Positions 1 to 64,000 of a stretch of 64,000 bases of DNA are shown here, in pieces (within the stretch, counting starts at the first letter, position 1; every line of letters begins with the position of its first letter). The stretch covers positions 1,798,001 through 1,862,000 of the forward strand of contig NZ_LT630003.1 of NCBI RefSeq assembly GCF_900105615.1, in the 5' to 3' direction. Below the pieces are notes generated by a model. The model made no database searches, was not told the origin of the DNA, and saw only the letters and a list, made by a program, of their open reading frames with translations. Source of the stretch: Lacrimispora sphenoides JCM 1415 (lineage in GTDB: Bacteria; Bacillota; Clostridia; Lachnospirales; Lachnospiraceae). Position numbers and translations under genes: made by a program.

Positions 1-220
1 ATATACTAATATTATCAATAAATCAATTCATTTCATGCAAATGATACAAGTTTAGTAATTATATTTAATACTTTTTATGCAAAATGCATAAAATTTATTT
101 ATAGTAAGTTATAATGGAGGATAAATCAAGTGATTTCAATTATTTTTTCCTTATTTTTATCCAGTAATGCCTCTTTAGATAATACATTTTAATAGGTGAT
201 TTACGATTTTTTGCACAATA
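1..220. other. AT-rich intergenic stretch beyond the proA operon end
   Basis: Very AT-rich sequence at the left window edge, past the terminator of the proA transcript. I see no open frame with a ribosome binding site, no clear promoter pair and no repeat shared with the rest of the window. It probably separates the proBA cluster from a gene outside the window. Confidence 0.5.
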
Positions 221-263
221 AAAAACAGGGTGTGCACATTCCTGTAGCATACTCCCTGTTTTT
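221..263 (-). terminator. Intrinsic terminator after proA
   Basis: An inverted repeat (CAGGG with CCCTG, extended by the flanking A and T runs) sits 20 to 60 bases downstream of the proA stop. Read on the minus strand, the stem is followed by a run of T residues, the usual form of an intrinsic terminator. It closes the cluster that includes proB, the DUF896 gene, the cycloligase gene and proA. Confidence 0.75.
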
Positions 264-283
264 CCTTATATGTTTTAACCTAG

Positions 284-1528
284 CTATGGACGTACGTGGC
301 CATCCCCATATATGATATATTTTGTGGTCGTCAGTTCTTTAAGCCCCATAGGACCTCTTGCATGGAGTTTTTGGGTACTGATCCCGATCTCAGCGCCAAA
401 GCCGAATTCGTATCCATCCGTAAAGCGTGTGGATGCATTGACATAAACGGCTGCTGCATCGATCTCATTTAAAAACTTCTGTGCGTTATTATAATTTGAT
501 GTAATGATCGCTTCGGAATGCTTGGTGTTATAACGATTAATGTGGGAAATTGCTTCATCCACAGAGCCAACAATCTTTAAGGACAAAATATAGTCCAGGT
601 ATTCACTGCCCCAATCCTCCTCGGTTGCAGGGACAAATCCCTCTGCCATGGTACAGGCTTCTTCATCCGCCCGGATCTCTACCGATTTCTGAGCGAGCCG
701 CTCTTTTAATAAAGGCAGGAACTGAGGGGCAATTGTTCTGTGGATGACCAGGGATTCGCAGGCATTGCATACTCCGATCCTCTGGGTCTTTGCATTAAAT
801 ATAATATCTAAGGCCATATCAAAATCAGCGGATTCATCGACAAAAATATGGCAGTTTCCGGTTCCTGTTTCAATGACCGGAATGGTACTGTTATCCACAA
901 CAGTTTTTATTAATCCAGCGCCTCCTCTTGGGATCAATACATCCACATATTCCCTAAGACGCATGAATTCCTTTGTTACTTCTCTGTCAGTATCAGTGAT
1001 GAGCTGGATGGCATCCTCCGGAAGGCTGGCATTCCTAAGGCCGGTACGGATCCATTTAACTATGGCCATATTGGATTCCAAAGCATCGCTTCCGCCCTTT
1101 AAGATCACAGCATTTCCTGATTTAAAGCAGAGTCCAAAGGCATCGGCGGTCACGTTGGGCCTGGCTTCATATATAATACCTACAACGCCCAAAGGAACGC
1201 GCTTCTGGCCGATGGTCATGCCATTGGGGCGTATCTTCATGGAAAGCACTTCTCCCACCGGGTCATCCAGCGCAGCCACGGATAAAAGTCCGTCAGCCAT
1301 GGCTTCGATTCTTGCAGGAGTCAGTTCCAGGCGGTCAATCAGTCCGGCGTTCATTCCGGAAGCAGCAGCTTTTATTACATCCTCCTGGTTTGCGGCGAGG
1401 ATTTCCGCTTCTCCTTCCAGCAGGGCTGCTGCCGCTGCCTTTAAGCCTTCATTCTTTCTTGCTGAGCCCTGGATCCCTATAATTCCGGCTGTTTCTTTTG
1501 CTTTTTTTCCGATTTCAGTAATCGTCAT
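284..1528 (-). CDS. proA: Gamma-glutamyl phosphate reductase (glutamate-5-semialdehyde dehydrogenase)
   Basis: Second enzyme of proline synthesis: it reduces gamma-glutamyl phosphate to glutamate-5-semialdehyde with NADPH in the cytoplasm. The 414-residue product has the family's full length. The segment [14 protein letters not shown] carries the expected catalytic cysteine, and the N-terminal half contains the conserved GGSDALESN stretch. The start is placed at the ATG at 1528, eight bases after a clear GGAGG; an in-frame TTG at 1543 overlaps that SD and is rejected. It is the last gene of a cluster with proB, but the DUF896 gene and a formyl-THF cycloligase gene lie between the two proline genes. 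The junction just upstream carries a copy of the modular repeat. Confidence 0.96.
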
Positions 1529-1545
1529 AAAAGGTTCCTCCAATC

Positions 1546-1626
1546 TTTTCCTTATGATTGCCCTTAAACTTTGGACTGGGCCCGCCCCGCTCTATCGGGT
1601 GTAAAGGGATACCCGAAGGGTGTTCT
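1546..1626. repeat. Modular intergenic repeat, copy A (upstream of proA)
   Basis: One module of the repeat family also present at 28766, 50060, 52180 and 55908. The GC-rich core (GGGCCCRCCCCGC, then CGGGTGTAAAGG) matches the copies at 50087 and 56039. The segment AAGGGATACCCGAAGGGT (1604-1621) is identical to 28855-28872. It lies between the cycloligase stop and proA, with the T/C-rich end facing the proA ribosome binding site. Confidence 0.7.
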
Positions 1627-1651
1627 TAATCAGTATTTCTTTTTTCTTGCT

Positions 1652-1670
1652 CTTAAGGGAATCCCTTAAG
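1652..1670 (-). other. Perfect inverted repeat at the end of the cycloligase gene
   Basis: CTTAAGGG and CCCTTAAG (8 bp, 3-base loop) overlap the stop codon of the formyl-THF cycloligase gene. No T-run follows directly on the minus strand, so it looks like an mRNA end-stabilising or pausing hairpin rather than a strong terminator; this reading is inference. Confidence 0.45.
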
Positions 1671-2208
1671 GAATGATAATCCGGTCCATGCGTTTGTCAT
1701 GTGGTTCCGTAGGAATATGGTCAAAAACCTGGAAGCCGTAGGCTATGGCAATGCGGGGATGGTTTGGTTCTCGTTCAAAGAACCGGTCATAATATCCGCC
1801 GCCGTATCCGAGCCGGTTTCCCGACTTATCAAAAGCAACTCCCGGAACAATCACAGGTGCTTCCGGATCATAGATTTTTAAGCAGGTTGGTTTGGGCTCC
1901 ATAATACCCATGACGCCTTCTTCTAAATCTGCTTTTCCGGAAATGGAATAAAATTCAAGATCCCTTCCAACGACCTTTGGTACTGCTATGTATTTTCCCT
2001 GTTTTAATAATGCTTCCATAAACTTCCAGGTACCAGCCTCCTGGCGAAAGGATACATAACAGTATACACAATATGCCCGAAGGATATCATCAAGGCTTAA
2101 AAGCTGCTCGCAGATGGCATCGTTCCATAGACTCTCGGTAACCGTTTCCAAGGTCTTTCGCTGCTCCTTTATCAATCGCCTGATATCATTCTTCTCCAAC
2201 TTTTCCAT
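1666..2208 (-). CDS. 5-formyltetrahydrofolate cyclo-ligase
   Basis: Converts 5-formyl-THF to 5,10-methenyl-THF using ATP, feeding one-carbon metabolism. At 180 residues it has normal family length. The diagnostic C-terminal motif GNRLGYGGGYYDRF is present at about residues 131-144, and an N-terminal basic segment (RRLIKEQRK) matches the nucleotide-binding region. The ATG at 2208 lies inside the 3' end of the upstream DUF896 gene (23-base overlap in another frame), and the SD is weak, so translation is probably coupled to that gene. The genetic symbol differs between species (ygfA, yqgN), so none is assigned. Confidence 0.93.
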   Translation of the reverse strand: MEKLEKNDIRRLIKEQRKTLETVTESLWNDAICEQLLSLDDILRAYCVYCYVSFRQEAGTWKFMEALLKQGKYIAVPKVVGRDLEFYSISGKADLEEGVMGIMEPKPTCLKIYDPEAPVIVPGVAFDKSGNRLGYGGGYYDRFFEREPNHPRIAIAYGFQVFDHIPTEPHDKRMDRIIIP

Positions 2209-2407
2209 ACTTTTTACCCAAATCCGTTACGGATCCGTCTTCCTCCTGAATGGAAATGTTGTTTAAATTTCCCCGTAAGCTATTGCGGATGGATTCGATA
2301 TACTCTCTTCGTAAAGCAGCCTGCTCCGCCTGTTCTTCTTCCGATAATCCTGTTGCTTTTGATTTATGATAAAGTGTATTGATTCTGTCGATCTTATCCT
2401 GATTCAT
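2186..2407 (-). CDS. DUF896 family small protein (YnzC-like)
   Basis: A 73-residue acidic, helical protein. The opening NQDKIDRINTLYHKSK and the following GLSEEEQAEQAALRREYI are the signature of the DUF896/YnzC family. These are cytoplasmic two-helix proteins widespread in Firmicutes, in Bacillus linked to the SOS regulon; no biochemical role is firmly established. The ATG follows AAGGAG at normal spacing. It sits between proB (10 bases upstream) and the overlapping cycloligase gene, so it is cotranscribed with both. I see no LexA-type site here. Confidence 0.85.
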   Translation of the reverse strand: MNQDKIDRINTLYHKSKATGLSEEEQAEQAALRREYIESIRNSLRGNLNNISIQEEDGSVTDLGKKYGKVGEE

Positions 2408-2417
2408 AGGGTTCTCC

Positions 2418-3293
2418 TTAATATTCGTGATTAATATAGTCCATTAAGTCAAAGTCATGGTTTGGATGGGCCAGGAACAGGGTTCCTTTTTCTTCGCCTG
2501 TTACGATCTGCTCAATGACCTCTACCTGGTCACCGTTTGCAATGACCATATCGGAACCGCTGTCCGTAGCAATACGGGCGGCAGCAAGCTTTGCAGCCAT
2601 GCCTCCGGTGCCCACATCGCTTCCGGAAGTGGATTTTCCCATATCGAGCAGCTTAGGCGTGATTTCTTTTACCAAGCCGATAAATTCTGCCTTCGGGTTT
2701 TGTCTGGGATCATCGGAATAAAGGCCGTCAATATCCGATAATAAAATCAAAAGATCTGCCCCGATCAATGCGGCAACAATGGCGGAAAGCCGGTCATTAT
2801 CACCAAAATTATCTACCAGAGGAATTTCAGAGGTGGATACGGTATCGTTCTCATTGACAATGGGGATGGTCCCAAGTTTTAAAAGTTCATCAAAGGTGTT
2901 CTGGGCATTATAACGGCTGCTGTCATTAACCATAGTATTTTTGGTTAAAAGAACTTGTGCCGCTATTTGATTATATTCAGCAAACAGTTTTTGGTACACC
3001 ATCATGAGCCTGGCCTGGCCCACGGCGGCGAATGCCTGTTTTTCTGATATGGTAACAGGTCTGGTATGGTACCCAAGAGCCTGACGTCCTGCTGCAATTG
3101 CGCCGGAGGAAACTAAAACCACCTGCTTTCCCTGTCCTTTTAAATCGCTGATTACCCGAACCAGCTTTTCAATTTTCATCAGATTCAAATCCCCTGTGTA
3201 GGCATGGGTTAAGGATGAGGATCCGATCTTTATCACAATCCTTTTTTTATCCTTTAGTTTCTCTCGTTCTGAGACGTTCATCTTCATTATCAT
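2418..3293 (-). CDS. proB: Glutamate 5-kinase, short form without PUA domain
   Basis: First step of proline synthesis: phosphorylates glutamate to gamma-glutamyl phosphate. The amino-acid kinase fold is clear: RIVIKIGSSSLT near the N-terminus, VLVSSGAIAAG, and the substrate region IPIVNENDTVST with DNDRLSA. At about 291 residues it ends right after the kinase domain, so it lacks the C-terminal PUA domain of the E. coli-type enzyme (about 367 residues). Three in-frame ATGs (3293, 3287, 3281) compete and the SD is weak, so the exact start is uncertain. Transcription continues into the DUF896 gene, the cycloligase gene and proA. Confidence 0.95.
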   Translation of the reverse strand: MIMKMNVSEREKLKDKKRIVIKIGSSSLTHAYTGDLNLMKIEKLVRVISDLKGQGKQVVLVSSGAIAAGRQALGYHTRPVTISEKQAFAAVGQARLMMVYQKLFAEYNQIAAQVLLTKNTMVNDSSRYNAQNTFDELLKLGTIPIVNENDTVSTSEIPLVDNFGDNDRLSAIVAALIGADLLILLSDIDGLYSDDPRQNPKAEFIGLVKEITPKLLDMGKSTSGSDVGTGGMAAKLAAARIATDSGSDMVIANGDQVEVIEQIVTGEEKGTLFLAHPNHDFDLMDYINHEY

Positions 3294-3351
3294 CTGCTTT
3301 CTGTATTTCTTTTTGTTTCATATCTTACATCATTTTTGTGGTTTCGTCAAT

Positions 3352-4947
3352 TTATAAAGAAAACCTGTCAAATCTGGAAGCAATGGCTTCCGCCACTTTT
3401 AAGCCGTCCATTGCAGCAGAGGTGATCCCTCCAGCATAGCCGGCGCCCTCTCCGCATGGATAGATTCCGTTGATACTGCATTCAAAGGCTTCGTCTCTTG
3501 GAATGCGTACCGGTGAAGAGGTTCTGCTTTCCACACCAGCCAGGATGGCGTCCTGCCTGGAAAAACCGTGAATCCGTCGTTCAAAGGATTCCACTCCCTG
3601 GATCAGGGATTCTGATAAGTATTCAGGAAGAAAGTCTCTCATGTTGGCAAAATCATATAAACCTTTAAAGGCCGGTTCTACATCGCCAAATGCCTTTGAG
3701 GGCTGATTCTTTTTAAAATCCCCGTAAAGCTGGACTGGAATTTTACCGCTGCTGCTTAAAAAGGCTGCTTCTTCCAGCCGTCTTTGATAAGCGATTCCGG
3801 CAAGGGGAGTTGCTCCGCCAAAATCCTCTGGTGTTACGGTAACAATCAGAGCACTGTTGGCATTTACGCCATCCCTCTTGTGATAGCTCATACCGTTTAC
3901 TGCAAGCCTGTGCTCCTCTGAGGAGGCATTGACTACATATCCTCCGGGACACATACAGAAGGAATATACACCTCTTCCGTTTGTACACTGATGGGTCAGC
4001 TTGTAATCCGCCGGGCCCAGTATCGGATGGTCTCCAGTTCCATACTGAGAACGGTTTATGTTTTCCTGTGGATGCTGGATTCTTAAGCCCACAGCAAAAG
4101 CCTTTGCTTCCATTGGAATGCCTCTTTTATCCAAGACTTCAAACGTGTCCCTGGCGCTGTGTCCGATAGCCAGCACAAGAATTTCTGTGGGAATCTCTTT
4201 CTTTTCATCGACCACTACTCCCTGCAGCCTGCCGTTTTTTACGTTAAAATCGGTCACACGGCTGTTAAAACGGACCTCTCCTCCAAGATTTATGATCTCC
4301 TCCCTCATTCCTTTCACGATGCCGCTTAAAACATCGGTGCCGATATGAGGCTTATTTACATAGAGAATAGAGGGATCAGCTCCAAATTCCACGAAAAGCT
4401 CCAACACCTTCCGGTTCCTCATAAGAGGATCTTTCACAAGGGTATTAAGCTTTCCATCGGAAAAGGTGCCTGCGCCTCCCTCTCCAAACTGTACATTACA
4501 ATCCGGTTTTAATGTCCCGCCATTCCAGAATAAGTCCACTGCCTCCCTGCGCTTTTCCACGGACTCTCCTCGTTCCAGAAGAAGGGGATGGTATCCGTGT
4601 CTTGCCAGCATGAGCCCGCAAAAAAGTCCGGCCGGTCCGGCACCGATGATAACCGGCCGGCTGGTCATTCGTTCAGTACCCGGCTTTGGAAAGGAATATT
4701 CTTTTTTCTCTGATATTCCAATATCTCCGCTTTTTGCTTTATGTATCACATACTCTTCTTTTGTAGTTTCCACATCGATGCTGTAAGTAAAATGGATTTC
4801 CTCTTTTTTTCTTGCATCAACAGACTGTTTGATTATTTGAATGGAGCGGATTTCCTTTACCGGAATTTTTAGTGTTTTTGCTGCCTTCGCCCATAAGGCC
4901 TCTTCTGTGTGATCCACCGGCAGCTTTAATTGATTAATTCTGATCAT
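3352..4947 (-). CDS. FAD-dependent dehydrogenase (COG2509-type)
   Basis: Predicted cytoplasmic flavoprotein of about 531 residues. After an N-terminal domain of about 95 residues comes a dinucleotide-binding motif, PVIIGAGPAGLFCGLMLAR, followed by GTFSDGKLNT and a C-terminal FAD-binding region, NGIYPCGEGAGYAGGITSAA. This layout matches the conserved 'NAD(FAD)-utilising dehydrogenase' family whose substrate is unknown. The start is put at the ATG at 4947, where GAGGAA lies six bases upstream; an earlier in-frame start near 5061 would lie deep in the preceding gene. It overlaps the 3' end of the HI0933-type oxidoreductase gene by 14 bases, so the two flavoproteins are translationally coupled. 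Confidence 0.85.
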   Translation of the reverse strand: MIRINQLKLPVDHTEEALWAKAAKTLKIPVKEIRSIQIIKQSVDARKKEEIHFTYSIDVETTKEEYVIHKAKSGDIGISEKKEYSFPKPGTERMTSRPVIIGAGPAGLFCGLMLARHGYHPLLLERGESVEKRREAVDLFWNGGTLKPDCNVQFGEGGAGTFSDGKLNTLVKDPLMRNRKVLELFVEFGADPSILYVNKPHIGTDVLSGIVKGMREEIINLGGEVRFNSRVTDFNVKNGRLQGVVVDEKKEIPTEILVLAIGHSARDTFEVLDKRGIPMEAKAFAVGLRIQHPQENINRSQYGTGDHPILGPADYKLTHQCTNGRGVYSFCMCPGGYVVNASSEEHRLAVNGMSYHKRDGVNANSALIVTVTPEDFGGATPLAGIAYQRRLEEAAFLSSSGKIPVQLYGDFKKNQPSKAFGDVEPAFKGLYDFANMRDFLPEYLSESLIQGVESFERRIHGFSRQDAILAGVESRTSSPVRIPRDEAFECSINGIYPCGEGAGYAGGITSAAMDGLKVAEAIASRFDRFSL

Positions 4948-6187
4948 TACGTTCCTCATTCCTGCCCCGAAGGACAGCCTTTCCTGCACTAGTACCTGCC
5001 AGTATGCCGCAAGACCACGCCCACTGAAGGTTATAACCTCCGCAGATGCCGTCCACGTCAAGAATTTCCCCAGCCAGGTAAAGTCCGTTCATTAGTTTTG
5101 ACTCCATGGTATTAGGGTCCACATCCCTGGTATCAATGCCTCCGCTGCACACCTGAGCCTGATCAAAGGAATTAGTGGCTATGATTTCTGTTTTAAGTCC
5201 CTTTAAAGCAGAGGCCAGCTTTTTAATCTGCAGGGTTGTGATATCTTTAACAAAGCCTTTCTCTGGGATCCCGGCTTCCTTTAAAAGAATCCGGGCAAGC
5301 TTGTGATTTAATACGCCATTTAAAAATTCTTCCGCCGGCCGGTAACGAAAGCGCGTTGCCCTTTCCGAAAGAAGCTGTCTGGTACTGTTAAAATCCATGG
5401 AAGGTAATAAATCCAGCTCTGCCGTCACCTGCCGGCCTGCATCGATTCCCCCGGCAGCAAAACGGCTGACCTGGAAAACCGGAATGCCGGAGATTCCATA
5501 ATCCGTGAACTGAAGTTCCCCGCGGTCTTCTGCTGCAGTTTTTCCGTCTATTTTGAGCGTCACAGAAGCCTCTGTCCTGACACCGGCTGCCTGTTTGTAC
5601 CACTTTTCCCTGCACTTTAGCTGTACCAAAGCAGGCAGCGGCTTAATAATGCGGTGCCCCAAAGCCCTCGCCAGCTGATAACCGCTTCCATCGGATCCTG
5701 TTTTTGGTGCCGCCATGGAACCTGCCGCTAATATGATGGCATCTGCCTTTTTCTTTCCTTTGGAAGTCATCAGGGTTAAATCCTTCCTTATCTCCTCAAC
5801 CTGACAGTCAGTGATGATGGAAACGCCCAGATGGTTAAGTTCAAAAAGTAGCGCTTCTAAAACGGAGACAGCTTGTCCGGTATTGGGATAGACATATCCA
5901 TTCCGGTCTGTAAGTACAAGACCCAGGTCCTGGAAAAATTCCAATGTCTGTTCCACCGTTATGTGATCCAGCACTTTTTTAATAAACTCCTGCTGACCTC
6001 CCCGGTAAGCGCCATCAGGGGTCATTCGATTGGTTAAATTGCATTTCCCATTACCGGTGGAAAGAAGTTTTTTTCCCGGTTTGGCTGTATGTTCTAAAAC
6101 GGTAACAGAAGCACCCTGTCTGGCTGCCTGGATAGCCGCTGCCAGACCGGAAGCTCCTGCTCCTACGATGAATACCTGTTGTTTCAT
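4934..6187 (-). CDS. HI0933/BaiN-type NAD(P)/FAD-dependent oxidoreductase
   Basis: 417-residue flavoprotein. The N-terminus carries the Rossmann motif FIVGAGASGLAAAIQAARQG and the family signature GKKLLSTGNGKCNLTN. The C-terminus has the FAD contact segment GLYLAGEILDVDGICGGYNL. Members are soluble flavoproteins of mostly unknown substrate; BaiN in bile-acid 7-dehydroxylating clostridia belongs to this family, but nothing here supports that specific role. The SD is excellent (AGGAGG). It is followed by the other FAD protein gene with a short overlap and preceded, after 66 bases, by the BofC-like gene. Confidence 0.88.
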   Translation of the reverse strand: MKQQVFIVGAGASGLAAAIQAARQGASVTVLEHTAKPGKKLLSTGNGKCNLTNRMTPDGAYRGGQQEFIKKVLDHITVEQTLEFFQDLGLVLTDRNGYVYPNTGQAVSVLEALLFELNHLGVSIITDCQVEEIRKDLTLMTSKGKKKADAIILAAGSMAAPKTGSDGSGYQLARALGHRIIKPLPALVQLKCREKWYKQAAGVRTEASVTLKIDGKTAAEDRGELQFTDYGISGIPVFQVSRFAAGGIDAGRQVTAELDLLPSMDFNSTRQLLSERATRFRYRPAEEFLNGVLNHKLARILLKEAGIPEKGFVKDITTLQIKKLASALKGLKTEIIATNSFDQAQVCSGGIDTRDVDPNTMESKLMNGLYLAGEILDVDGICGGYNLQWAWSCGILAGTSAGKAVLRGRNEERNDQN

Positions 6188-6253
6188 AAAATCCTCCTGT
6201 ATCCTCAGACAGACTTATTGTATCCAGTTTGCCTCTTCATTTCAAGTATTTCT

Positions 6254-6640
6254 TTAGCTTGTATAGGATTCCAGGTAATTAAATACCTCGATCATGGAAG
6301 AAAACCATATGCCATCCATTAATTTCCCACGCTCTTCCTCGGGAAAGTCAGTGACGGGCATATGGGTATAAAGGCAGATGGTTGTTTTATCCTGGTAGAG
6401 GACGAGAAGATATCCGTCCTCTGAGACAAGATAAAATTTTTCTTTGCCTTTTGCATTTACGGTTTCAACCTCTTCCTGGTTTATAACAATCTGCGCTTCC
6501 GTTACAGTTTCTGTTTCTATGGTTGCCCCCGGCAGAGCCTCCTCATGCCTTACGCTGTCCTTTGTAATGGCAAATCCAATTCCTAAGCAGATGGCGGATG
6601 CCGCTACGAACAAAAGAAAGCAGAACATATACTTCTTCAT
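6254..6640 (-). CDS. Exported or membrane-anchored protein with BofC C-terminal-like domain
   Basis: 128 residues. The N-terminus (MKKYMFCFLLFVAASAICLGIGFAI) is a signal peptide or signal anchor. After a polar linker of about 45 residues, the segment from about residue 68 (KFYLVSEDGYLLVLYQDK, then a HMPV turn, GIWFSS and a final YLESY) follows the pattern of the BofC C-terminal domain. In Bacillus, BofC acts in the forespore-mother cell space on the sigma-K checkpoint, but this domain is also common in small clostridial proteins of unknown role. The SD AAGGAGG is strong. The domain call is by eye and moderately certain; the role is unknown. Confidence 0.55.
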   Translation of the reverse strand: MKKYMFCFLLFVAASAICLGIGFAITKDSVRHEEALPGATIETETVTEAQIVINQEEVETVNAKGKEKFYLVSEDGYLLVLYQDKTTICLYTHMPVTDFPEEERGKLMDGIWFSSMIEVFNYLESYTS

Positions 6641-6694
6641 GAGTTGATACCTCCTTCATGTAAGTATAGTATCTGCCTTCTTCCTGGGTTTTAA

Positions 6695-8368
6695 TCACAA
6701 AAGATGGAATTTTCTTGCAATGCGCACCAGCTTCTTCCCTCCGGGAACGCTTAAAAGCTCTGCTTCATCTACACAGCGCAATTTTAAAAGAAGAATTCCA
6801 TAAACCACCACAGCTATCGCTATAGCGGCAAGAACACTGAATACATTACGCTTTAAGGTCAGATGCACAAGGAAATAGGTGCCGTAAGCAGCCGCTCCCA
6901 TAACTCCCGATGCAAGGATAGGAATAATAAATGTTTTCTTGATTTCCTGCCTGTAATTTAAAAATCGATTGATTGCGGCTCCGTTTAAGATACACATGGT
7001 AAGGGCAAATAGGATGTTGGAGTAAACCACGCTGTAGATTCCCATCCGGAATCCGAAAAGCATGATACACAGGATGATTACATGAAGGATCAGGGAAATG
7101 ATCGCATTCTTTAAAGGGGTCTGCATCCGGTTGATCCCCTGTAATACTCCATTGGTCACTGTGGAAAGGGAGAAAAACATGACTGCCACAGATCCGTACA
7201 TCATCATCTTAATAAGAGACGAGTTGTCATTCCTACTGAATAACAGGTTGCAGATAGGTCCTGCCAGTACGGTAAGGCCGACCGTAGCCGGTATGGCGAT
7301 GAGCATGGAAAAACGAATCACCATGGAAACCTTGCTTTTTAACTGTCCTCTCTGACCTTCTGCCATTGCTCTTGAAAGGGATGGGATAAGGGCGGAGGAA
7401 AGGGAATTGGCAATTGCCACCGGAATGTTAAAGAGAAGCTGGTACTTCCCGATTACGCCCCAGTTGGAAGCAATCTCCGAAGCGCCCATGCCCATAGCCG
7501 TCATGCCGTTTCCATAGATGCTGTTGTCAATCACTGTACTGATGTTATAAGCCACGCTGCTTAAAACAATGGGAAAGACTGTCATGAAAAGAACGCCGGA
7601 AAGTTCTCCATAGGATTCCCGACGCCTTGTCCTGTCCCTTCTTGCCTGTTTTCTCATAATTGGCCTGTAGCTCAATAAAATAAACAGGAGAAACAGCAGG
7701 GCAGCCACAGCTCCTGCTCCTGTACCAATCGTTCCTCCCGCTGCTCCAAGAGCAAAGGAGTATTCCGTTGATCCGTGAACCAGATTGGACTTAAGCCCTG
7801 CCTGAAACAGCCTGGAAGCTGCGTATACACTAATAATTGCATTGACGATCTGTTCAAGTACCTGGGATATGGCTGTTGGAAGCATGGTCCCAATCCCCTG
7901 GAAATAGCCCCGAAATACGCCCAGATAGGCAATCACCCAAATGGTGGGGGCAAGTGTCTTTAAGGCATAAAAGGTATAAGGCATCTTTAAAAAATGGCTG
8001 GCAAACAGATCCGCTCCAAACCAAAGCACAGCAGCTCCCAGTCCTCCTACAACCGTACCGTAAAACAGGGAAACCTTTAACACCCTTATGGAATTGCAGT
8101 ACTCCTTTCTCGCCAGCCTTGTGGCAATCATCTTTGATACTGCCGTAGGCAGGCTGTAAGATGATACAATCAAAAGGAGGGAATAAATGGAATAGGCAGA
8201 GCTATAATATCCATTTCCTTCATTCCCTAAAATATCCGCCAAAGGGATGCGGTAAAACATTCCAATGATCCGTACGATGATGCCTGCCACCGCAAGGATA
8301 ACTCCCTGGATCAGGAAATTGGAAGATCCCCTTTTTACCTGTTTTTTACTTGTCCTATTCTTTTCCAT
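6695..8368 (-). CDS. MviN/SpoVB-like polysaccharide flippase of the MOP superfamily
   Basis: 557-residue integral membrane protein with about 14 hydrophobic segments. The N-terminal FLIQGVILAVAGIIVRIIGM and the following FYRIPLADILGNEGNGYYSS are typical of the SpoVB/YtgP/MurJ branch of the oligosaccharidyl-lipid flippase family. Such proteins move lipid-linked wall precursors across the membrane. Its position at the end of the yqfC-yqfD-phoH-ybeY run suggests a sporulation or cell-wall role, but whether it is the MurJ, SpoVB or another paralogue cannot be told here. The start overlaps the end of the DUF3048 lipoprotein gene by 14 bases and has little SD of its own, implying coupling. Confidence 0.85.
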   Translation of the reverse strand: MEKNRTSKKQVKRGSSNFLIQGVILAVAGIIVRIIGMFYRIPLADILGNEGNGYYSSAYSIYSLLLIVSSYSLPTAVSKMIATRLARKEYCNSIRVLKVSLFYGTVVGGLGAAVLWFGADLFASHFLKMPYTFYALKTLAPTIWVIAYLGVFRGYFQGIGTMLPTAISQVLEQIVNAIISVYAASRLFQAGLKSNLVHGSTEYSFALGAAGGTIGTGAGAVAALLFLLFILLSYRPIMRKQARRDRTRRRESYGELSGVLFMTVFPIVLSSVAYNISTVIDNSIYGNGMTAMGMGASEIASNWGVIGKYQLLFNIPVAIANSLSSALIPSLSRAMAEGQRGQLKSKVSMVIRFSMLIAIPATVGLTVLAGPICNLLFSRNDNSSLIKMMMYGSVAVMFFSLSTVTNGVLQGINRMQTPLKNAIISLILHVIILCIMLFGFRMGIYSVVYSNILFALTMCILNGAAINRFLNYRQEIKKTFIIPILASGVMGAAAYGTYFLVHLTLKRNVFSVLAAIAIAVVVYGILLLKLRCVDEAELLSVPGGKKLVRIARKFHLL

Positions 8369-9506
8369 ATAACTTTACATTGGGAGAATCCTGTGCGGAA
8401 ATAATGCATACCCAGGTTTTTCCCTGGTTCAGGATAATCTCGTTATTCTCCATGTCGTAATAATGTGTTGGGCCGAATTCTCCGTCTTTGCTCCATTTAA
8501 TGGGGATGGAACGGCCTTCTGTCACGTAACAGCCATAAGAGTCATCCTGTACGTTGATGTTTAAATATTCTGTCGTTGCATAATGGGCGGAAGGACAGTA
8601 CTGAAGGATGATATTCTTAACCTTGATCTGGCCTTCATTTCCCTTGTGGGGAGCCCCGTACTGAAACCGGTAATAAAGCCCGTCCTCTTCATGGTACTCA
8701 AACCACGGCTTGTTGAACACATAGCCTGGATAGACCTTATAGGCATCGCCCACGCCATTTGCTCCTTCAAGAGTCACCTTCCTTCCATCTTTCGCAAAAC
8801 GGTAATGACCGCGGTAGGACGGGTCGTAGCTTTCTGAGTATCCCAACTGAAGGATGGATTTGTTTAACCTTTCTCCGCTGGTATATGCATTGTGGGGAGT
8901 TTTCCGGTCTTTGGTACGGAAATATGCCACCGTACCGATGCCGTTAAGCCCGTTGATGTTATCCACATTGGCCAGATAAGGCTTTGCAAAGGTGCTCTGC
9001 CCGTAATGAGCATAGATCGCATCAAACTCGCGGGCAAAATATGTATAATAGGTGCGGCAGCTCCTGACGGAGCCGATCCGGTCCAGATCATCATAATTTT
9101 CCAAAATAGCCATATAACGGTTCATCCCACCTTCTGCCGGTGCTTCATAGACCACTCCGGCACGGTTGATTCCGTATTGAGGAAGAGCTTCTTTGTCATT
9201 GCTCATCATCACTGCCACCGGCCTCCGGTTTCCGATAGCGGAATCCACCATCTCCCCCGTAAGGTAGCTGCGTATCTTACCATCTTTTTCGGTACGTTCT
9301 TCAAAGGTATAGTATTCACCGGAATTCGCTTCTGTCCCATCGTCTGCTGACTCACTGCTGTTTATTTTAATTTCTTTTGTTTCCGCCTGGCCGGTTTCCA
9401 CCGATTGATCCGGAATCCATACCTTTTCATATTTTTTACCGCAGCCGGATAAAAAAGCGGCAGACAGCATGACGCCAGCGAATCCCAACCATACCTTTTT
9501 CATCAT
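8355..9506 (-). CDS. DUF3048 domain lipoprotein (YerB-like)
   Basis: 383 residues. The N-terminus has a lipoprotein signal with lipobox LSGC, so the mature protein is predicted to be anchored at Cys 22 on the outside of the membrane. After a Ser/Glu-rich linker comes the DUF3048 region (RPVAVMMSNDKEALPQYGIN, then YEAPAEGGMNRYMAIL and IGSVRSCRTYY). The same architecture is seen in Bacillus YerB, whose function is not settled. It begins with an ATGA overlap at the ybeY stop and has a GGGGAGG site, so it is cotranscribed with ybeY and the downstream flippase gene. Confidence 0.88.
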   Translation of the reverse strand: MMKKVWLGFAGVMLSAAFLSGCGKKYEKVWIPDQSVETGQAETKEIKINSSESADDGTEANSGEYYTFEERTEKDGKIRSYLTGEMVDSAIGNRRPVAVMMSNDKEALPQYGINRAGVVYEAPAEGGMNRYMAILENYDDLDRIGSVRSCRTYYTYFAREFDAIYAHYGQSTFAKPYLANVDNINGLNGIGTVAYFRTKDRKTPHNAYTSGERLNKSILQLGYSESYDPSYRGHYRFAKDGRKVTLEGANGVGDAYKVYPGYVFNKPWFEYHEEDGLYYRFQYGAPHKGNEGQIKVKNIILQYCPSAHYATTEYLNINVQDDSYGCYVTEGRSIPIKWSKDGEFGPTHYYDMENNEIILNQGKTWVCIISAQDSPNVKLYGKE

Positions 9507-10000
9507 CTCGTATATCCTCCCCGGCGTAAGATTTCCTCTTGCTTCCTTTCCATGATCTCCCGTTCATCCTCTTCCATGTGATCATATCCGCATAGATGAA
9601 GCATGCTGTGAGCGACTAAAAAGGCAAGCTCCCTTGTTTGGGAATGGCCGTATTTTTCAGCTTGTTCTTCCACCTTATCGATAGATATGACTATATCTCC
9701 CAGCAACAGCTCCCCTGTTTCCGGATGAAAGCAGTCGTCCGCCGCTTCTTCTAAATGTTCAAAATCCGAAGGCCTTTCATATTCAATCATGGGAAAGGAA
9801 AGAACATCTGTAGGGTTGTCTATCTTACGGTATTCGTTATTGATCTGGCGGATATCCTCATTGTCGGTAATGAGGACATTGACCTCTGCCTCATATGGGC
9901 AGTCTTCATAATCCAGTGAATCTTCCACTACCCTTGTAATGATATCTTCGTATGGGATATCCAGCTTTTTTTCGGCCTCATATTCAATATTAATCGTCAT
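9503..10000 (-). CDS. ybeY: Endoribonuclease YbeY (16S rRNA maturation)
   Basis: Zinc-dependent single-strand RNase that takes part in 16S rRNA 3'-end processing and ribosome quality control. The metal-binding motif HSMLHLCGYDHMEEDER is intact at about residues 129-145. With the start at the ATG at 10000 (AAAGG six bases upstream) the product is 165 residues, normal for the family; a longer in-frame extension to 10063 would overlap phoH by over 70 bases and is rejected. It overlaps the end of phoH by 11 bases and its stop overlaps the next gene's start, so phoH-ybeY-DUF3048 form a tight translational unit. Confidence 0.95.
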   Translation of the reverse strand: MTINIEYEAEKKLDIPYEDIITRVVEDSLDYEDCPYEAEVNVLITDNEDIRQINNEYRKIDNPTDVLSFPMIEYERPSDFEHLEEAADDCFHPETGELLLGDIVISIDKVEEQAEKYGHSQTRELAFLVAHSMLHLCGYDHMEEDEREIMERKQEEILRRGGYTR

Positions 10001-11006
10001 AACGCGCCTTTCTGCCGCCAATGGCTTTTGTCTTTCGTTCCACTGGCTTTTTCTTCGACTCATAATCGTCGTAAGCCTGTACGATTTTCTGCACCAGAGG
10101 ATGACGAACCACGTCGCTGCTGGTTAGATGGCAGAAACCGATGTCGTCAATTCTCTTTAATATTTTCATGGCCGTATCAAGTCCTGATAAACTTCCAGTA
10201 GGAAGATCCTTTTGTGTTAAGTCACCAGTTACAATTACCTTTGATCCAAAGCCGATTCTGGTGAGGAACATCTTCATCTGGGCCGGAGTGGTGTTCTGGG
10301 CTTCGTCAAGAATAATATAGGCATTGTCCAGGGTACGGCCTCTCATATAAGCCAGAGGTGCTACTTCTATCAGGCCTTTCTCCGCATTGTGAAGATAGCT
10401 CTCTGCTCCCATAATCTGATAGAGTGCATCATATAAAGGCCTTAAATAAGGATCTATTTTGCTTTGTAAATCTCCCGGGAGAAATCCTAGCTTTTCTCCT
10501 GCCTCAATAGCAGGTCTGGTCAGAATGATCCGGTTTACCTCTCCGTTTTTAAAAGCCTGGATTGCCATGGCCATGGCAAGATAGGTTTTTCCAGTTCCTG
10601 CAGGACCGATTCCGAATACGATCATCTTCTTTCTGATCTGGTCCACATACTGCTTTTGTCCGAGGGTCTTTGGCTTTACCGGCCTTCCCGTAATGGTTCT
10701 GCAGATAATGTCCTTGTCGATTTCTAAAATCTGACTGTCGCTTTCAGAAAATGACAAAGAAAGGGCATAATCTACATTTTGTTCTGTGATGGAATTTCCC
10801 CGTTTGGAAAGCTCAATCAGATTACTAAATACACTCTTTGCTTTCTGCACCATTTGCTCTGATCCAATGATCTTAAGGGCGCCATCGCGTCCAATCATGG
10901 TAACATGCAGGGTCCGTTCTATTTTCTTTAGATAGCTGTCAAACTGTCCGCATACATTTTTTTCGTGTTCAGCTGGAATGTCTATGATTGTCTCAATTAC
11001 GCTCAT
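9990..11006 (-). CDS. phoH: PhoH family ATPase
   Basis: 338-residue P-loop protein. Walker A is GIGPAGTGKTYLAMAMA at about residue 131, followed by the PhoH signatures RPAIEAGEKLGFLPGD and the Walker B region AYIILDEAQNTT. An N-terminal KH-like segment precedes the ATPase. PhoH proteins are cytoplasmic ATPases linked to RNA metabolism, and pairing with ybeY is conserved across bacteria. The SD GGAGG lies further than usual (about 15 bases) from the ATG. It overlaps the 3' end of yqfD by 14 bases, as in the Bacillus yqfC-yqfD-phoH order. Confidence 0.94.
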   Translation of the reverse strand: MSVIETIIDIPAEHEKNVCGQFDSYLKKIERTLHVTMIGRDGALKIIGSEQMVQKAKSVFSNLIELSKRGNSITEQNVDYALSLSFSESDSQILEIDKDIICRTITGRPVKPKTLGQKQYVDQIRKKMIVFGIGPAGTGKTYLAMAMAIQAFKNGEVNRIILTRPAIEAGEKLGFLPGDLQSKIDPYLRPLYDALYQIMGAESYLHNAEKGLIEVAPLAYMRGRTLDNAYIILDEAQNTTPAQMKMFLTRIGFGSKVIVTGDLTQKDLPTGSLSGLDTAMKILKRIDDIGFCHLTSSDVVRHPLVQKIVQAYDDYESKKKPVERKTKAIGGRKARYDD

Positions 11007-12237
11007 TTGAATGATTTGTCTCCTCCGGTTCCTCTGATCTTTGTATCTTCAACGCCTCCCGCCTTCCTAAAGGCTCCTCTACCACGAAATCCATGGCAAC
11101 CTGGCATAAAGATTCATTATCTAGTATTTTAACATGATTTTCCAGAATTTGTACCCCTTTTTCTATTAAATTTTTTTTGTACCTTTCGTTGATATCCTCA
11201 GACAGCAGCTTTTTCTCTTCTTCTGTATAGGGGCGCTCGTAGGATATATACTCTTTCCCTGTTATTTTGCCAAAGTAAATGGGAAGATAAAAATTCTGGA
11301 ATAAATGAAGCTGCTCTTCTTCCATGGTCCTTTTCCAGGAAGTTCCCTCAGGCCGGGGACGGATAAGCATGAAGGAAAAGCGGAAAGCCTTCATATAGTA
11401 TCCATTCCTCTCTTTCCCTGTTTCTACGTCGATTTTCCGAAAAAGAGGCATCTGTCTGGTAAAATGATATTCTGTCCTGGCTGTTATATCCGCATCAGAG
11501 CGTATAAAGTGGGTATTTATCACTGTTTCGCTGTCGTCGATAATGGGAAGGGCGCCGCTGACCAGTATCTGTCCTTCTTCTACCGTATCACCTATGGCTG
11601 CCATTGGAACGCCGCTGCGAACGATCATGGAGGTGATTACACCGCCTTTTTCCGCTATGATGTCACAGGGAGTTTCATCCTTTACAGGAATCTCCGACAA
11701 CACTTCATTTTCTTTTATTTTAACCAAAAGGCGGGTTCCTGATACCCTTGCCGATACCCAGGTTATTTCAGGAAACTTGGTTCGAAAAGATTCTTCCAGA
11801 ACATCACAATCAATTTTTGATTTTTTCATACCATATCGGATTTCTTCCGATTCGCAGAATTTTAAAAGAGTGTCGTATGTATACATCCGGTTCCCGTCAA
11901 ATTCAATGTCCCAGATAAACAGGGAAAGGGAATAGAGGATCAAAAAAAAGCTGATGAACCCGGCTGCATATAGTTTCCGTTTTTTGTTCCGATGTAAAAA
12001 AAAAGGAAGTCCAAACTTTTTTAAAATCCTAAGTCTGACCTTCGATTTACGCACAAGGGGCTTCACCTTACGGAACCCTTGTACCGTCATGAAAAGCTGA
12101 TAGGAATGTCCGCAATTTACGACTTTCCACAATTCAATTTCATGTACGTTGCACATGTTAAGAAAACGTTCCGGGGAAAAACCGGTCATTTCTATAGAAA
12201 GATAACCGAATAAATAATGATTCAGCCATGCGAGCAT
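10993..12237 (-). CDS. yqfD: Sporulation protein YqfD
   Basis: 414 residues. The opening WLNHYLFGYLSIEMTGFSPERFLN matches the YqfD family, followed by a basic stretch, one transmembrane segment at about residues 90-112 (AAGFISFFLILYSLSLFIW) and a large extracytoplasmic domain with an SHS2-like fold pattern (FDGNRMYTYDTLLKFC). In Bacillus yqfD is a sigma-E gene of the mother cell needed for efficient sporulation. The SD GGAGGTG is strong. It follows yqfC after 24 bases, so the sigma-E-type promoter at 12592 probably drives both. Confidence 0.9.
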   Translation of the reverse strand: MLAWLNHYLFGYLSIEMTGFSPERFLNMCNVHEIELWKVVNCGHSYQLFMTVQGFRKVKPLVRKSKVRLRILKKFGLPFFLHRNKKRKLYAAGFISFFLILYSLSLFIWDIEFDGNRMYTYDTLLKFCESEEIRYGMKKSKIDCDVLEESFRTKFPEITWVSARVSGTRLLVKIKENEVLSEIPVKDETPCDIIAEKGGVITSMIVRSGVPMAAIGDTVEEGQILVSGALPIIDDSETVINTHFIRSDADITARTEYHFTRQMPLFRKIDVETGKERNGYYMKAFRFSFMLIRPRPEGTSWKRTMEEEQLHLFQNFYLPIYFGKITGKEYISYERPYTEEEKKLLSEDINERYKKNLIEKGVQILENHVKILDNESLCQVAMDFVVEEPLGRREALKIQRSEEPEETNHSNERN

Positions 12238-12261
12238 TTTATTTCACCTCCAGTACCCTTT

Positions 12262-12528
12262 TTATTCAAATTCCAGGGATTTTATATAACCGTTGATTTT
12301 CATCTCCTCATTGGTGTAGTATTCAATCATCAGCCTGCTACCGCCAATGATCACCCGACAGTTTTTTGCCTGAAGTTTGATGGAACAGTCTGTATACAGG
12401 ATAATGCTTCGGTAATTTTCTATTACAACGCTATGACGTCCAAGAAAAGATACAAGCACTTCTCCCAGAACCACGTCCTTCGGGAGTTTTAAGGCGGAAG
12501 CTGCTTTTTCCTTTGATTCCTCAAACAT
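12262..12528 (-). CDS. yqfC: Sporulation protein YqfC (YabP family)
   Basis: 88-residue YabP/YqfC family protein with the typical pattern LPKDVVLGEVLVSFLGRHSVVIENYRSI in two pieces and a C-terminal GGSRLMIEYYTNEEMKINGYI. It belongs to the mother-cell spore coat/cortex gene set; the precise function is unknown. It is the first gene of the yqfC-yqfD-phoH-ybeY run. A candidate sigma-E promoter lies 64 to 92 bases upstream, and the leader contains a short GGGG/CCCC hairpin. The annotated ATG has an AAGGG site six or so bases upstream. Confidence 0.88.
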   Translation of the reverse strand: MFEESKEKAASALKLPKDVVLGEVLVSFLGRHSVVIENYRSIILYTDCSIKLQAKNCRVIIGGSRLMIEYYTNEEMKINGYIKSLEFE

Positions 12529-12591
12529 AATCCCTTTTCTGCCCCTCTCTTTTTATTTTTGCAAATCAATTTGGGGATTTAACCCCTTTAT

Positions 12592-12620
12592 ACTATATGC
12601 AAAAAAGATGCGGAACATTC
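12592..12620 (-). promoter_or_regulatory. Candidate sigma-E promoter of yqfC-yqfD
   Basis: On the minus strand, GAATGTT at 12614-12620 is followed after 14 bases by CATATAGT at 12592-12599. This resembles the Bacillus sigma-E pattern (about KMATATT, 14-15 bases, CATACANT). The -10 region shares GCATATAGTATAA with the spoIVA promoter at 20577, which supports a common mother-cell sigma factor. Confidence 0.6.
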
Positions 12621-12637
12621 TACGGCATTAAAAGTCG

Positions 12638-12673
12638 AAAAAACCCCTGGTCACATAGAAATGGGACCAGGGG
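12638..12673 (-). terminator. Intrinsic terminator after rpsU
   Basis: A perfect 9-bp stem (12644-12652 with 12665-12673; CCCCTGGTC and GACCAGGGG) with a 12-base loop lies 16 bases beyond the rpsU stop. On the minus strand it is followed by six T residues. This is a textbook intrinsic terminator. Confidence 0.9.
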
Positions 12674-12688
12674 CTCATCTTTTAACTA

Positions 12689-12865
12689 TTAGTTATATTT
12701 ACGTTTTCTTGCAGCTTCAGACTTTTTCTTGCGTCTAACGCTTGGTTTCTCGTAATGCTCTCTCTTACGAATTTCCTGCTGGATACCTGCTTTTGCACAG
12801 TTTCTTTTGAATCTGCGTAAAGCACTATCTAAGGTCTCGTTGTCTTTAACGATAACATTTGACAT
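12689..12865 (-). CDS. rpsU: Ribosomal protein S21
   Basis: A 58-residue basic protein of the small ribosomal subunit. Translation reads [20 protein letters not shown], then the typical NCAKAG and [14 protein letters not shown] stretches and a lysine/arginine-rich tail ending in KRKYN. Length and sequence are typical of Firmicute S21. A GGAGG site lies about 15 bases before the ATG. It has its own promoter at 12942 and its own terminator at 12638, so it is a single-gene transcription unit between alaS and yqfC. Confidence 0.96.
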
Positions 12866-12941
12866 AGCTCACACCTAACCTCCCTCCAGTTGTGTACTTG
12901 TGCATAATACAACTGTTTGGGTATTTTATAGCACTGATATG

Positions 12942-12969
12942 ATTATAGCATAATTTTGCCATTCGTCAA
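12942..12969 (-). promoter_or_regulatory. Sigma-A promoter of rpsU
   Basis: On the minus strand, TTGACG (12964-12969) and TATAAT (12942-12947) are separated by 16 bases. The predicted leader is about 70 bases. The -35 box touches the alaS terminator hairpin at 12968-12990, so the two elements are interlocked. Confidence 0.75.
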
Positions 12970-12990
12970 GAAAAATTTTATATTTTTCTT
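12968..12990 (-). terminator. AT-rich terminator hairpin after alaS
   Basis: AAGAAAAAT and ATTTTTCTT form a perfect 9-bp inverted repeat with a 5-base loop, 14 bases past the alaS stop. The 3' arm supplies the T-run on the minus strand. The stem is weak because it is almost all A-T. Confidence 0.5.
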
Positions 12991-13003
12991 AATGTTTCCC
13001 TGA

Positions 13004-15643
13004 TTAATTCAGCTGTTCTGCAACAACTTCCGCAACTTTTTCAAGGCATGCATCCACTCCTGCCGGATTCTTTCCGCCTGCCTGAGCCATATTCGGACGA
13101 CCGCCGCCGCCTCCTCCGACTAAGGAAGCAATGGCTTTGATCAAGTTGCCTGCATGAGCTCCCTTCTTCTGTGCGTCCTCCGTCACAGTAGCCATCAGAT
13201 TTACTTTATCATCCTGTACAGAGGCGATTACAATGACTCCATCGCCTATCTTATCTTTCAGCTGGTCGCCCAGATTGCGGAGTCCATTCATATCCACATC
13301 AAGCACCTTTGTGGCAAGAACCTTAACTCCCTTAATCTCTTTCACCTGATCCATTACATTACCAAGAGAGTCTTTTGCAAGTTTGCTTTTTAACTTTTCA
13401 TTCTCAGAATGCAGGGCTTTTATTTCTTCTAAAAGGGACTCAATTTTTGCCGTCAGGGAGGATGGTGTTGTCTTGACAGCCTTTGCTGCTTCAAGAAGCT
13501 CTTTTTCTGTTTCCTGATAATAATGCATCAGGCCGTCTCCGGTCAGGGCTTCGATTCTCCGGACTCCGGCTGCGATACCGGTTTCAGACAGGATCTTAAA
13601 AGAGCCGATCACTCCCGTATTGTTAATATGGGTGCCGCCGCAAAGCTCTGTGGAAAAGTCTCCCATTTTCACAACGCGGACCGTATCGCCGTATTTTTCC
13701 CCAAACAGTGCCATAGCACCTGATTTTTTGGCTTCCTCTAAAGACATGATTTCCGTTTTTACAGGAAGAGATTCCTTGATTTTCTCATTTACCAGGGTTT
13801 CCACCTGTTGGATTTCCTCAAGTGTCATGGCTGAGAAATGAGTAAAGTCGAAACGCAGCCTGTCTCCGTCAACTAAGGAACCGGCCTGCTCTACATGATT
13901 GCCCAGAACTGCTCTTAAGGCTTTCTGGAGAAGATGGGTTGCACTGTGGTTTTTTCCCGTATTCTGGCGGTTATTTTCACAAACCTTTAAGGTAACCACA
14001 TCTCCTGTCTGCAGCATTCCCTTTATCATTCTGCCCACATGGCCCACTTTTCCACCCTGTAAATGGATGGTATCTTCCACCTTAAATTCGCCCATATCAC
14101 TTACGATTCTGCCTACATCGCCCTGCTGGCCTCCCATGGTTCCGTAAAATACGGTCTGTTCCGTCACAATGGTTCCGGTCTCTCCGTCGGTAAGCGCCTC
14201 CACTAAGTCTGTTTCCGAAGTGAGAACAAGGATTTTGGAATCACAAACCAGCTTATCATAGCCGATAAACTCCGTTGTAATGGCAGGATCAATGGACTGG
14301 TAGACAGTGACATCAGCCCCCATGTAATTGGTGGTCTTTCTGGCATTTCTGGCTGTTTCCCTCTGCTTTTGCATAGCAGCTTTAAAGCCGTCTTCATCCA
14401 CACTGAAATTCTTTTCTTCCAGAATCTCCAGAGTCAGATCCAGAGGGAATCCGTAGGTATCATATAATTTGAAAGCATTCTCACCGGAAAGGATGGTGAT
14501 CTTCTCTTTTATCATCTCCTCTTCCAGCTCGCCAAGTATTGCTAGGCCCTGGTCAATGGTCTTGTTAAACTTGTCTTCCTCCTGGGTCAGAACTTTTAGA
14601 ATCATAGCTTTCTTTTCTTCCAGTTCCGGATATCCATCCTTAGATAAGTCAATCACGGTGGCGGACAAGTCTGCAAGGAACTTTCCTTCGATTCCCAGAA
14701 GTCTTCCATGGCGGGCAGCTCTTCTTAAGAGGCGGCGGAGAACATAGCCCCGTCCCTCATTGGAGGGCATAATGCCATCGGATATCATAAAGGTACAGGA
14801 CCGGACGTGATCTGTGATCAGCCGAAGGGATACATCCACATCAGGATCCTTCTTGTATTCTGTCCGGGCCAGTTCAGCCACACGGTTTAAAAGAGCTTTA
14901 ATGGTATCTATATCAAAAATGGAATCTACATCCTGAACAACTACGGCCAGACGTTCCAGTCCCATGCCGGTATCAATGTTCTTCTGCTGTAATTCCTCAT
15001 AGTTTCCATGGCCGTCATTTTCAAACTGTGTAAATACATTATTCCATACTTCCATATAACGGTCGCATTCACAGCCAACGGTACAGTCTGGCTTGCCGCA
15101 GCCGTACTTCTCTCCCCTGTCGTAGTAAATCTCAGAACAGGGGCCGCAGGGACCTGCGCCGTGCTCCCAGAAATTGTCTGCCTTTCCCAAGCGGAAAATA
15201 CGCTCGGGCGCAATGCCGATTTTCTTATTCCAGATTTCGAAGGCCTCATCATCTTCCAGATATACGGAGGGATACAGCCTGTCCGGGTCAAGGCCGACTA
15301 CCTGGGTCAGAAATTCCCATGACCAGTGAATCGCCTCATCCTTAAAATAATCCCCAAAGGAAAAGTTTCCCAGCATCTCAAAGAATGTGCCGTGGCGGGC
15401 TGTCTTGCCAACGTTCTCAATATCTCCTGTCCGGATACACTTCTGACAGGTAGTCACCCTTTTTCTTGGCGGGATTTCCTGGCCTGTAAAATATGGCTTA
15501 AGGGGAGCCATGCCCGAGTTGATTAACAACAAGCTGTTATCATTATGCGGAACCAGGGAGAAGCTTTTCATCGCCAGATGTCCCTTACTCTCAAAAAATT
15601 CAAGGAACATTCTCCTCAGTTCATTCACACCGTAGTTCTTCAC
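13004..15643 (-). CDS. alaS: Alanyl-tRNA synthetase
   Basis: 879-residue class II synthetase that charges tRNA-Ala and edits mischarged Ser and Gly. The aminoacylation core opens with LRRMFLEFFESKGH and includes RTGDIENVG and the motif region GRGYVLRRLLRRAARHGR. The editing domain has HSATHLL at about residue 566 and the zinc motif CGGTHINNTG at about 666. A coiled coil and the glycine-rich C-Ala domain (GGGGGGRP) end the protein, so it is full length. Translation starts with GTG at 15643 after GGAGG. It follows a 49-codon membrane-protein gene by 18 bases. No T-box motif is visible upstream. Confidence 0.97.
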   Translation of the reverse strand: MKNYGVNELRRMFLEFFESKGHLAMKSFSLVPHNDNSLLLINSGMAPLKPYFTGQEIPPRKRVTTCQKCIRTGDIENVGKTARHGTFFEMLGNFSFGDYFKDEAIHWSWEFLTQVVGLDPDRLYPSVYLEDDEAFEIWNKKIGIAPERIFRLGKADNFWEHGAGPCGPCSEIYYDRGEKYGCGKPDCTVGCECDRYMEVWNNVFTQFENDGHGNYEELQQKNIDTGMGLERLAVVVQDVDSIFDIDTIKALLNRVAELARTEYKKDPDVDVSLRLITDHVRSCTFMISDGIMPSNEGRGYVLRRLLRRAARHGRLLGIEGKFLADLSATVIDLSKDGYPELEEKKAMILKVLTQEEDKFNKTIDQGLAILGELEEEMIKEKITILSGENAFKLYDTYGFPLDLTLEILEEKNFSVDEDGFKAAMQKQRETARNARKTTNYMGADVTVYQSIDPAITTEFIGYDKLVCDSKILVLTSETDLVEALTDGETGTIVTEQTVFYGTMGGQQGDVGRIVSDMGEFKVEDTIHLQGGKVGHVGRMIKGMLQTGDVVTLKVCENNRQNTGKNHSATHLLQKALRAVLGNHVEQAGSLVDGDRLRFDFTHFSAMTLEEIQQVETLVNEKIKESLPVKTEIMSLEEAKKSGAMALFGEKYGDTVRVVKMGDFSTELCGGTHINNTGVIGSFKILSETGIAAGVRRIEALTGDGLMHYYQETEKELLEAAKAVKTTPSSLTAKIESLLEEIKALHSENEKLKSKLAKDSLGNVMDQVKEIKGVKVLATKVLDVDMNGLRNLGDQLKDKIGDGVIVIASVQDDKVNLMATVTEDAQKKGAHAGNLIKAIASLVGGGGGGRPNMAQAGGKNPAGVDACLEKVAEVVAEQLN

Positions 15644-15661
15644 GTTACTGTCCTCCGTTTG

Positions 15662-15811
15662 CTATTTTGTCTCTTTCGTCGCATTGCCGCTGTTTACGGC
15701 ATCTTTATGGTCTCTGTATTTCTTGCCGCATACGATACCGCCCCATGCAAGAAACAGGAAGAACAGAAATTTTATTGCGGTCTCCAGTAAACTTGCAAAT
15801 ATTGCTGTCAT
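15662..15811 (-). CDS. Small single-pass membrane protein upstream of alaS
   Basis: A 49-codon frame preceded by a strong GGGAGG site. Residues about 2-28 are hydrophobic (TAIFASLLETAIKFLFFLFL, then AWGGIVCG), followed by a charged tail KKYRDHKDAVNSGNATKETK. This is the layout of a one-helix inner-membrane miniprotein with a cytoplasmic C-terminus. The frame stops 18 bases before the alaS start and shares the promoter at 15856, so it is the first gene of the alaS transcript. I do not recognise the family. Confidence 0.65.
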   Translation of the reverse strand: MTAIFASLLETAIKFLFFLFLAWGGIVCGKKYRDHKDAVNSGNATKETK

Positions 15812-15855
15812 ATTTTTTTCCTCCCGAAAATTCATATAGTATCACTCATTTTACT

Positions 15856-15884
15856 ATCCTATCATATGGGATTTTATTTATCAA
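15856..15884 (-). promoter_or_regulatory. Sigma-A promoter of the small membrane protein and alaS
   Basis: TTGATA (15879-15884) and TAGGAT (15856-15861) on the minus strand are 17 bases apart. The start codon of the 49-codon gene is about 40 bases downstream of the predicted start site. Confidence 0.6.
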
Positions 15885-15916
15885 GATGTTGGTATGTAAA
15901 TTTTTTCTCTCAAAAT

Positions 15917-15945
15917 AAAAAAGTACGGTAAAAACCGTACTTTTT
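15917..15945. terminator. Symmetric terminator at the end of the DUF1311 gene
   Basis: AAAAAGTACGGT (15918-15929) and ACCGTACTTTTT (15934-15945) form a 12-bp stem with a 4-base loop and A/T runs on both sides. It works on paper in both directions, but only the minus-strand DUF1311 gene ends here, and its stop codon overlaps the hairpin. Confidence 0.8.
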
Positions 15946-16807
15946 ACTGATCATCTTTTAAAGAGAGAACATCCATGTATTCTGTTACCAGATCATAGGC
16001 CCGCGCCCTCGTGGACTCTGCCATGGAAGCAGTGTACTCAACCTCTTCCAGGCTTCCGCCGCTGTATTTTTTTGCGGCCTCCTCTGCCTTTGCATCCCTG
16101 CTTTTGATCCATGCCTGCTGTGAAGTTTCAAGGGTTTCCTTATCTTCGTCAGCCAACCCTTCTATAATAGCGGTATAAATCGCATTCTGTTCCCTGTTCC
16201 ACAGCTTAAATTCTTTATCTACCAGGGCTTTCATGGAATAGGTATTGGAATCTCCTGATTCCTCCCGCATCTTTTTGATCTGGGCATCCAGTTCCAGCAA
16301 ATGCTTTTGATAATAGGCTGCCCCCTCCGCAGGAGCGGCTGCATACGCCTGCCGGCTTTTTAAATCCGGACTTATGGGTGAAATTACGGTTTCCTCTATG
16401 GAAGCCTCGTTAGAGTTTTCCTCTGCCTGGGGAACCGGTTCTGCCTGGTCAGAAACTGCAGCACTTTTCATCCGAAGTTCGGCATCTGCCGGCTGGGATC
16501 TGTTCTCCGCTGCGGTTTCAGTATTGGGGGTGGCCGCCGGACCGGCTTTTCTCATCTTTGATTCCTCTGCAGAAGCAGGCGCTTCCTGGGGAGCCGCCAT
16601 ATCCGCTGAAAACAATTCCGGCGTTCCGCCATAGCCTTTTGCCTCTGCTTGGTCATCCGGAATTTCGGAGTTTGAAAGCCCAGTGATTCCCAAAGGATCC
16701 GAAACATTTTCCTTGCTTTTTATAAACGTGGATGTGGCAAGGGTTATGAGGATCCCGATGACCAGAATGCTTCCAATTACAATCCAAATTCCTCTATTTT
16801 TATCCAT
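15944..16807 (-). CDS. Membrane-anchored protein with LprI/DUF1311-like C-terminal domain
   Basis: 287 residues. One N-terminal transmembrane anchor (GIWIVIGSILVIGILITLAT, residues about 5-24) is followed by a low-complexity Ala/Glu/Pro linker to about residue 155. The C-terminal domain (from YYQKHLLELDAQIKKMR) has the LprI/DUF1311 pattern: LWNREQNAIY, QQAWIKSRDAKAEEAAKKY, GGS, then a TRARAYDLV segment. Proteins with this domain are usually secreted or periplasmic and include lysozyme-inhibitor-like members; the role here is unknown. It seems to be a single-gene unit between rnhA and the alaS unit, ended by a strong terminator. The promoter is not obvious. Confidence 0.65.
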   Translation of the reverse strand: MDKNRGIWIVIGSILVIGILITLATSTFIKSKENVSDPLGITGLSNSEIPDDQAEAKGYGGTPELFSADMAAPQEAPASAEESKMRKAGPAATPNTETAAENRSQPADAELRMKSAAVSDQAEPVPQAEENSNEASIEETVISPISPDLKSRQAYAAAPAEGAAYYQKHLLELDAQIKKMREESGDSNTYSMKALVDKEFKLWNREQNAIYTAIIEGLADEDKETLETSQQAWIKSRDAKAEEAAKKYSGGSLEEVEYTASMAESTRARAYDLVTEYMDVLSLKDDQ

Positions 16808-16937
16808 GAAATATCATCCTAACCTATTTGATGAAAATAACATAGCACAAATAAAAAAGAAAGAAAATAGGAATTCGCAATTAGTAAGACATTGTAAGAG
16901 ATATGTAAGTTTTTGGCATTTTCCAATGCTTGCCATA

Positions 16938-17414
16938 TCATATCCCTTCGTCGACCTGCAGATCATCTCCATCTGCAGCGCTTGTGGCCAGCACGTCACA
17001 CCGCTCATTCTGAGGGTGGCCGGCATGTCCCTTTACCCAGTGAAAAGTCACCTGATGAGGTTCTATGGCCTTTAACAGCCTTTCCCATAGGTCAATGTTC
17101 TTTACAGGGCCGCTTTTGCCCCTCTTCCAGTTGTTTTTTACCCAATTCTCAATCCAATGCTGATTAAATGCGTCTGTCACATATTTGGAATCAGAGTATA
17201 GATCTACCTGACATGGCCTGGTTAACGCTTCCAGACCTGCAATGGCCGCCATAAGTTCCATACGGTTGTTGGTGGTTTTTACATATCCCCCTGACATGGT
17301 TTTTTCGTGGAGCTGCCCTTTGGAATCAGTAAATTGCAAAACCGCGCCATAGCCTCCTGGCCCGTCAGGGTTTCCTCTTGCAGCTCCGTCGGTAAATAAT
17401 TGTACTTTCGTCAC
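16938..17414 (-). CDS. rnhA: Ribonuclease HI
   Basis: 158-residue enzyme that cleaves the RNA strand of RNA-DNA hybrids. The fold and catalytic acidic residues are visible: [21 protein letters not shown] (first Asp) in the N-terminal strand, [15 protein letters not shown] (Glu) and [13 protein letters not shown] (Asp), with the basic handle [10 protein letters not shown] and the C-terminal [15 protein letters not shown]. Translation starts with GTG at 17414, eleven bases after AAGGAG. It follows the beta-CASP nuclease gene by 15 bases and is probably cotranscribed with it. Confidence 0.96.
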
Positions 17415-17429
17415 TTTCTTTTGTTCTCC

Positions 17430-19031
17430 TTATCTATCCCATTTATCACATAAAGAATTAATTTGATCCGCAAATTTGGCAAGATCTTTATTGGCTCCGC
17501 CTTCGTTATGACGGATAACCTGCAAAAGCCTTTCGCCGGCAGCAAAAAGCCTTCCATAAACACCCACTGGTTTTTTTGAGATTTCCGGTCCTTTGACAAC
17601 TGCAACGCCCTCTGTCTCATCCAGCCATCTCCCAAGGGAAAGATCATAAACAGAACCGGAGTGAGGGGCTTTAACCCTGTATCCGTAATCCTTCTCTAGG
17701 AGCTGCTCAAAGGAGCTGCAAACCAGATCATCACCGTGTACCAGAAATACTTGTCGCGGTTTTTCTTCAAAAGCGTTCAACCAGGCAATCAATCCTTCCA
17801 TATCTGCGTGGGAACTCATTCCCTCCATCTGTTCTATATGGGCTTCCACCTGAATGGTTTCGCCAAACAGCCTTACTTCACTGCAGCCTTCGATCAGGCT
17901 CCTTCCCAAGGTTCCTATGGACTGGTATCCGGTGAAAACGATCGTACAAGACCGTCTCCATAAATTATGCTTTAAGTGATGGCGGATACGGCCTGCATCA
18001 CACATGCCCGCCGCTGAAATGATCACTTTTGGTTTCGAATTAAAATTAATGTTCTTGGATTCTTCACTGGTAACCGACAGCTTTAAGCCTGGAAAGGATA
18101 TGGGGTTGATGCCTTTCATGACCAGTTCCTTTGTTTCTTCATCATAGCAGTCTACCAGATTATCTTTAAAAATTTGGGTTGCTTCCACTGCCAAAGGGCT
18201 GTCGACATAAACCTCAAACCCATCATGACCGGTGACCAGCTTCTCTGCCTTGATTCGGCGGAACATATAAAGGAGCTCCTGGGTCCTTCCCACTGCAAAT
18301 GCGGGTATTACCACGTTTCCACCACTGTCAAGGGTCTTTTGGACAATGCCTGCAAGAATGGAAACATGATCCGGTATCACACCGTGAAGCCGGTCTCCGT
18401 AGGTGCATTCCATAACCACATAATCCGCCTCTTTTATGTAGTGAGGGTCACGGATTAAGGGCTTGTTCTTATTGCCGATATCACCGGAAAATACGATTTT
18501 TTTAGAGATTTCGCCTTCTGTGATCCAGATTTCAACAGAGGCGGAACCAAGAAGATGGCCTACGTCTATAAAGCGGATAGTAAAGCCATCCTCCAGTTCC
18601 ACCTTTTCGTTGTAATTGTAGGAATGAAACAGCTCCAATACGCCCATGGCATCATTGATTCCGTACAGGGGTTCTTCTTCCGGGAGGCCAGCCCGCCTGG
18701 CTTTTCTGTTCTTCCATTCTGTTTCAGACTCCTGAATATGGGCGCTGTCCTTCAGCATAATTCCGCAAAGGTCGGCGGTTGCCACGGTGGAGATCACCCG
18801 TCCCCGGAACCCTCTTGCATAGATAAAGGGAAGCATTCCTGCGTGATCGATATGGGCATGGGTCAAAAGAACATAATCAAGTTCCGCATAGCTGACTGGC
18901 AGATCCACATTTACAAATTTATCAATCCCCTGCTCCATACCGCAGTCCACAAGGATTTTAAAACCGGCAGCTTCCAGATAATGACAGCTCCCGGTTACCT
19001 CGCGGGCTGCGCCGATGAACATTAATTTCAT
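17430..19031 (-). CDS. Metallo-beta-lactamase/beta-CASP RNA nuclease (CPSF/YSH1-like)
   Basis: 533 residues. The zinc-binding motif LTHAHIDHAG is at about residues 55-64, followed by the beta-CASP domain (VVMECTYGDRLHG, IPAFAVGRTQELLY, IISAAGMCDAGRIRHHLKHNL) and a C-terminal VHGDD region. This is the bacterial CPSF73-like group, related to but distinct from RNase J. The reaction is predicted to be RNA cleavage or 5'-3' exonuclease activity; the substrate is unknown. A promoter lies at 19061-19090, partly inside the end of spoIVA. rnhA follows closely. Confidence 0.88.
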   Translation of the reverse strand: MKLMFIGAAREVTGSCHYLEAAGFKILVDCGMEQGIDKFVNVDLPVSYAELDYVLLTHAHIDHAGMLPFIYARGFRGRVISTVATADLCGIMLKDSAHIQESETEWKNRKARRAGLPEEEPLYGINDAMGVLELFHSYNYNEKVELEDGFTIRFIDVGHLLGSASVEIWITEGEISKKIVFSGDIGNKNKPLIRDPHYIKEADYVVMECTYGDRLHGVIPDHVSILAGIVQKTLDSGGNVVIPAFAVGRTQELLYMFRRIKAEKLVTGHDGFEVYVDSPLAVEATQIFKDNLVDCYDEETKELVMKGINPISFPGLKLSVTSEESKNINFNSKPKVIISAAGMCDAGRIRHHLKHNLWRRSCTIVFTGYQSIGTLGRSLIEGCSEVRLFGETIQVEAHIEQMEGMSSHADMEGLIAWLNAFEEKPRQVFLVHGDDLVCSSFEQLLEKDYGYRVKAPHSGSVYDLSLGRWLDETEGVAVVKGPEISKKPVGVYGRLFAAGERLLQVIRHNEGGANKDLAKFADQINSLCDKWDR

Positions 19032-19060
19032 AAAGCCCTCCTGTTGTACCTGTTTTTTGT

Positions 19061-19090
19061 ATTATACCATTAATTTAGATAATAATGCAA
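19061..19090 (-). promoter_or_regulatory. Sigma-A-type promoter of the beta-CASP nuclease gene
   Basis: TTGCAT (19085-19090) and TATAAT (19061-19066) on the minus strand, spaced by 18 bases. The -35 box lies within the last codons of spoIVA, so the nuclease-rnhA pair can be expressed in vegetative cells independently of the sporulation gene. Confidence 0.6.
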
Positions 19091-20550
19091 ATCATACCGC
19101 CATTACTATCGTTAATTATTTTTTGGAGGGTGTCCTGAAGTTTTATTTGACAGTCTTCCGTAAGCTGGGAAACTTTCTGCTGAATGCCGTCTTCCACGAT
19201 CTGTTCAATGGATTTTCCAAAGATATTGGTGTTCCATATTCCGTCTTCGCTATCTCTTGCATTTTCTTTAATGTAAGCGATCAGATCTTCTGCCTGCTGT
19301 TCGCTTCCGACAATAGGAGCGATCTCTGTCTGGATATGGGCTTTGATTAAATTAATGGAAGGTGCTTCTGCCCGCATTTTTACTCCGTATTTATTACCGT
19401 GCTTAATGACTTCTGGTTCATCCAGAATAATTTCGGACCGTTCCGGAGTTACGATTCCATAACCTTTGAAACGAACCTGGCTCATGGCCTGATTGACCTT
19501 TTCGTATTCTGCCTTCATTTTTGCAAGCTCACTTAAGGTTTGCATCAACTGGTATTCACCCTCTATCGGAAGCCCTACATAGTCGCTTAAAATCTGATAA
19601 TAATAACTGTCATCCACATCCATGACAACGGATACGCTGCCGTCGGCCATATTTAAGTTCTGGATCTTAATGGACCGGACGCTTTCTGTTGATCCGTCAA
19701 ATAAGTCTGATGATACATCCTTCATGTGGGATACTTTTTTTACCATATCTTTTGCAGCCTGGATTACCTGGGCTTTCAGCCAGTGGGTGGCAGGGAGGAT
19801 CTCAAGCCATTTGGGAATGAAGAAATCCATTTCTGTTACAGGGAATTCCTTTAATACCCGTTCAAGGATGTTATTTACGTCATCCTTCTTTAACTGTTCA
19901 CAGTTAATGGGCATGACCGTTACCCCGTATTTCTGGCTTATATCCTTTGAAAGAGCCGCTGTTTCCTCAGAATACGGCCTTGCAGAATTGAGCAGAATAA
20001 TAAATGGTTTCCCAAGGTTTTTTAATTCCTGTACGGTGCGCTCTTCTGCAGCTATGTAGTTGGGACGCTTCAGTTCGCCGATGGAACCGTCTGTGGTTAT
20101 GACTACGCCAATGGTAGAATGGTCATTAATGACCTTTCTGGTTCCGATTTCTGCCGCTTTCGTAAAAGGGATCTCGTAATCAAACCAGGGTGTTTTCACA
20201 AGCCGCTCTTCATCATTTTCAATGTGGCCGGCAGCACCGTCTACCATAAAGCCTACACAGTCGATCAAGCGGACTTTTGTTTCGATCTCATCTCCCAAAC
20301 GGATGGTTGCCGCTTCTTTGGGGATGAATTTTGGTTCTGTGGTCATGATGGTTTTTCCTGCCGCACTCTGGGGCAGTTCGTCCCTTGTCTGAGTTTTCTG
20401 GTGTTCATCCTCCATGCCCGGCAGAACCATTAATTCCATAAAACGCTTGATAAAAGTAGACTTTCCTGTTCTTACCGGCCCCACAACTCCAATGTAGATT
20501 TCTCCGTTGGTTCGGGCTTTGATATCATTGTATACGTTATAATTGTCCAT
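19075..20550 (-). CDS. spoIVA: Stage IV sporulation protein A
   Basis: 491-residue spore coat morphogenetic ATPase that assembles on the forespore surface in the mother cell and anchors the coat. Walker A (GPVRTGKSTFIKRF, about residues 24-37) and the IDCVGFMVDGAAGH region are intact. The C-terminus ends in the hydrophobic GGMICIII seen in the family, which in Bacillus mediates SpoVM and membrane contact. Length equals that of the Bacillus protein. It has a GGGGGAA site and a candidate sigma-E promoter just upstream, so it is probably a single sporulation gene. The presence of this gene is strong evidence that the organism forms endospores. Confidence 0.97.
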   Translation of the reverse strand: MDNYNVYNDIKARTNGEIYIGVVGPVRTGKSTFIKRFMELMVLPGMEDEHQKTQTRDELPQSAAGKTIMTTEPKFIPKEAATIRLGDEIETKVRLIDCVGFMVDGAAGHIENDEERLVKTPWFDYEIPFTKAAEIGTRKVINDHSTIGVVITTDGSIGELKRPNYIAAEERTVQELKNLGKPFIILLNSARPYSEETAALSKDISQKYGVTVMPINCEQLKKDDVNNILERVLKEFPVTEMDFFIPKWLEILPATHWLKAQVIQAAKDMVKKVSHMKDVSSDLFDGSTESVRSIKIQNLNMADGSVSVVMDVDDSYYYQILSDYVGLPIEGEYQLMQTLSELAKMKAEYEKVNQAMSQVRFKGYGIVTPERSEIILDEPEVIKHGNKYGVKMRAEAPSINLIKAHIQTEIAPIVGSEQQAEDLIAYIKENARDSEDGIWNTNIFGKSIEQIVEDGIQQKVSQLTEDCQIKLQDTLQKIINDSNGGMICIII

Positions 20551-20576
20551 AAAGATTCCCCCTTCTGTGCTGTTAT

Positions 20577-20604
20577 ACTATATGCATGGGAGAAAGGATT
20601 ATTC
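20577..20604 (-). promoter_or_regulatory. Candidate sigma-E promoter of spoIVA
   Basis: On the minus strand, GAATAAT (about 20598-20604) precedes CATATAGT (20577-20584) by 13 bases. The same GCATATAGTATAA block occurs before yqfC at 12592. spoIVA is a sigma-E gene in all studied spore formers, which supports the call. Confidence 0.6.
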
Positions 20605-20669
20605 CCTTTTATTTTTCACGCCGCTTCTCTTTTATCATCGCATTTGGACTGGTGAAAAAGGAATAAATT

Positions 20670-20710
20670 AAGGATGGCAAAGCAGCTTTTACACTTCATT
20701 TGCCATCCTT
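20670..20710 (-). terminator. Terminator hairpin after livF
   Basis: AAGGATGGCAAA (20670-20681) and TTTGCCATCCTT (20699-20710) form a perfect 12-bp stem with a 17-base loop, 33 bases beyond the livF stop. The T-run on the minus strand is interrupted (AATTTATTCCTTTTT), so termination may be partial. Confidence 0.7.
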
Positions 20711-20742
20711 TAAAAATCTGGTATTCTGCGAAATCCACATGA

Positions 20743-21453
20743 TTATTCGCTTAAATATGCCTTCTTTACCGAATCATTATTCATCAGTTCATGGGCATTG
20801 CCGCTTAACACTATGGCCCCTGTTTCCAGAACATAAGCGCGGTTTGCAATGGACAAAGCCTTTTTAGCGTTTTGCTCCACCAACAATACCGTTGTTCCTG
20901 ACTTGTTTACTTCCTGAATAATATCAAAAATCTCATTCACGTAAATCGGGGAAAGGCCCATGGAGGGCTCATCAAGCACAATCACCTTTGGATGGCTCAT
21001 CAGTGCTCGTCCCATGGCTAACATCTGCTGCTCTCCGCCGCTTAAAGTTCCCGCAGGCTGGTTCTTTCTCTCCAGAAGCCTTGGGAAACGTTTGTAGATC
21101 ATCTGCAGGGTTTCTTCTATCTCATTCTTATCCCGTCTTGTATAAGCACCCAGCTTTAAATTTTCATAAACGCTCAAAGCTGCAAACACCCGCCGTCCTT
21201 CCGGTACATGAGCCATACCCATGCCCACAATTTTATCGCCCCGGATTCTTGTGATATCCTGGCCGTCAAACTGGATGGTACCGGAGGCCGCCTTTAAAAG
21301 GCCGGTTATGGTATGAAGGGTCGTGGTTTTTCCAGCGCCGTTGGCGCCGATCAGGGCTACGATCTCACCCTCGTTTACTTCAAAGGAAATATTCTTAAGC
21401 GCCTTGATGACGCCATAATATACTTCTAAGTCTTTTACTTCAAGTAGTGCCAT
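20743..21453 (-). CDS. livF: Branched-chain amino acid ABC transporter ATPase LivF
   Basis: 236-residue ATP-binding subunit. Walker A is LIGANGAGKTTTLHTITGL, the signature LSGGEQQMLAMGRAL, and Walker B VIVLDEPSMGLSP. The short length and the VYYGVIKALKNISF start mark the LivF type, which pairs with LivG to power uptake of Leu, Ile and Val or related compounds. It is the last gene of livJHMGF, 13 bases after livG, with AGGAGG before the ATG. A hairpin at 20670 ends the operon. Confidence 0.95.
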   Translation of the reverse strand: MALLEVKDLEVYYGVIKALKNISFEVNEGEIVALIGANGAGKTTTLHTITGLLKAASGTIQFDGQDITRIRGDKIVGMGMAHVPEGRRVFAALSVYENLKLGAYTRRDKNEIEETLQMIYKRFPRLLERKNQPAGTLSGGEQQMLAMGRALMSHPKVIVLDEPSMGLSPIYVNEIFDIIQEVNKSGTTVLLVEQNAKKALSIANRAYVLETGAIVLSGNAHELMNNDSVKKAYLSE

Positions 21454-21466
21454 TCCTTAAGCCTCC

Positions 21467-22225
21467 TTATTCTCCCAGATATGCCTTGATTACTTCCGGA
21501 TCATTGAGCACATCCGCCGTTTTTCCCTGGGTAAGCACCTGGCCGAAATTCAGTACGGTCAGCCTTTCGCAAATGCCGGAAACAAGCTTCATATCGTGTT
21601 CAATGAGCAGAATGGTCATATCAAAATTATCCCGTACAAAGCGTATGGTATCCATAAGCTCTGTGGTTTCATTGGGATTCATACCGGCTGCCGGCTCATC
21701 CAAAAGCAAAAGCTTAGGACCTGTGGCAAGGGCACGGGCGATCTCCAGCTTCCTTTGTTTTCCGTATGGAAGGTTGGAAGCGAGGATATCCTTTTCTTCA
21801 TCAAGGCCAAATACTTTTAAAAGCTCTATGGCCCGCTGATCCATCTCTTTTTCCACTTTAAAGTACTTAGGCAGGCGGAGAATTCCTGTGACCGTCCCAT
21901 AGGAATAGGCGTTGTGAAGACCGGTCTTAACATTATCAAGAACCGTTAATTCCTTAAACAGACGGATATTCTGAAAGGTTCTTGCGATTCCGGCCCTGTT
22001 GATATCCACTGTCTTTTTCCCTGTTATGTTTTCTCCGTCCAAGAAAATAGTACCTGTATTGGGTTTATATACACCAGTTAAAAGGTTAAAGATCGTGGTT
22101 TTACCGGCTCCGTTTGGGCCGATAAGACCATAAAGCTGTCCTTTTTCAATGGTGATGCTGAAATTATCTACGGCGCGCAGTCCGCCAAAGGATATTCCAA
22201 GATTCTTGATTTCCAGTAAAGCCAT
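21467..22225 (-). CDS. livG: Branched-chain amino acid ABC transporter ATPase LivG
   Basis: 252-residue ATP-binding subunit with Walker A GLIGPNGAGKTTIFNLLTG and a LivG-type insertion (NITGKKTVDINRAGIARTFQ). The usual ABC signature region reads LPYGKQRKLEIARALA, and Walker B LLLLDEPAAGMNP. It works with LivF on the cytoplasmic face of the LivHM channel. It follows livM after only two bases. Confidence 0.95.
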   Translation of the reverse strand: MALLEIKNLGISFGGLRAVDNFSITIEKGQLYGLIGPNGAGKTTIFNLLTGVYKPNTGTIFLDGENITGKKTVDINRAGIARTFQNIRLFKELTVLDNVKTGLHNAYSYGTVTGILRLPKYFKVEKEMDQRAIELLKVFGLDEEKDILASNLPYGKQRKLEIARALATGPKLLLLDEPAAGMNPNETTELMDTIRFVRDNFDMTILLIEHDMKLVSGICERLTVLNFGQVLTQGKTADVLNDPEVIKAYLGE

Positions 22226-22227
22226 GG

Positions 22228-23304
22228 TTATGCCCTCTCCTTTTCTGCCCTGTTCTTATGAAAATACCGTTTCCTGAGATCAATTAATTTAGGACTCCAG
22301 TTAAATATCATCATGACAATCAGGATGATGGCGTAAATCAGCATCCGGTAGGTATTTAAACCTCTCAAAAGCTCCGGAAGCAGAGTTAAGAGAACTGCAG
22401 CGATCATGGAACCACGGATATTACCGATTCCGCCGAGAACCACAAATACAAGAATCATGATGGACTGGTTATAGCCAAAATTCTTCTGTGTCGCAGTAAG
22501 TGCAGAAAGGTTATGGGAATACAGAACACCGGCCACGCCTGCCAGGGAGGCAGAAATGGTAAAGGCCATTAATTTGTATTTTGTAATGTTAATACCAATG
22601 GATTCCGCCGCAATGCGGTTATCGCGTACAGACATGATAGCCCGGCCGGATCTGGAATGAATTAAATTCAGAACGATTACCAGCGTAATCAAAATAAGGA
22701 TAACTCCAATGGCAAAGTTGGAATTTTTAGGTGTTCCTGTAATTCCCTGGGCACCGTTTATGATGACTGTCCCCTCTTTTGCCATATTGAGAGCTCCTGC
22801 GTTTTTTAAGGAAAAGTGAAGCCCGTCAGCATCTTTTCCAATGTAAACCACGTTTATCACATTTTTAATGATTTCTCCAAATGCCAGGGTCACAATAGCC
22901 AGATAATCGCCCCGAAGCCTTAAAACCGGAATTCCAACCACAATACCAGCCAGCGCTGCCGAGAAAGCACCAATTAAAATTGCGAAAAAGAAACGGATTC
23001 CCGCGTTTGGAATGGTCTCCAGCATGGCAATGGAAAACAAGGCACTGGAAAAGGCTCCCACACACATGAAACCTGCATGACCCAGACTCAGTTCTCCAAG
23101 GATCCCTACGGTTAAGTTCAAGGATACTGCCATAATGGTATAAATGCACAGAGGCACCAAAAGGCCCTTCATCAGGTTGCTCACCTGGCCTGCGTTTACC
23201 AGAAGCTGTACGATAATATAGGCGGCGATCACCAGCCCAAAGGTTATTATATTGCTTTTTAATGTCTTATTCAGACGGAAATTTATCTTCATACTTTTTT
23301 CCAT
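22228..23304 (-). CDS. livM: Branched-chain amino acid ABC transporter permease LivM
   Basis: 358-residue permease with about ten hydrophobic segments. Typical LivM stretches are visible: ELSLGHAGFMCVGAFSSAL and LRLRGDYLAIVTLAFGEII in the first half, and GIGNIRGSMIAAVLLTLLPE near the C-terminus. The start is placed at the ATG at 23304, five bases after AGGTGG; an in-frame GTG at 23313 overlaps the SD. It lies directly behind livH. Together LivH and LivM form the membrane channel. Confidence 0.93.
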   Translation of the reverse strand: MEKSMKINFRLNKTLKSNIITFGLVIAAYIIVQLLVNAGQVSNLMKGLLVPLCIYTIMAVSLNLTVGILGELSLGHAGFMCVGAFSSALFSIAMLETIPNAGIRFFFAILIGAFSAALAGIVVGIPVLRLRGDYLAIVTLAFGEIIKNVINVVYIGKDADGLHFSLKNAGALNMAKEGTVIINGAQGITGTPKNSNFAIGVILILITLVIVLNLIHSRSGRAIMSVRDNRIAAESIGINITKYKLMAFTISASLAGVAGVLYSHNLSALTATQKNFGYNQSIMILVFVVLGGIGNIRGSMIAAVLLTLLPELLRGLNTYRMLIYAIILIVMMIFNWSPKLIDLRKRYFHKNRAEKERA

Positions 23305-23313
23305 ATCGTCCAC

Positions 23314-24198
23314 CTATACTTTCTCGTTGATCTTCTTACCCAGGATTCCGGTTGGCTTTACAAGAAGAACGACAATAAGGACTCCAAATACGATGGCATC
23401 GGAAAGCTGGGAAGAAATATAAGCTTTGCTTAAGTTTTCAATCACACCCAGTAAGAGTCCGCCGATTAACGCTCCCGGAATGGAGCCGATCCCGCCAAAT
23501 ACGGCAGCCACGAATGCCTTAATGCCTGGCATGGAGCCTGTATAGGGGGTAAGAGTCGGATAAGCGGAACAAAGAAGCGCACCAGCCACAGCAGCCAGAG
23601 CAGAGCCAATGGCAAAAGTAAGGGCAATGGTTCCGTCCACATTAATTCCCATGAGCTGGGCGGCTCCCTTATCTTCCGACACGGCAAGCATGGCCTGTCC
23701 TGCTCTTGTCTTTCTGATAAACATCGTCAGACCGATCATAATGATGATACAGCTGATGATCGTGACAATGGTCTCACCGGAAATGATCAGCTTTCCCTGT
23801 GCAAGCTTAAGGGCCGGAACTGTTACGACAGAAGTAAAGGATTTCGGATTAGAACCAAAAACGAGCAGTGCGATGTTTTGGAGCAGGTAGCTCACACCGA
23901 TTGCCGTGATCAGAACCGCAAGAGGGCTTGCCATACGGAGAGGACGGTAAGCGACCCCCTCAATGACAACACCAAGAACCGTGCATAGGATCACTGCAAG
24001 AAGTATGCCGGCAACCGGACCTAAGCCCATTGTGCTGACAACTGTGAACACCACGTATCCTCCGATCATAATTACATCGCCATGAGCAAAGTTAAGCATC
24101 TTGGCAATGCCATATACCATGGTATAACCCAAGGCAATGATCGCATAAACACTGCCCAGACTTAAGCCATTAATAAAATAGGATATGAAACTCATCAT
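23314..24198 (-). CDS. livH: Branched-chain amino acid ABC transporter permease LivH
   Basis: 294-residue permease with about eight transmembrane segments. The N-terminal NGLSLGSVYAIIALGYTMVY, then GIAKMLNFAHGDVIMIGGY, is diagnostic of LivH. The C-terminal half contains FVAAVFGGIGSIPGALIGGL. The ATG at 24198 is chosen because GAGGTG lies seven bases upstream; an ATG at 24213 overlaps that SD. The gap from livJ (98 bases) holds a hairpin that may reduce permease expression relative to the binding protein. Confidence 0.93.
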   Translation of the reverse strand: MMSFISYFINGLSLGSVYAIIALGYTMVYGIAKMLNFAHGDVIMIGGYVVFTVVSTMGLGPVAGILLAVILCTVLGVVIEGVAYRPLRMASPLAVLITAIGVSYLLQNIALLVFGSNPKSFTSVVTVPALKLAQGKLIISGETIVTIISCIIIMIGLTMFIRKTRAGQAMLAVSEDKGAAQLMGINVDGTIALTFAIGSALAAVAGALLCSAYPTLTPYTGSMPGIKAFVAAVFGGIGSIPGALIGGLLLGVIENLSKAYISSQLSDAIVFGVLIVVLLVKPTGILGKKINEKV

Positions 24199-24233
24199 AC
24201 CATCGCACCTCATTCGTTGTTTATTTTAAAAGA

Positions 24234-24260
24234 AGAGAGTCGTCCTCTGGACGACCCTCT
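24234..24260 (-). terminator. Intra-operon hairpin between livJ and livH
   Basis: A 12-bp stem with a 3-base loop (arms 24234-24245 and 24249-24260, one G-U pair in the RNA) lies 36 bases after the livJ stop. It is followed on the minus strand by TTCTTTTAAAAT. It fits a partial terminator or 3'-end stabiliser that gives more binding protein than permease; that role is inferred. Confidence 0.6.
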
Positions 24261-24295
24261 ATTGGGTCATTTACCAAATGAATGAAATTCAGTAA

Positions 24296-25513
24296 TTACA
24301 TCGCTGTGTAAACACCATTTACGATCTTAACTGCTTTTGGTGCCTTATCCGGTTCTCCGTCTTTGGACCACTTCATGTTCTCGCCTGTTAAGCCGTTTAC
24401 AGAAACTTCTGTCATAGATGTCTTTAACGCGTCGCAGATTGCAGAAGCATCCATGTCTGCTGTAATTGCAGCCTTTTCAGCAGCAGCCTTGATGGCGTAA
24501 ACCGCATCATAACCATCGGCAGCAAACTGGTTAGGTATTTCGCCGTACTTCCCTTTGAATGTAGTAACAAACTTCTGGGTAAGTTCATCCTTTGCATCAG
24601 CAGCAAATGGTGTCAGAAGCATTACGTTTTCAGCTAAGGAAGTATCAAAATTTTCTACGGTTAAGAGTCCGTCAAGTCCGTCACAGCCAAAGAACTGTGG
24701 CGCGTATCCCATCTGCTTTGCCTGTGCAAGGATTAAGGCAGCCTGGGAATAGTAAATCGGAAGGAATACAAGCTCAGCGCCTGAATCCTGTGCCTTCTGA
24801 AGCTGTACGGAGAAGTTGGTATTGTTGTCTGCGGTAAATGCCTCATCAGACACAATTTCAATTCCCTGGTTTGCTGCTTCAGAGAGGAATTTATCATGGA
24901 TACCGGATGAATAAACATCGGAGCTGTCATAAATAATAGCGACCTTGGTAGCCAGTTTGTTCTCACCAATGTACTGTGCGGAAGCTGCTCCCTGGTTTGG
25001 ATCAGAGAAGCATACACGGAACTGGTTGTCAAATTTAGCGCAGTCTACGGCTGAACCGGAAGGAGTGAGCTGGAAAATGTTATCATTACTGGATTCCGCA
25101 CCTACTGCGATACAGGGAGCGGAGGTAACAGTACCGACTAACATCTGCATACCCCAATCCTTTAAGGTATTGTACGCATTTACTGCTTTTTCCGTATCGT
25201 TTTCATCATCCTGGAAGCTGTACTCAATCTGAGTCCCATTGATTCCGCCGTTAGCGTTAATCTCGTCAATGGCTAATTCCGCACCGCGCATAACAGCCTG
25301 TCCGTAAATCGCTGTGCTTCCAGTGATCGGTCCGATACCACCGATTTTAAAGGAACCTTCTCCAGAAGCCTTTGCTGCTTCTGAGGACTCTCCCGATGCC
25401 GCTTTTTCCCCGGCGGTGGTTTCTGAAGTCTTGCCGCTTCCGCAGGCAGTTAAAGATGCTGCCAAAGCAACTGCCATGACAAGGCTCAGTAACTTCTTCA
25501 TAGATTTTTTCAT
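24296..25513 (-). CDS. livJ: Branched-chain amino acid ABC transporter substrate-binding lipoprotein
   Basis: 405-residue binding protein of the Leu/Ile/Val (type I periplasmic-binding) family. The signal ends with a lipobox (SLTACGSG), so Cys 25 or so is predicted to be lipidated and the protein held on the outer face of the membrane. After a Ser/Glu/Ala linker, the mature domain opens with FKIGGIGPITGSTAIYGQAV and includes GVELAIDEINA-like RGAELAIDEINANGGING. The actual ligand cannot be read from sequence. It is the first gene of livJHMGF with an excellent GAGGAGG site and a structured leader. Confidence 0.92.
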   Translation of the reverse strand: MKKSMKKLLSLVMAVALAASLTACGSGKTSETTAGEKAASGESSEAAKASGEGSFKIGGIGPITGSTAIYGQAVMRGAELAIDEINANGGINGTQIEYSFQDDENDTEKAVNAYNTLKDWGMQMLVGTVTSAPCIAVGAESSNDNIFQLTPSGSAVDCAKFDNQFRVCFSDPNQGAASAQYIGENKLATKVAIIYDSSDVYSSGIHDKFLSEAANQGIEIVSDEAFTADNNTNFSVQLQKAQDSGAELVFLPIYYSQAALILAQAKQMGYAPQFFGCDGLDGLLTVENFDTSLAENVMLLTPFAADAKDELTQKFVTTFKGKYGEIPNQFAADGYDAVYAIKAAAEKAAITADMDASAICDALKTSMTEVSVNGLTGENMKWSKDGEPDKAPKAVKIVNGVYTAM

Positions 25514-25613
25514 AATCCATTCCTCCTCATAAAACGTTTTATATATACGTTTCGTTGGTAATATTTACTTGATAAAGGCAGGCAATGCACACCGGAATCC
25601 AGCAAATCTTCCG

Positions 25614-25638
25614 TTCGATGAGCCAGGGGCTGATCGAA
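25614..25638 (-). promoter_or_regulatory. Leader hairpin upstream of livJ
   Basis: TTCGAT and ATCGAA flank AGCC and GGCT around a 3-base loop, with one symmetric mismatch, giving a 10-bp stem about 20 bases after the predicted transcription start. There is no T-run, so it is not itself a terminator. It may be an operator in DNA or a structural element in the leader RNA. Confidence 0.45.
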
Positions 25639-25663
25639 CTTCGTTGACGTATACATAGTCTTT

Positions 25664-25692
25664 ATAATAAAATGGCTTTTAAAAAAAGTCAA
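25664..25692 (-). promoter_or_regulatory. Sigma-A promoter of the liv operon
   Basis: TTGACT (25687-25692) and TATTAT (25664-25669) on the minus strand with an ideal 17-base spacer, embedded in AT-rich DNA. The leader to the livJ ATG is about 145 bases. An ATG lies almost exactly at the predicted transcription start. Confidence 0.75.
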
Positions 25693-25765
25693 CTGATTTT
25701 AATTTAATTATAAAAAAATCGACATGTTTCTTTTTTCCTGCCTGCACATGAGGAATGTTTCTCCA

Positions 25766-26773
25766 TTAATCCCACGGCAGATCAGAACTTTCAATGGTCT
25801 TATCCCTAAGCATTAAATCTTTAACAGCTTCGGAGGCTGGTTTATTATTAAATAAAACTGCATTTACCTGCTCCACAATCGGCATGGATACGCCGTATTT
25901 TTCCGACAGGGCCAGAGCGGCTTTGGCAGAATAAATACCTTCTACCACCATCTTCACTTCCTTTGTGGCTTCCTCCATGGTTTTTCCCTGGCCAATCAGG
26001 ATTCCGGCTCTCCGGTTCCGGCTGTGCATACTTGCACAGGTTACGATCAGATCTCCGATTCCGGATAAGCCGCAAAAGGTCTGAAATTTACCGCCCATTT
26101 CCGTGCCAAGCCTTGATATTTCGGCAATGCCCCTTGTGATCAGAGCTGCTTTTGTGTTATCACCATAGCCAAGTCCATCTGCGATACCAGCAGCAAGGGC
26201 GATGACATTTTTGATGGAGCCTCCAAGCTCAATTCCCAGGATGTCAGGACTTGTGTAAACCCGGAAAACCTCACTCATAAAAATTCCCTGAATGTATTCT
26301 GCTGTCTTTCTGGTACGGGCACCTGCCACGCAGGTGGTGGGAAGGTTTTTGCTCACCTCTTCCGCATGACTTGGTCCGGAAAGGACTGCCACATCTGCCA
26401 TGGGAAGCTCTTCTTCCAATATTTCGGAGAGGGTCATAAGAGAGGATTCTTCAATTCCCTTTGCAACGTTGACCACTACCTGGCCATATCTGCAAAATGA
26501 ATTCATCTTTCTTGCCGTTGAACGGACATAAACGGAAGGAACTGCCGTAACAAGAAGATCCCTCCCTGTCATAGCTTCTTCTAAGTCTTCCGTAAAAGTC
26601 ATATTCTCAGTCAGCACCAGATCCGGCAGGGTATGATGCCTGTGGGTCGATCTCATCTCCGAAATTTCCTCAGGAAGAGCAGACCAGACAGCCACCTCAT
26701 GCCCATTATTATATAGAAGAGCTGCAAGCGCTATTCCCCAGCTCCCAGATCCGATCACTCCGATTTTAGCCAT
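25766..26773 (-). CDS. gpsA: Glycerol-3-phosphate dehydrogenase [NAD(P)+]
   Basis: 335-residue enzyme that reduces dihydroxyacetone phosphate to sn-glycerol-3-phosphate, the backbone for phospholipids. The Rossmann motif IGVIGSGSWGIALAALL opens the protein; the catalytic region IELGGSIKNVIALAAGIADGLG and NTKAALITRG are intact. The ATG at 26773 is chosen (GAGG eight bases upstream) over the in-frame GTG at 26782. It follows plsY closely, so precursor synthesis and its first acylation are encoded together, downstream of der. Confidence 0.96.
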   Translation of the reverse strand: MAKIGVIGSGSWGIALAALLYNNGHEVAVWSALPEEISEMRSTHRHHTLPDLVLTENMTFTEDLEEAMTGRDLLVTAVPSVYVRSTARKMNSFCRYGQVVVNVAKGIEESSLMTLSEILEEELPMADVAVLSGPSHAEEVSKNLPTTCVAGARTRKTAEYIQGIFMSEVFRVYTSPDILGIELGGSIKNVIALAAGIADGLGYGDNTKAALITRGIAEISRLGTEMGGKFQTFCGLSGIGDLIVTCASMHSRNRRAGILIGQGKTMEEATKEVKMVVEGIYSAKAALALSEKYGVSMPIVEQVNAVLFNNKPASEAVKDLMLRDKTIESSDLPWD

Positions 26774-26788
26774 TTTCTTCACCTCATG

Positions 26789-27430
26789 TTATTTTTTTCC
26801 TGATCCAAAGGAAATTTTATTCTCTCTGCCGCGGACAAGGCGTCCGATATTTGCCCGGTGGCGCCAGAAAGCCTGACCGCTTATCAGTGCTGTCACTATG
26901 TAGAATTCAGGCAATAATCTTTGATCAAGACCATATGCGCCCATCATTCCAAAGAGGAACAGCCATATTAGAAAAATTGTTGCGACTACCAGAGAACCAA
27001 GAGAAACATATCTTGTAACAGCAACGATCAAAACAAATGCCACCAGGCATAAAAGCATCATTCTTAAATCAGTAGCTACAATCAGCCCGGCTGTGGCAGC
27101 AATGCCCTTGCCGCCTTTGAAATTAAGATAGAACGGGTAATTATGGCCCAGGATTACGCCAAAACCAGTATACAATATCAGAAGATAAATCATCTCCGGC
27201 TGGGACCGGAACAGGACACGGATCATTAAGCAAGGCAGCAATGACTTTAAGAAATCACCTAAAAAGACCACTGCTCCTGCCTTTGGCCCCATAACCCTTA
27301 GGGCGTTGGTCGTGCCGGAATTACCGCTTCCGTGGTTGCGGATGTCAATTTTATGAGCCTTTCCGTAAAAATAACCGGACTGTATGAGTCCGAATAAATA
27401 ACCTGCAATAAGACAGATGATTCGCTCCAT
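26789..27430 (-). CDS. plsY: Acyl-phosphate glycerol-3-phosphate acyltransferase
   Basis: 213-residue integral membrane enzyme that acylates glycerol-3-phosphate from acyl-phosphate, first step of phospholipid synthesis. The three conserved PlsY motifs are present: GSGNSGTTNALRVMG, GHNYPFYLNFKGGKGIAAT and the C-terminal RHRANIGRLVRGRENKI. About five transmembrane segments are visible. It lies between der and gpsA; GpsA makes its substrate. Confidence 0.96.
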   Translation of the reverse strand: MERIICLIAGYLFGLIQSGYFYGKAHKIDIRNHGSGNSGTTNALRVMGPKAGAVVFLGDFLKSLLPCLMIRVLFRSQPEMIYLLILYTGFGVILGHNYPFYLNFKGGKGIAATAGLIVATDLRMMLLCLVAFVLIVAVTRYVSLGSLVVATIFLIWLFLFGMMGAYGLDQRLLPEFYIVTALISGQAFWRHRANIGRLVRGRENKISFGSGKK

Positions 27431-27434
27431 ACGA

Positions 27435-28760
27435 TTATTCCTTTCCGCTTCTTTCTCTGTATATAAACTTAAGGGAGGTTCCCCGGAAACCGAATGCTTC
27501 CCGGATCTTATTCTCTAAATACCTGGTATAGGAAAAGTGAGTCAATTCCTTATCGTTTACAAAGATTACAAAAGTCGGAGGCTTAACAGCAACCTGGGTG
27601 ATATAATAGAGTCTTAATCGTTTGCCCTTATCGGACGGGGGCTGCTGAAGGGCCACGGCTTCTGACATGATTTCATTTAGAACTCCAGTGGCTACCCGAA
27701 GAGTCTGGTTCTCCCGAACCATATCAATCACCTCGAACATTTTATTCATCCTTTGACCGGTTTTTGCAGAGATAAATAAGTATTCTGCATAAGGCATAAA
27801 GGATAAAGTATTCTTGATCTTGTTTGTATATTCATAGATGGTCTTATCGTTCTTTTCAATGGCATCCCATTTGTTGACTGCAACAACGATGCCCTTTCCA
27901 CGCTCATGGGCAATACCCGCAATTTTTGCATCCTGTTCGGTTACGCCTTCTTCCGCGTCAATGACCACTACCACCACATCGGCCCGTTCAACTGCCGTAA
28001 CGGTACGGATGATGCTGTAGCGCTCCAGTTCCTCTTTGATCTTACTCTTCCGTCTCAGACCTGCCGTATCAATGAACACATATTCCGTGCCATTATGAAC
28101 GATCTCCGTATCCACCGCATCCCTGGTAGTACCTGCAATATTGGAAACAATGACCCGGTTTTCTCCCAGGAGCTGATTTATAATAGAAGATTTGCCGACG
28201 TTTGGCTTTCCTACAATTGCAATTCTCGGCCTGTCATCCTCTTCTTCCTCTGTATCAAAGGTGCTAAAATGCTTTGCCACCTCATCAAGAAGCTCTCCAA
28301 GGCCCAGTCTGGAAGCAGCAGAAACAGGGACCGGATCCCCGATTCCTAAGTTATAGAACTCATATACATCATTCCCGAACTTCTGGAAGCTGTCCACTTT
28401 ATTGACAGCAAGAACGATGGGCTTTTTGGATTTACGAAGCATGTCAGCGACCTTGGAATCAGAGTCCACAAGTCCCTGACGTACATCCACGATAAAAATG
28501 ATGACATCTGCGGTGGCAATGGCGATCTCCGCCTGTTCCCTCATCTGGGACAGGATGATGTCGCTGCTGTCCGGCTCAATACCCCCTGTATCAATCAGGG
28601 TAAAATTCATATCCAGCCAGGTACAGTCTGCATAGATCCGGTCCCTGGTAACGCCTGGTGTGTCCTTTACAATAGAAATGGTGTCACCGGCTAAAACATT
28701 AAACAACGTAGACTTTCCCACATTGGGGCGGCCTACGATGGCAACTACTGGTTTACTCAT
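27435..28760 (-). CDS. der: Ribosome assembly GTPase Der (EngA)
   Basis: 441-residue protein with two tandem GTPase domains and a C-terminal KH-like domain, acting in 50S subunit assembly. G1 motifs occur twice: [16 protein letters not shown] at residue 5 and [16 protein letters not shown] at about 180. The corresponding DTGG/DTAG and NKVD/NKWD motifs are also present. It has an AAAGGA site donated by the adjacent repeat module. It is followed by plsY after four bases. Confidence 0.97.
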
Positions 28761-28765
28761 ATGTT

Positions 28766-28925
28766 ATTTCCTTTCTCTATTCCGCCCATGCATTTGGTAC
28801 ATAAAGGTATGCCCGCATGGTGTTTCTTCCTCTCGACCACGTTTTCCGCGCATTAAGGGATACCCGAAGGGTATTTCCCCTTTTCTGCCGGATGTTCCGG
28901 TTATGAGGGTATACCCGTAAGGTTG
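28766..28925. repeat. Modular intergenic repeat, locus B (three degenerate modules)
   Basis: Three successive modules fill the gap between the DUF512 gene and der. Each has a T/C-rich start (TTTCCT or TTTCTTCC), a GCCCATGC/CCACGTT middle and an AAGGGTATRCCCG end. The third module runs through the DUF512 stop codon at 28901 and encodes its last residues (LTGIPS). The first module ends in the SD of der. Confidence 0.7.
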
Positions 28926-30274
28926 TTTAATTCATACCCTTCATAAGAAGCTTCATTCTCTTCTACCGGCATAAGAACTGCCTGTACAAAATCCTGACCG
29001 CTTGATTTTACAATATCTACCTGTACTTGTAAAGCATTTTGTACATCCTGACGGGTCAGGTCATCAAGAAATACCTCTTCTCCGCTTCGGAACATGCATT
29101 CCGGAAGCAACAACCGTCTGCCCAGTGCCTGTCCCTTAAGCTGTCCGATTAAATCCTGGCCGGTGATTAGGCCTGCCACTGTGATTTGCTCCCCGAAAAA
29201 GTCATTGGTAATAGGGTAAACGTGAATGATCCGCCCGGGAAATTTTTCCTGTACCAGTTTTGCATGTCTACCAATATAAGGGGCGGCAAGCCTGCCTGTT
29301 GCGATTGAGATCTCTTCAGACTTATGGTCATCTTCCAAAGTTTCCAGAGCGGCCCTAATCTCCTCATCCAAAAGCCTCAGCATGCCTACGCCGTTTTCCA
29401 GCTGAATATATCCGTCGTAACGGCTCTCTTCCGGAAAAGGCAGCCCTGCCAGGATATAAAGCTCGTCACTGGCATGAATGAAATGGGTTCCATGGGTTTT
29501 ATAAAGCTTATTCTGCCATCGTCCGATGATCTCCACGATCTCTTTTGCATCCTCAGCCGTAAAGGGCTGTAAAGGATAAAGACCATCCCGGTATTTTGAC
29601 ATTCCAACAGGGACAGCGGATACGCTCTCCATATATGGGAGGTATTCTGATAAATCCTCTATGGTCCTCTCCAGCTCCTTTCCGTCATTGACGCCCTTGC
29701 ACAGCACAATCTGTCCGTTCATGGGAATCCCTGCCTCATACAGCCTCCTGATTTTATCCAGAGCTTGGCCTGCAAACCGGTTGTGAAGCATCTCGCACCT
29801 TAAAGCAGGATTGGTGGTGTGAACGGAAATGTTGATCGGTGCCAGTTTAAACTTTATGATTCGGTCAATGTCATGATCGCTCATGTTAGTCAGTGTCACG
29901 TAGTTTCCCTGTAAAAAGGAAAGCCTGGAATCGTCATCCTTAAAATACAGGGTCTCTCTCATTCCAGGGGGCATCTGGTCTATAAAGCAGAAAATGCATT
30001 TATTCCGGCAGGATCTGTATTCACTCATGAGTCCGTTTTCAAAAGTAATCCCCAGATCCTCGTATTGGTTTTCTATTTCCAGTTCCCATTCTTCCCCGTC
30101 TTTCTTTTTCACGGTCATGAGAATGGACTCGCTGTTAATGTAATACTCATAATCAAAAATGTCTTCCAGTTCATGACCATCTATGGACAGGACCGTATCC
30201 CCTGGCTCCAGTTCCAGCTGATCTGCTATGGAGCCGGAATCAACTTCTTTTATGATATGTCCTCTTTTGCTCAT
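28901..30274 (-). CDS. DUF512 family radical-SAM-like Fe-S protein
   Basis: About 457 residues. An N-terminal PDZ-like segment (SGSIADQLELEPGDTVLSID) is followed by the cysteine cluster CRNKCIFCFIDQMPPGMRETLY (read as CxxxCxxC, residues about 90-97), LSFLQGNYVTLTN, and a C-terminal DUF512 domain. The family resembles NifB/MoaA-type proteins, but its reaction is unknown. The ATG at 30274 has AAAGG ten bases upstream; an in-frame start at 30304 has no SD. It sits upstream of der as in many clostridia. Its last six codons fall in a repeat module. Confidence 0.88.
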   Translation of the reverse strand: MSKRGHIIKEVDSGSIADQLELEPGDTVLSIDGHELEDIFDYEYYINSESILMTVKKKDGEEWELEIENQYEDLGITFENGLMSEYRSCRNKCIFCFIDQMPPGMRETLYFKDDDSRLSFLQGNYVTLTNMSDHDIDRIIKFKLAPINISVHTTNPALRCEMLHNRFAGQALDKIRRLYEAGIPMNGQIVLCKGVNDGKELERTIEDLSEYLPYMESVSAVPVGMSKYRDGLYPLQPFTAEDAKEIVEIIGRWQNKLYKTHGTHFIHASDELYILAGLPFPEESRYDGYIQLENGVGMLRLLDEEIRAALETLEDDHKSEEISIATGRLAAPYIGRHAKLVQEKFPGRIIHVYPITNDFFGEQITVAGLITGQDLIGQLKGQALGRRLLLPECMFRSGEEVFLDDLTRQDVQNALQVQVDIVKSSGQDFVQAVLMPVEENEASYEGYELNNLTGIPS

Positions 30275-30306
30275 CTTAATTTTACCTTTCTGTAGCTGTC
30301 CCATAT

Positions 30307-30335
30307 ATCATAACAAGATTGTCACTCTTTGTAAA
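30307..30335 (-). promoter_or_regulatory. Sigma-A promoter of DUF512-der-plsY-gpsA
   Basis: TTTACA (30330-30335) and TATGAT (30307-30312) on the minus strand with a 17-base spacer. It is divergent from, and about 70 bases from, the prs promoter at 30379. Confidence 0.7.
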
Positions 30336-30378
30336 GGAAGCCTTTTTTGTTTTTTTCCTGGAAATACGACCGAAGCTA

Positions 30379-30408
30379 TTGACGCATTCTGTCATTCAAT
30401 GGTATAAA
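30379..30408 (+). promoter_or_regulatory. Sigma-A promoter of prs
   Basis: TTGACG (30379-30384) and TATAAA (30403-30408) with an 18-base spacer on the plus strand. The leader contains an imperfect hairpin at 30425-30450 (CAGTC/GACTG core) just before the SD. I see no purine-operator pattern that I can name with confidence. Confidence 0.65.
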
Positions 30409-30475
30409 AGGGTGTAAGATTAAAAGCAGGCAGTCTTACGACTGGCTGTTGATTTATTATGGAGGAATCTTTGTC

Positions 30476-31654
30476 ATGGCAAATGATTATGTATTTAACG
30501 ACCAGCTACCTGTTGCTCCCTTAAAGATTGCAGCGCTGGAAAGCTGCCGGGAATTGGCCGGGAAAGTAAACGACCACATCGTAGGTTTCCGCAGAAATGA
30601 TATCCAGGAGCTTATACGCCGAAAAGCTGATCTTCACTATCGCGGATATGATGTGGACTCCTATCTTCTCAAATGCGAATGCCCACGTTTTGGAAGCGGA
30701 GAAGCAAAAGGCATTATCAGGGAATCTGTCCGGGGCACGGACGTATTTGTGATGGCAGACGTCACCAATAACAGCATAACCTATACCGTCAATGGTTATA
30801 CCAACCACATGTCTCCTGATGATCATTTTCAGGATTTAAAAAGAATCATTGGCGCCTGCAGCGCAACAGCCCATAGGGTAAGTGTTATTATGCCGTTTTT
30901 ATATGAGAGCCGCCAGCATAAGAGAACCAAAAGGGAATCTTTAGACTGCGCCATGGCTTTGGAAGAACTGGTTCACATGGGAGTCAGCAACATCATTACC
31001 TTTGACGCCCACGATCCCAGGGTCCAAAATGCCATCCCGTTAAATGGATTTGACAATTTCATGCCCACTTACCAGTTTGTCAAGGCAGTATTGAGGAAGT
31101 GTCCGGATTTAAAGATTGATAAAGAGCATTTAATGGTAATCAGTCCGGATGAGGGTGCCATGGACCGTGCCGTATACCTTGCAAACAACTTAAGCGTGGA
31201 CATGGGTATGTTTTATAAGAGACGGGATTACTCCAAAGTGATCGATGGGCGGAACCCTATTGTCGCCCATGAATTCTTAGGTGCCTCCGTGGAAGGTAAG
31301 ACAGTGTTAATCGTAGACGATATGATCTCCTCCGGGGAGAGCATGCTGGATACGGCAAAGGAATTAAAAGAGCGGAAAGCAGATAAAGTGATCGTTTGCT
31401 GTACCTTTGGCCTATTCACCAACGGACTGGCTAAATTTGACGAATATTACAGCCGTGGCTACATAGACTGTGTCGTTACTACAAATTTAAATTACCGTCC
31501 CGTGGAATTGCTGGGAAGGGAATGGTATGTAGAAGCAGACATCAGCAAATACATTGCGGCAATTGTAAATTCTTTAAATCATGATGTACCCATAAGTACT
31601 GCTCTTTCTTCTACAGAGAAGATCCAGAATTTGTTAAAAAAATATCGGGCGTAA
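30476..31654 (+). CDS. prs: Ribose-phosphate pyrophosphokinase, long clostridial form
   Basis: Makes PRPP from ribose-5-phosphate and ATP for purine, pyrimidine, His and Trp synthesis. The 392-residue product is longer than the usual 310-320. The PRPP-binding loop VLIVDDMISSGESMLDTA is at about residues 276-293. The central region MPFLYESRQHKRTKRESLDCAM and the segment ITFDAHDPRVQNA match the pyrophosphokinase fold. The ATG at 30476 is ten bases after GGAGG. It is the only plus-strand gene in the window, with its own promoter and a symmetric terminator. The extra length is spread along the protein and is known for Prs of clostridia. Confidence 0.93.
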   Translation: MANDYVFNDQLPVAPLKIAALESCRELAGKVNDHIVGFRRNDIQELIRRKADLHYRGYDVDSYLLKCECPRFGSGEAKGIIRESVRGTDVFVMADVTNNSITYTVNGYTNHMSPDDHFQDLKRIIGACSATAHRVSVIMPFLYESRQHKRTKRESLDCAMALEELVHMGVSNIITFDAHDPRVQNAIPLNGFDNFMPTYQFVKAVLRKCPDLKIDKEHLMVISPDEGAMDRAVYLANNLSVDMGMFYKRRDYSKVIDGRNPIVAHEFLGASVEGKTVLIVDDMISSGESMLDTAKELKERKADKVIVCCTFGLFTNGLAKFDEYYSRGYIDCVVTTNLNYRPVELLGREWYVEADISKYIAAIVNSLNHDVPISTALSSTEKIQNLLKKYRA

Positions 31655-31703
31655 AAATATGCCCTGCCCCTGCAAACGCAAAAGGGTTCCTCTTCGTTTT
31701 AAC

Positions 31704-31746
31704 AAAAAAGTGAGATGCTGCTATTTTGCAGCATCTCACTTTTTTT
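31704..31746. terminator. Bidirectional terminator between prs and pgeF
   Basis: GTGAGATGCTGC (31710-31721) and GCAGCATCTCAC (31728-31739) form a perfect 12-bp stem with a 6-base loop, flanked by A6 on the left and T7 on the right. It serves convergent genes: prs from the left and the pgeF end of the rplS-side operon from the right. Confidence 0.92.
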
Positions 31747-31778
31747 GAACGAATGAATTATAAACGTCAAGCGTATTT

Positions 31779-32645
31779 TTATCCATTGTTTTTTTCAACA
31801 ATCCCTAAAAATGCCGCCAGATTCCCTCTCTCATTCCCGGTCGTCCGGTGGGAAAATAAAAAATCCGAATTACAATGGGTGCAGATATCCGTAACCTGGA
31901 TGTTTTCCTGCTTTATCCCTGATTCCAGCAGTACAATTTCATTCGCCCGCCAAAGATCCAGCATATATTTTCCATCTTTCTTTTCAGATAATATATCGCC
32001 CCAATACTTCTTATCGAACCCTTTCATAAACTCCTGAGCCACTTCGCCTCCCACCTCATAACATTCTTTGCAGATGCTGGGGCCGATGCAGGCAATCACA
32101 TCCTCTGCCTTCGTTCCAAAGGCTTCCTCCATTTTTTTGACCGTAACTTCCCCCATGCGTTTCACGGTTCCCCTCCAGCCGGAGTGGCTAAGCCCTATGG
32201 CCTGATGGATAGGATCCAGAAAATAAAGGGGCACGCAATCTGCGTAAAAGGTAACCAGGGTAATTCCAGGAATATTGGTGATCAATCCATCCACATCTTC
32301 ATAATCCCGTTCCTTTACGATTCCTTTCCCCGCATCCTTTTCCGTTACCAGACGGACATTGGTTGTATGGGTCTGAAAGGACAAAACCATCCGCTCCATA
32401 TCAACTCCCAGGGCATTTCCCATCCTACGGTAGTTTTCCATAACATGGTACCGATTATCTCCCCGGGTAAATGTAAAATTCATCGTAGCATACTTTCCCT
32501 GGCTTACGCCTCCCAGTTTCGTTGAAAATCCCTGCTTCACTAACCCAGTTCTTTCTAAAATAGGAAAGGACAAATAAGGTACCTTTTCCACTGTCTTATA
32601 ATCCATTCCAATAACACTAGCTTTACGCTTCCACATATTTTCCAT
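31779..32645 (-). CDS. pgeF: Peptidoglycan editing factor / YfiH-type multicopper polyphenol oxidase domain protein
   Basis: 288 residues. The CNF1/YfiH-like fold signatures are present: KLGGVSQGKYATMNFTF, VTFYADCVPLYFLDP, GLSHSGWRGTVKRMGEVTV, and CIGPSICKECYEVGGEV. The conserved His and two Cys of the active site are intact. E. coli YfiH (PgeF) removes wrongly incorporated L-Ser from UDP-MurNAc; other members act on purine nucleosides. Start at the ATG 32645 after AAGGG; an in-frame GTG at 32648 is also possible. It is the last gene of the run that contains rnhB and yraN. Confidence 0.88.
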   Translation of the reverse strand: MENMWKRKASVIGMDYKTVEKVPYLSFPILERTGLVKQGFSTKLGGVSQGKYATMNFTFTRGDNRYHVMENYRRMGNALGVDMERMVLSFQTHTTNVRLVTEKDAGKGIVKERDYEDVDGLITNIPGITLVTFYADCVPLYFLDPIHQAIGLSHSGWRGTVKRMGEVTVKKMEEAFGTKAEDVIACIGPSICKECYEVGGEVAQEFMKGFDKKYWGDILSEKKDGKYMLDLWRANEIVLLESGIKQENIQVTDICTHCNSDFLFSHRTTGNERGNLAAFLGIVEKNNG

Positions 32646-32657
32646 CACACCCTTTGT

Positions 32658-33002
32658 TTAAAATGCGTCTTTAATCAGCCGGATTTCCTGTCCAAGGATT
32701 GCCACCACATCAAACCGGCAGGGAATGTCCTCTCCCAGATGGCACCGGTACAAATATCTTTTGGCAGCATCCCTTATTTTCCTCTGCTTCGAAACATGGA
32801 CTGCTTCCGCCGGATCTCCTTTTTCCAGATTCCGCCGGTACTTTACCTCAATAAAGACGAGTTCCTTTCCATCCTTTGCGATAATATCAATTTCTCCCTT
32901 ACGGTCTCCAAAATTCCGTTCTAATATAACATATCCTTTACTTTCCAGATATGCGGCAGCCGCATCTTCAAACGCACTTCCAATCTCCCGATTGTTCTTC
33001 AA
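32658..33002 (-). CDS. YraN family (UPF0102) nuclease-like protein
   Basis: 114 residues with a restriction-endonuclease-like core: IGSAFEDAAAAYLESKGYVILERNF, then GEIDIIAKDGKELVFIEVKYR containing the E-D-ExK acidic/lysine residues. The biochemical role of UPF0102 is not established. The best start is TTG at 33002, six bases after AGGAGG, giving a TTGA overlap with the rnhB stop; a TTG at 33008 is too close to the SD. Pairing with rnhB is conserved in many bacteria. Confidence 0.88.
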   Translation of the reverse strand: MKNNREIGSAFEDAAAAYLESKGYVILERNFGDRKGEIDIIAKDGKELVFIEVKYRRNLEKGDPAEAVHVSKQRKIRDAAKRYLYRCHLGEDIPCRFDVVAILGQEIRLIKDAF

Positions 33003-33649
33003 ATACAACCTCCTACGAAATTCTTAATAAAGCTGCGTCTATGTATGGGACAGGGACCAAATTCCTTTAAGGCATGAATATGAGCGGCCGTTCCATATCC
33101 CTTATGCTTTGCAAAACCATATTCAGGAAATAATTTATCATATTCTTCCATCATATGATCCCTGGTCACTTTTGCCATAATGCTTGCAGCGGCAATTGAT
33201 ACGCTCTTTGAATCTCCCTTGACAATAGGAACCTGGGAAGCGGTGACTCCCGGGATTGTAACCGCATCATTTAATAAGACTTCCGGTTCTGCTCCCAATT
33301 TTGCTATGGCAAGCCTCATCGCTTCATAAGTAGCCTGCAGGATATTTATTTCATCGATCCGGTCTGCTCCGACCACTCCAACTGCAAAAGCGGAGGCTTT
33401 TTCCTGGATCTCTTCAAAAAGGGCTTCCCGCCGTTTCTCTGACAGCTTTTTTGAATCATTTAAAAAAAGAATTTCGCAAGCCCTGGGCAGAATCACCGCA
33501 CCTGCTACCACAGGTCCTGCCAGAGGTCCGCGTCCAGCCTCATCGATTCCGCAGACCAGGATATGATCCTCATACTGGCGTTCAAACTCTTTCATTATCT
33601 CCAGGCGATCCTGTTCCGCCTGAAGCTTTTCTTCTGTTAATTTTCTCAT
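32999..33649 (-). CDS. rnhB: Ribonuclease HII
   Basis: 216-residue enzyme that cuts 5' of ribonucleotides embedded in DNA. The motif VCGIDEAGRGPLAGPVVAGAVI holds the catalytic DE pair, with further acidic residues in LNDSKKLSEKRRE and ASIMAKVTRD. The ATG at 33649 is preceded by GGGAG and gives the family-typical MRKLTEEKLQAEQDRL helix; an in-frame start at 33709 would add 20 unlikely residues. It follows rbgA and overlaps yraN by four bases. Confidence 0.95.
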   Translation of the reverse strand: MRKLTEEKLQAEQDRLEIMKEFERQYEDHILVCGIDEAGRGPLAGPVVAGAVILPRACEILFLNDSKKLSEKRREALFEEIQEKASAFAVGVVGADRIDEINILQATYEAMRLAIAKLGAEPEVLLNDAVTIPGVTASQVPIVKGDSKSVSIAAASIMAKVTRDHMMEEYDKLFPEYGFAKHKGYGTAAHIHALKEFGPCPIHRRSFIKNFVGGCI

Positions 33650-33730
33650 TTCTTTAAGCTCCCATTTTTTGATTGAAAAACAGGGTCTTGCTCTTTTTCC
33701 AAAAAGCAAAACCCTTTCATTTAATTCTGG

Positions 33731-34573
33731 TTATTGCGCAGGAAGTTCCAGAGTCATACGACCCAGCTTTCCGCTTCTGAAATCGTCGATCAAAAGATTC
33801 GAAGCCTTTACCAGGTCCAATTCACCGCCTTTTGCAAGACAGGCCCTGGCCTGTGCCACCTGCATTAATGCCTCCAGGGCATCTTCTGTTTCTATTCCAT
33901 ATCTTTCAGAAAGAACTCTGGGATATTTTTTTGTCAGGAAACGGATGAGTTCCATTGCCAGTTCATCCTTATTCAATATCTCATCATTGACAGATCCAAT
34001 GAGAGCAAGCCTGATTCCCACCTGCTGATCCTCAAATTTCGGCCACAAAATACCGGGGGTATCAAGAAGCTCTAGGCTCTTATTAAGCCTGATCCACTGA
34101 TTCCCTTTCGTCACTCCCGGTCTGTTTCCTGTTTTTGTGCATGCTTTTCCCGCAAAGGAATTGATAAAGGTAGACTTTCCCACATTGGGAATTCCCACCA
34201 CCATAGCTCTCACCGGACGGTTTAAAATTCCTCTTCTGCGGTCACGTTCTATTTTCTCCTTGCATGCCTCCTGAACAACACCGTTAATCTGCTTTAATCC
34301 TGCCCCGCTCTTGGAATTCACCTTTACAACGTAGCAGCCCTTGGCTTCAAAATATGACTCCCAGGCACTGTTGCAGCGTTCATCCGAAAGATCGGATTTA
34401 TTAAGCAGAACGATACGTGCCTTTCCGGCTCCTAATTCATCAATATCAGGATTCCGGCTGCTTAAGGGTACTCTCGCGTCCACCAGTTCTATTATCAAAT
34501 CAATTAATTTGATATCTTCCTTCATAGCCCTTTTGGCTTTGGTCATATGACCTGGATACCATTGTATATTCAT
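33731..34573 (-). CDS. rbgA: Ribosome biogenesis GTPase RbgA (YlqF)
   Basis: 280-residue circularly permuted GTPase for late 50S assembly. G4 (LLNKSDL, about residues 57-63) comes before G1 (VGIPNVGKSTFINSF, about 123-137) and G3 (LLDTPGILWPKF), the order expected for this family. The N-terminal IQWYPGHMTKAKRAM is diagnostic. A strong AGAGGA site precedes the ATG. It sits in the conserved rplS-lepB-rbgA-rnhB run. Confidence 0.96.
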   Translation of the reverse strand: MNIQWYPGHMTKAKRAMKEDIKLIDLIIELVDARVPLSSRNPDIDELGAGKARIVLLNKSDLSDERCNSAWESYFEAKGCYVVKVNSKSGAGLKQINGVVQEACKEKIERDRRRGILNRPVRAMVVGIPNVGKSTFINSFAGKACTKTGNRPGVTKGNQWIRLNKSLELLDTPGILWPKFEDQQVGIRLALIGSVNDEILNKDELAMELIRFLTKKYPRVLSERYGIETEDALEALMQVAQARACLAKGGELDLVKASNLLIDDFRSGKLGRMTLELPAQ

Positions 34574-34582
34574 AACATTCCT

Positions 34583-35134
34583 CTACTTTGAACGAATTAG
34601 TTCCATTTTTATAAAAGGCATCATCCGGAACCATACCTTGCCCTGGATCTGGCCTCTGCTTACATTTCCGATATTTGCAAAACGGCTGTCCTCGCTGCTG
34701 TCTCTGTTATCACCCAGCAGAAAATATTCATCACTCCCAAGCTTGACCGGCTTTTCCGCGAGCCCGGCAAGTGAAATACGGCCAGAGCCGGACGGCTCTT
34801 TCAGCTTTTCGCCGTCAACAAAGATTTCATCGTTTTTTATCTGCACGGTTTCCCCTGGCAGGCCGATGACCCTCTTTACATTCATTTTCTGATCTTCTCT
34901 TTGAAATACCACAACATCAAACCGATCCGGGTTTCCAAAATCATAAGCCAGCCGGTCCATTAAAACCACATCATCCGAAGCGAGAAGAGGAAGCATGGAG
35001 TGCCCTGCAATCACGATCTGTGTTCCATAAGCATAGACCAGAAACCATGCTAAGGCAATCACTACTACAATATCAACGACCCAGTTGACGATCTGCCGGA
35101 GTTTATTATTATCTTCACTGTGATAAAAATCCAT
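34583..35134 (-). CDS. lepB: Signal peptidase I
   Basis: 183-residue membrane peptidase that removes signal peptides from exported proteins. One N-terminal transmembrane segment (IVNWVVDIVVVIALAWFLVYAY) is followed by the catalytic serine region AGHSMLPLLASDDVVLMDRL, the lysine region VKRVIGLPGETVQI and the box GDNRDSSEDSR. This is the short Gram-positive form. It lies between rplS and rbgA with a G-rich SD. Confidence 0.95.
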   Translation of the reverse strand: MDFYHSEDNNKLRQIVNWVVDIVVVIALAWFLVYAYGTQIVIAGHSMLPLLASDDVVLMDRLAYDFGNPDRFDVVVFQREDQKMNVKRVIGLPGETVQIKNDEIFVDGEKLKEPSGSGRISLAGLAEKPVKLGSDEYFLLGDNRDSSEDSRFANIGNVSRGQIQGKVWFRMMPFIKMELIRSK

Positions 35135-35199
35135 GTATGAAACCCCCCATCTATTATAAGGAAGTTCGCTTCGCTTATCTTCATTAAGTAACTCATGTC

Positions 35200-35225
35200 A
35201 AGAAAGGGACAATTTGCATTGTCCC
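35200..35225 (-). terminator. Hairpin terminator after rplS
   Basis: GGGACAAT (35206-35213) and ATTGTCCC (35218-35225) form an 8-bp stem with a 4-base loop, 18 bases past the rplS stop. TTTCTT follows on the minus strand. lepB starts about 65 bases further, so part of transcription may read through. Confidence 0.7.
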
Positions 35226-35242
35226 CCTCACCTGATCCGGAA

Positions 35243-35590
35243 TTATTTAACTGATTCTTTGACCTTAGCAGCCTTACCAACTCTGTCTCTTAAGTAGTAA
35301 AGTTTTGCTCTTCTTACTTTACCTCTTCTTACAACTTCAATGTTGTCTACAGAAGGGGAATGTAATGGCCAGGTCTTTTCAACGCCGATGCCGTTAGAAT
35401 TCTTTCTTACGGTAAATGTCTCTCTGGCGCCGCCGTTCTGTCTTTTAATAACGGTTCCTTCAAAAATCTGGATTCTTTCGCGGGCACCCTCTTTGATCTT
35501 GTTGTATACCTTAACGGTATCGCCAACGTTGAACTGAGGAACTTCCTGCTTTAACTGTGCTGCTTCAATATTCTTAATAATTTCGTTCAT
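35243..35590 (-). CDS. rplS: Ribosomal protein L19
   Basis: 115-residue large-subunit protein. [20 protein letters not shown] at the start, the [16 protein letters not shown] strand region and the [18 protein letters not shown]-terminus are classic L19. The ATG at 35590 follows AAGGAGG; the open frame upstream belongs to the leader. It has its own promoter at 35684 and a leader of nearly 90 bases. Confidence 0.96.
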
Positions 35591-35677
35591 TGTGTGAACC
35601 TCCTTGATATTATTTGATGTTCTTAATACTTCATTTTCAAATCCGTAACAGAGGACCATCGCCTTTTCATCACAACG
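35591..35677 (-). promoter_or_regulatory. Leader of rplS, possible L19 autoregulatory leader
   Basis: The transcript from the promoter at 35684 has a leader of about 87 bases before the L19 ATG. L19 leaders that control their own gene are known in Firmicutes. I see a GATG/CATC pairing that could close a large loop, but I cannot confirm a match to the described consensus from memory. Confidence 0.3.
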
Positions 35678-35683
35678 TTTTTC

Positions 35684-35712
35684 ATTTTATCATAAAGAAA
35701 CTTGGATTGCAA
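35684..35712 (-). promoter_or_regulatory. Sigma-A promoter of rplS
   Basis: TTGCAA (35707-35712) and TAAAAT (35684-35689) on the minus strand with a 17-base spacer, in the gap between trmD and rplS. It lets L19 be made independently of the upstream trmD transcript. Confidence 0.65.
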
Positions 35713-35729
35713 GTCCTTTCTTCCTTAAA

Positions 35730-36476
35730 TTATTCCCGTTTTTCCTGCTCATTTTCAAGCTTTTTTAAATATTCTGCTTCTTTTTTAGACAGGCTGGCAT
35801 CCGCCAAAAGATCCGGCCTGCGTTCCAGGGTCCGTTTAATGGATTGTTCCCTTCTCCAGGTATCAATATTTTTATGATGACCGGATAAAAGGATATCAGG
35901 AACCCGGAGTCCCCTATACTCTTCCGGCCTGGTATACTGGGGATATTCCAGAAGATTGTCGTGGAAGGATTCAAATTCTGCAGAGGTATCGTTGTTTAAA
36001 ACCCCTGGGATCAGCCGGGAAATGCAGTCAATCATAACCATGGCCGGAAGCTCTCCTCCTGTAAGCACATAGTCACCGATGGAAAGATAATCCGTGGCAA
36101 CAAGTTCCAAAGCTCTCTCATCAATTCCTTCATAATGGCCGCACAGGAAAACAAGGTCTTCTTCCTTTGCCAGTTCCTCCGCAATTCTCTGGTTAAAAAC
36201 CCTCCCCTGGGGAGTCATGTAGATAACCCGGGGCTTTTTCCCAATCTTCTCACACAAATCATCATAGGCCTCGCAAATAGGCATCGGCTGCATGACCATT
36301 CCGGCTCCGCCTCCATAGGGATAATCATCCACATGGCGGTGCTTGTCCGTTGAATATTCCCGGATATCTATAGCTTCAATAGAGAGCAGGCCCTTTTCCG
36401 CCGCTCTCCCGATAATGCTGGTGTGGAGGCCGTTTAGGACCATCTCAGGAAACAGGGTTAGTATGTGATAATTCAT
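35730..36476 (-). CDS. trmD: tRNA (guanine-37-N1)-methyltransferase
   Basis: 248-residue SPOUT methyltransferase that makes m1G37 in tRNAs and prevents frameshifting. The start MNYHILTLFPEM, the knot region FLCGHYEGIDERALELVATDYLSIGDYVLTGGELPAMVMID (read in segments) and the catalytic Asp in this region are conserved. The C-terminal GHHKNIDTWRREQSIKRT is typical. Gene order rimM-trmD-rplS is conserved in most bacteria; here rimM is 22 bases upstream. Confidence 0.96.
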   Translation of the reverse strand: MNYHILTLFPEMVLNGLHTSIIGRAAEKGLLSIEAIDIREYSTDKHRHVDDYPYGGGAGMVMQPMPICEAYDDLCEKIGKKPRVIYMTPQGRVFNQRIAEELAKEEDLVFLCGHYEGIDERALELVATDYLSIGDYVLTGGELPAMVMIDCISRLIPGVLNNDTSAEFESFHDNLLEYPQYTRPEEYRGLRVPDILLSGHHKNIDTWRREQSIKRTLERRPDLLADASLSKKEAEYLKKLENEQEKRE

Positions 36477-36498
36477 TGTCTATTTCCACTCCTCTATC

Positions 36499-37008
36499 TT
36501 AATCCAGAAGTCCATCCATGATGTGAACGGTAACAGTTCCTTCTGTTAAATCCACATTTAACACGCATTCCTTGATTGCCGGAAGCAGGACTTCCTTCCC
36601 TTCTGCCGTCTTTACTTCATAGACATCATTGGCTCCGGTCTTGATCACATCGGTAAGGGTTCCAAACTCTTCTCCATCCTCAGTGACTACGCGAAGTCCA
36701 ATTAAGTCAACAATGAAATTTTCATCCGGTCCCAGCTCTACCGCCTGGTCCCTGGTTATAAGCAGATCTTTTCCTTTATATTTTTCAATGTCATCAATGG
36801 AATCATATCCTTTAAACTTAAGGATCACCATATTCTTAAAAAACTTTACTCCCTGGATTTCCAGATCCATATGCTCCCGGCCTGTATCCAGAATTACATT
36901 CTTTAGACTTTTAAAACGATTTACATCGTCTGTGGTTGGATAAACCTTCACTTCTCCTCTCACCCCGTGAGTGGATGAAATTACGCCAACTCTTAACAAA
37001 TTATCCAT
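36499..37008 (-). CDS. rimM: 16S rRNA processing protein RimM
   Basis: 169-residue two-domain assembly factor for the 30S head; it binds S19. The opening [21 protein letters not shown] and the PRC-barrel half ([20 protein letters not shown], then [10 protein letters not shown]) are conserved. The ATG at 37008 has GGAGA five bases upstream; an ATG at 37020 and an alternative start at 37029 are less well placed. Two hairpins separate it from khpA. Confidence 0.93.
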
Positions 37009-37070
37009 CTGTCTCTCCATATTATGCAAAGGAAATCTGCTTCCCTTTGCTCATCGAACCATATCAAAGA

Positions 37071-37092
37071 AACCGGATATCACTATCCGGCT
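37071..37092 (-). other. GTGA-loop hairpin before rimM
   Basis: On the minus strand CCGGATA-GTGA-TATCCGG forms a 7-bp stem closed by a GNRA-type tetraloop, about 60 bases before the rimM start. Such stable hairpins can protect a downstream mRNA segment after processing; no function is proven. Confidence 0.5.
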
Positions 37093-37125
37093 TATTTTAA
37101 GCATTTGCACAAAGAAAATAATACC

Positions 37126-37161
37126 AAAAGGACCGTCGTCCCGACAGGCCGGCGGTCTTTT
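37126..37161 (-). terminator. Terminator-like hairpin between khpA and rimM
   Basis: A GC-rich stem with one bulge (AAAAGACCG with CGGTCCTTTT as arms) starts five bases after the khpA stop. The 3' arm ends in TTTT on the minus strand. It probably ends part of the ylxM-ffh-rpsP-khpA transcripts before rimM-trmD. Confidence 0.65.
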
Positions 37162-37165
37162 ACGG

Positions 37166-37393
37166 TTACTGGATTTCTACAGTAACCTTTTTGTCTTCTT
37201 TGGAAGCTGCTGCTTTTACAACAGAGCGGATAGCTTTAGCGATCCTGCCCTGCTTGCCAATTACCTTACCCATGTCGGAAGGTGCAACCGTAAGTTCAAG
37301 GATTATCTCATCGTCTTTAACGGTTTCAGTAACAACAACCTGATCCGGGTTATCAACCAGTGCTCTTGCAATTACTTCTACTAATTCCTTCAT
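37166..37393 (-). CDS. khpA: KH-domain RNA-binding protein KhpA
   Basis: 75-residue single KH domain protein. The GKVIGKQGRIAKAIRSVVKAA stretch carries the GxxG-type loop (GKQG) that contacts RNA. In Gram-positive bacteria KhpA pairs with KhpB/Jag to bind many RNAs and influence cell division. The ATG at 37393 lies six bases after AGAGGTG; an in-frame start at 37402 is too near the SD. The rpsP-khpA-rimM-trmD order is conserved. Confidence 0.94.
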   Translation of the reverse strand: MKELVEVIARALVDNPDQVVVTETVKDDEIILELTVAPSDMGKVIGKQGRIAKAIRSVVKAAASKEDKKVTVEIQ

Positions 37394-37408
37394 ATGCTTC
37401 ACCTCTCA

Positions 37409-37651
37409 CTACTGGATACCGGCGATCTTTAAAAGCTTGCTTACAACTTCAGTTGGCTGAGCACCTGCAGTTAACCACTTCTTTGCGTTCTCTTCGTTAA
37501 ACTTGATTACGCTTGGTTCTGTGGTAGGATCATAGTAACCAACCTCTTCGATGAATCTGCCATCTCTTGGAGATCTGGAATCTGCAACTACAATTCTATA
37601 GAAAGGAGCCTTTTTCTGACCCATTCTTTTTAATCTCATTTTTACTGCCAT
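37409..37651 (-). CDS. rpsP: Ribosomal protein S16
   Basis: 80-residue small-subunit protein. [20 protein letters not shown] at the N-terminus, [22 protein letters not shown] in the middle and the [11 protein letters not shown] helix identify S16. The ATG at 37651 follows AAGGAGGTG. A weak hairpin (GCAGA/TCTGC) sits in the 86-base gap to ffh. Confidence 0.96.
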
Positions 37652-37737
37652 TTTGAAATTCACCTCCTTAAATCTTGGATTCTGAAACTAATTTATAGCG
37701 AACGCAGAAATCTGCTTTGCTAACGTAAAAGAATAAA

Positions 37738-39087
37738 CTAAAACGGTAACTTCATCTTGCCGAACAAACCGCCGTGACGCTTTCCGCCGCCCATCATGCC
37801 GGGAAGCTGTTTCATCATCTTCTTCATCTGATCAAACTGCTTGACTATGCGGTTTACTTCTGTGATATCCACGCCCGCACCCTTTGCTACACGCTGCTTT
37901 CTGGAAGCATTTTTCATAAGCTCAGGATTCAGCCGTTCTTTATTTGTCATGGAAAGGATGATCGCTTCCACCCGGTCCATGGCTTTTTCATCAAAATCCA
38001 TATCCTTCATCTGGCCCATACCTGGCATCATGCTTAATATGCTTGCCATGCCGCCCATTTTCTTTACCTGGTTCATCTGGTCCAGAAAGTCATTGTAATC
38101 AAATTCTGCCTTACGGAGCTTTTGAGACAACTCTTTTGCTTTCTCTTCATCAACCTGGGTTTCGGCCTTTTCAATAAGGGAAAGGATATCGCCCATACCA
38201 AGAATTCTGGAAGCCATACGGTCCGGATAAAACTGCTCCAAATCGGAAAGTTTTTCTCCCATACCTACATAAAGAACCGGTTTACCGGTTACTGCACGGA
38301 TCGAGAGGGCTGCACCGCCCCTTGTATCACCGTCCAGCTTGGTAATGATAACGCCGTCAATGCCAATTTTGTCATTGAACATTCCTGCTACATTTACCGC
38401 ATCTTGTCCTGTCATGGCATCCACTACTAATATCGTCTGATGAACATCTACCGCATCTTTAATTTCAATCAGCTCGTTCATCATGTCTTCATCAATATGA
38501 AGACGGCCTGCCGTATCCAGAATGATCACATTCTGGTCATTCTTTGCCGCATAAGCAACAGCGGCCTTAGCAATATCTGCCGGTTTATGGTTTTCTCCCA
38601 TGGAGAAAACGGGAACGCCCTGCTTTTCCCCGTTGATCTGCAGCTGCTTGATGGCAGCCGGACGGTAAACGTCACAAGCAACGAGAAGCGGCTTTCTGCC
38701 CTTTGCCTTAAGCTTTCCGGCAATTTTGGCAGTGGTTGTCGTTTTACCGGCACCCTGAAGACCTGCCATCAGGATGATGGTCATATCGCTGGCAGGCTTT
38801 AACGAAATTTCAGTCGTCTCAGATCCCATCAGCTTTACCAGTTCTTCATTTACAATCTTTATTACCATCTGTCCGGGAGTCAGACTATTCTGGACATCCT
38901 GTCCAATTGCCCGCTCCTGTACAGCGCTTATAAACTGTTTAACAACCTTAAAGCTTACATCGGCTTCCAGTAAAGCCATCTTCACTTCTTTAAGGGCTGT
39001 TTTCACATCGGCTTCGGACAAACGTCCTTTGCCTCTTAAGCTCTTAAATACATTCTGTAATTTATCGGATAAGCTCTCAAAAGCCAT
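37738..39087 (-). CDS. ffh: Signal recognition particle protein Ffh
   Basis: 449-residue SRP54 GTPase that binds the signal sequences of membrane and secreted proteins. The N domain opens with FESLSDKLQNVFKSLRGKGRL; G1 is MAGLQGAGKTTTTAKIAGKL at about residues 107-126, with DTAGRL and TKLDGDTRGGAALS. The C-terminal methionine-rich M domain (from about 320; SMMPGMGQM and MMKQLPGMMGGGKRHGG) is complete. It follows ylxM after 11 bases, as is usual. Confidence 0.97.
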   Translation of the reverse strand: MAFESLSDKLQNVFKSLRGKGRLSEADVKTALKEVKMALLEADVSFKVVKQFISAVQERAIGQDVQNSLTPGQMVIKIVNEELVKLMGSETTEISLKPASDMTIILMAGLQGAGKTTTTAKIAGKLKAKGRKPLLVACDVYRPAAIKQLQINGEKQGVPVFSMGENHKPADIAKAAVAYAAKNDQNVIILDTAGRLHIDEDMMNELIEIKDAVDVHQTILVVDAMTGQDAVNVAGMFNDKIGIDGVIITKLDGDTRGGAALSIRAVTGKPVLYVGMGEKLSDLEQFYPDRMASRILGMGDILSLIEKAETQVDEEKAKELSQKLRKAEFDYNDFLDQMNQVKKMGGMASILSMMPGMGQMKDMDFDEKAMDRVEAIILSMTNKERLNPELMKNASRKQRVAKGAGVDITEVNRIVKQFDQMKKMMKQLPGMMGGGKRHGGLFGKMKLPF

Positions 39088-39098
39088 CTAACGCCCTC

Positions 39099-39449
39099 CT
39101 AATGAGCTTCCAGCTCGATGATTTCGCCCGATATCTCCTCAATGCGATGGATCAGATTCATATCGTTCGTACCGGCAAACTCTTTTGTCAAACTCTGGAT
39201 CTCTCTGGCCAGTTTTTTTGTCTGCTCAAACTTTTTTACCAGATGAAGTTTTTCTTCATAATCTTCCAGGATCTTATTGCACCGTTTAATGAGGTCATGG
39301 ACACCCTGACGGCTGATTCCCTGTTCTTCTGCTATCTCACTTAAAGAAAGGTCGTAAAAAACCACATCTTCGTAGATATGCCTCTGATGCTCTGTTAAAA
39401 GAGCGCCGTAGAAATCATATAATAAGACCTGTCTTGCAATCCTCTCCAT
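39099..39449 (-). CDS. ylxM: YlxM family helix-turn-helix protein
   Basis: 116-residue UPF0122 protein. RQVLLYDFYGALLTEHQRHI leads into the sigma-70 region-4-like helix-turn-helix (LSLSEIAEEQGISRQGVHDLIKRCN) and a C-terminal coiled-coil region. YlxM always sits next to ffh and is thought to modulate the SRP pathway. The ATG at 39449 is preceded by AGGTG; an in-frame start at 39473 would overlap the promoter. Transcription starts only about ten bases upstream. Confidence 0.92.
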   Translation of the reverse strand: MERIARQVLLYDFYGALLTEHQRHIYEDVVFYDLSLSEIAEEQGISRQGVHDLIKRCNKILEDYEEKLHLVKKFEQTKKLAREIQSLTKEFAGTNDMNLIHRIEEISGEIIELEAH

Positions 39450-39464
39450 ATCATCACCTGGGTT

Positions 39465-39493
39465 ATCATACAATATTTTTTATAAGGTGTCAA
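39465..39493 (-). promoter_or_regulatory. Strong sigma-A promoter of ylxM-ffh-rpsP-khpA
   Basis: A consensus TTGACA (39488-39493) and TATGAT (39465-39470) with a 17-base spacer. The predicted start is within about ten bases of the ylxM ATG, so the leader is just long enough for its SD. Confidence 0.85.
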
Positions 39494-39612
39494 GTGTTTT
39501 TTCTTTACACCCCTGATTTATTTAACCGAATCAAGGAAGCCCCACTTCAAATGAGAAAAGCTTTACGGGGCACGCCGTGATCAAGTAGGGTCACGGATTG
39601 CGAATGTCCGCT
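39494..39612. other. Structured gap between the hydrolase gene and the ylxM promoter
   Basis: Contains a GCCCC/GGGGC pairing with a long loop (about 39538-39571) and a 6-bp stem CCGTGA/TCACGG (about 39574-39596). Neither is followed by a T-run in either direction, so I do not call a terminator. No open frame is supported here. Confidence 0.4.
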
Positions 39613-40290
39613 TTATTCTTCTCCCGGAATTGGTCGTTCAAGAAATTTCTTCATGTAATAATAAAGTTTTCTGCTGTGTACGATATAACTGCCATGCCCT
39701 TCTCCGGGAAGGATTTTAAGGCAGCTTCCTTTAATTTTCGAGGCAAGATAACGGGTATGGGATTCACGGACCATATCCCGTTCACCTGCCAAAAGAAGGA
39801 CCGGAACAGGAATGCTCTCCAGCTCATTGACCGTTATCTGGGGTTCTTTCAGCATCATTAAAAGCTTTGGATCATGATTTATGGCTTCCAACAGACCGAA
39901 TAGTTTAAGCCAGTACCATTTTAAACCCTGAGGATAAGCATTGGCACCACATAACACCAGCTTAGAAAAAAGCTCCGGATACCGGACGGCTGCAAGAATC
40001 CCGATGATCCCGCCGTCGCTGAATCCACAGTAACAGGGTTTTTCAAGCTTCAGCTTCCTGACAAATTCAGCCACGTCTTCCGCCATTGCCTTATACCCCA
40101 GTGTTTTCACTCTGGAACTTTTTCCATGATCTCTGGAATCCAGGGCATAAACGGTATAATTTTCTCTTAAAAGCTCCGCTGTATCATTAAAAATACTATG
40201 ATCTTCTCCATTTCCATGGACAAGAAGGATCGCTGGTCCGTTTCCTGACACCTCATAGTATAACGTGACTCCATTTACTTCAATATACAC
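39613..40290 (-). CDS. Alpha/beta hydrolase
   Basis: 225-residue small serine hydrolase. The oxyanion region ILLVHGNGEDHSIFND, the nucleophile elbow CGFSDGGIIG (Ser at about residue 93), the acid region LLLAGERDMVRESH and the histidine GEGHGSYIVHS make a complete triad. The substrate is unknown. Translation starts with GTG at 40290 after AAGGAG. It forms a two-gene unit with the VOC protein gene, nine bases upstream. Confidence 0.85.
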   Translation of the reverse strand: MYIEVNGVTLYYEVSGNGPAILLVHGNGEDHSIFNDTAELLRENYTVYALDSRDHGKSSRVKTLGYKAMAEDVAEFVRKLKLEKPCYCGFSDGGIIGILAAVRYPELFSKLVLCGANAYPQGLKWYWLKLFGLLEAINHDPKLLMMLKEPQITVNELESIPVPVLLLAGERDMVRESHTRYLASKIKGSCLKILPGEGHGSYIVHSRKLYYYMKKFLERPIPGEE

Positions 40291-40299
40291 GGCTTCTCC

Positions 40300-40665
40300 T
40301 TATCTGGTTGGAACAATCTCGATCCAATAGCCGTCAGGATCACTGATGAAGTAAATGCCCATGGCAGGGTTTTCATAACAGATAACACACATTTCCTTAT
40401 GCTTTTGATAGAAGCTTTCATATTCATCCGTTTTGAATGCCAGATGAAATTCACATTCTCCCAGGTTATAAGGCTCTTTTCGTTCTGTTAAGTAAGTCAG
40501 TTCCAGGGTAAAATCACTTTTTCCATCACCTAAATATATCAGTTTAAAGGAACCGTCAGATGCTGTTTTTTCACGCACAGGGTTAAGTCCCAGTGCATCC
40601 TTATAGAATTTTAAGCTCTTTTCCAGATCAAGTACATTAAAATTAAAATGGTTAAATGTAATCAT
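40300..40665 (-). CDS. VOC family protein (lactoylglutathione lyase-like)
   Basis: 121-residue glyoxalase-fold protein: ITFNHFNFNVLDLEKSLKFY, then GLNPVRE at the start and GIYFISDPDGYWIEIVPTR at the end. His and Glu residues at the expected metal positions (NHFNFNV; WIEIVP) are visible. It may be a methylglyoxal lyase or another vicinal-oxygen-chelate enzyme; the substrate is not determined. The ATG at 40665 follows GGAG. Its promoter has an unusual 19-base spacer with a dyad. Confidence 0.82.
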   Translation of the reverse strand: MITFNHFNFNVLDLEKSLKFYKDALGLNPVREKTASDGSFKLIYLGDGKSDFTLELTYLTERKEPYNLGECEFHLAFKTDEYESFYQKHKEMCVICYENPAMGIYFISDPDGYWIEIVPTR

Positions 40666-40745
40666 ACCGCTGTCACTCCTTTTCATTTTTCGTATCGGCT
40701 GCGTTTCCTCTTTTATTGGATACGCAACAGTCTTTCGTCTTATCC

Positions 40746-40776
40746 ATCATACCATACGTATGATCCCTCTTGTCAA
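40746..40776 (-). promoter_or_regulatory. Promoter with 19-base spacer and dyad before the VOC gene
   Basis: TTGACA (40771-40776) and TATGAT (40746-40751) on the minus strand are separated by 19 bases instead of 17. A dyad ATCATAC-CATAC-GTATGAT (40746-40764), with the perfect palindrome CATACGTATG inside, fills the -10 side of the spacer. This suggests control by a dimeric regulator, possibly of the MerR type. Confidence 0.6.
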
Positions 40777-40807
40777 CTGCAACCGAATAACTTGTGCAGG
40801 AAATGTT

Positions 40808-40841
40808 AAAAGGTCCGGCCTTTCAGAAAAAGCCGGACCTT
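40808..40841 (-). terminator. Terminator after serS
   Basis: AAGGTCCGGC (40810-40819) and GCCGGACCTT (40832-40841) form a perfect 10-bp stem with a 12-base loop, 11 bases after the serS stop. A short T-run follows on the minus strand. Confidence 0.85.
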
Positions 40842-40851
40842 ATTATAATCC

Positions 40852-42141
40852 TTATTTTTTCGGCATAAGTGCTTTCGTGCCTCCCATATAGGGCTGTAAA
40901 GCTTCCGGAATCTTCACGGTTCCATCTGCCTGTAAGTTGTTCTCCAGGAAAGCGATCAGCATTCTTGGAGGAGCAGCTACGGTGTTGTTTAACGTATGGG
41001 CAAAATACTTTCTTCCTTCGTCTCCAGAAACACGGATTTTAAGTCTTCTTGCCTGGGCATCGCCTAAATTAGAGCAGCTCCCCACTTCAAAATACTTTTT
41101 CTGTCTTGGGGACCAGGCCTCCACATCCACTGATTTCACCTTTAAATCCGCCAAATCTCCGGAACAGCATTCCAGAGTTCTTACCGGGATATCCAGGGAA
41201 CGGAATAAGTCAACTGTATTCTGCCATAATTTATCATACCAATCCATGCTTTCTTCTGGCTTGCAGACAACGATCATTTCCTGCTTTTCAAACTGATGGA
41301 TCCGGTACACTCCACGTTCTTCCAAGCCATGGGCACCTTTCTCCTTACGGAAGCAGGGAGAATAACTGGTTAAGGTCTGAGGAAGCTTTTCTTCCGGAAG
41401 GATGGTATCAATGAATTTTCCTATCATGGAATGCTCGCTGGTACCGATCAGATATAAATCCTCTCCTTCGATCTTGTACATCATGGCATCCATCTCGGCA
41501 AAGCTCATAACACCGGTAACCACTTCACTGCGGATCATGAAGGGCGGAATGCAATAGGTGAAGCCACGGTTTATCATGAAATCTCTTGCATAGGAAAGTA
41601 CGGAAGAATGAAGCCTTGCAATATCACCCATCAGGTAATAAAAGCCATTGCCGGCCACTTTTCTTGCACTGTCAAGGTCAATGCCGTCAAAGCTTTCCAT
41701 GATTTCTGTGTGATAAGGAATCTCAAACTCAGGAACAACAGGCTCGCCGTAACGCTCTACCTCTACATTCTCGCTGTCATCCTTACCGATGGGGACGCTG
41801 GGATCAATGATATTCGGAATGGTCATCATAATCTTTTTGATTTTTTCTTCCAGCTCACGTTCCTTTTCTTCCAATTGAGCCAGATGTTCGGAAGCATCGG
41901 TCACTTTCTTCTTCATTTCCTCTGCTTCTTCCTTTTTTCCCTGTCCCATCAAGGCGCCGATCTGTTTGGAAAGTTTGTTGCGTTCAGCTCTTAAAGCATC
42001 ACCTTCCTGCTTTGCTGTACGGTTCTGCTCATCAAGTTCAATCACCTCATCAACTAACGGCAGCTTGCTATCCTGGAATTTATTTTTAATATTTTCCTTT
42101 ACAATTTCAGGATTTTCTCTTACAAACTTTAAATCTAACAT
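40852..42141 (-). CDS. serS: Seryl-tRNA synthetase
   Basis: 429-residue class II synthetase. The N-terminal coiled-coil arm (about residues 30-110; NRTAKQEGDALRAERNKLSK) binds tRNA-Ser. The catalytic core has LIGTSEHSMIGKF, SPCFRKEKGAHGLEERGVYR (motif 2) and NNTVAAPPRMLIAFLENN (motif 3). Length is typical. An AGGAGG site precedes the ATG. No T-box pattern is seen in the 133-base gap upstream, which instead holds the pdxK-side terminator and a TATAAT box at 42207-42212. Confidence 0.97.
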   Translation of the reverse strand: MLDLKFVRENPEIVKENIKNKFQDSKLPLVDEVIELDEQNRTAKQEGDALRAERNKLSKQIGALMGQGKKEEAEEMKKKVTDASEHLAQLEEKERELEEKIKKIMMTIPNIIDPSVPIGKDDSENVEVERYGEPVVPEFEIPYHTEIMESFDGIDLDSARKVAGNGFYYLMGDIARLHSSVLSYARDFMINRGFTYCIPPFMIRSEVVTGVMSFAEMDAMMYKIEGEDLYLIGTSEHSMIGKFIDTILPEEKLPQTLTSYSPCFRKEKGAHGLEERGVYRIHQFEKQEMIVVCKPEESMDWYDKLWQNTVDLFRSLDIPVRTLECCSGDLADLKVKSVDVEAWSPRQKKYFEVGSCSNLGDAQARRLKIRVSGDEGRKYFAHTLNNTVAAPPRMLIAFLENNLQADGTVKIPEALQPYMGGTKALMPKK

Positions 42142-42206
42142 GGTATTCCTCCTGGTTTTTCCTCAATATTCTCTGCGAAAGTTGTCCGCATAATAGTCTG
42201 CCGTTG

Positions 42207-42243
42207 ATTATACTACAAAAAAAGGGCAAAGAAAAGCCCCTTT
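42207..42243 (-). terminator. Terminator after the pyridoxamine kinase gene, overlapping the serS promoter
   Basis: Arms AAAAGGGC (42220-42227) and GCCCCTTT (42236-42243), read on the minus strand, form an 8-bp stem with one G-U pair and a T7 tail. Immediately after the T-run lies TATAAT (42207-42212), the likely -10 of serS; its -35 would fall inside the hairpin. Confidence 0.75.
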
Positions 42244-42274
42244 CCTAAAATTCCCCATCCTTCGTCTCATTCTT

Positions 42275-43111
42275 TCACCGGATCAGCAAAGAAAGGATTT
42301 CTTCAAAGCACACTCCGTTTTTTATCGGGACATGCAGCTCATCGGATTTTATTATACTGGCCTTTACAAAACTGGCCGCTTTTTTCACTGCTTCTGTTAA
42401 TGGAATCCCTTTCACGGTTTGGGCTGCAAGGATGCTGGAGAACACATCTCCGGTTCCCGGCCGTTCACTGCCGACATGAAGAGAACGCAAAAAGTGGGGT
42501 TCCCGGTCCTTCTCCGCCACTACATTGGTCACATAGTTGCCTTCCCTTACGCCAGTGATCACTACGGAATCCGGTCCCATATCCCATATCTCAGCAGCCA
42601 TAGCAAGAAGCTCTGAACGCTTCCAGCCTGATGGCCGGTATTGTCTTCCGGTCAGGATACAGGCCTCTGTCAGATTGGGGGTCACAATATCACCATAGCC
42701 CACCAGTTCCTTCATGCGGCTGCACATCCGCTCCGTATAGGTCTGATAGGCTTTTCCGTGATCTCCCATAATGGGATCCACCAAAACCTTAGTTTCCGGT
42801 GTGCTAAAATCCTTAATCATGCCAATGACAATTTCAATCTGTTCCTCGGAACCTAAAAATCCGCTGTAAATCCCGTCAAAGGACAGATCCAGTTCCTTCC
42901 ACTGTTCAATATATAAAGGCATTTTCTCCGTATAATCATCAAAAAAGTAGGTGGAAAATCCGGTATGGTTCGATAGTATGGAAGTGGGAACCGGACAGCA
43001 CTGTACCTTTAAGGCTGAAAGAATAGGAAGAGCCACTGTGAGGGAACAGCGGCCATATCCCGACAGATCTTGAATAACAGCAATTTTTTTCTGATGTTTT
43101 TCTGATGTCAT
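42275..43111 (-). CDS. Pyridoxamine/pyridoxal kinase (PdxK/PdxY-like)
   Basis: 278-residue ribokinase-fold enzyme that phosphorylates B6 vitamers to yield PLP or PMP. Family segments are IAVIQDLSGYGRCSLTVALPI and VQCCPVPTSILSNHTG at the N-terminus, VDPIMGDHG in the middle and PGTGDVFSSILAA at the C-terminal catalytic Asp. The ATG at 43111 is five bases after AGGAG. It is next to an ECF S component gene, which suggests uptake and trapping of vitamin B6; the clostridial gene is often called pdxY or pdxK, so no symbol is fixed. Confidence 0.88.
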   Translation of the reverse strand: MTSEKHQKKIAVIQDLSGYGRCSLTVALPILSALKVQCCPVPTSILSNHTGFSTYFFDDYTEKMPLYIEQWKELDLSFDGIYSGFLGSEEQIEIVIGMIKDFSTPETKVLVDPIMGDHGKAYQTYTERMCSRMKELVGYGDIVTPNLTEACILTGRQYRPSGWKRSELLAMAAEIWDMGPDSVVITGVREGNYVTNVVAEKDREPHFLRSLHVGSERPGTGDVFSSILAAQTVKGIPLTEAVKKAASFVKASIIKSDELHVPIKNGVCFEEILSLLIR

Positions 43112-43119
43112 AAGAGCTC

Positions 43120-43707
43120 CTAACAAATTTTAATAAATAAACCGGACCTGATCAGGGCATTTCTAAGAGGCATGTAGATGAGGACGGAAACAATGGCGGA
43201 GGTGATTGCATTAATAGAAGTAGATGCAACGTTCCATGCCAGTGCCAGTTCTGCCGCCGGTTTTCCCAGGATCAGAAGCTTGTAAAAATAACCGACCAGA
43301 GGGTCAAAGATCACATTGAACAACAGTCCTCCTGCCACTGCTGTGATGGTCCAGGTCAGTATATGCTTTTTGTCAGAGGATTCATTGATCTTTCCGATTC
43401 TATGGGCCAGAAATCCGGTAATAAGGCCGATGCACAGTTTTAATAGAAAGGTCTTTGGCGCATATACCACATAAACCGGATCAAAAAGATCTCCGATGGT
43501 CATGCCGATAGCGCCGCCTAAGCCGCCGTACAGCCCGCCTAATAGAAGTGCTCCCAAAACGCAGACCGCATTCCCCAAGTGGATGGAAGTTGCATCCCCT
43601 CCCGGAAGTGTAATCTTAAATTGCAGGAATGTAAATACTACATAGGACATAGCGGCAAACAGTCCTGTCAGTGCGGTTTTATATATCCTGTTGTCTGTTT
43701 TACTCAT
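43120..43707 (-). CDS. ECF transporter substrate-capture (S) component, probably for vitamin B6
   Basis: 195 residues with about six transmembrane helices (IYKTALTGLFAAMSYVVF, AVCVLGALLLGGLYGGLGGAIG, GLLFNVIFDPLVGYFYK and others). The AxxxA-like alanine pattern in helix 1 and the GxxGDLFDP region fit ECF S components, which need shared EcfA/A'/T subunits encoded elsewhere. The kinase gene nine bases downstream acts on B6 vitamers, so the predicted substrate is pyridoxine or a relative; this rests on context only. The SD GGGAGG is strong. Confidence 0.8.
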   Translation of the reverse strand: MSKTDNRIYKTALTGLFAAMSYVVFTFLQFKITLPGGDATSIHLGNAVCVLGALLLGGLYGGLGGAIGMTIGDLFDPVYVVYAPKTFLLKLCIGLITGFLAHRIGKINESSDKKHILTWTITAVAGGLLFNVIFDPLVGYFYKLLILGKPAAELALAWNVASTSINAITSAIVSVLIYMPLRNALIRSGLFIKIC

Positions 43708-43803
43708 TGGTAATTCCTCCCTTGCTGCTCTTGTTGTTCTTTATCTTAGCACGCAAGTGGAGTGATATAAATATCCAGTTTCGATATATTAAATCATACC
43801 AGT

Positions 43804-44466
43804 TTAGTCATGAGACTGGATACAAATCAGGGTTCCGGACGCGAATTCAATCGAGCCCTCTTCACCGGTCAGCTCATTGCTGATACACAGGCTGGTTCCT
43901 AAATCAATGTCCTTTTCATAAAGAGGATATTTGAAGCCGGTCAATGTGATTTTCTTCACTTCATTGCACAGAGGGAGGAAGGAAATATATTTCCCCCATA
44001 ATGTTTCAGCCTGAAACGTCCTTCCCTCTTCAATCACTGTGATCCAGTTTTTTTCATCAACAATGGCTGCTTCCACACCCTTTTTCAGACAAGCATAAAG
44101 AAGATGAAGATTACCGATAAAATGGTCCATCCTTCCTCCTGTTGCCCCCAGCAGGACCAGCTTTGAACAGCCAAGTCCTATGGCGGTATTTATGGCAAGT
44201 TCTGTATCGGTTTCATCCTTTTCCGGTTTATGAATTTCCCAGGTGATATTATCTGAACTGTTTTTATATTCGGACAGGACCTCTTCTGCCACCGTGTCAA
44301 AATCTCCAACAATGGCATCCGGTTTTAACTGCAGCCTGGAAAGAGCTGCAAGCCCCCCGTCTACTGCGATGATTTTATCAAACTTTCTATTTTCCAAGAA
44401 TTTGCCGGCAAATCCATAATCCATGGTTCCCCCGGTAACGATCAAACCTGTAGTTTCTTCTTTCAC
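43804..44466 (-). CDS. thiN: Thiamine pyrophosphokinase
   Basis: 220-residue enzyme converting thiamine plus ATP to thiamine diphosphate. The catalytic segment AVDGGLAALSRLQLKPDAIVGDFDTV and the conserved KDETDTELAINTAI and LLGATGGRMDHFIGNLHLLY regions are present. Translation starts with GTG that overlaps the rpe stop (GTGA). It ends the priA-to-thiN cluster; in many clostridia the same rsgA-rpe-thiN order occurs. Confidence 0.95.
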   Translation of the reverse strand: MKEETTGLIVTGGTMDYGFAGKFLENRKFDKIIAVDGGLAALSRLQLKPDAIVGDFDTVAEEVLSEYKNSSDNITWEIHKPEKDETDTELAINTAIGLGCSKLVLLGATGGRMDHFIGNLHLLYACLKKGVEAAIVDEKNWITVIEEGRTFQAETLWGKYISFLPLCNEVKKITLTGFKYPLYEKDIDLGTSLCISNELTGEEGSIEFASGTLICIQSHD

Positions 44467-45125
44467 CCTTCATATTCCTCAAATATATTTAAGAATGCTT
44501 TTGTATTGTCAGCCGCATTGCCTTTAAATACAGCAGAGCCAGCCACAAATACATTAGCACCTGCCTCAATCAGTTCTCTCACATTTTCACAGGTCACGCC
44601 TCCGTCAACCTGGATATCTGTCTCTAAATTCCGCTCCCTGCAGATGCGCCTTAAGGCCTTAACCTTATCCAGGGTATACGGAATGAACTTTTGTCCGCCA
44701 AAGCCTGGGTTTACCGTCATGATTAAAACCATGTCCACTTCCGGAAGAATGAAATCCAGGACTGATAAGGAAGTTGCCGGATTAAGGGCCACTCCGGCCT
44801 TTAGGCCAGCTTCCTTGATTTGATTTATGGTACGGTCTAAATGGGTACAGGCCTCCGCATGGACACAGATGAGATCAGCTCCCGCTTCTTTGAAATCATT
44901 GATATATCTTCCTGGTTCCTCAACCATCATGTGAACATCGAATATCAGGTCCGTACAGCTCCGCAGGCTTCCGATGACCGGCATTCCAAATGAAATACTG
45001 GGCACAAATGCACCATCCATCACATCCAGATGAATGTACTGGGCTCCTGCCTCCGACACTTCAGCTACCTGCTGTCCAAGAATTTTAAAGTCTGCCGCTA
45101 ATATGGAAGGGGCAAGTTTAAGCAT
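44463..45125 (-). CDS. rpe: Ribulose-phosphate 3-epimerase
   Basis: 220-residue TIM-barrel enzyme of the pentose phosphate pathway that interconverts ribulose-5-phosphate and xylulose-5-phosphate. The opening KLAPSILAADFKILG, metal-binding YIHLDVMDGAFVPSISFG and FDVHMMVEEP, and phosphate-binding VDGGVTCENV and FVAGSAVF are all in place. It follows rsgA after one base and overlaps thiN. Confidence 0.97.
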   Translation of the reverse strand: MLKLAPSILAADFKILGQQVAEVSEAGAQYIHLDVMDGAFVPSISFGMPVIGSLRSCTDLIFDVHMMVEEPGRYINDFKEAGADLICVHAEACTHLDRTINQIKEAGLKAGVALNPATSLSVLDFILPEVDMVLIMTVNPGFGGQKFIPYTLDKVKALRRICRERNLETDIQVDGGVTCENVRELIEAGANVFVAGSAVFKGNAADNTKAFLNIFEEYEG

Positions 45126-45126
45126 A

Positions 45127-46005
45127 TTAATATCTCCTTTTCTCTTTTAGATCCTGATATAAAAGCCGGTAATTTTCATATCGGCCCCGGTTTATTTTTC
45201 CTTCTTCTACCGCATCCTTTATGCCGCAGGTTTTTTCACCGATGTGCACACAGCCCAGAAACCGGCACTCGTCTTCATAGGGTTCAAACTCCGGAAAATA
45301 ATCCTTCAGTTGACTGCACTCTAAGTCTTCTAAGTACATGGAACTAAATCCCGGCGTATCCATAAGATACGTATCCCGTCCGATGCCAAAAAGCTCCGAA
45401 TGCCTGGTGGTATGCTTTCCTCTCTGGATTTTCTCGCTGATATTTGCAGTCTCCATCTCAGCCTGTGGATAAAGGAGGTTCGTTAAGGAGGACTTTCCCA
45501 CTCCGGAAGGTCCTGCCAGAACCGTGGTTTTCCCACGCACCAGATCTCTGATTTCCTCAATTCCCTGATCGTCGTAGGTACTGGTAAAATACACAGGATA
45601 GCCAGCCGCCTCATAAATTTCTAAAAGAGCCAGCTTTTCTTCACTGCCTGACAAATCAGTTTTATTAAAACAGACTTTTACAGGAACCTCCTGAACTTCC
45701 ATCATAACCAGAAAACGATCCAGCAGATTTAAGTTGGGCTCCGGATGGGTAATGGCAAACAACACCAGTGCCTGATCCACATTGGCTACGGCCGGACGAA
45801 CCAGGACGTTTCTCCTAGGCAGGATTTGTTCGATGTTTCCTTTCAGTTCTATACTGTCCAGAACAGAAAATTCCACATCATCTCCAACCAAAGGTTTCAC
45901 GTTTTTATTGCGGAAAATACCCTTTGCTTTGCATTCATAGATGTTTTCGTCCGTGCCGTGCACATAGTAAAAGCCTGCAATTCCTTTCAAAATTTTCCCT
46001 GTCAT
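45127..46005 (-). CDS. rsgA: Small-subunit biogenesis GTPase RsgA
   Basis: 292-residue circularly permuted GTPase that checks 30S maturation. An OB fold at the N-terminus is followed by FNKTDL (G4), then VLAGPSGVGKSSLTNLLYP (G1) and DTPGFSSMYLE (G3). The C-terminal zinc motif is visible as CRFLGCVHIGEKTCGIKDAV. An AAGGA site precedes the ATG; prkC ends ten bases upstream. Confidence 0.96.
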   Translation of the reverse strand: MTGKILKGIAGFYYVHGTDENIYECKAKGIFRNKNVKPLVGDDVEFSVLDSIELKGNIEQILPRRNVLVRPAVANVDQALVLFAITHPEPNLNLLDRFLVMMEVQEVPVKVCFNKTDLSGSEEKLALLEIYEAAGYPVYFTSTYDDQGIEEIRDLVRGKTTVLAGPSGVGKSSLTNLLYPQAEMETANISEKIQRGKHTTRHSELFGIGRDTYLMDTPGFSSMYLEDLECSQLKDYFPEFEPYEDECRFLGCVHIGEKTCGIKDAVEEGKINRGRYENYRLLYQDLKEKRRY

Positions 46006-46015
46006 ATATTGTTCC

Positions 46016-48175
46016 TTACGATTGTGGTACCGGTATAAATGTGATGTAATAAGAATTAATCACATCGCCGGTCTCTACATTTACGATCTCTACGTTCCCG
46101 CCGCTAACGCCGTAAGCGCCTTCTATATTTTTAAATGATACGGGAAGCAACTGGTCGCCAGCCATGGTAACAGGTCCCATTAGCTCTCTGATTTCGTCTC
46201 TCCCATTCACCGACTGCCTCAGCTGTATCTTTAAAGTAAGCTGGGTGCTGCCGGAGCCTGGTCCGATAATGTTCTGCAGTGGATAAGACTTATCAATGGA
46301 AGCCAGATATTTGACTTTGGCCTGCTGGGCAGTTCCGCTGCTGATAACATAATTCACAGCAGTTCCCGTCTCTACCTGGCTGTCAGCGGTTAAGGACTGA
46401 CTGATGACATTGCCGCGGGGAACTGTCTCAGAAGCCGCTTCCGTAACCGTTCCCTGAACCAGTCCCACGTCAGCTAACATTTCCACGGCTACCTCCTGGG
46501 TCTGGCCGGTGATGTCCGGAACAGTGACCGGATTGACAAGAGCCGGACCGCTGCTTATAACCAGAGTCACGGTTTCTTCTTCTTTTGCCTTATCAGGGCT
46601 GTAACTGATTACATATCCTGCTGCTATGGTATCGCTGTTTTTCTGTTCCTCATTGACTTTCAGACCTTTGCCCTCCAGTGCTGCCTTGGCGGCAGCGCCA
46701 TCCATCTTCTCCAGACCAAGCGTTGTTAAATCAAAGGTTTCGTGTTCCGGTCCTTTGCTGACCACCACGTAGACAGCAGAATACTTATCAATTACCGTAC
46801 CCTCTGCCGGGTCCTGGGATACAATATCCCCTTTGTCTATGTTGTCATCAAATACGTAATCACTTACTTTCATATACAGGCCGCCGTTATCCTTTAACTT
46901 CTGCTCTGCAATATCCGTAGCCAATCCCACAACGCTGGTCATTTTTACTTTTTTGTCGCTTAAGGTTTCTTCCGTAGAAATCTCCGCAGTTGATTCGGTT
47001 TCCTTGGGAGAACCGGAACGGAACAAACCTCCTACCTTAGAGAACACAATGACCAGTACGATCACAATGAGAATGGCAACGACAACACCTGCCGCAGTCA
47101 GAAGCCTTTCGATTTTAGGATTGATGTCATCCTCTGAATCCTGTTTTCTGGCTCTGCCGTTTCCTGGCTGTCCGCCCGCATTTTTTTCCGGACGGCGTTC
47201 CGGGCGCTGCTCCTGATTTCTGTTTCCATTCCGGTTGGCAATAGGATCTGCCTGGATCTTCCGGCCGGAACGAATCTGTTCCAGCTCCGGTTTTCCGATA
47301 ATAACCGTCTGGGAATCATCCACCTGGGAATTATACTGTACAAAATCTCCGTCAGGATTGACAAGTGCCTTCCGTAAGTCGGATATGACCTCTTGCATGC
47401 TGCCATATCGGTACTCCGGTTTCTTTTCGGTACATTTTAAAATAATATTTTCAAGCCCTACCGGAATGTTCTCATTATAATAGCTTGGCGGTGTGATAGG
47501 GTCTTCCAAATGGGCCAGGGCAACAGTTACTGTATTATCGCCCTGAAACGGAACTCTGCCAGCCACCATTTCATACATGGTGATTCCCAAAGAATAAACA
47601 TCGCTTCTCACATCGCTGTAACCGCCTCTTGCCTGTTCCGGAGATATGTAATGGACAGAGCCCACTGCGGTCGCACTTAAGGTCTGAGAAGAGGCGGCCC
47701 GTGCGATTCCGAAGTCAGCCACCTTCACTTTTCCATCCCTGGCTATGATGATATTCTGAGGCTTGATATCCCGATGTATGATCCCTTGTTCATGAGCAGC
47801 TGCAATTCCCTGTGCAACGGAAATTGCTACACCGATGGCTTCTTTCACATCAAGACAGCCTTTTTTATTAATATAATTTTTTAACGTGATTCCTTCAATC
47901 AGTTCCATGACAATGTAATGGAGATCCCCTTCATCTACTACATCATAGATGTTTACGATGTTTGGATGGGAAAGGCGGGCAGCCGCCTGGGCCTCCATTT
48001 TAAACTTGCTGACAAAACCGCTGTCTGAACTGAATTCTTCTTTTAAGACTTTTATGGCTACAGGGCGGTTTAATTTATGGCACAGGGCCTTATATACATC
48101 TGACATCCCGCCGGAACCGATCTGATCCAATATTTCATATCTGTCCTGTAAAAATGTCCCCGGTCTTAAGATCAT
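46016..48175 (-). CDS. prkC: Eukaryotic-type Ser/Thr kinase with PASTA domains
   Basis: 719-residue membrane kinase. The kinase domain (about 1-275) has GSGGMSDVYKA, the catalytic loop HRDIKPQN and DFGIARAA with an activation loop rich in Ser/Thr. A basic linker leads to one transmembrane helix (about 358-380). Outside lie three PASTA repeats (from about 410, 480 and 550) that bind muropeptides or lipid II, followed by a unique C-terminal domain of about 90 residues. In Bacillus the kinase senses peptidoglycan fragments and triggers spore germination. Its ATG overlaps the prpC stop by four bases. Confidence 0.95.
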   Translation of the reverse strand: MILRPGTFLQDRYEILDQIGSGGMSDVYKALCHKLNRPVAIKVLKEEFSSDSGFVSKFKMEAQAAARLSHPNIVNIYDVVDEGDLHYIVMELIEGITLKNYINKKGCLDVKEAIGVAISVAQGIAAAHEQGIIHRDIKPQNIIIARDGKVKVADFGIARAASSQTLSATAVGSVHYISPEQARGGYSDVRSDVYSLGITMYEMVAGRVPFQGDNTVTVALAHLEDPITPPSYYNENIPVGLENIILKCTEKKPEYRYGSMQEVISDLRKALVNPDGDFVQYNSQVDDSQTVIIGKPELEQIRSGRKIQADPIANRNGNRNQEQRPERRPEKNAGGQPGNGRARKQDSEDDINPKIERLLTAAGVVVAILIVIVLVIVFSKVGGLFRSGSPKETESTAEISTEETLSDKKVKMTSVVGLATDIAEQKLKDNGGLYMKVSDYVFDDNIDKGDIVSQDPAEGTVIDKYSAVYVVVSKGPEHETFDLTTLGLEKMDGAAAKAALEGKGLKVNEEQKNSDTIAAGYVISYSPDKAKEEETVTLVISSGPALVNPVTVPDITGQTQEVAVEMLADVGLVQGTVTEAASETVPRGNVISQSLTADSQVETGTAVNYVISSGTAQQAKVKYLASIDKSYPLQNIIGPGSGSTQLTLKIQLRQSVNGRDEIRELMGPVTMAGDQLLPVSFKNIEGAYGVSGGNVEIVNVETGDVINSYYITFIPVPQS

Positions 48176-48918
48176 AAGCTTACCTCCCTGCCAATTTGCG
48201 GATCAATTAAAACAACAGCTATATTGTCTTTCCCGCCATTATCATTGGCTATTGTAATCAACTTTTCTGCCTTTTCCTGCAGTTCCAGTTCTGAGCATAT
48301 AATTTCTTCTATCTCAGCGTCCTCAACCATATTGCTGAGTCCATCGGAACACATGAGCACATAATCTCCAGGTTCCAGACTGACTTCAAAAAAATCAACC
48401 TCCAGCTTATCCTCTGTACCAACCGCTCTTGTTATAATATTCTTTTTTTCCAGATAATCCCGGCTTCCGCGTTCCAGTTTGCCTAAAGACACCAATTCTT
48501 CCACGTAGGAATGGTCCTTTGTAATCTGTTGCAGCCGATTATTATTAACCAGATACAGACGGCTGTCTCCAACATTAGCCACATACATGGTAGTATCTTC
48601 GATCACCGCCGCCACCAAGGTGGTTCCCATACCGTTTAACTCTGTACTTTTCATGGATTCCTGATAAAGCATTCCGTTGACCTTCAAGATTTCATCCCGA
48701 AGAAGCGGAACAATACCAGACGAATCCGCCTGTTTTAAGTGAGCCACCAGACTTTCGGCAATATATCTGGAGGCATAATCTCCGGCCTGATGGCCGCCCA
48801 TGCCGTCTGCAACTAAAAAAAGATTGGGCAGTGTGCCCAAAGGCTCTGCCTGGGCATAGACATAATCCTGATTGGCCGTACGGACTCTTCCGATGTCCGT
48901 CATAGCGCAAGCCTTCAT
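48172..48918 (-). CDS. prpC: PP2C-type protein phosphatase, partner of PrkC
   Basis: 248-residue Mn-dependent phosphatase. The metal-binding aspartates are seen in LFLVADGMGGHQAGDYASRY, ANVGDSRLYLV, MCSDGLSNM and NGGKDNIAVVL. It reverses phosphorylation by the kinase encoded directly downstream. The annotated ATG at 48918 has no SD at ideal spacing: GAGGAA is 14 bases away and is better placed for an ATG-AAA-CGA-TGA mini-frame whose TGA overlaps the prpC ATG, so translation may be coupled to that three-codon frame. Confidence 0.95.
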   Translation of the reverse strand: MKACAMTDIGRVRTANQDYVYAQAEPLGTLPNLFLVADGMGGHQAGDYASRYIAESLVAHLKQADSSGIVPLLRDEILKVNGMLYQESMKSTELNGMGTTLVAAVIEDTTMYVANVGDSRLYLVNNNRLQQITKDHSYVEELVSLGKLERGSRDYLEKKNIITRAVGTEDKLEVDFFEVSLEPGDYVLMCSDGLSNMVEDAEIEEIICSELELQEKAEKLITIANDNGGKDNIAVVLIDPQIGREVSL

Positions 48919-49008
48919 CGTTTCATTCTCACTTCCTCTTTATTTCTGTAAGCAACGTGCCAGATGCGGGAATGCCTGCATTCCTTTATCCGGCGAATGC
49001 TTCAAAGG

Positions 49009-50052
49009 TCAATTTGTCTCCTGATTTAAAAAGCTTTTCCTCAGCTGTCCGCAGGCACCGTTAATATCTCGTCCCATTTCTCTTCTTATAGTAACATTTA
49101 TTCCGTTTTTTTCAAGAAGATTTTTAAAGGCTTCTATTGCCTTCCGGTCTGACTGCACGTAATTGCGCTCCTTAATAGGGTTTACCGGAATCAGATTTAC
49201 ATGCCCATGCTGGCCCTTTAAAAGAGCCGACAGGGCGGATGCTTCCTTTAAATTGTCGTTGACACCGCTCACCAGGCTGTATTCAAAAGTAAGCCTTCTC
49301 CCTGTTTTATCAAAATACATTTGGCAGGCATCCAGCACATCCTTTAGAAGGAATCGATTGGCAACGGGCATCAGGGTTTTTCTCACCTCATCGTTTGGTG
49401 CATGAAGAGACAATGCCAGGGTAATCTGCAGATCCTCTTCCGCCAGTCGAAGAATTCCAGGAACGATGCCGCAGGTGGATACCGTTATGTTGCGCTGGCT
49501 GATATTCAGTCCGTTTTCATCAGTAAGAAGGCGAATGAATTGAACCAGATTATCATAATTGTCTAAAGGTTCTCCGGAACCCATGACAACCACATTGGAA
49601 ACCCGTTCACCGGTAATTCTCTGGATCCGGTATATCTGATCAAGCATTTCAGAAGGGGTTAAATTTCTTTCCAATCCGTCAAGTGTGGAAGCGCAGAACC
49701 GGCAGCCCATGCGGCAGCCTACCTGGGATGAAATGCAGACAGAATTCCCATGCTTGTATTTCATCAAAACGCTTTCAATCACATTTCCATCGGAAAGGGC
49801 AAATAAGTATTTTCTTGTTTCATCTATTTTCGAAATCTTTTCCTCAACAACTGTAAGGCAGGTGAATTCTGTCAGCTGCATAAGCTTTTCCTTCAGTGAA
49901 TTGGGCAGATTTGTCATTTCATTAAAATCAGAAGCCAGCTTCTGGTGCAACCATTCATAAAGCTGTTTTGCTCGGAAGGGCTTTTCTCCTATGGATACCA
50001 TATAGGATGTCAGGTGTTCCATATCCAGAGATTTTATATCTATTTTATCCAT
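49009..50052 (-). CDS. rlmN: Dual-specificity RNA methyltransferase RlmN
   Basis: 347-residue radical-SAM enzyme that makes m2A2503 in 23S rRNA and m2A37 in tRNA. The iron-sulphur motif is CRMGCRFCAS at about residues 113-122; the SAM region VVVMGSGEPLDNYDN and the substrate cysteine near the C-terminus (RDINGACGQLRKS) are present. The SD GAGGAAA belongs to the end of the repeat module at 50060. Confidence 0.97.
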   Translation of the reverse strand: MDKIDIKSLDMEHLTSYMVSIGEKPFRAKQLYEWLHQKLASDFNEMTNLPNSLKEKLMQLTEFTCLTVVEEKISKIDETRKYLFALSDGNVIESVLMKYKHGNSVCISSQVGCRMGCRFCASTLDGLERNLTPSEMLDQIYRIQRITGERVSNVVVMGSGEPLDNYDNLVQFIRLLTDENGLNISQRNITVSTCGIVPGILRLAEEDLQITLALSLHAPNDEVRKTLMPVANRFLLKDVLDACQMYFDKTGRRLTFEYSLVSGVNDNLKEASALSALLKGQHGHVNLIPVNPIKERNYVQSDRKAIEAFKNLLEKNGINVTIRREMGRDINGACGQLRKSFLNQETN

Positions 50053-50059
50053 TATCCAT

Positions 50060-50128
50060 TTCCTCTATTCTGCCCATGCTCTTCGGCAGGGCCCACCCCG
50101 CTTTACCGGGTGTAAAGGTATGCCTGTG
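50060..50128. repeat. Modular intergenic repeat, copy C (between rsmB and rlmN)
   Basis: One module filling the whole 78-base gap. It shares an uninterrupted 34-base identity (50087-50120) with the copy at 56039-56072. Its left end provides the rlmN SD; its right end begins directly after the rsmB stop. Confidence 0.8.
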
Positions 50129-50130
50129 CT

Positions 50131-51462
50131 CTACCTTTTTTGAAATGCCGCAATAAAAAATCCGTCACAGGGATGGATTCCCGGCAAAAGCTGTATAAAC
50201 TCCCGGTTTGCGGCGGCTGAATCCAGCCCTTCCCCAAGTTTTCCCTCCAGACTTATGCAGTCAAAAGGAAAATGCTCAAGAAACCACCGGGCATTTTCTT
50301 CATTTTCCTTTCGATTTATGGTACATGTACTGAAAATCAGGCGTCCGCCCGGTTTTACATATGCCTGGACAACCGACAGGATATTCCGCTGGAGCGCAGC
50401 CAAAGAATCCAGGGCTTCCGGCGTCATGCGGTATTTGATGTCCGGCTTTCGTCCAATGATCCCAAGCCCGGAACAAGGCAGATCGGCAATGACTATATCC
50501 GCCTTTTCCACTGAATCCGGGTCAGCCACAAGTGCATCCTGGACTTTTGTGCGGATATTTAAAAATCCGCATCGTTTCATATTTTCTTCGACCATATTTA
50601 TCTTTAAGAGGCTTAGGTCCCGGACCTCCACCATGCCCGTCCCGTCAAGCTTATCTGCTATATGAATGCTCTTTCCTCCCGGTGCGCCGCAGACGTCAAT
50701 GACGTAATCTCCCTTTTGAGGATCAGCGATTTCACCTACAAAACTGGAACTTAGATCCTGAACCTGGATATATCCCTTTTGGAATGCTTCCAGACCTTCC
50801 AGATAATCATATTTTTCAATGCAAAGCACTGCTTCTGAGATTCCGGACTCACTTACTTCTGTCCCCTGCTTTTTAAGGCTCTGAAGGATTTCTTCTTTTG
50901 AAGCCTTTGCAAAATTGCAGCGGACGGTGGTTTTTTTATTTTTTAAAAAGGATTCCATCATGGTGACTGCTGTTTCCCTGCCATAGGTTTCTTCCCACAT
51001 GGATACGATCCATGCCGGCATAGAATAACGGACAGAATCATCGGGCCAGCCCAATCCCTCTTTATTTCTGGAAATATTCCTAAGCACTCCATTGACAAAT
51101 CCCTTTAATCCTGTAAATTTCCGTTTCACGGCAAGTTTCACCGCTTCGTTGCATACGGCAGAATCGGGAACACGGTCCATATAAAGAAGCTGATAGACCG
51201 ACATGCGCAAAATAGTGCGTATTACCGGTTTCATCTTTGAAACTTTTGTACTAGAAAAGGAATCAATGATATAATCGATCTGAAGCAGGTATTCTACAGA
51301 CCCCTCTACGATTCTGGAAATGAAGGCCCGTTCCGATTTATCCAGATACTGATACTTATTCAGAGCCTGGCGCAGGATGATATGGCTGTAGCCACCCCGC
51401 TCCAGAATCTCTAACAGGATATCCAGTGAGATTTCCCTGCTGTCTGTCTCTTTAGTCATCAT
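50131..51462 (-). CDS. rsmB: 16S rRNA (cytosine-967-C5)-methyltransferase
   Basis: 443-residue Sun/Fmu family enzyme. An N-terminal NusB-like RNA-binding domain (about 1-150; FISRIVEGSVEYLLQIDYII) precedes the SAM domain with VIDVCGAPGGKSIHIADKL, IADLPCSGLGIIGRKPDI and the catalytic cysteine region IFSTCTINRKENEEN. The ATG at 51462 follows GGAGG at eight bases; the in-frame TTG at 51477 is part of the SD. It overlaps the metallopeptidase gene by 11 bases. Confidence 0.96.
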   Translation of the reverse strand: MMTKETDSREISLDILLEILERGGYSHIILRQALNKYQYLDKSERAFISRIVEGSVEYLLQIDYIIDSFSSTKVSKMKPVIRTILRMSVYQLLYMDRVPDSAVCNEAVKLAVKRKFTGLKGFVNGVLRNISRNKEGLGWPDDSVRYSMPAWIVSMWEETYGRETAVTMMESFLKNKKTTVRCNFAKASKEEILQSLKKQGTEVSESGISEAVLCIEKYDYLEGLEAFQKGYIQVQDLSSSFVGEIADPQKGDYVIDVCGAPGGKSIHIADKLDGTGMVEVRDLSLLKINMVEENMKRCGFLNIRTKVQDALVADPDSVEKADIVIADLPCSGLGIIGRKPDIKYRMTPEALDSLAALQRNILSVVQAYVKPGGRLIFSTCTINRKENEENARWFLEHFPFDCISLEGKLGEGLDSAAANREFIQLLPGIHPCDGFFIAAFQKR

Positions 51463-52168
51463 TCCTTCTTCCTCCAAACAAAATAACCAGCCTTAAAAGC
51501 TGAAGTACGGTTGCAGCAAGTGCTGCCACATAGGTAAGGGCTGCCGCACCAAGCACTTTTCTGGTATAACCTAATTCCTGGTCACCTAAAATCCCCACCT
51601 GGCCCAAAAGAGTGACCGCCCGGCTGGAGGCATTGAATTCCACAGGCAGGGTGATCAGCTGGAAAATTACCGCCAGAGAAAACAGGATCAGACCGATATT
51701 CACTAAGGGAGAACCGATTCCCCCTATAATTACCCCAAGAATAATGAGAGGCAGTGCTGCCTTGGAGCCAATATTGGCTGCCGGCACAATGGCTGCCCGG
51801 AGTTTCAGAGGAATATAACCTGTGTTGTCCTGCATCACATGTCCGCATTCGTGTGCTGCGACACCGATTGCCGCCACTGATGTGGAACCATAAACAGAGT
51901 CAGACAGGTTAACAGTTTTGGTTCTGGGATCATAATGATCCGTAAGCTGCCCGCCTACAGACCTTACCTGAACATCATAAATGCCCTGGGAATTTAAAAG
52001 GCGCTTTGCTGCTTCTGCCCCTGTCATTCCGGACATGCTTCTTACTTTTGAATATTTATTAAATGTGCTGTTCACCCTCGCAGATGCCACCATGGACAGA
52101 ACTGCTCCGATGATGACCAGGATCCAGGTCGGATCCCAATAATATCCCATCATTCCGCCATAATACAT
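51452..52168 (-). CDS. Membrane zinc metallopeptidase (YugP family)
   Basis: 238 residues with an N-terminal transmembrane segment, the zinc motif VAAHECGHVMQD (HExxH at about residues 113-117) and further hydrophobic segments in the C-terminal half. It matches the YugP/neutral zinc metallopeptidase family; the substrate is unknown. Its SD (GGGGAG) lies within the last codons of fmt. Placement between fmt and rsmB is frequent in clostridia. Confidence 0.9.
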   Translation of the reverse strand: MYYGGMMGYYWDPTWILVIIGAVLSMVASARVNSTFNKYSKVRSMSGMTGAEAAKRLLNSQGIYDVQVRSVGGQLTDHYDPRTKTVNLSDSVYGSTSVAAIGVAAHECGHVMQDNTGYIPLKLRAAIVPAANIGSKAALPLIILGVIIGGIGSPLVNIGLILFSLAVIFQLITLPVEFNASSRAVTLLGQVGILGDQELGYTRKVLGAAALTYVAALAATVLQLLRLVILFGGRRNDD

Positions 52169-52170
52169 AA

Positions 52171-53160
52171 TCAGACTCCCCTTTCTTCTTTCTTGCCCAC
52201 GTTTTCTGTGCTTTTAGGTATGTCCGCAAGCCGCTCCAAAACGGTGCCTTTTGCAATGGGATATCCGCGCAGAAACGCGTCAATATCCATGCATTTTTTC
52301 CCTTGCAGCTGAAGTTTTCGGATGGATAAGCCGCCTTTTCCGGTTTTTATGACCAGGCAGTCCCGGCTAACCTCTGCCACCTGGCCATAACCCCCTTCAT
52401 ACTCCTTATCCACTACTTCTGCTTCCCATAGTTTCATCACTTTTCCATTCCAGACTGTATAGGCGCTGGGCCATGGGTTTAATCCACGGATCAGGCGTTC
52501 AATGGATACTGCATCCATAGACCAGTCAATATCTCCCATAGACTTTTTTATCATGCCCACATAGCAGGCCTTGGAATCATCCTGGGGGATACGTATGGCA
52601 GTTCCATCTTCCAGTTTGTCTATGGTTTTTAAAATAAGCCTGCCTCCCAGCCTGCTCAGCTTATCATGAAGGCTGCCGAAAGTTTCTTTTTCATCCAAAA
52701 ATATGGCTTCCTGGTCCAGCATATCTCCGGTATCCAGAACCTCAGCCATCATCATGGTTGTGACGCCGCTTTCCTTTTCCCCGTTAATGACCGCATATTG
52801 TAAGGGAGATGCACCGCGGTACTTAGGGAGCAGAGAAGCGTGGATATTCACACAACCGTATTTGGGAATATCCAGTATGGACTTTGGCAGTAGCTGTCCG
52901 AAAGCGATCACTAAGATCAGATCTGGTTCCAGATCCGAAAGAATTTTGACAAATTCCGGATCCCTGGCTTTGACCGGCTGGTAAACAGGGAGTTGGTATT
53001 CCAACGCCTTCTCCTTTACCGGAGTCATCTGGACTTCCTTCCCTCTTCCCTTGGGTTTATCCGGCTGGGTAACTACCGCAAGGATCTCATGTCCAGCCTC
53101 TTTTATAGCCTCAAGAGCGGGAACGGAAAAATCAGGTGTTCCCATAAATATGATACGCAT
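52171..53160 (-). CDS. fmt: Methionyl-tRNA formyltransferase with repeat-encoded C-terminal tail
   Basis: 329-residue enzyme that formylates Met-tRNAi using 10-formyl-THF. The catalytic domain has IIFMGTPDFSVPALEAI, NIHASLLPKYRGASPLQ (His of the active site) and GVTTMMMAEVLDTGDML; the C-terminal tRNA-binding domain is present. The last 20 or so residues (about ADIPKSTENVGKKEERGV) are encoded by a module of the intergenic repeat and make the protein longer than the 310-315 typical of the family. It follows def after two bases; def acts on its product. Confidence 0.95.
   Translation of the reverse strand: MRIIFMGTPDFSVPALEAIKEAGHEILAVVTQPDKPKGRGKEVQMTPVKEKALEYQLPVYQPVKARDPEFVKILSDLEPDLILVIAFGQLLPKSILDIPKYGCVNIHASLLPKYRGASPLQYAVINGEKESGVTTMMMAEVLDTGDMLDQEAIFLDEKETFGSLHDKLSRLGGRLILKTIDKLEDGTAIRIPQDDSKACYVGMIKKSMGDIDWSMDAVSIERLIRGLNPWPSAYTVWNGKVMKLWEAEVVDKEYEGGYGQVAEVSRDCLVIKTGKGGLSIRKLQLQGKKCMDIDAFLRGYPIAKGTVLERLADIPKSTENVGKKEERGV
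52180..52228. repeat. Modular repeat, copy E, fused into the 3' end of fmt
   Basis: The plus-strand string TTTCTTC, then CCACGTTTTC, TTTTAGGTATGTCCGCAAG aligns with the second module at locus B (28823-28872) over its whole length. It encodes the last residues of fmt and is followed by the SD of the metallopeptidase gene. Confidence 0.6.
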
Positions 53161-53162
53161 AA

Positions 53163-53657
53163 TTATTCTTCAACCTCTCCTTCTTCATCCTCATCCAGGG
53201 AGACATCCTCCAGCTCGCCTTCCACTTTGTCTACGTATAAATCGCCGTTTAAATGGTCGCATTCATGACAGATTGCACGAGCTAAAAATCCTTCTCCTTC
53301 CAGTTCGAACGGCTCCATGGAAGCATCAAAAGCTTTTACCCTTACGTAATCGGGCCTGGTAACCGTTCCGGATTTTCCGGGAACGCTAAGGCAGCCTTCC
53401 GGCCCGGTCTGACTTCCTCTTGTTTCCACGATGTCCGGATTAATAAGTACATACTGGTTGCCATCATCTACATCTATAACTACGATCTGTTTTAAAATTC
53501 CCACCTGGGAAGCTGCAAGGCCAACTCCATTTGATTCATACATGGTTTCAAACATATCTACGATCAACTCGGAAATCCTTGGTGTAATCTCTTTTACAGG
53601 TTTGCAGTGCTTTCTTAAAATTTCATCTCCAATGGTTCTAATCTTTCTAATTGCCAT
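53163..53657 (-). CDS. def: Peptide deformylase
   Basis: 164-residue metalloenzyme that removes the N-formyl group from new proteins. The three motifs are GVGLAASQVGI, EGCLSVPG and HECDHLNG, with metal ligands Cys and two His. An acidic tail (about 15 residues, EDVSLDEDEEGEVEE) is unusual in its charge but not rare in clostridia. It lies between priA and fmt, the common Firmicute order. Confidence 0.96.
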   Translation of the reverse strand: MAIRKIRTIGDEILRKHCKPVKEITPRISELIVDMFETMYESNGVGLAASQVGILKQIVVIDVDDGNQYVLINPDIVETRGSQTGPEGCLSVPGKSGTVTRPDYVRVKAFDASMEPFELEGEGFLARAICHECDHLNGDLYVDKVEGELEDVSLDEDEEGEVEE

Positions 53658-53675
53658 TTTCTTTTATCCTCTCAT

Positions 53676-55904
53676 TTATGAAAAATCATATTGAATCATC
53701 ACCTGATCAAACAACTGCCGATGGTTTTCTGAAAAAACATCGATTTGATCCCTGATTTTTATTAGTATATCATAGTTTTCCTGTTTCAAGTATAAAATTT
53801 TTCTATAGATATCATTAATTTTGTAAACGCTCGCATCTACCGGGCCGATGACCTGTACTGCTTCCTGTTCCGCAAGGGGGTCAATAAACCCGGCTGTTAA
53901 AGCCGCTGCTTCTTTTAAGCAATCTTCCTGTCTGGAGGAAAACTGAACGGTTAAAAGGCCGCTTGCCGGAGGGTATTTCATCAGGCGCCGATATGCCATT
54001 TCCTGTTGGTAAAACGCCTCATAATCCTGATTTGCGGCTGTTACAATGCTGTAATGCTCCGGACTATAGGTCTGAATGACCACGTCACCGTTTCTGGAAT
54101 CCCGTCCGGCTCTCCCTGCCGCCTGGGTTAATAGCTGGAAGGTACGTTCTGCCGAACGGTAGTCCGGGGTATTCAAAGACAGGTCTGCCGCCAGCACCCC
54201 TACCAGAGTTACATTAGGGAAATCATGCCCTTTTACGATCATCTGAGTTCCGATAAGGATGTCAGCCTCTCCCTCAGAGAAAGCGGTAAGTATCTCCTCA
54301 TGTCCTCCCTTTTTGGAGGTGGTGTCCAGATCCATTCGCAGGACTCTGGCAGCTGGGAACATCTTTTTTGTCATTTGCTCTATCTTCTGGGTTCCCACTC
54401 CGAAATTGGCAATGTAAGGAGAACTGCATGCAGGACAGCGGTCTGGCATGGATATGGAATAACCGCAATAATGACAGACAAGACGGCTGTTATTATGAAG
54501 TGTCAGGGTAACGTCACAGTGTGGGCAGCGAATGGCTTCGCCGCAGGAACGGCAGGAAACAAAATTTGCATAACCGCGCCTGTTGATAAACAGCATGGCC
54601 TGCTCCCGCTTCTCCAGCCGGTCCTCGATCAGTGTCTGTAAATTCCTGCTGAAAATGGATTTATTGCCTTCTTTTAGCTCCTGCCTTAAATCCACCACTG
54701 ATACCGCAGCCAGACGGCTGTTTTTTTTGGCCCGTTCTGTCAGGCGGAAAAGCCGGTATTCCCCATGAAGGGCTTTTGTATAAGCTTCCAGGGATGGAGT
54801 CGCCGAACCTAAAACCAAAGATGCCCCCTGCATGGAGGCCCTTTTCTCAGCCACCTCTCTGGCATGGTATCTTGGAGATACCTCACTTTTGTAAGCCCCC
54901 TCATGCTCTTCGTCTATCAGAATCAGCCCCAGACGGGAAAAGGGAGTAAACAGGGCCGAGCGGGGACCGATCATAATATCAATATCTCCGTTTCTTGCCC
55001 GTTCAAACTGGTCGTACCGTTCCCCTGCTGACAATCTTGAATTGATGATGGACACCCGGTTCCCAAATCTTCCGTAGAACCGCAGGACGGTCTGGTAGGT
55101 CAGGGCAATCTCCGGTATGAGAACGATCACCTGCTTCCCATCCTCTATGACCCTTTGGATCAGTTCCATGTAAACTTCCGTCTTTCCGCTTCCCGTAATG
55201 CCATGGATCAGATAGGTCTTTCTTAACGATTGGGAATAATCCAGGCTAAAGCTGTCTGCAATGGCCTGCTGTTCCTCATTTAAAACCACCTTACTTCTTT
55301 CTTTTGCATCTGTTTTAACAGGATTTCTGTAAACCTCTTCACGATCAAGGCTTACGTATCCTTTTTCTATCACCGGCTTTAAGGTGGCAGCAGAAAGATT
55401 CATCTGGTTGACTGCAATTTCGTATGGGATGACAGGATTTTCCATAAGCGCCTGAAAGAGTCGCGCTCTGGCCTTATATTTCTTTTTTTCCGCTTCCTCT
55501 AAAGCATTGATAAGCTGAGAATAACCCAAAAGGCTTTTAATCACCTTTTTTTCCTTTGGCTTTACCTTTTGCTTTACCGGAAGAACCGTTTTTAATGCCT
55601 GGTTCATGGTGGAGCCATACCGTTCTTTCAGCCACCATGCCAGGGAAATGAGCAGGGATTCCGCTGATACTCCATCCGTTACGATCCCTGCTATTTCCTT
55701 AATTTTATCCGGATCATAATCCGCATGGGCGGCAATGCCTACCACATACCCTTTCCGCATGGAATTTCCTTTTCCAAAAGGAATCAAAACCAGAGACCCC
55801 ACAGCCACTTCATCAAGAAGCCCGGCCGGAATCCGGTAATCAAAGGTTCTGTCAACTTTTTCATGGGAAATATCAATAATAATCCGGGCATATCGTTCCG
55901 TCAT
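53676..55904 (-). CDS. priA: Primosomal helicase PriA
   Basis: 742-residue 3'-5' DNA helicase that restarts stalled forks. The N-terminal DNA-binding domain opens with RYARIIIDISHEKVDRTFDY. Walker A (GITGSGKTEVYMELI) is at about residue 235 and DEEH at about 330. The zinc-cysteine cluster (CRSCGEAIRCPHCD, then CHYCGY and CPACSS) lies at about 448-490, followed by the RecG/PriA-type helicase C domain. The ATG at 55904 follows GAGGAAA. An in-frame extension of 48 codons to 56048 consists of repeat sequence and is rejected. Confidence 0.96.
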   Translation of the reverse strand: MTERYARIIIDISHEKVDRTFDYRIPAGLLDEVAVGSLVLIPFGKGNSMRKGYVVGIAAHADYDPDKIKEIAGIVTDGVSAESLLISLAWWLKERYGSTMNQALKTVLPVKQKVKPKEKKVIKSLLGYSQLINALEEAEKKKYKARARLFQALMENPVIPYEIAVNQMNLSAATLKPVIEKGYVSLDREEVYRNPVKTDAKERSKVVLNEEQQAIADSFSLDYSQSLRKTYLIHGITGSGKTEVYMELIQRVIEDGKQVIVLIPEIALTYQTVLRFYGRFGNRVSIINSRLSAGERYDQFERARNGDIDIMIGPRSALFTPFSRLGLILIDEEHEGAYKSEVSPRYHAREVAEKRASMQGASLVLGSATPSLEAYTKALHGEYRLFRLTERAKKNSRLAAVSVVDLRQELKEGNKSIFSRNLQTLIEDRLEKREQAMLFINRRGYANFVSCRSCGEAIRCPHCDVTLTLHNNSRLVCHYCGYSISMPDRCPACSSPYIANFGVGTQKIEQMTKKMFPAARVLRMDLDTTSKKGGHEEILTAFSEGEADILIGTQMIVKGHDFPNVTLVGVLAADLSLNTPDYRSAERTFQLLTQAAGRAGRDSRNGDVVIQTYSPEHYSIVTAANQDYEAFYQQEMAYRRLMKYPPASGLLTVQFSSRQEDCLKEAAALTAGFIDPLAEQEAVQVIGPVDASVYKINDIYRKILYLKQENYDILIKIRDQIDVFSENHRQLFDQVMIQYDFS

Positions 55905-55907
55905 TGT

Positions 55908-56085
55908 TTTCCTCTTTTCTGCCCATGCTATTTGGGCATAAAGGTATACTCGTGAGTGTTTCCTCTTTTCTGCCCATGCTATTTGGGCATAAAGGTATAC
56001 TCGTGAGTGTTTCCTCTTTTCTGCCCACGTTCTTCGGTCAGGGCCCACCCCGCTTTACCGGGTGTAAAGGTACGCCTTATGCGGC
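55908..56085. repeat. Modular intergenic repeat, locus D: tandem array before priA
   Basis: Two copies of a 51-base unit (55910-55960 and 55961-56011) are essentially identical; a third unit starts at 56012 and continues into the GC-rich core shared with 50087-50120. Each short unit has a GCCCA/TGGGC hairpin. The end next to priA supplies GAGGAAA, its SD. The 51-base period keeps one frame open without stops. Confidence 0.9.
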
Positions 56086-56103
56086 ATGAGCTCTTGAAGG
56101 CTG

Positions 56104-57474
56104 TCAAGGCCGGTAAAATTTCTCTGCCACAGGGCCTAGATTCATGCTGTTGGAGCCCTTAAACAGCACGCAGTCCCCTTCCTTTAACTCCTTATTTAAA
56201 TAAGATACCAGCAGCTCCGGTTCCATAAATTCTTTAACCGTAATATGAGGAGCGTGTTCCTTCACCGCTCTGGCGATCTCCCCTGCCAATTCTCCTAAAG
56301 TCACCACCTCATATACCGGATGTTCTGCAATGTATTCTCCGATTTCATAATGGTATTCTGGGGATTTTTCTCCCAGCTCCTTCATATCAGCCAATACAGC
56401 GATCCTTCGTTGCGCCTTTGTTATAGAACCCAAAACCTCCAGACCTGCTTTCATGGAAACCGGGCTGGCGTTATAGGTATCATCGATGATGGTCATACCT
56501 GCCACATGATAGATCTGCTGACGGTTTTTAAAGCCGGTGAATTCCTGAAGGCATTTTGCGGCTTCTTCCATAGGAATGCCGCACTCAGAAGCTACCGCAA
56601 GAGACACCATGGCATTTAACACGTTATGGCTTCCCATAACCGCCAGCCGTATAGGAACCCTCTTCTGGCCAAAAGCTGCAGTAAAGGCCGGAAAGCCCTC
56701 CTCCAAATGGACATCCAAAGCCCTGTAATCACAATTTACCCCTGTTCCGTAATAAATGGTCTTACAGCCTTCTTTTGCCTTTGTTGTTTTTAAAAGCGGG
56801 TCATCCCCATTTAAGAACAGGATACCGCCTTCCATAAGGCCATCCTGGATGGTCATTTTTTCCCTGTAAATATTTTCTTGGGATCCCAGCTGCTCGATAT
56901 GGGTTACTCCAATATTGGTAATCACAGCCATCTGGATTTTTGCGATCCTGGCAATGACGGTCAGCTCTCCCGGCTCACTCATTCCCAGTTCAATGACTCC
57001 GATTTCATCCTCGGCTGTAATCTCCGATAAGGTAATGGGCACCCCCACCTGACTGTTGTGGTTTCCTGGGGTTTTATAAACGGAATATCGGGCAGACAGG
57101 GCGCAAGCGACCATTTCCCTTGTAGTGGTCTTTCCTACGCTTCCCGTAATTCCAACAAGAGGAAGTTTTAAACGGTCCCTGTAATAGCTCCCAATAGCCT
57201 GAAGAGCCACTTTTGTATCCTCAACCCGGATCCAGGGTTTCGCCAAGTCCATGGCGTCATGCTCGCTGGTAAGCGTCGCTGTTGCTCCATTGTCAAAGGC
57301 CTGCCCGATAAAACGGTGAGCATCCTGCTTTTCTCCAATGATAGGGACAAACAGATCATTCCCCTTCATTGATCTGGAATCAATACTGATGTGCTCTAAG
57401 ACTGTATTCTCGTTTCCGCAAAGAAGCCTTCCTCCTGTAGCTGAAAGTATTTCCTTTACTGTCATATTTACCAT
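56104..57474 (-). CDS. murF: UDP-MurNAc-tripeptide-D-alanyl-D-alanine ligase
   Basis: 456-residue Mur ligase adding D-Ala-D-Ala to the wall precursor. The ATP loop is VGITGSVGKTTTREMVACAL at about residue 108; MSEPGELTVIARI, IDDTYNASPVSMKAGLE and the C-terminal VLFKGSNSMNLGPVAEKF are conserved MurF segments. The ATG at 57474 has GGAGG five bases upstream. It follows murE behind a strong hairpin and precedes the repeat array and priA. Confidence 0.96.
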   Translation of the reverse strand: MVNMTVKEILSATGGRLLCGNENTVLEHISIDSRSMKGNDLFVPIIGEKQDAHRFIGQAFDNGATATLTSEHDAMDLAKPWIRVEDTKVALQAIGSYYRDRLKLPLVGITGSVGKTTTREMVACALSARYSVYKTPGNHNSQVGVPITLSEITAEDEIGVIELGMSEPGELTVIARIAKIQMAVITNIGVTHIEQLGSQENIYREKMTIQDGLMEGGILFLNGDDPLLKTTKAKEGCKTIYYGTGVNCDYRALDVHLEEGFPAFTAAFGQKRVPIRLAVMGSHNVLNAMVSLAVASECGIPMEEAAKCLQEFTGFKNRQQIYHVAGMTIIDDTYNASPVSMKAGLEVLGSITKAQRRIAVLADMKELGEKSPEYHYEIGEYIAEHPVYEVVTLGELAGEIARAVKEHAPHITVKEFMEPELLVSYLNKELKEGDCVLFKGSNSMNLGPVAEKFYRP

Positions 57475-57500
57475 TGCTTCCTCCATTCCATCTACCGTGG

Positions 57501-57540
57501 AAATGCCGAAAGCCGCACATCCCTACGGCTTCCGGCATTT
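57501..57540 (-). terminator. Strong hairpin between murE and murF
   Basis: AAATGCCGAAAGCCG and CGGCTTCCGGCATTT pair over 15 positions with one mismatch and a 10-base loop. On the minus strand the T-run after it is only three bases, so it may act as an attenuator or 3'-stabiliser rather than a full stop. Confidence 0.6.
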
Positions 57541-57562
57541 TATTTATCGTTGTGCCTTCCTT

Positions 57563-59038
57563 TTAAACTTCCTCTGAAAGCTGGGCCTCCACCGCTTTTA
57601 AGACCTCTTCCCGGTCTGAAAAATGATGGCGGACTCCGTTCATCTCCTGGTAATCCTCATGCCCCTTTCCTATAATGGCAATCATATCACCCGGTTCGGC
57701 ATGTATGATGCTGTAGCGGATCGCTTCTCTGCGGTCCGGAATTTCTATGAATTTTCCTCCGGTCTTTTCAAGACTTCCGCGAATGTCTGCAATGATATCT
57801 TCCGTTTTTTCGTATCTGGAGTTATCCGCAGTGATAATCGTAAAATCTGCCAGACGTCCCGCACTGTCACCCATGGTAATACGCCGGTCCTTGGAACGGT
57901 TTCCTCCGCAGCCAAAGACGCAGACAAGGCGTTTTGGATGGTAATCCCTTAGGGTTGAAAGCAGGCTTTCCATACTGACCGCATTATGAGCATAATCTAC
58001 GATTACCGTGCATTTCTCAGAGGCATATGCGATTTCCATACGTCCGTTCACGTTTAAATGTTCCAGCCCATGGCAGATATTCTCTTTGGGAAGCCCTAAA
58101 AAGCTTAAAAAGCTGACCGCAGCCAATGCATTGGCAACGTTAAAGCGTCCCGGAATATTCACCCGGACAGATAGCTCGCAGGTCCCTTTGATGTCAAATT
58201 CCAATCCCACAAATTCCGGTTGGGCGATATATCGGATGTCTTCTGCTTTAAAGTCCGTTCCCTTTTTATCCATGGAGAAAGAATAGAGTTTACAGGTGGC
58301 ATCCTTTACCACTTCATCCCAGTGCTCGTCATCGCCGTTCATGATGCCCACTTTAGAGCAGCAAAAGATCCGGGATTTGTAAAAAAGATATTCCTCAAAA
58401 TCCTTGTGCTCATCCGGTCCGATATGATCAGGAGAGAGATTGGTAAACAGACCGTAATCAAAACAGATTCCATCTACCCGGTGCATCTTAAAGGCCTGGG
58501 AGGAAACCTCCATCACCATATATTCGCAGCCAGCCTCCACCATATGGCTGAAGGCCTGGTGAAGTTCATAGGACTCGGGAGTTGTATTCATCGTAGGCGT
58601 TACTTCCTGACCGATGACAATACCTGTGGTTCCGATCATTCCCACTTTTTTCCCGCAGGCTTCCAGAACTGTCTTGATCATGTGCGTGGTTGTGGTTTTT
58701 CCCTTGGTTCCGGTCACTCCAATGGTCACCATCTTTTCCGCCGGATAGCCAAACCTGGCAGCTGAAAGTAAAGCCAGCGCCTCTCTGGCATTATGTACGA
58801 GAACGGCAGTTACGCCATCCGGGATCTTTGTCTTTTGCTCTACTACAAGGATCTTAACCCCGGCGTCCACCACCTCAGGGATAAATTCATGGGAGTCGGT
58901 TCTCGTTCCCTTCATGCAGACAAATACAACACCCTTTCGGGCCTTTCTGGAGTCATAAATGACATCCTCTGCATCCACGTCCAGGCTACCCTGCAATACT
59001 TCATATTTTAAGTCCTTTAGCCATTCTATAAACTTCAT
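57563..59038 (-). CDS. murE: UDP-MurNAc-L-alanyl-D-glutamate ligase for the third residue
   Basis: 491-residue Mur ligase. The ATP loop is IGVTGTKGKTTTTHMIKTVL at about residue 110; MNTTPESYELHQ and the DYAHNAVSMESLL region are typical MurE. The specificity loop reads TADNSRYEKTEDI: the arginine that in meso-diaminopimelate enzymes contacts the substrate is kept, but the proline of DNPR is Ser. The third residue is therefore probably meso-DAP. The ATG at 59038 is chosen (GGAGG five bases before); the TTG at 59050 is in the SD. fhs ends 13 bases upstream. Confidence 0.95.
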   Translation of the reverse strand: MKFIEWLKDLKYEVLQGSLDVDAEDVIYDSRKARKGVVFVCMKGTRTDSHEFIPEVVDAGVKILVVEQKTKIPDGVTAVLVHNAREALALLSAARFGYPAEKMVTIGVTGTKGKTTTTHMIKTVLEACGKKVGMIGTTGIVIGQEVTPTMNTTPESYELHQAFSHMVEAGCEYMVMEVSSQAFKMHRVDGICFDYGLFTNLSPDHIGPDEHKDFEEYLFYKSRIFCCSKVGIMNGDDEHWDEVVKDATCKLYSFSMDKKGTDFKAEDIRYIAQPEFVGLEFDIKGTCELSVRVNIPGRFNVANALAAVSFLSFLGLPKENICHGLEHLNVNGRMEIAYASEKCTVIVDYAHNAVSMESLLSTLRDYHPKRLVCVFGCGGNRSKDRRITMGDSAGRLADFTIITADNSRYEKTEDIIADIRGSLEKTGGKFIEIPDRREAIRYSIIHAEPGDMIAIIGKGHEDYQEMNGVRHHFSDREEVLKAVEAQLSEEV

Positions 59039-59051
59039 TAAAACCTCCAAA

Positions 59052-60722
59052 TCAGAATAATCCGGTGATTACTCCATCTTCATTTACGTCAATATTATCT
59101 GCGGCCGGCTTCTTTGGAAGACCTGGCATTGTCATAATGGCTCCGGTCAGAATGACTACAAATCCGGCTCCGGCAGATACATAAGCATCCCGTACATTAA
59201 TGTCAAAGCCTTCCGGTCTCCCAAGCTTTGTCTGGTCATCAGATAAGGAATACTGTGTCTTTGCCATACATACAGGAAGGCTGCCAAAGCCCATTTCTTC
59301 AAATTTTCTTATGGCTTTTAAAGCTGCAGGAGCATAGGTCACCCCAGCTGCGCCATAGATTTCCTTTGCAATTGCGGCAATCTTATTTTCCAGCCCCATT
59401 TCATCAGGATAAATGGGTGCAAAATTGCTTTCTTTATTTTCCAGGGTATAAAGGACTTTTTCGGCCAGTTCTATGCCGCCCTCTCCTCCTTTTTCCCACA
59501 CCTGGGATAAGGCGAATTCACAGCCTCTCTCCTCACAAAACCGTTTTACGAACTGATGTTCTGCCTCTGTGTCTGTGATAAAGGAATTCAGGGTAACAAT
59601 GACCGGGACGCCGTATTTCATCATATTTTCAATGTGCTTCTCCAGATTAACAATCCCTTTTTCAAGGGCAGTAAGGTTTTCTTCCTTTAACTGGTCCTTG
59701 GGCACTCCGCCGTTGTATTTTAAGGCTCTCACCGTTGCCACCAATACAATGGCATCAGGCTTTAATCCGGCTTTCCTGCATTTGATGTCCAGGAATTTTT
59801 CCGCGCCTAGATCCGCACCGAACCCTGCCTCTGTCACAACAACATCAGCCAGCTTTAAGGCGGTCTTTGTTGCACGTACACTGTTACAGCCATGAGCGAT
59901 GTTTGCAAAGGGCCCGCCGTGAATGATGGCACCGGTATGCTCCAGCGTCTGGATCAGATTGGGCTTTAACGCATCCTTTAATAAAGCCGCCAATGCTCCT
60001 ACTGCGTTTAACTGGGAGGCAGTCACAGGCTCTCCGGCATAATTATATGCTACGATGATTCTTCCCAGCCGATCTTTTAAATCTTCCATATCATTTGAAA
60101 GGCAGAGGATAGCCATGATTTCCGATGCAACCGTAATTACAAAGTGATCCTCTCTCACAAAGCCTTCTGCTTTGGAACCAAGGCCGACCACAACGTTTCT
60201 AAGGGCACGGTCATTCATGTCCAGGCAGCGCTTCCAAAGAATCTGACGGGTATCGATTCCCAAAGCATTCCCCTGATGGATATGATTATCTAACAGAGCT
60301 GCAAGCAGATTATTGGCTGAGGTTATAGCATGGAAATCACCGGTAAAATGAAGATTTAAGTCTTCCATAGGAACTACCTGGGCATATCCGCCGCCTGCCG
60401 CGCCGCCCTTAATTCCAAAGCATGGTCCAAGGGAGGGTTCTCTGAGGGCGATGATCGCCTTTTTTTCCATTTTCCCCAATGCCTGACCAAGACCTACGGT
60501 AGTGGTGGTTTTCCCTTCTCCTGCAGGAGTAGGATTAATGGCGGTTACCAGAACCAGTTTGCCGTCCGGACGGTCCTTTACCCGCTCCCACAATTCATCC
60601 GTCAGCTTCGCCTTATACTTTCCGTAAAGCTCCAGCTCATCCTCACTGATCCCATAGGATGCAGCCACGTCTTTAATAGGAAGCATTTTGGCCTCCTGTG
60701 CGATTTCAATATCTGTTTTCAT
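59052..60722 (-). CDS. fhs: Formate-tetrahydrofolate ligase
   Basis: 556-residue enzyme that makes 10-formyl-THF from formate, ATP and THF, feeding purines, fMet and acetogenic carbon flow. The ATP site [20 protein letters not shown] is at about residues 63-82; [22 protein letters not shown] and [20 protein letters not shown] [20 protein letters not shown] are conserved. Length is normal. It is followed by murE after 13 bases. The leader carries a duplicated palindromic element. Confidence 0.97.
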
Positions 60723-60761
60723 TCTCCAATCCTCCTTTTATGTATATAACACGTTCTATTA

Positions 60762-60942
60762 TTATCGGTATTTCCGATAATCGGATGGACGGGCTAAAAG
60801 GCAGCCCTTTTATCTTCACTTGCGCTGCAAGTTCCGATACGTTATATTATGGTCTCAAAGACATGACCATAATCAGATGGATGGCGCTGAAAAACAGCGC
60901 CTTTTATCTTCACTTGCTTTGCAAGTTCAGATAAGCCATATT
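60762..60942. repeat. Duplicated palindromic element between ftsK and fhs
   Basis: Two copies of about 74 bases (60775-60848 and 60867-60942) share most positions, including TTTTATCTTCACTTG and GCAAGTT. Each has a GC stem (GGGCT/AGCCC in copy 1, GGCGCTG/CAGCGCC in copy 2) and an ACTTGC/GCAAGT hairpin. Stems at 60762-60780 and 60847-60872 flank and join them. The second copy reaches the ftsK stop. Confidence 0.75.
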
Positions 60943-63619
60943 AATAACCCTGGGAAAGTATTTCATCGAATTCCTCCAGGCTCATCAGTACCTTACGGGG
61001 CTTGGTGCCTTCCTCTTCTCCTACTACTCCGGCTTCTGCAAGCTGGTCCATGATACGGGCTGCCCGGTTAAAACCGATTTTAAACATTCTCTGAAGCATA
61101 CCAATGGAGGCTTTATCCTTTTCAATGATAAATTTACCGGCCTGGACAAAATATTCATCCCTGTCATTTCCGCCGCCCTTTATCTCTCCTCCTGCAGGTG
61201 CAGAAGCGATCATGTTTTCTACTTCCGGGTTGTAATCTGCAGTCATCCCCTGCTCCGTTAAGAAATCCACAACCTTGGAAACTTCGGAATCCGATACAAA
61301 GGCGCCCTGAACGCGCATTGGTTTCGGATATCCCGCCGGGTAAAAGAGCATGTCGCCTTTTCCAAGAAGCTTTTCCGCACCGTTCATATCAATAATGGTC
61401 CTGGAATCTACGCCGGAGGAAACCGCAAACGCTACCCTGGATGGAACATTGGCCTTAATGAGACCTGTTATGACATTTACCGACGGACGCTGGGTGGCGA
61501 TGACAAGATGGATACCCGCAGCTCTGGCAAGCTGGGCCAGACGGCAGATGGAATCTTCCACTTCTCCTGGAGCTACCATCATCAGATCCGCAAGCTCGTC
61601 GATAATGATGACGATCTGAGGCATCTTTTTGGGCTTATCTTCATCCTCAATATCTTTTATACTCTCAACCTTTTTATTATATCCCTTAATTTCCCTGACA
61701 TTATACTGTGCGAACTTATTATAACGGTCCGTCATCTCCGCCACCGCCCAGTTTAGGGCTCCGGAAGCCTTCTTGGGATCAGTGACCACAGGGAGCAGTA
61801 AATGGGGAATTCCATTATAAACACTTAATTCCACCACCTTGGGGTCTACCATGATCAGCTTTACATCCTCCGGGTCCGCCTTAAAAATGATGCTCATTAT
61901 CAAGGTGTTGATGCAGACAGATTTACCAGATCCAGTGGCTCCGGCGATCAAAAGGTGAGGCATCTTAGCAATGTCCGTGACAACCACCTGGCCGCCGATG
62001 TCTTTGCCCACCGCAAACGCAATTTTGGAGGAATGTTTCTGGAAGCTGTCTGCCTCCAGAATATCCCGTAAGTATACCATTTGGTTTTCTTTATTGGGCA
62101 CCTCGATACCCACCGCAGATTTTCCCGGGATAGGAGCTTCAATCCGGATATCAGCGGCTGCCAAGCTCAATTTGATGTCATCTGCCAGGCTTACGATCTT
62201 ACTGACCTTTACCCCCTGCTCCGGATGAAGTTCATACCTGGTTACGGAGGGTCCGCAGCTTATATTGGTAACAGTAACCCCAACCCCGAAATTCTGAAGG
62301 GTCCGCTGAAGCTTGATGGCAGTATCTTTGTATTCCCGGTCGGAAAATACCGCTGATTTTCCTTTTTTAAGCAGGGAGAGAGGCGGAAACTTATATTCCT
62401 GTTTCACAATCTCCTGTTTTTGCTTGATTTCAAGGCTGACACTACCCCCGTCTTCCTTTGCTGCCTCTTCCCGTTTCTTTTCCAGTTTTTTCTGAAGAGC
62501 TTCTGTATCCGTTTCTATTACCTTGCCGGAAGCGGTAACCACCTGTTTTGGCTCCTCAGGAATGGCAAAGGTATCATTTCCTTCCTCAGGATAGAAATCC
62601 TCTTCCACAAACTCCAATTCCTTTAAGGTCTTGATCTCTTTCTTCATATATATGGAAGGTTCTTCCAGGGCCTCAGCAAACGGTGTCCCTTGCACATCGG
62701 GGGCAAAGGGAACACTATCCTCATCATCTTCCAGCACAGGTGAAAAACTGCCCCGGAAAATATCAGCAGGATTGAGTTCGTCTTCTTCCACAGCAGTAAC
62801 GGCAGACAGCCGTTTCGCCTGGACCATAATATCATCTGCAAGATTGTCAGGAGCTTCCTCAACCTGCTCTTCCACATAGCTTTCTTCCTGGGCTTCTTCT
62901 AACTTCGTGGCCTCTAAATTGACTCCCCGAAGCTTTTTCTCTTCCAAAAGCTGTTTGCGGGCTTCCTGGCGCATGGCATGGACTTCCATATGCATGTCCA
63001 TATTTTCCCTGGCATGGCGGTATGCTTTTCCGCTTCCTTTTTTCACAATATCTACAAACGATTTCTCCGTAATGCAGACTAAAGATATGACAAGAAGGAC
63101 TCCTATCACCAGATAGGCTCCCACTACGCCGATTATGGAGGCAAGCCCTCCAGCCAGAAGGCCGCCTATAATGCCGCCTCCTATTCCGCTTACGGAAGCT
63201 TCAAAATAAATGTCGGCAAGTCCTATTCCCTCGCCGGCCTTTGCTCCAAAAAGGAGCTGTAAAAATCCACACAAAGAAACCAGCGCCAGAATAAAAGACG
63301 CCAGTTTAAAAGCAGCCCTGGGATTTCCCTGGTTGGAGATGTAAAACGCTGTTCCTGCAAACAGCAGCACAGGCGCGACATACCCCACACTTCCGAATAT
63401 GCCTAACTGTAAGCTCCGCAGAAAATCCCCGACCACGCCGCATAAATGAAAGTTGCTAAAAAACAGAATGGCCGCAGCCAAAAATGACATAATGATCACG
63501 ACTTCTGAATGGATAAATTCCGGTTCCGGTAAAATCACATTTTTTTTGGCGGCGGTATTTCTTGTTCTCCCGTTTTTTCCTTTTTTTGCTGTTGTACGTT
63601 TCTTCGTTGTCTCAGGCAC
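60941..63619 (-). CDS. DNA translocase FtsK/SpoIIIE
   Basis: 892-residue membrane ATPase that pumps DNA at the division or sporulation septum. Four transmembrane segments lie in residues about 40-185, then a long acidic linker (about 240-430). The motor domain has [17 protein letters not shown] at about residue 555, [11 protein letters not shown] and [21 protein letters not shown]. The C-terminal winged-helix gamma domain ([20 protein letters not shown]) recognises guiding DNA sequences. Translation starts with GTG after a G-rich SD. Whether it is the vegetative or sporulation paralogue cannot be decided. Confidence 0.94.
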
Positions 63620-63681
63620 AATAACTACCCCCTTCTATCCGTTGGTAACAGTATACAAAAAAATCGGGAGAATTGCAACGA

Positions 63682-64000
63682 TTAACGGGAAGCAGTTTCC
63701 ATCAGTTCATATAATTTTTTTAGAGCATCCTTGATTCCGCCCACTTCATTAATGAGTCCTTCTTTTACCGTTTCTTCGCCAACCAGCACGGTTCCCAAGT
63801 CTCTGGTAAGCATTTCCGTATTCAGCATAAGACGTTTTAACTGGTCGTAGGCGATCTCTGCGTGGGTGGAAACAAAGCTTAAGATCCGGTCCTGTATCAT
63901 TTCAAAATATTCATAAGTCTGGGAGGCGCCAATCACCATTCCTGTCATTCTTACGGGATGGACCATCATGGTTCCAGTGGGTACGATAAAGGAATAATCC
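63682..64000 (-). CDS. ClpP-like TepA serine peptidase, C-terminal part (cut by window edge)
   Basis: The frame runs off the right edge; about 106 C-terminal residues are visible. SFIVPTGTMMVHPVRMTGMV includes the histidine of a ClpP-type triad (MMVHPVR), and the GTVLVGEETVKEGLINEVGGIKDAL end is typical of the ClpP-like TepA/YmfB group, often found beside ftsK. The upstream serine region is outside the window. TepA was linked to protein export in Bacillus, but its substrate is unclear. Confidence 0.78.
   Translation of the reverse strand, partial: DYSFIVPTGTMMVHPVRMTGMVIGASQTYEYFEMIQDRILSFVSTHAEIAYDQLKRLMLNTEMLTRDLGTVLVGEETVKEGLINEVGGIKDALKKLYELMETASR

Follow-up and report, generated by a model that had tools for sequence, protein, structure and literature searches.

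A short repeat that lies directly upstream of, or at, the SDs of unrelated genes is probably a mobile element of Lachnospiraceae, non-autonomous and very small, that uses the SD box and supplies it anew. It was identified in a 64-kb window, the whole stretch of DNA analysed here, from Lacrimispora sphenoides JCM 1415. The element looks previously undescribed. A search of titles and the opening parts of abstracts returned no description of the repeat, which is weak evidence of absence in a literature where subscription journals lie mostly outside the coverage of the search. Rfam 15 gave no gathering match in the window, and none at E≤1 across eight array loci.

Sequence and structure of the repeat unit

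The repeating unit measures 51–52 nt. A conserved linker joins its two hairpins, and the second hairpin is followed by a purine-rich tail with a terminal GGAAA. Read on the coding strand, a preceding GGAAA is followed by hairpin 1 (CACCC-UNC-GGGT), the linker ATACCNNNATG, hairpin 2 (TGCCC..GGGCA, its pairing kept while the sequence varies) and a purine tail of about 12 nt that again runs into GGAAA. The core comprises about 40 nt, and a long variant exists beside the standard unit. Arrays contain one to four units in direct tandem, in a single orientation relative to the gene, and the units of one array have locus-specific tails in common. The G+C content of the seven window units matched at E≤3.4e-5 is 0.41–0.54; that of a 400-kb sample of the same genome is 0.445. 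We built a covariance model, R1, from 37 units of this genome. The RNA structure for which the first-pass annotation had proposed such a model proved to be a conserved fold of two hairpins, both of which covary: 17 double-changed cells were counted (4.1 after shuffling) and 35 across genera (6.8 after shuffling).

All five gene junctions at which related modules had been noticed were borne out. With E≤3.4e-5, R1 matched seven of the nine modules, every one of them on the minus strand (1547-1632, 28771-28832, 28874-28934, 50059-50140, 52182-52243, 55908-55958 and 55959-56019). The eighth, the middle unit of the 28.8-kb site (28826-28883, E 1.4e-6), was found in a covariance run on the whole genome, and the ninth, a long variant in the priA array at 56020-56085, was recognised from its sequence only.

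One long-variant unit (1547..1632, minus strand, R1 36.4 bits) lies upstream of an aldehyde-dehydrogenase-family gene (Pfam Aldedh), which we take to be proA; its tail ATAAGGAAAA is followed by a separate SD, GGAGG, and by the ATG at 1528. The three-unit array at 28771..28934 (minus strand; first and third units from R1) precedes der/engA, assigned by Pfam, with its ATG at 28760. Upstream of rlmN (Pfam, ATG at 50052) there is one long-variant unit with the tail AATAGAGGAAA (50059..50140, minus strand, R1 29.0 bits). The single unit at 52182..52243 (minus strand, R1 29.3 bits) lies upstream of a Zn_peptidase_2 gene (Pfam, ATG at 52168) and doubles as coding sequence for the C-terminal residues of fmt, as the ORF at 52171-53160 spans it. 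Two short units identical at 51/51 nt (55908..56009, minus strand, R1) stand before priA (Pfam, ATG at 55904), where the tail AAAAGAGGAAA is itself the SD. A third unit on the same strand, a long variant with a degenerate 5' end (56010..56085), completes the priA array and has 34 nt in common with the rlmN unit; the match noted between 50087-50120 and 56039-56072 is perfect and does not extend beyond these 34 bases. The T/C-rich "head" that the first-pass annotation saw in plus-strand view corresponds, on the coding strand, to the tail of a 52-nt unit repeated in tandem, and in many cases this tail is the SD.

Position, distribution and turnover of arrays

In a census of 81 arrays from five 400-kb samples, which include arrays common to related genomes and hence non-independent data, 69 have a same-strand start codon no more than 25 nt downstream of their end, compared with 15.6% of 40,000 random places; any ATG, GTG or TTG of an ORF of at least 100 aa was counted as a start, a loose rule applied identically to the control. 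Within 60 nt the count rises to 75 of 81, versus 12 of 81 for the opposite strand. The proposed link to SD regions thus survived a test of start-codon distance that had been set as its possible refutation, and the claim that modules always abut a start codon stands as a strong tendency, not as a strict rule. Other genera have a start codon within 45 nt at 62 of 67 loci (ORFs of at least 60 aa), a raw count without random control that leaves out L227, L232, L258 and L271, which have no match at E≤0.001. Among the neighbours in relatives are genes that, by eye from their first residues, we take to be dnaK and rplB.

Two exceptions bear on the nature of the target. One locus adjoins a T-box leader, and one private copy lies in frame within the start of a gene; these suggest a purine-rich box of the GGAAA type, rather than translation, as the target. 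Three arrays absent from four relatives sit behind purine boxes. Of five arrays initially classed as private, two have counterparts elsewhere: G009 also carries a unit at one of them, and the other lies within an array that other genomes share.

The repeat is widespread, and both the genome-wide family and its extension into related Lachnospiraceae were confirmed. The host, a gut-type bacterium, carries at least 141 units at E≤0.1, only two of them above 0.001, far above chance. Within the genus, each of the 25 genomes has matches, between 4 and at least 143 hits. In a sample of the family at least 34 of 299 genomes match, the present one included, and 33 other genera are represented; two records titled Paenibacillaceae MAG (L048 and L054) carry the repeat as well. 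Carriage by phages or plasmids was considered and rejected: the priA array had no match in either the phage or the plasmid collections, and an exact-pattern search placed one copy on a viral contig, close to the contig edge.

Gains and losses of whole units are seen even where the flanks of two relatives are about 98% identical. Of the 14 syntenic G000 arrays that have a partner in G020, 6 differ by whole units. Thirteen genus genomes lack a unit at the rlmN junction, which spans just 7–11 nt in them, and the priA-def junction is empty in 17 of 20 other genus genomes. At the latter, AGAGGATA, which is the box of the gene itself, flanks each unit of G009 and G008, and G018 has a degenerate unit. 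Some losses mimic empty sites, as with a 1770-nt gene in G020. Many loci are common to several species, and therefore much of the spread is old. Arrays are also polar, the gene-proximal unit being best preserved (among 34 multi-unit arrays its core score is the higher in 23 and the lower in 10, p=0.0007, again with arrays common to related genomes and thus non-independent). Sites that are filled, empty or occupied by one to four units amount to natural experiments on leader hairpins and translation, and the arrays offer a fast-changing marker for strain typing.

Is the target duplicated? The flanks of 12 of 66 arrays share a substring of at least 8 nt (shuffled mean 3.1; none of 500 shuffles reaches 12). 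A cleaned set, from which three probable array remnants (G018 at a block edge, L245 and L268) and two orthologues were dropped, gives 7 of 61 versus 2.7 after shuffling, and 4 of 500 shuffles reach 7. What the 10 shared bases match in G000 and G005 is the sequence behind the tail and not the tail. L233, where 10 nt are shared, stands outside both counts, its model match ending at position 47; this copy may be what is left of a two-unit array, as two units are present at the site in four relatives. The position-by-position match between left and right flanks is weak, and at an rplB-upstream site the inserted unit came with its own tail and target duplication is absent. Target duplication is clear at a few loci, involves a minority of arrays and is statistically modest after cleaning; across the flank comparisons, no clean universal target duplication was found.

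Possible mobility or mRNA function, and candidate movers

Does the repeat spread into SD regions, or is it kept for a role in mRNA? The first-pass annotation had offered both. The evidence for spread is the better because the downstream genes are unrelated, hit numbers vary so widely within one genus, arrays differ by whole units between close relatives, one locus adjoins a T-box leader, and folding makes the SD no more accessible. The mRNA reading, in which the hairpins act in the transcript, for instance on stability, processing or the start of translation, and copies arise by rare duplication and gene conversion, is possible though rather unlikely. It accords with the strong covariation of both hairpins, with the fixed orientation and start-codon distance, with the preservation of the gene-proximal unit, and with a minimum free energy lower than shuffled in 78 of 92 arrays. 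Besides the points above, the copy inside a gene stands against it. Nor did we find support for hairpins that keep the SD open, as tail accessibility is 0.62, versus 0.68 with shuffled upstream sequence.

How might a mobile element persist at such a site? A putative recombinase or transposase would insert units in trans on the 3' side of a purine box resembling GGAAA, and would either duplicate the target or recombine within the box. With this box also at the end of the element, the gene would retain an SD at the right distance; insertion would be nearly harmless, and the next unit could enter at the same site. Single units would be lost through deletion between flanking boxes. We tentatively entertain a more specific form, a dedicated insertion system of Lachnospiraceae in which the SD-type purine box serves as attachment site and a folded, roughly 40-nt element enters beside the box and rebuilds it, growing polar arrays on the gene side. 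If true, this would be a mobile element with the ribosome-binding site as its safe harbour.

What could move the units? The Y1 transposase, reverse transcriptase and Cas1 are doubtful, because each is absent from at least one single-contig, high-copy genome. Y1_Tnp (PF01797), present in 20 of 25 genus genomes, has no match in G005 (at least 142 unit hits) or G008 (at least 143), and an IS200/RAYT mover is rejected as a present-day requirement. Cas1 matches in G013 and G019 only, and in none of the other 23. A process like that of retro-elements, in which a trans-acting reverse transcriptase makes DNA from unit RNA at purine boxes, would suit the covarying structure, the single orientation relative to the gene and the presence of RVT_1 in 23 of 25 genomes; with no RVT_1 match in G009, a high-copy, single-contig genome, we regard it as very improbable. 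The IS110 DEDD transposase (PF01548) has matches at E≤0.001 in all 25 genomes, and 22 of these have one over the cut-off, high- and low-copy genomes alike, so that a bridge-RNA type of mover is neither favoured nor disfavoured. An autonomous longer copy with the same ends was absent from 2.4 Mb, where left-only and right-only matches formed one weak pair at chance level, and a 2.6-kb murF-priA insert in G019, which had the look of an autonomous element, was discarded as an assembly artefact containing an N and gene ends in duplicate. A purely local origin, in which an ancient sequence that is not mobile changes only by tandem duplication and slippage, would explain common tails within arrays, changes by whole units and loci common to species, but is highly unlikely given sites at which most compared genomes are empty and a few carry one or two units, arrays absent from four relatives, and hit numbers that differ across the genus.

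Relation to known repeat systems

REP/REPIN sequences with their RAYT (Y1) resemble the repeat in being short, extragenic hairpin repeats of high copy number, probably moved in trans. The present repeat differs by its 5' position at SDs, its flanking GGAAA box and the two single-contig, high-copy genomes without Y1_Tnp. BIMEs show alternating orientations, according to PMC2817692, unlike the direct tandem arrays in one orientation seen here. Most REPs, as PMC3733652 describes them, have a hairpin tagged by the tetranucleotide GTAG or CGTC; this tag is absent here, and the consensus carries GGAAA before hairpin 1. The pneumococcal BOX, RUP and SPRITE elements are likewise small interspersed hairpin repeats of a Firmicute with variable unit number, and BOX combines different modules, boxA-(boxB)n-boxC, with terminal inverted repeats (PMC3049150). 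The BOX-type modularity to which the first-pass annotation likened the layout found no support: instead of three different modules in fixed order there is a single, SD-bound unit type and its longer variant, without terminal inverted repeats.

MITEs, too, are small, structured and non-autonomous, sometimes with target duplication. Our repeat is not AT-rich, has a core of about 40 nt and a single target box, and lacks terminal inverted repeats as judged by eye (in the consensus CACCC...AGGAAA the reverse complement of the end, TTTCCT, mismatches the start). CRISPR arrays provide an analogy only; they are polar as well, with the best-preserved unit at one end beside a fixed box, but variable spacers are absent here and Cas1 is unmatched in most of the genus. 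Cyanobacterial small dispersed repeats are likewise very small and regarded as mobile; they appear to differ in sequence, structure and the SD target. Small bacterial repeats are mostly known from the 3' side of genes or from other intergenic places. A mobile repeat that occupies the start signals of genes with housekeeping roles, in the window rlmN, priA and der, and leaves them unbroken would illustrate the colonisation of a highly constrained part of the gene by mobile DNA.

Structure, pairing and copy number of the unit

On the coding strand the unit begins with hairpin 1 (CACCC-UNC-GGGT) and the linker ATACCNNNATG, followed by hairpin 2 (TGCCC-loop-GGGCA) and a purine tail ending in GGAAA. 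Units are mostly spaced 51–52 nt apart, the tail of each being the left box of the next. A long variant carries about 24 extra bases and, by eye, one further GC-rich hairpin; these bases are the GC-rich core that the first-pass annotation had singled out. Among units of the own genome, 92.1% of cells are paired and 17 cells changed on both sides (4.1 in shuffles), while shifting the pairing partners reduced pairing to 50% or less. Across genera, an alignment of 36 hand-chosen units from other-genera loci and one consensus-like Lacrimispora unit gave 92.4% paired cells and 35 double-changed cells versus 6.8, a value reached in none of 500 shuffles; the number of pairs with a double change was less striking (5 versus 3.0, equalled in 12 of 500 shuffles). 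RNAalifold alone predicted hairpin 1 only, and Rfam searches of the window and of eight array loci returned no match to the repeat.

A covariance model built from 37 units detected at least 141 units at E≤0.1 in the organism's own genome, a 5.3-Mb single contig that holds the window (best 150 of 2651 candidates scored). Blasting the priA array against the same genome yielded at least 44 matches (40 of 80 candidates scored). All 25 genomes of the genus contain matches at E≤0.001, with counts of 4–6 in five genomes, 8 in one incomplete genome, 19–35 in eleven and at least 100–143 in eight, the last being lower bounds from the best 150 candidates. In a family sample of one genome per genus, own included, at least 34 of 299 genomes matched at E≤1e-4, and four other genera had at least 15–18 matches each, under stricter filters than in the genus and with the best 18 candidates per genome scored. 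A class-wide sample (best 13 candidates per genome) gave matches at E≤1e-5 in at least three of 391 genomes, all three of the same family. Against this one-family result stand two MAG records titled Paenibacillaceae (L048 and L054) in which the repeat pattern occurs exactly: unless these records are misnamed, the repeat extends beyond one family. They come from a pattern scan of named genomes (34 stretches), which also found the repeat in Lacrimispora celerecrescens, L. xylanisolvens and Clostridium sp. Marseille-P2415, and also in uncultured Lachnospiraceae and other Clostridia.

Other elements were seen alongside. Two 44-nt direct copies at 60806–60849 and 60900–60943 of the window, 86% identical and 94 nt apart, fall by eye outside the two-hairpin family. 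Many genus genomes, of high and low copy, contain an RVT_1 protein that matches more weakly and has open frames of some 333–377 aa (for example G000:C1:1155766–1156323 in the own genome). IS110-type matches number 40, fragments included, in genus member G024 and 1–11 in the other members.

Orientation and target box

Where do the arrays lie? We located 81 in 400-kb samples of five genus genomes (G018, 26; the own genome, G000, 17; G009, 16; G008, 12; G005, 10). A start codon of a same-strand ORF of at least 100 aa lies within 60 nt in 75 arrays and within 25 nt in 69, compared to 27.1% and 15.6% of random places under the same rule; on the opposite strand, 12 of the 81 have one within 60 nt. 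Three of the six misses are a single locus, present in three genomes with the same sequence downstream. Own-genome loci from blast agree (27 of 29 arrays within 60 nt), as do other genera, where a start codon lies no more than 45 nt away from 62 of 67 arrays (ORFs of at least 60 aa, no random control).

At the locus that accounts for three of the misses, we tested the own-genome copy: the final four bases of its tail contain the start of a T-box leader (RF00230, 108.5 bits; L102 6138–6362, minus strand). A 51-nt unit of G008 (L182 16105–16160, plus strand) apparently follows a GTG start codon immediately and in frame, the frame being judged by eye; four relatives lack it and read GTGAAAGAAGAA there. 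These two sites suggest that what the targets share is a GGAAA-type purine box, most often represented by the Shine-Dalgarno (SD) sequence. In the window, the minus-strand unit at 52182–52243 lies in the fmt reading frame (ORF 52171–53160) and encodes the last residues of Fmt.

Whole-unit turnover and polarity of arrays

Fourteen of 17 own-genome arrays have a syntenic partner in G020, with flanks 97–100% identical, and six of the 14 differ, by 51, 52 or 126 nt. The difference upstream of a 1770-nt gene is explained most simply by a precise loss from G020, since G005 and G018 retain the unit. The priA array comprises 3 units or part-units in G000, 1 in G020, 4 in G005, 1 in G006, 2 in G018 and 1 in G008. 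One candidate for an autonomous element, G019 L069 1900–4600, was rejected as an assembly artefact that duplicates the murF and priA ends around an N. The gene-adjacent unit is closest to consensus in 27 of 38 arrays by the whole model; by the core only it scores higher in 23 of 34 and lower in 10 (p = 0.0007, six genomes), counts that include orthologous arrays and are not independent. By genome, the figures are 6/8 for G000, 8/10 for G018 and 1/3 for G009.

The priA-def junction measures 17–20 nt and contains GAGAGGAYA in 18 of 21 genomes, own included. One unit is present there in G009 and two in G008; behind every one of them stands AGAGGATA, which is the box of the gene itself and not the family consensus. 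The copy in G018 is degenerate. The site lacks a unit in G000 and in its nearest relatives, so the pattern reflects a later loss or else gains that were independent. A second site reads GGGGAGAGGAAACCATG in G009 and holds two units in G000 and G018, and three arrays (one in G008, two in G009) are absent from all four relatives compared. Outside the genus, single units are flanked by GTTATAATGAA (locus L239) and, upstream of an rplB-like gene, by CCACAATGAA (L233), neither being the consensus. Among genomes of the genus to which G138 belongs, a unit follows GATAAAAGGAAA in G324, G334 and G330, with the tails ATTAACAAGGAAA, ATTAATAAGGAAA and CTAATAAGGAAA, respectively; the site is empty in G331, G138 and G326. 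This site speaks against a simple target duplication.

A mobile unit or an mRNA element?

The data themselves establish the unit's structure and orientation, its target box and copy number, the turnover of whole units and the polarity of arrays. We consider it somewhat probable that the unit is a very small non-autonomous mobile element using the SD-type purine box. A putative enzyme would insert the folded unit beside such a box, which is repeated in the element's last bases, so that the SD would survive insertion. Arrays may arise by repeated entry or slippage, and units could be removed by deletion between boxes. Our confidence was slightly lowered by the flanks: at least 8 bases are shared in 12 of 66 arrays versus 3.1 in shuffles (7 of 61 versus 2.7 in a cleaned set), an excess that nevertheless concerns a minority of arrays, and left and right flanks match weakly position by position.

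Possibly, the hairpins are instead kept for a role in mRNA; covariation and array polarity agree with this reading and with mobility alike. Folding of 92 arrays, however, gave no sign that units make the SD more accessible: it is unpaired at 0.62, compared to 0.68 with shuffled upstream sequence, and higher in 35 of the 92. The unit works like REP-type and MITE-type repeats, but lacks features that define each of them. We accordingly place it among the small interspersed bacterial repeats as a variant of its own, distinguished by its target, the ribosome-binding site.
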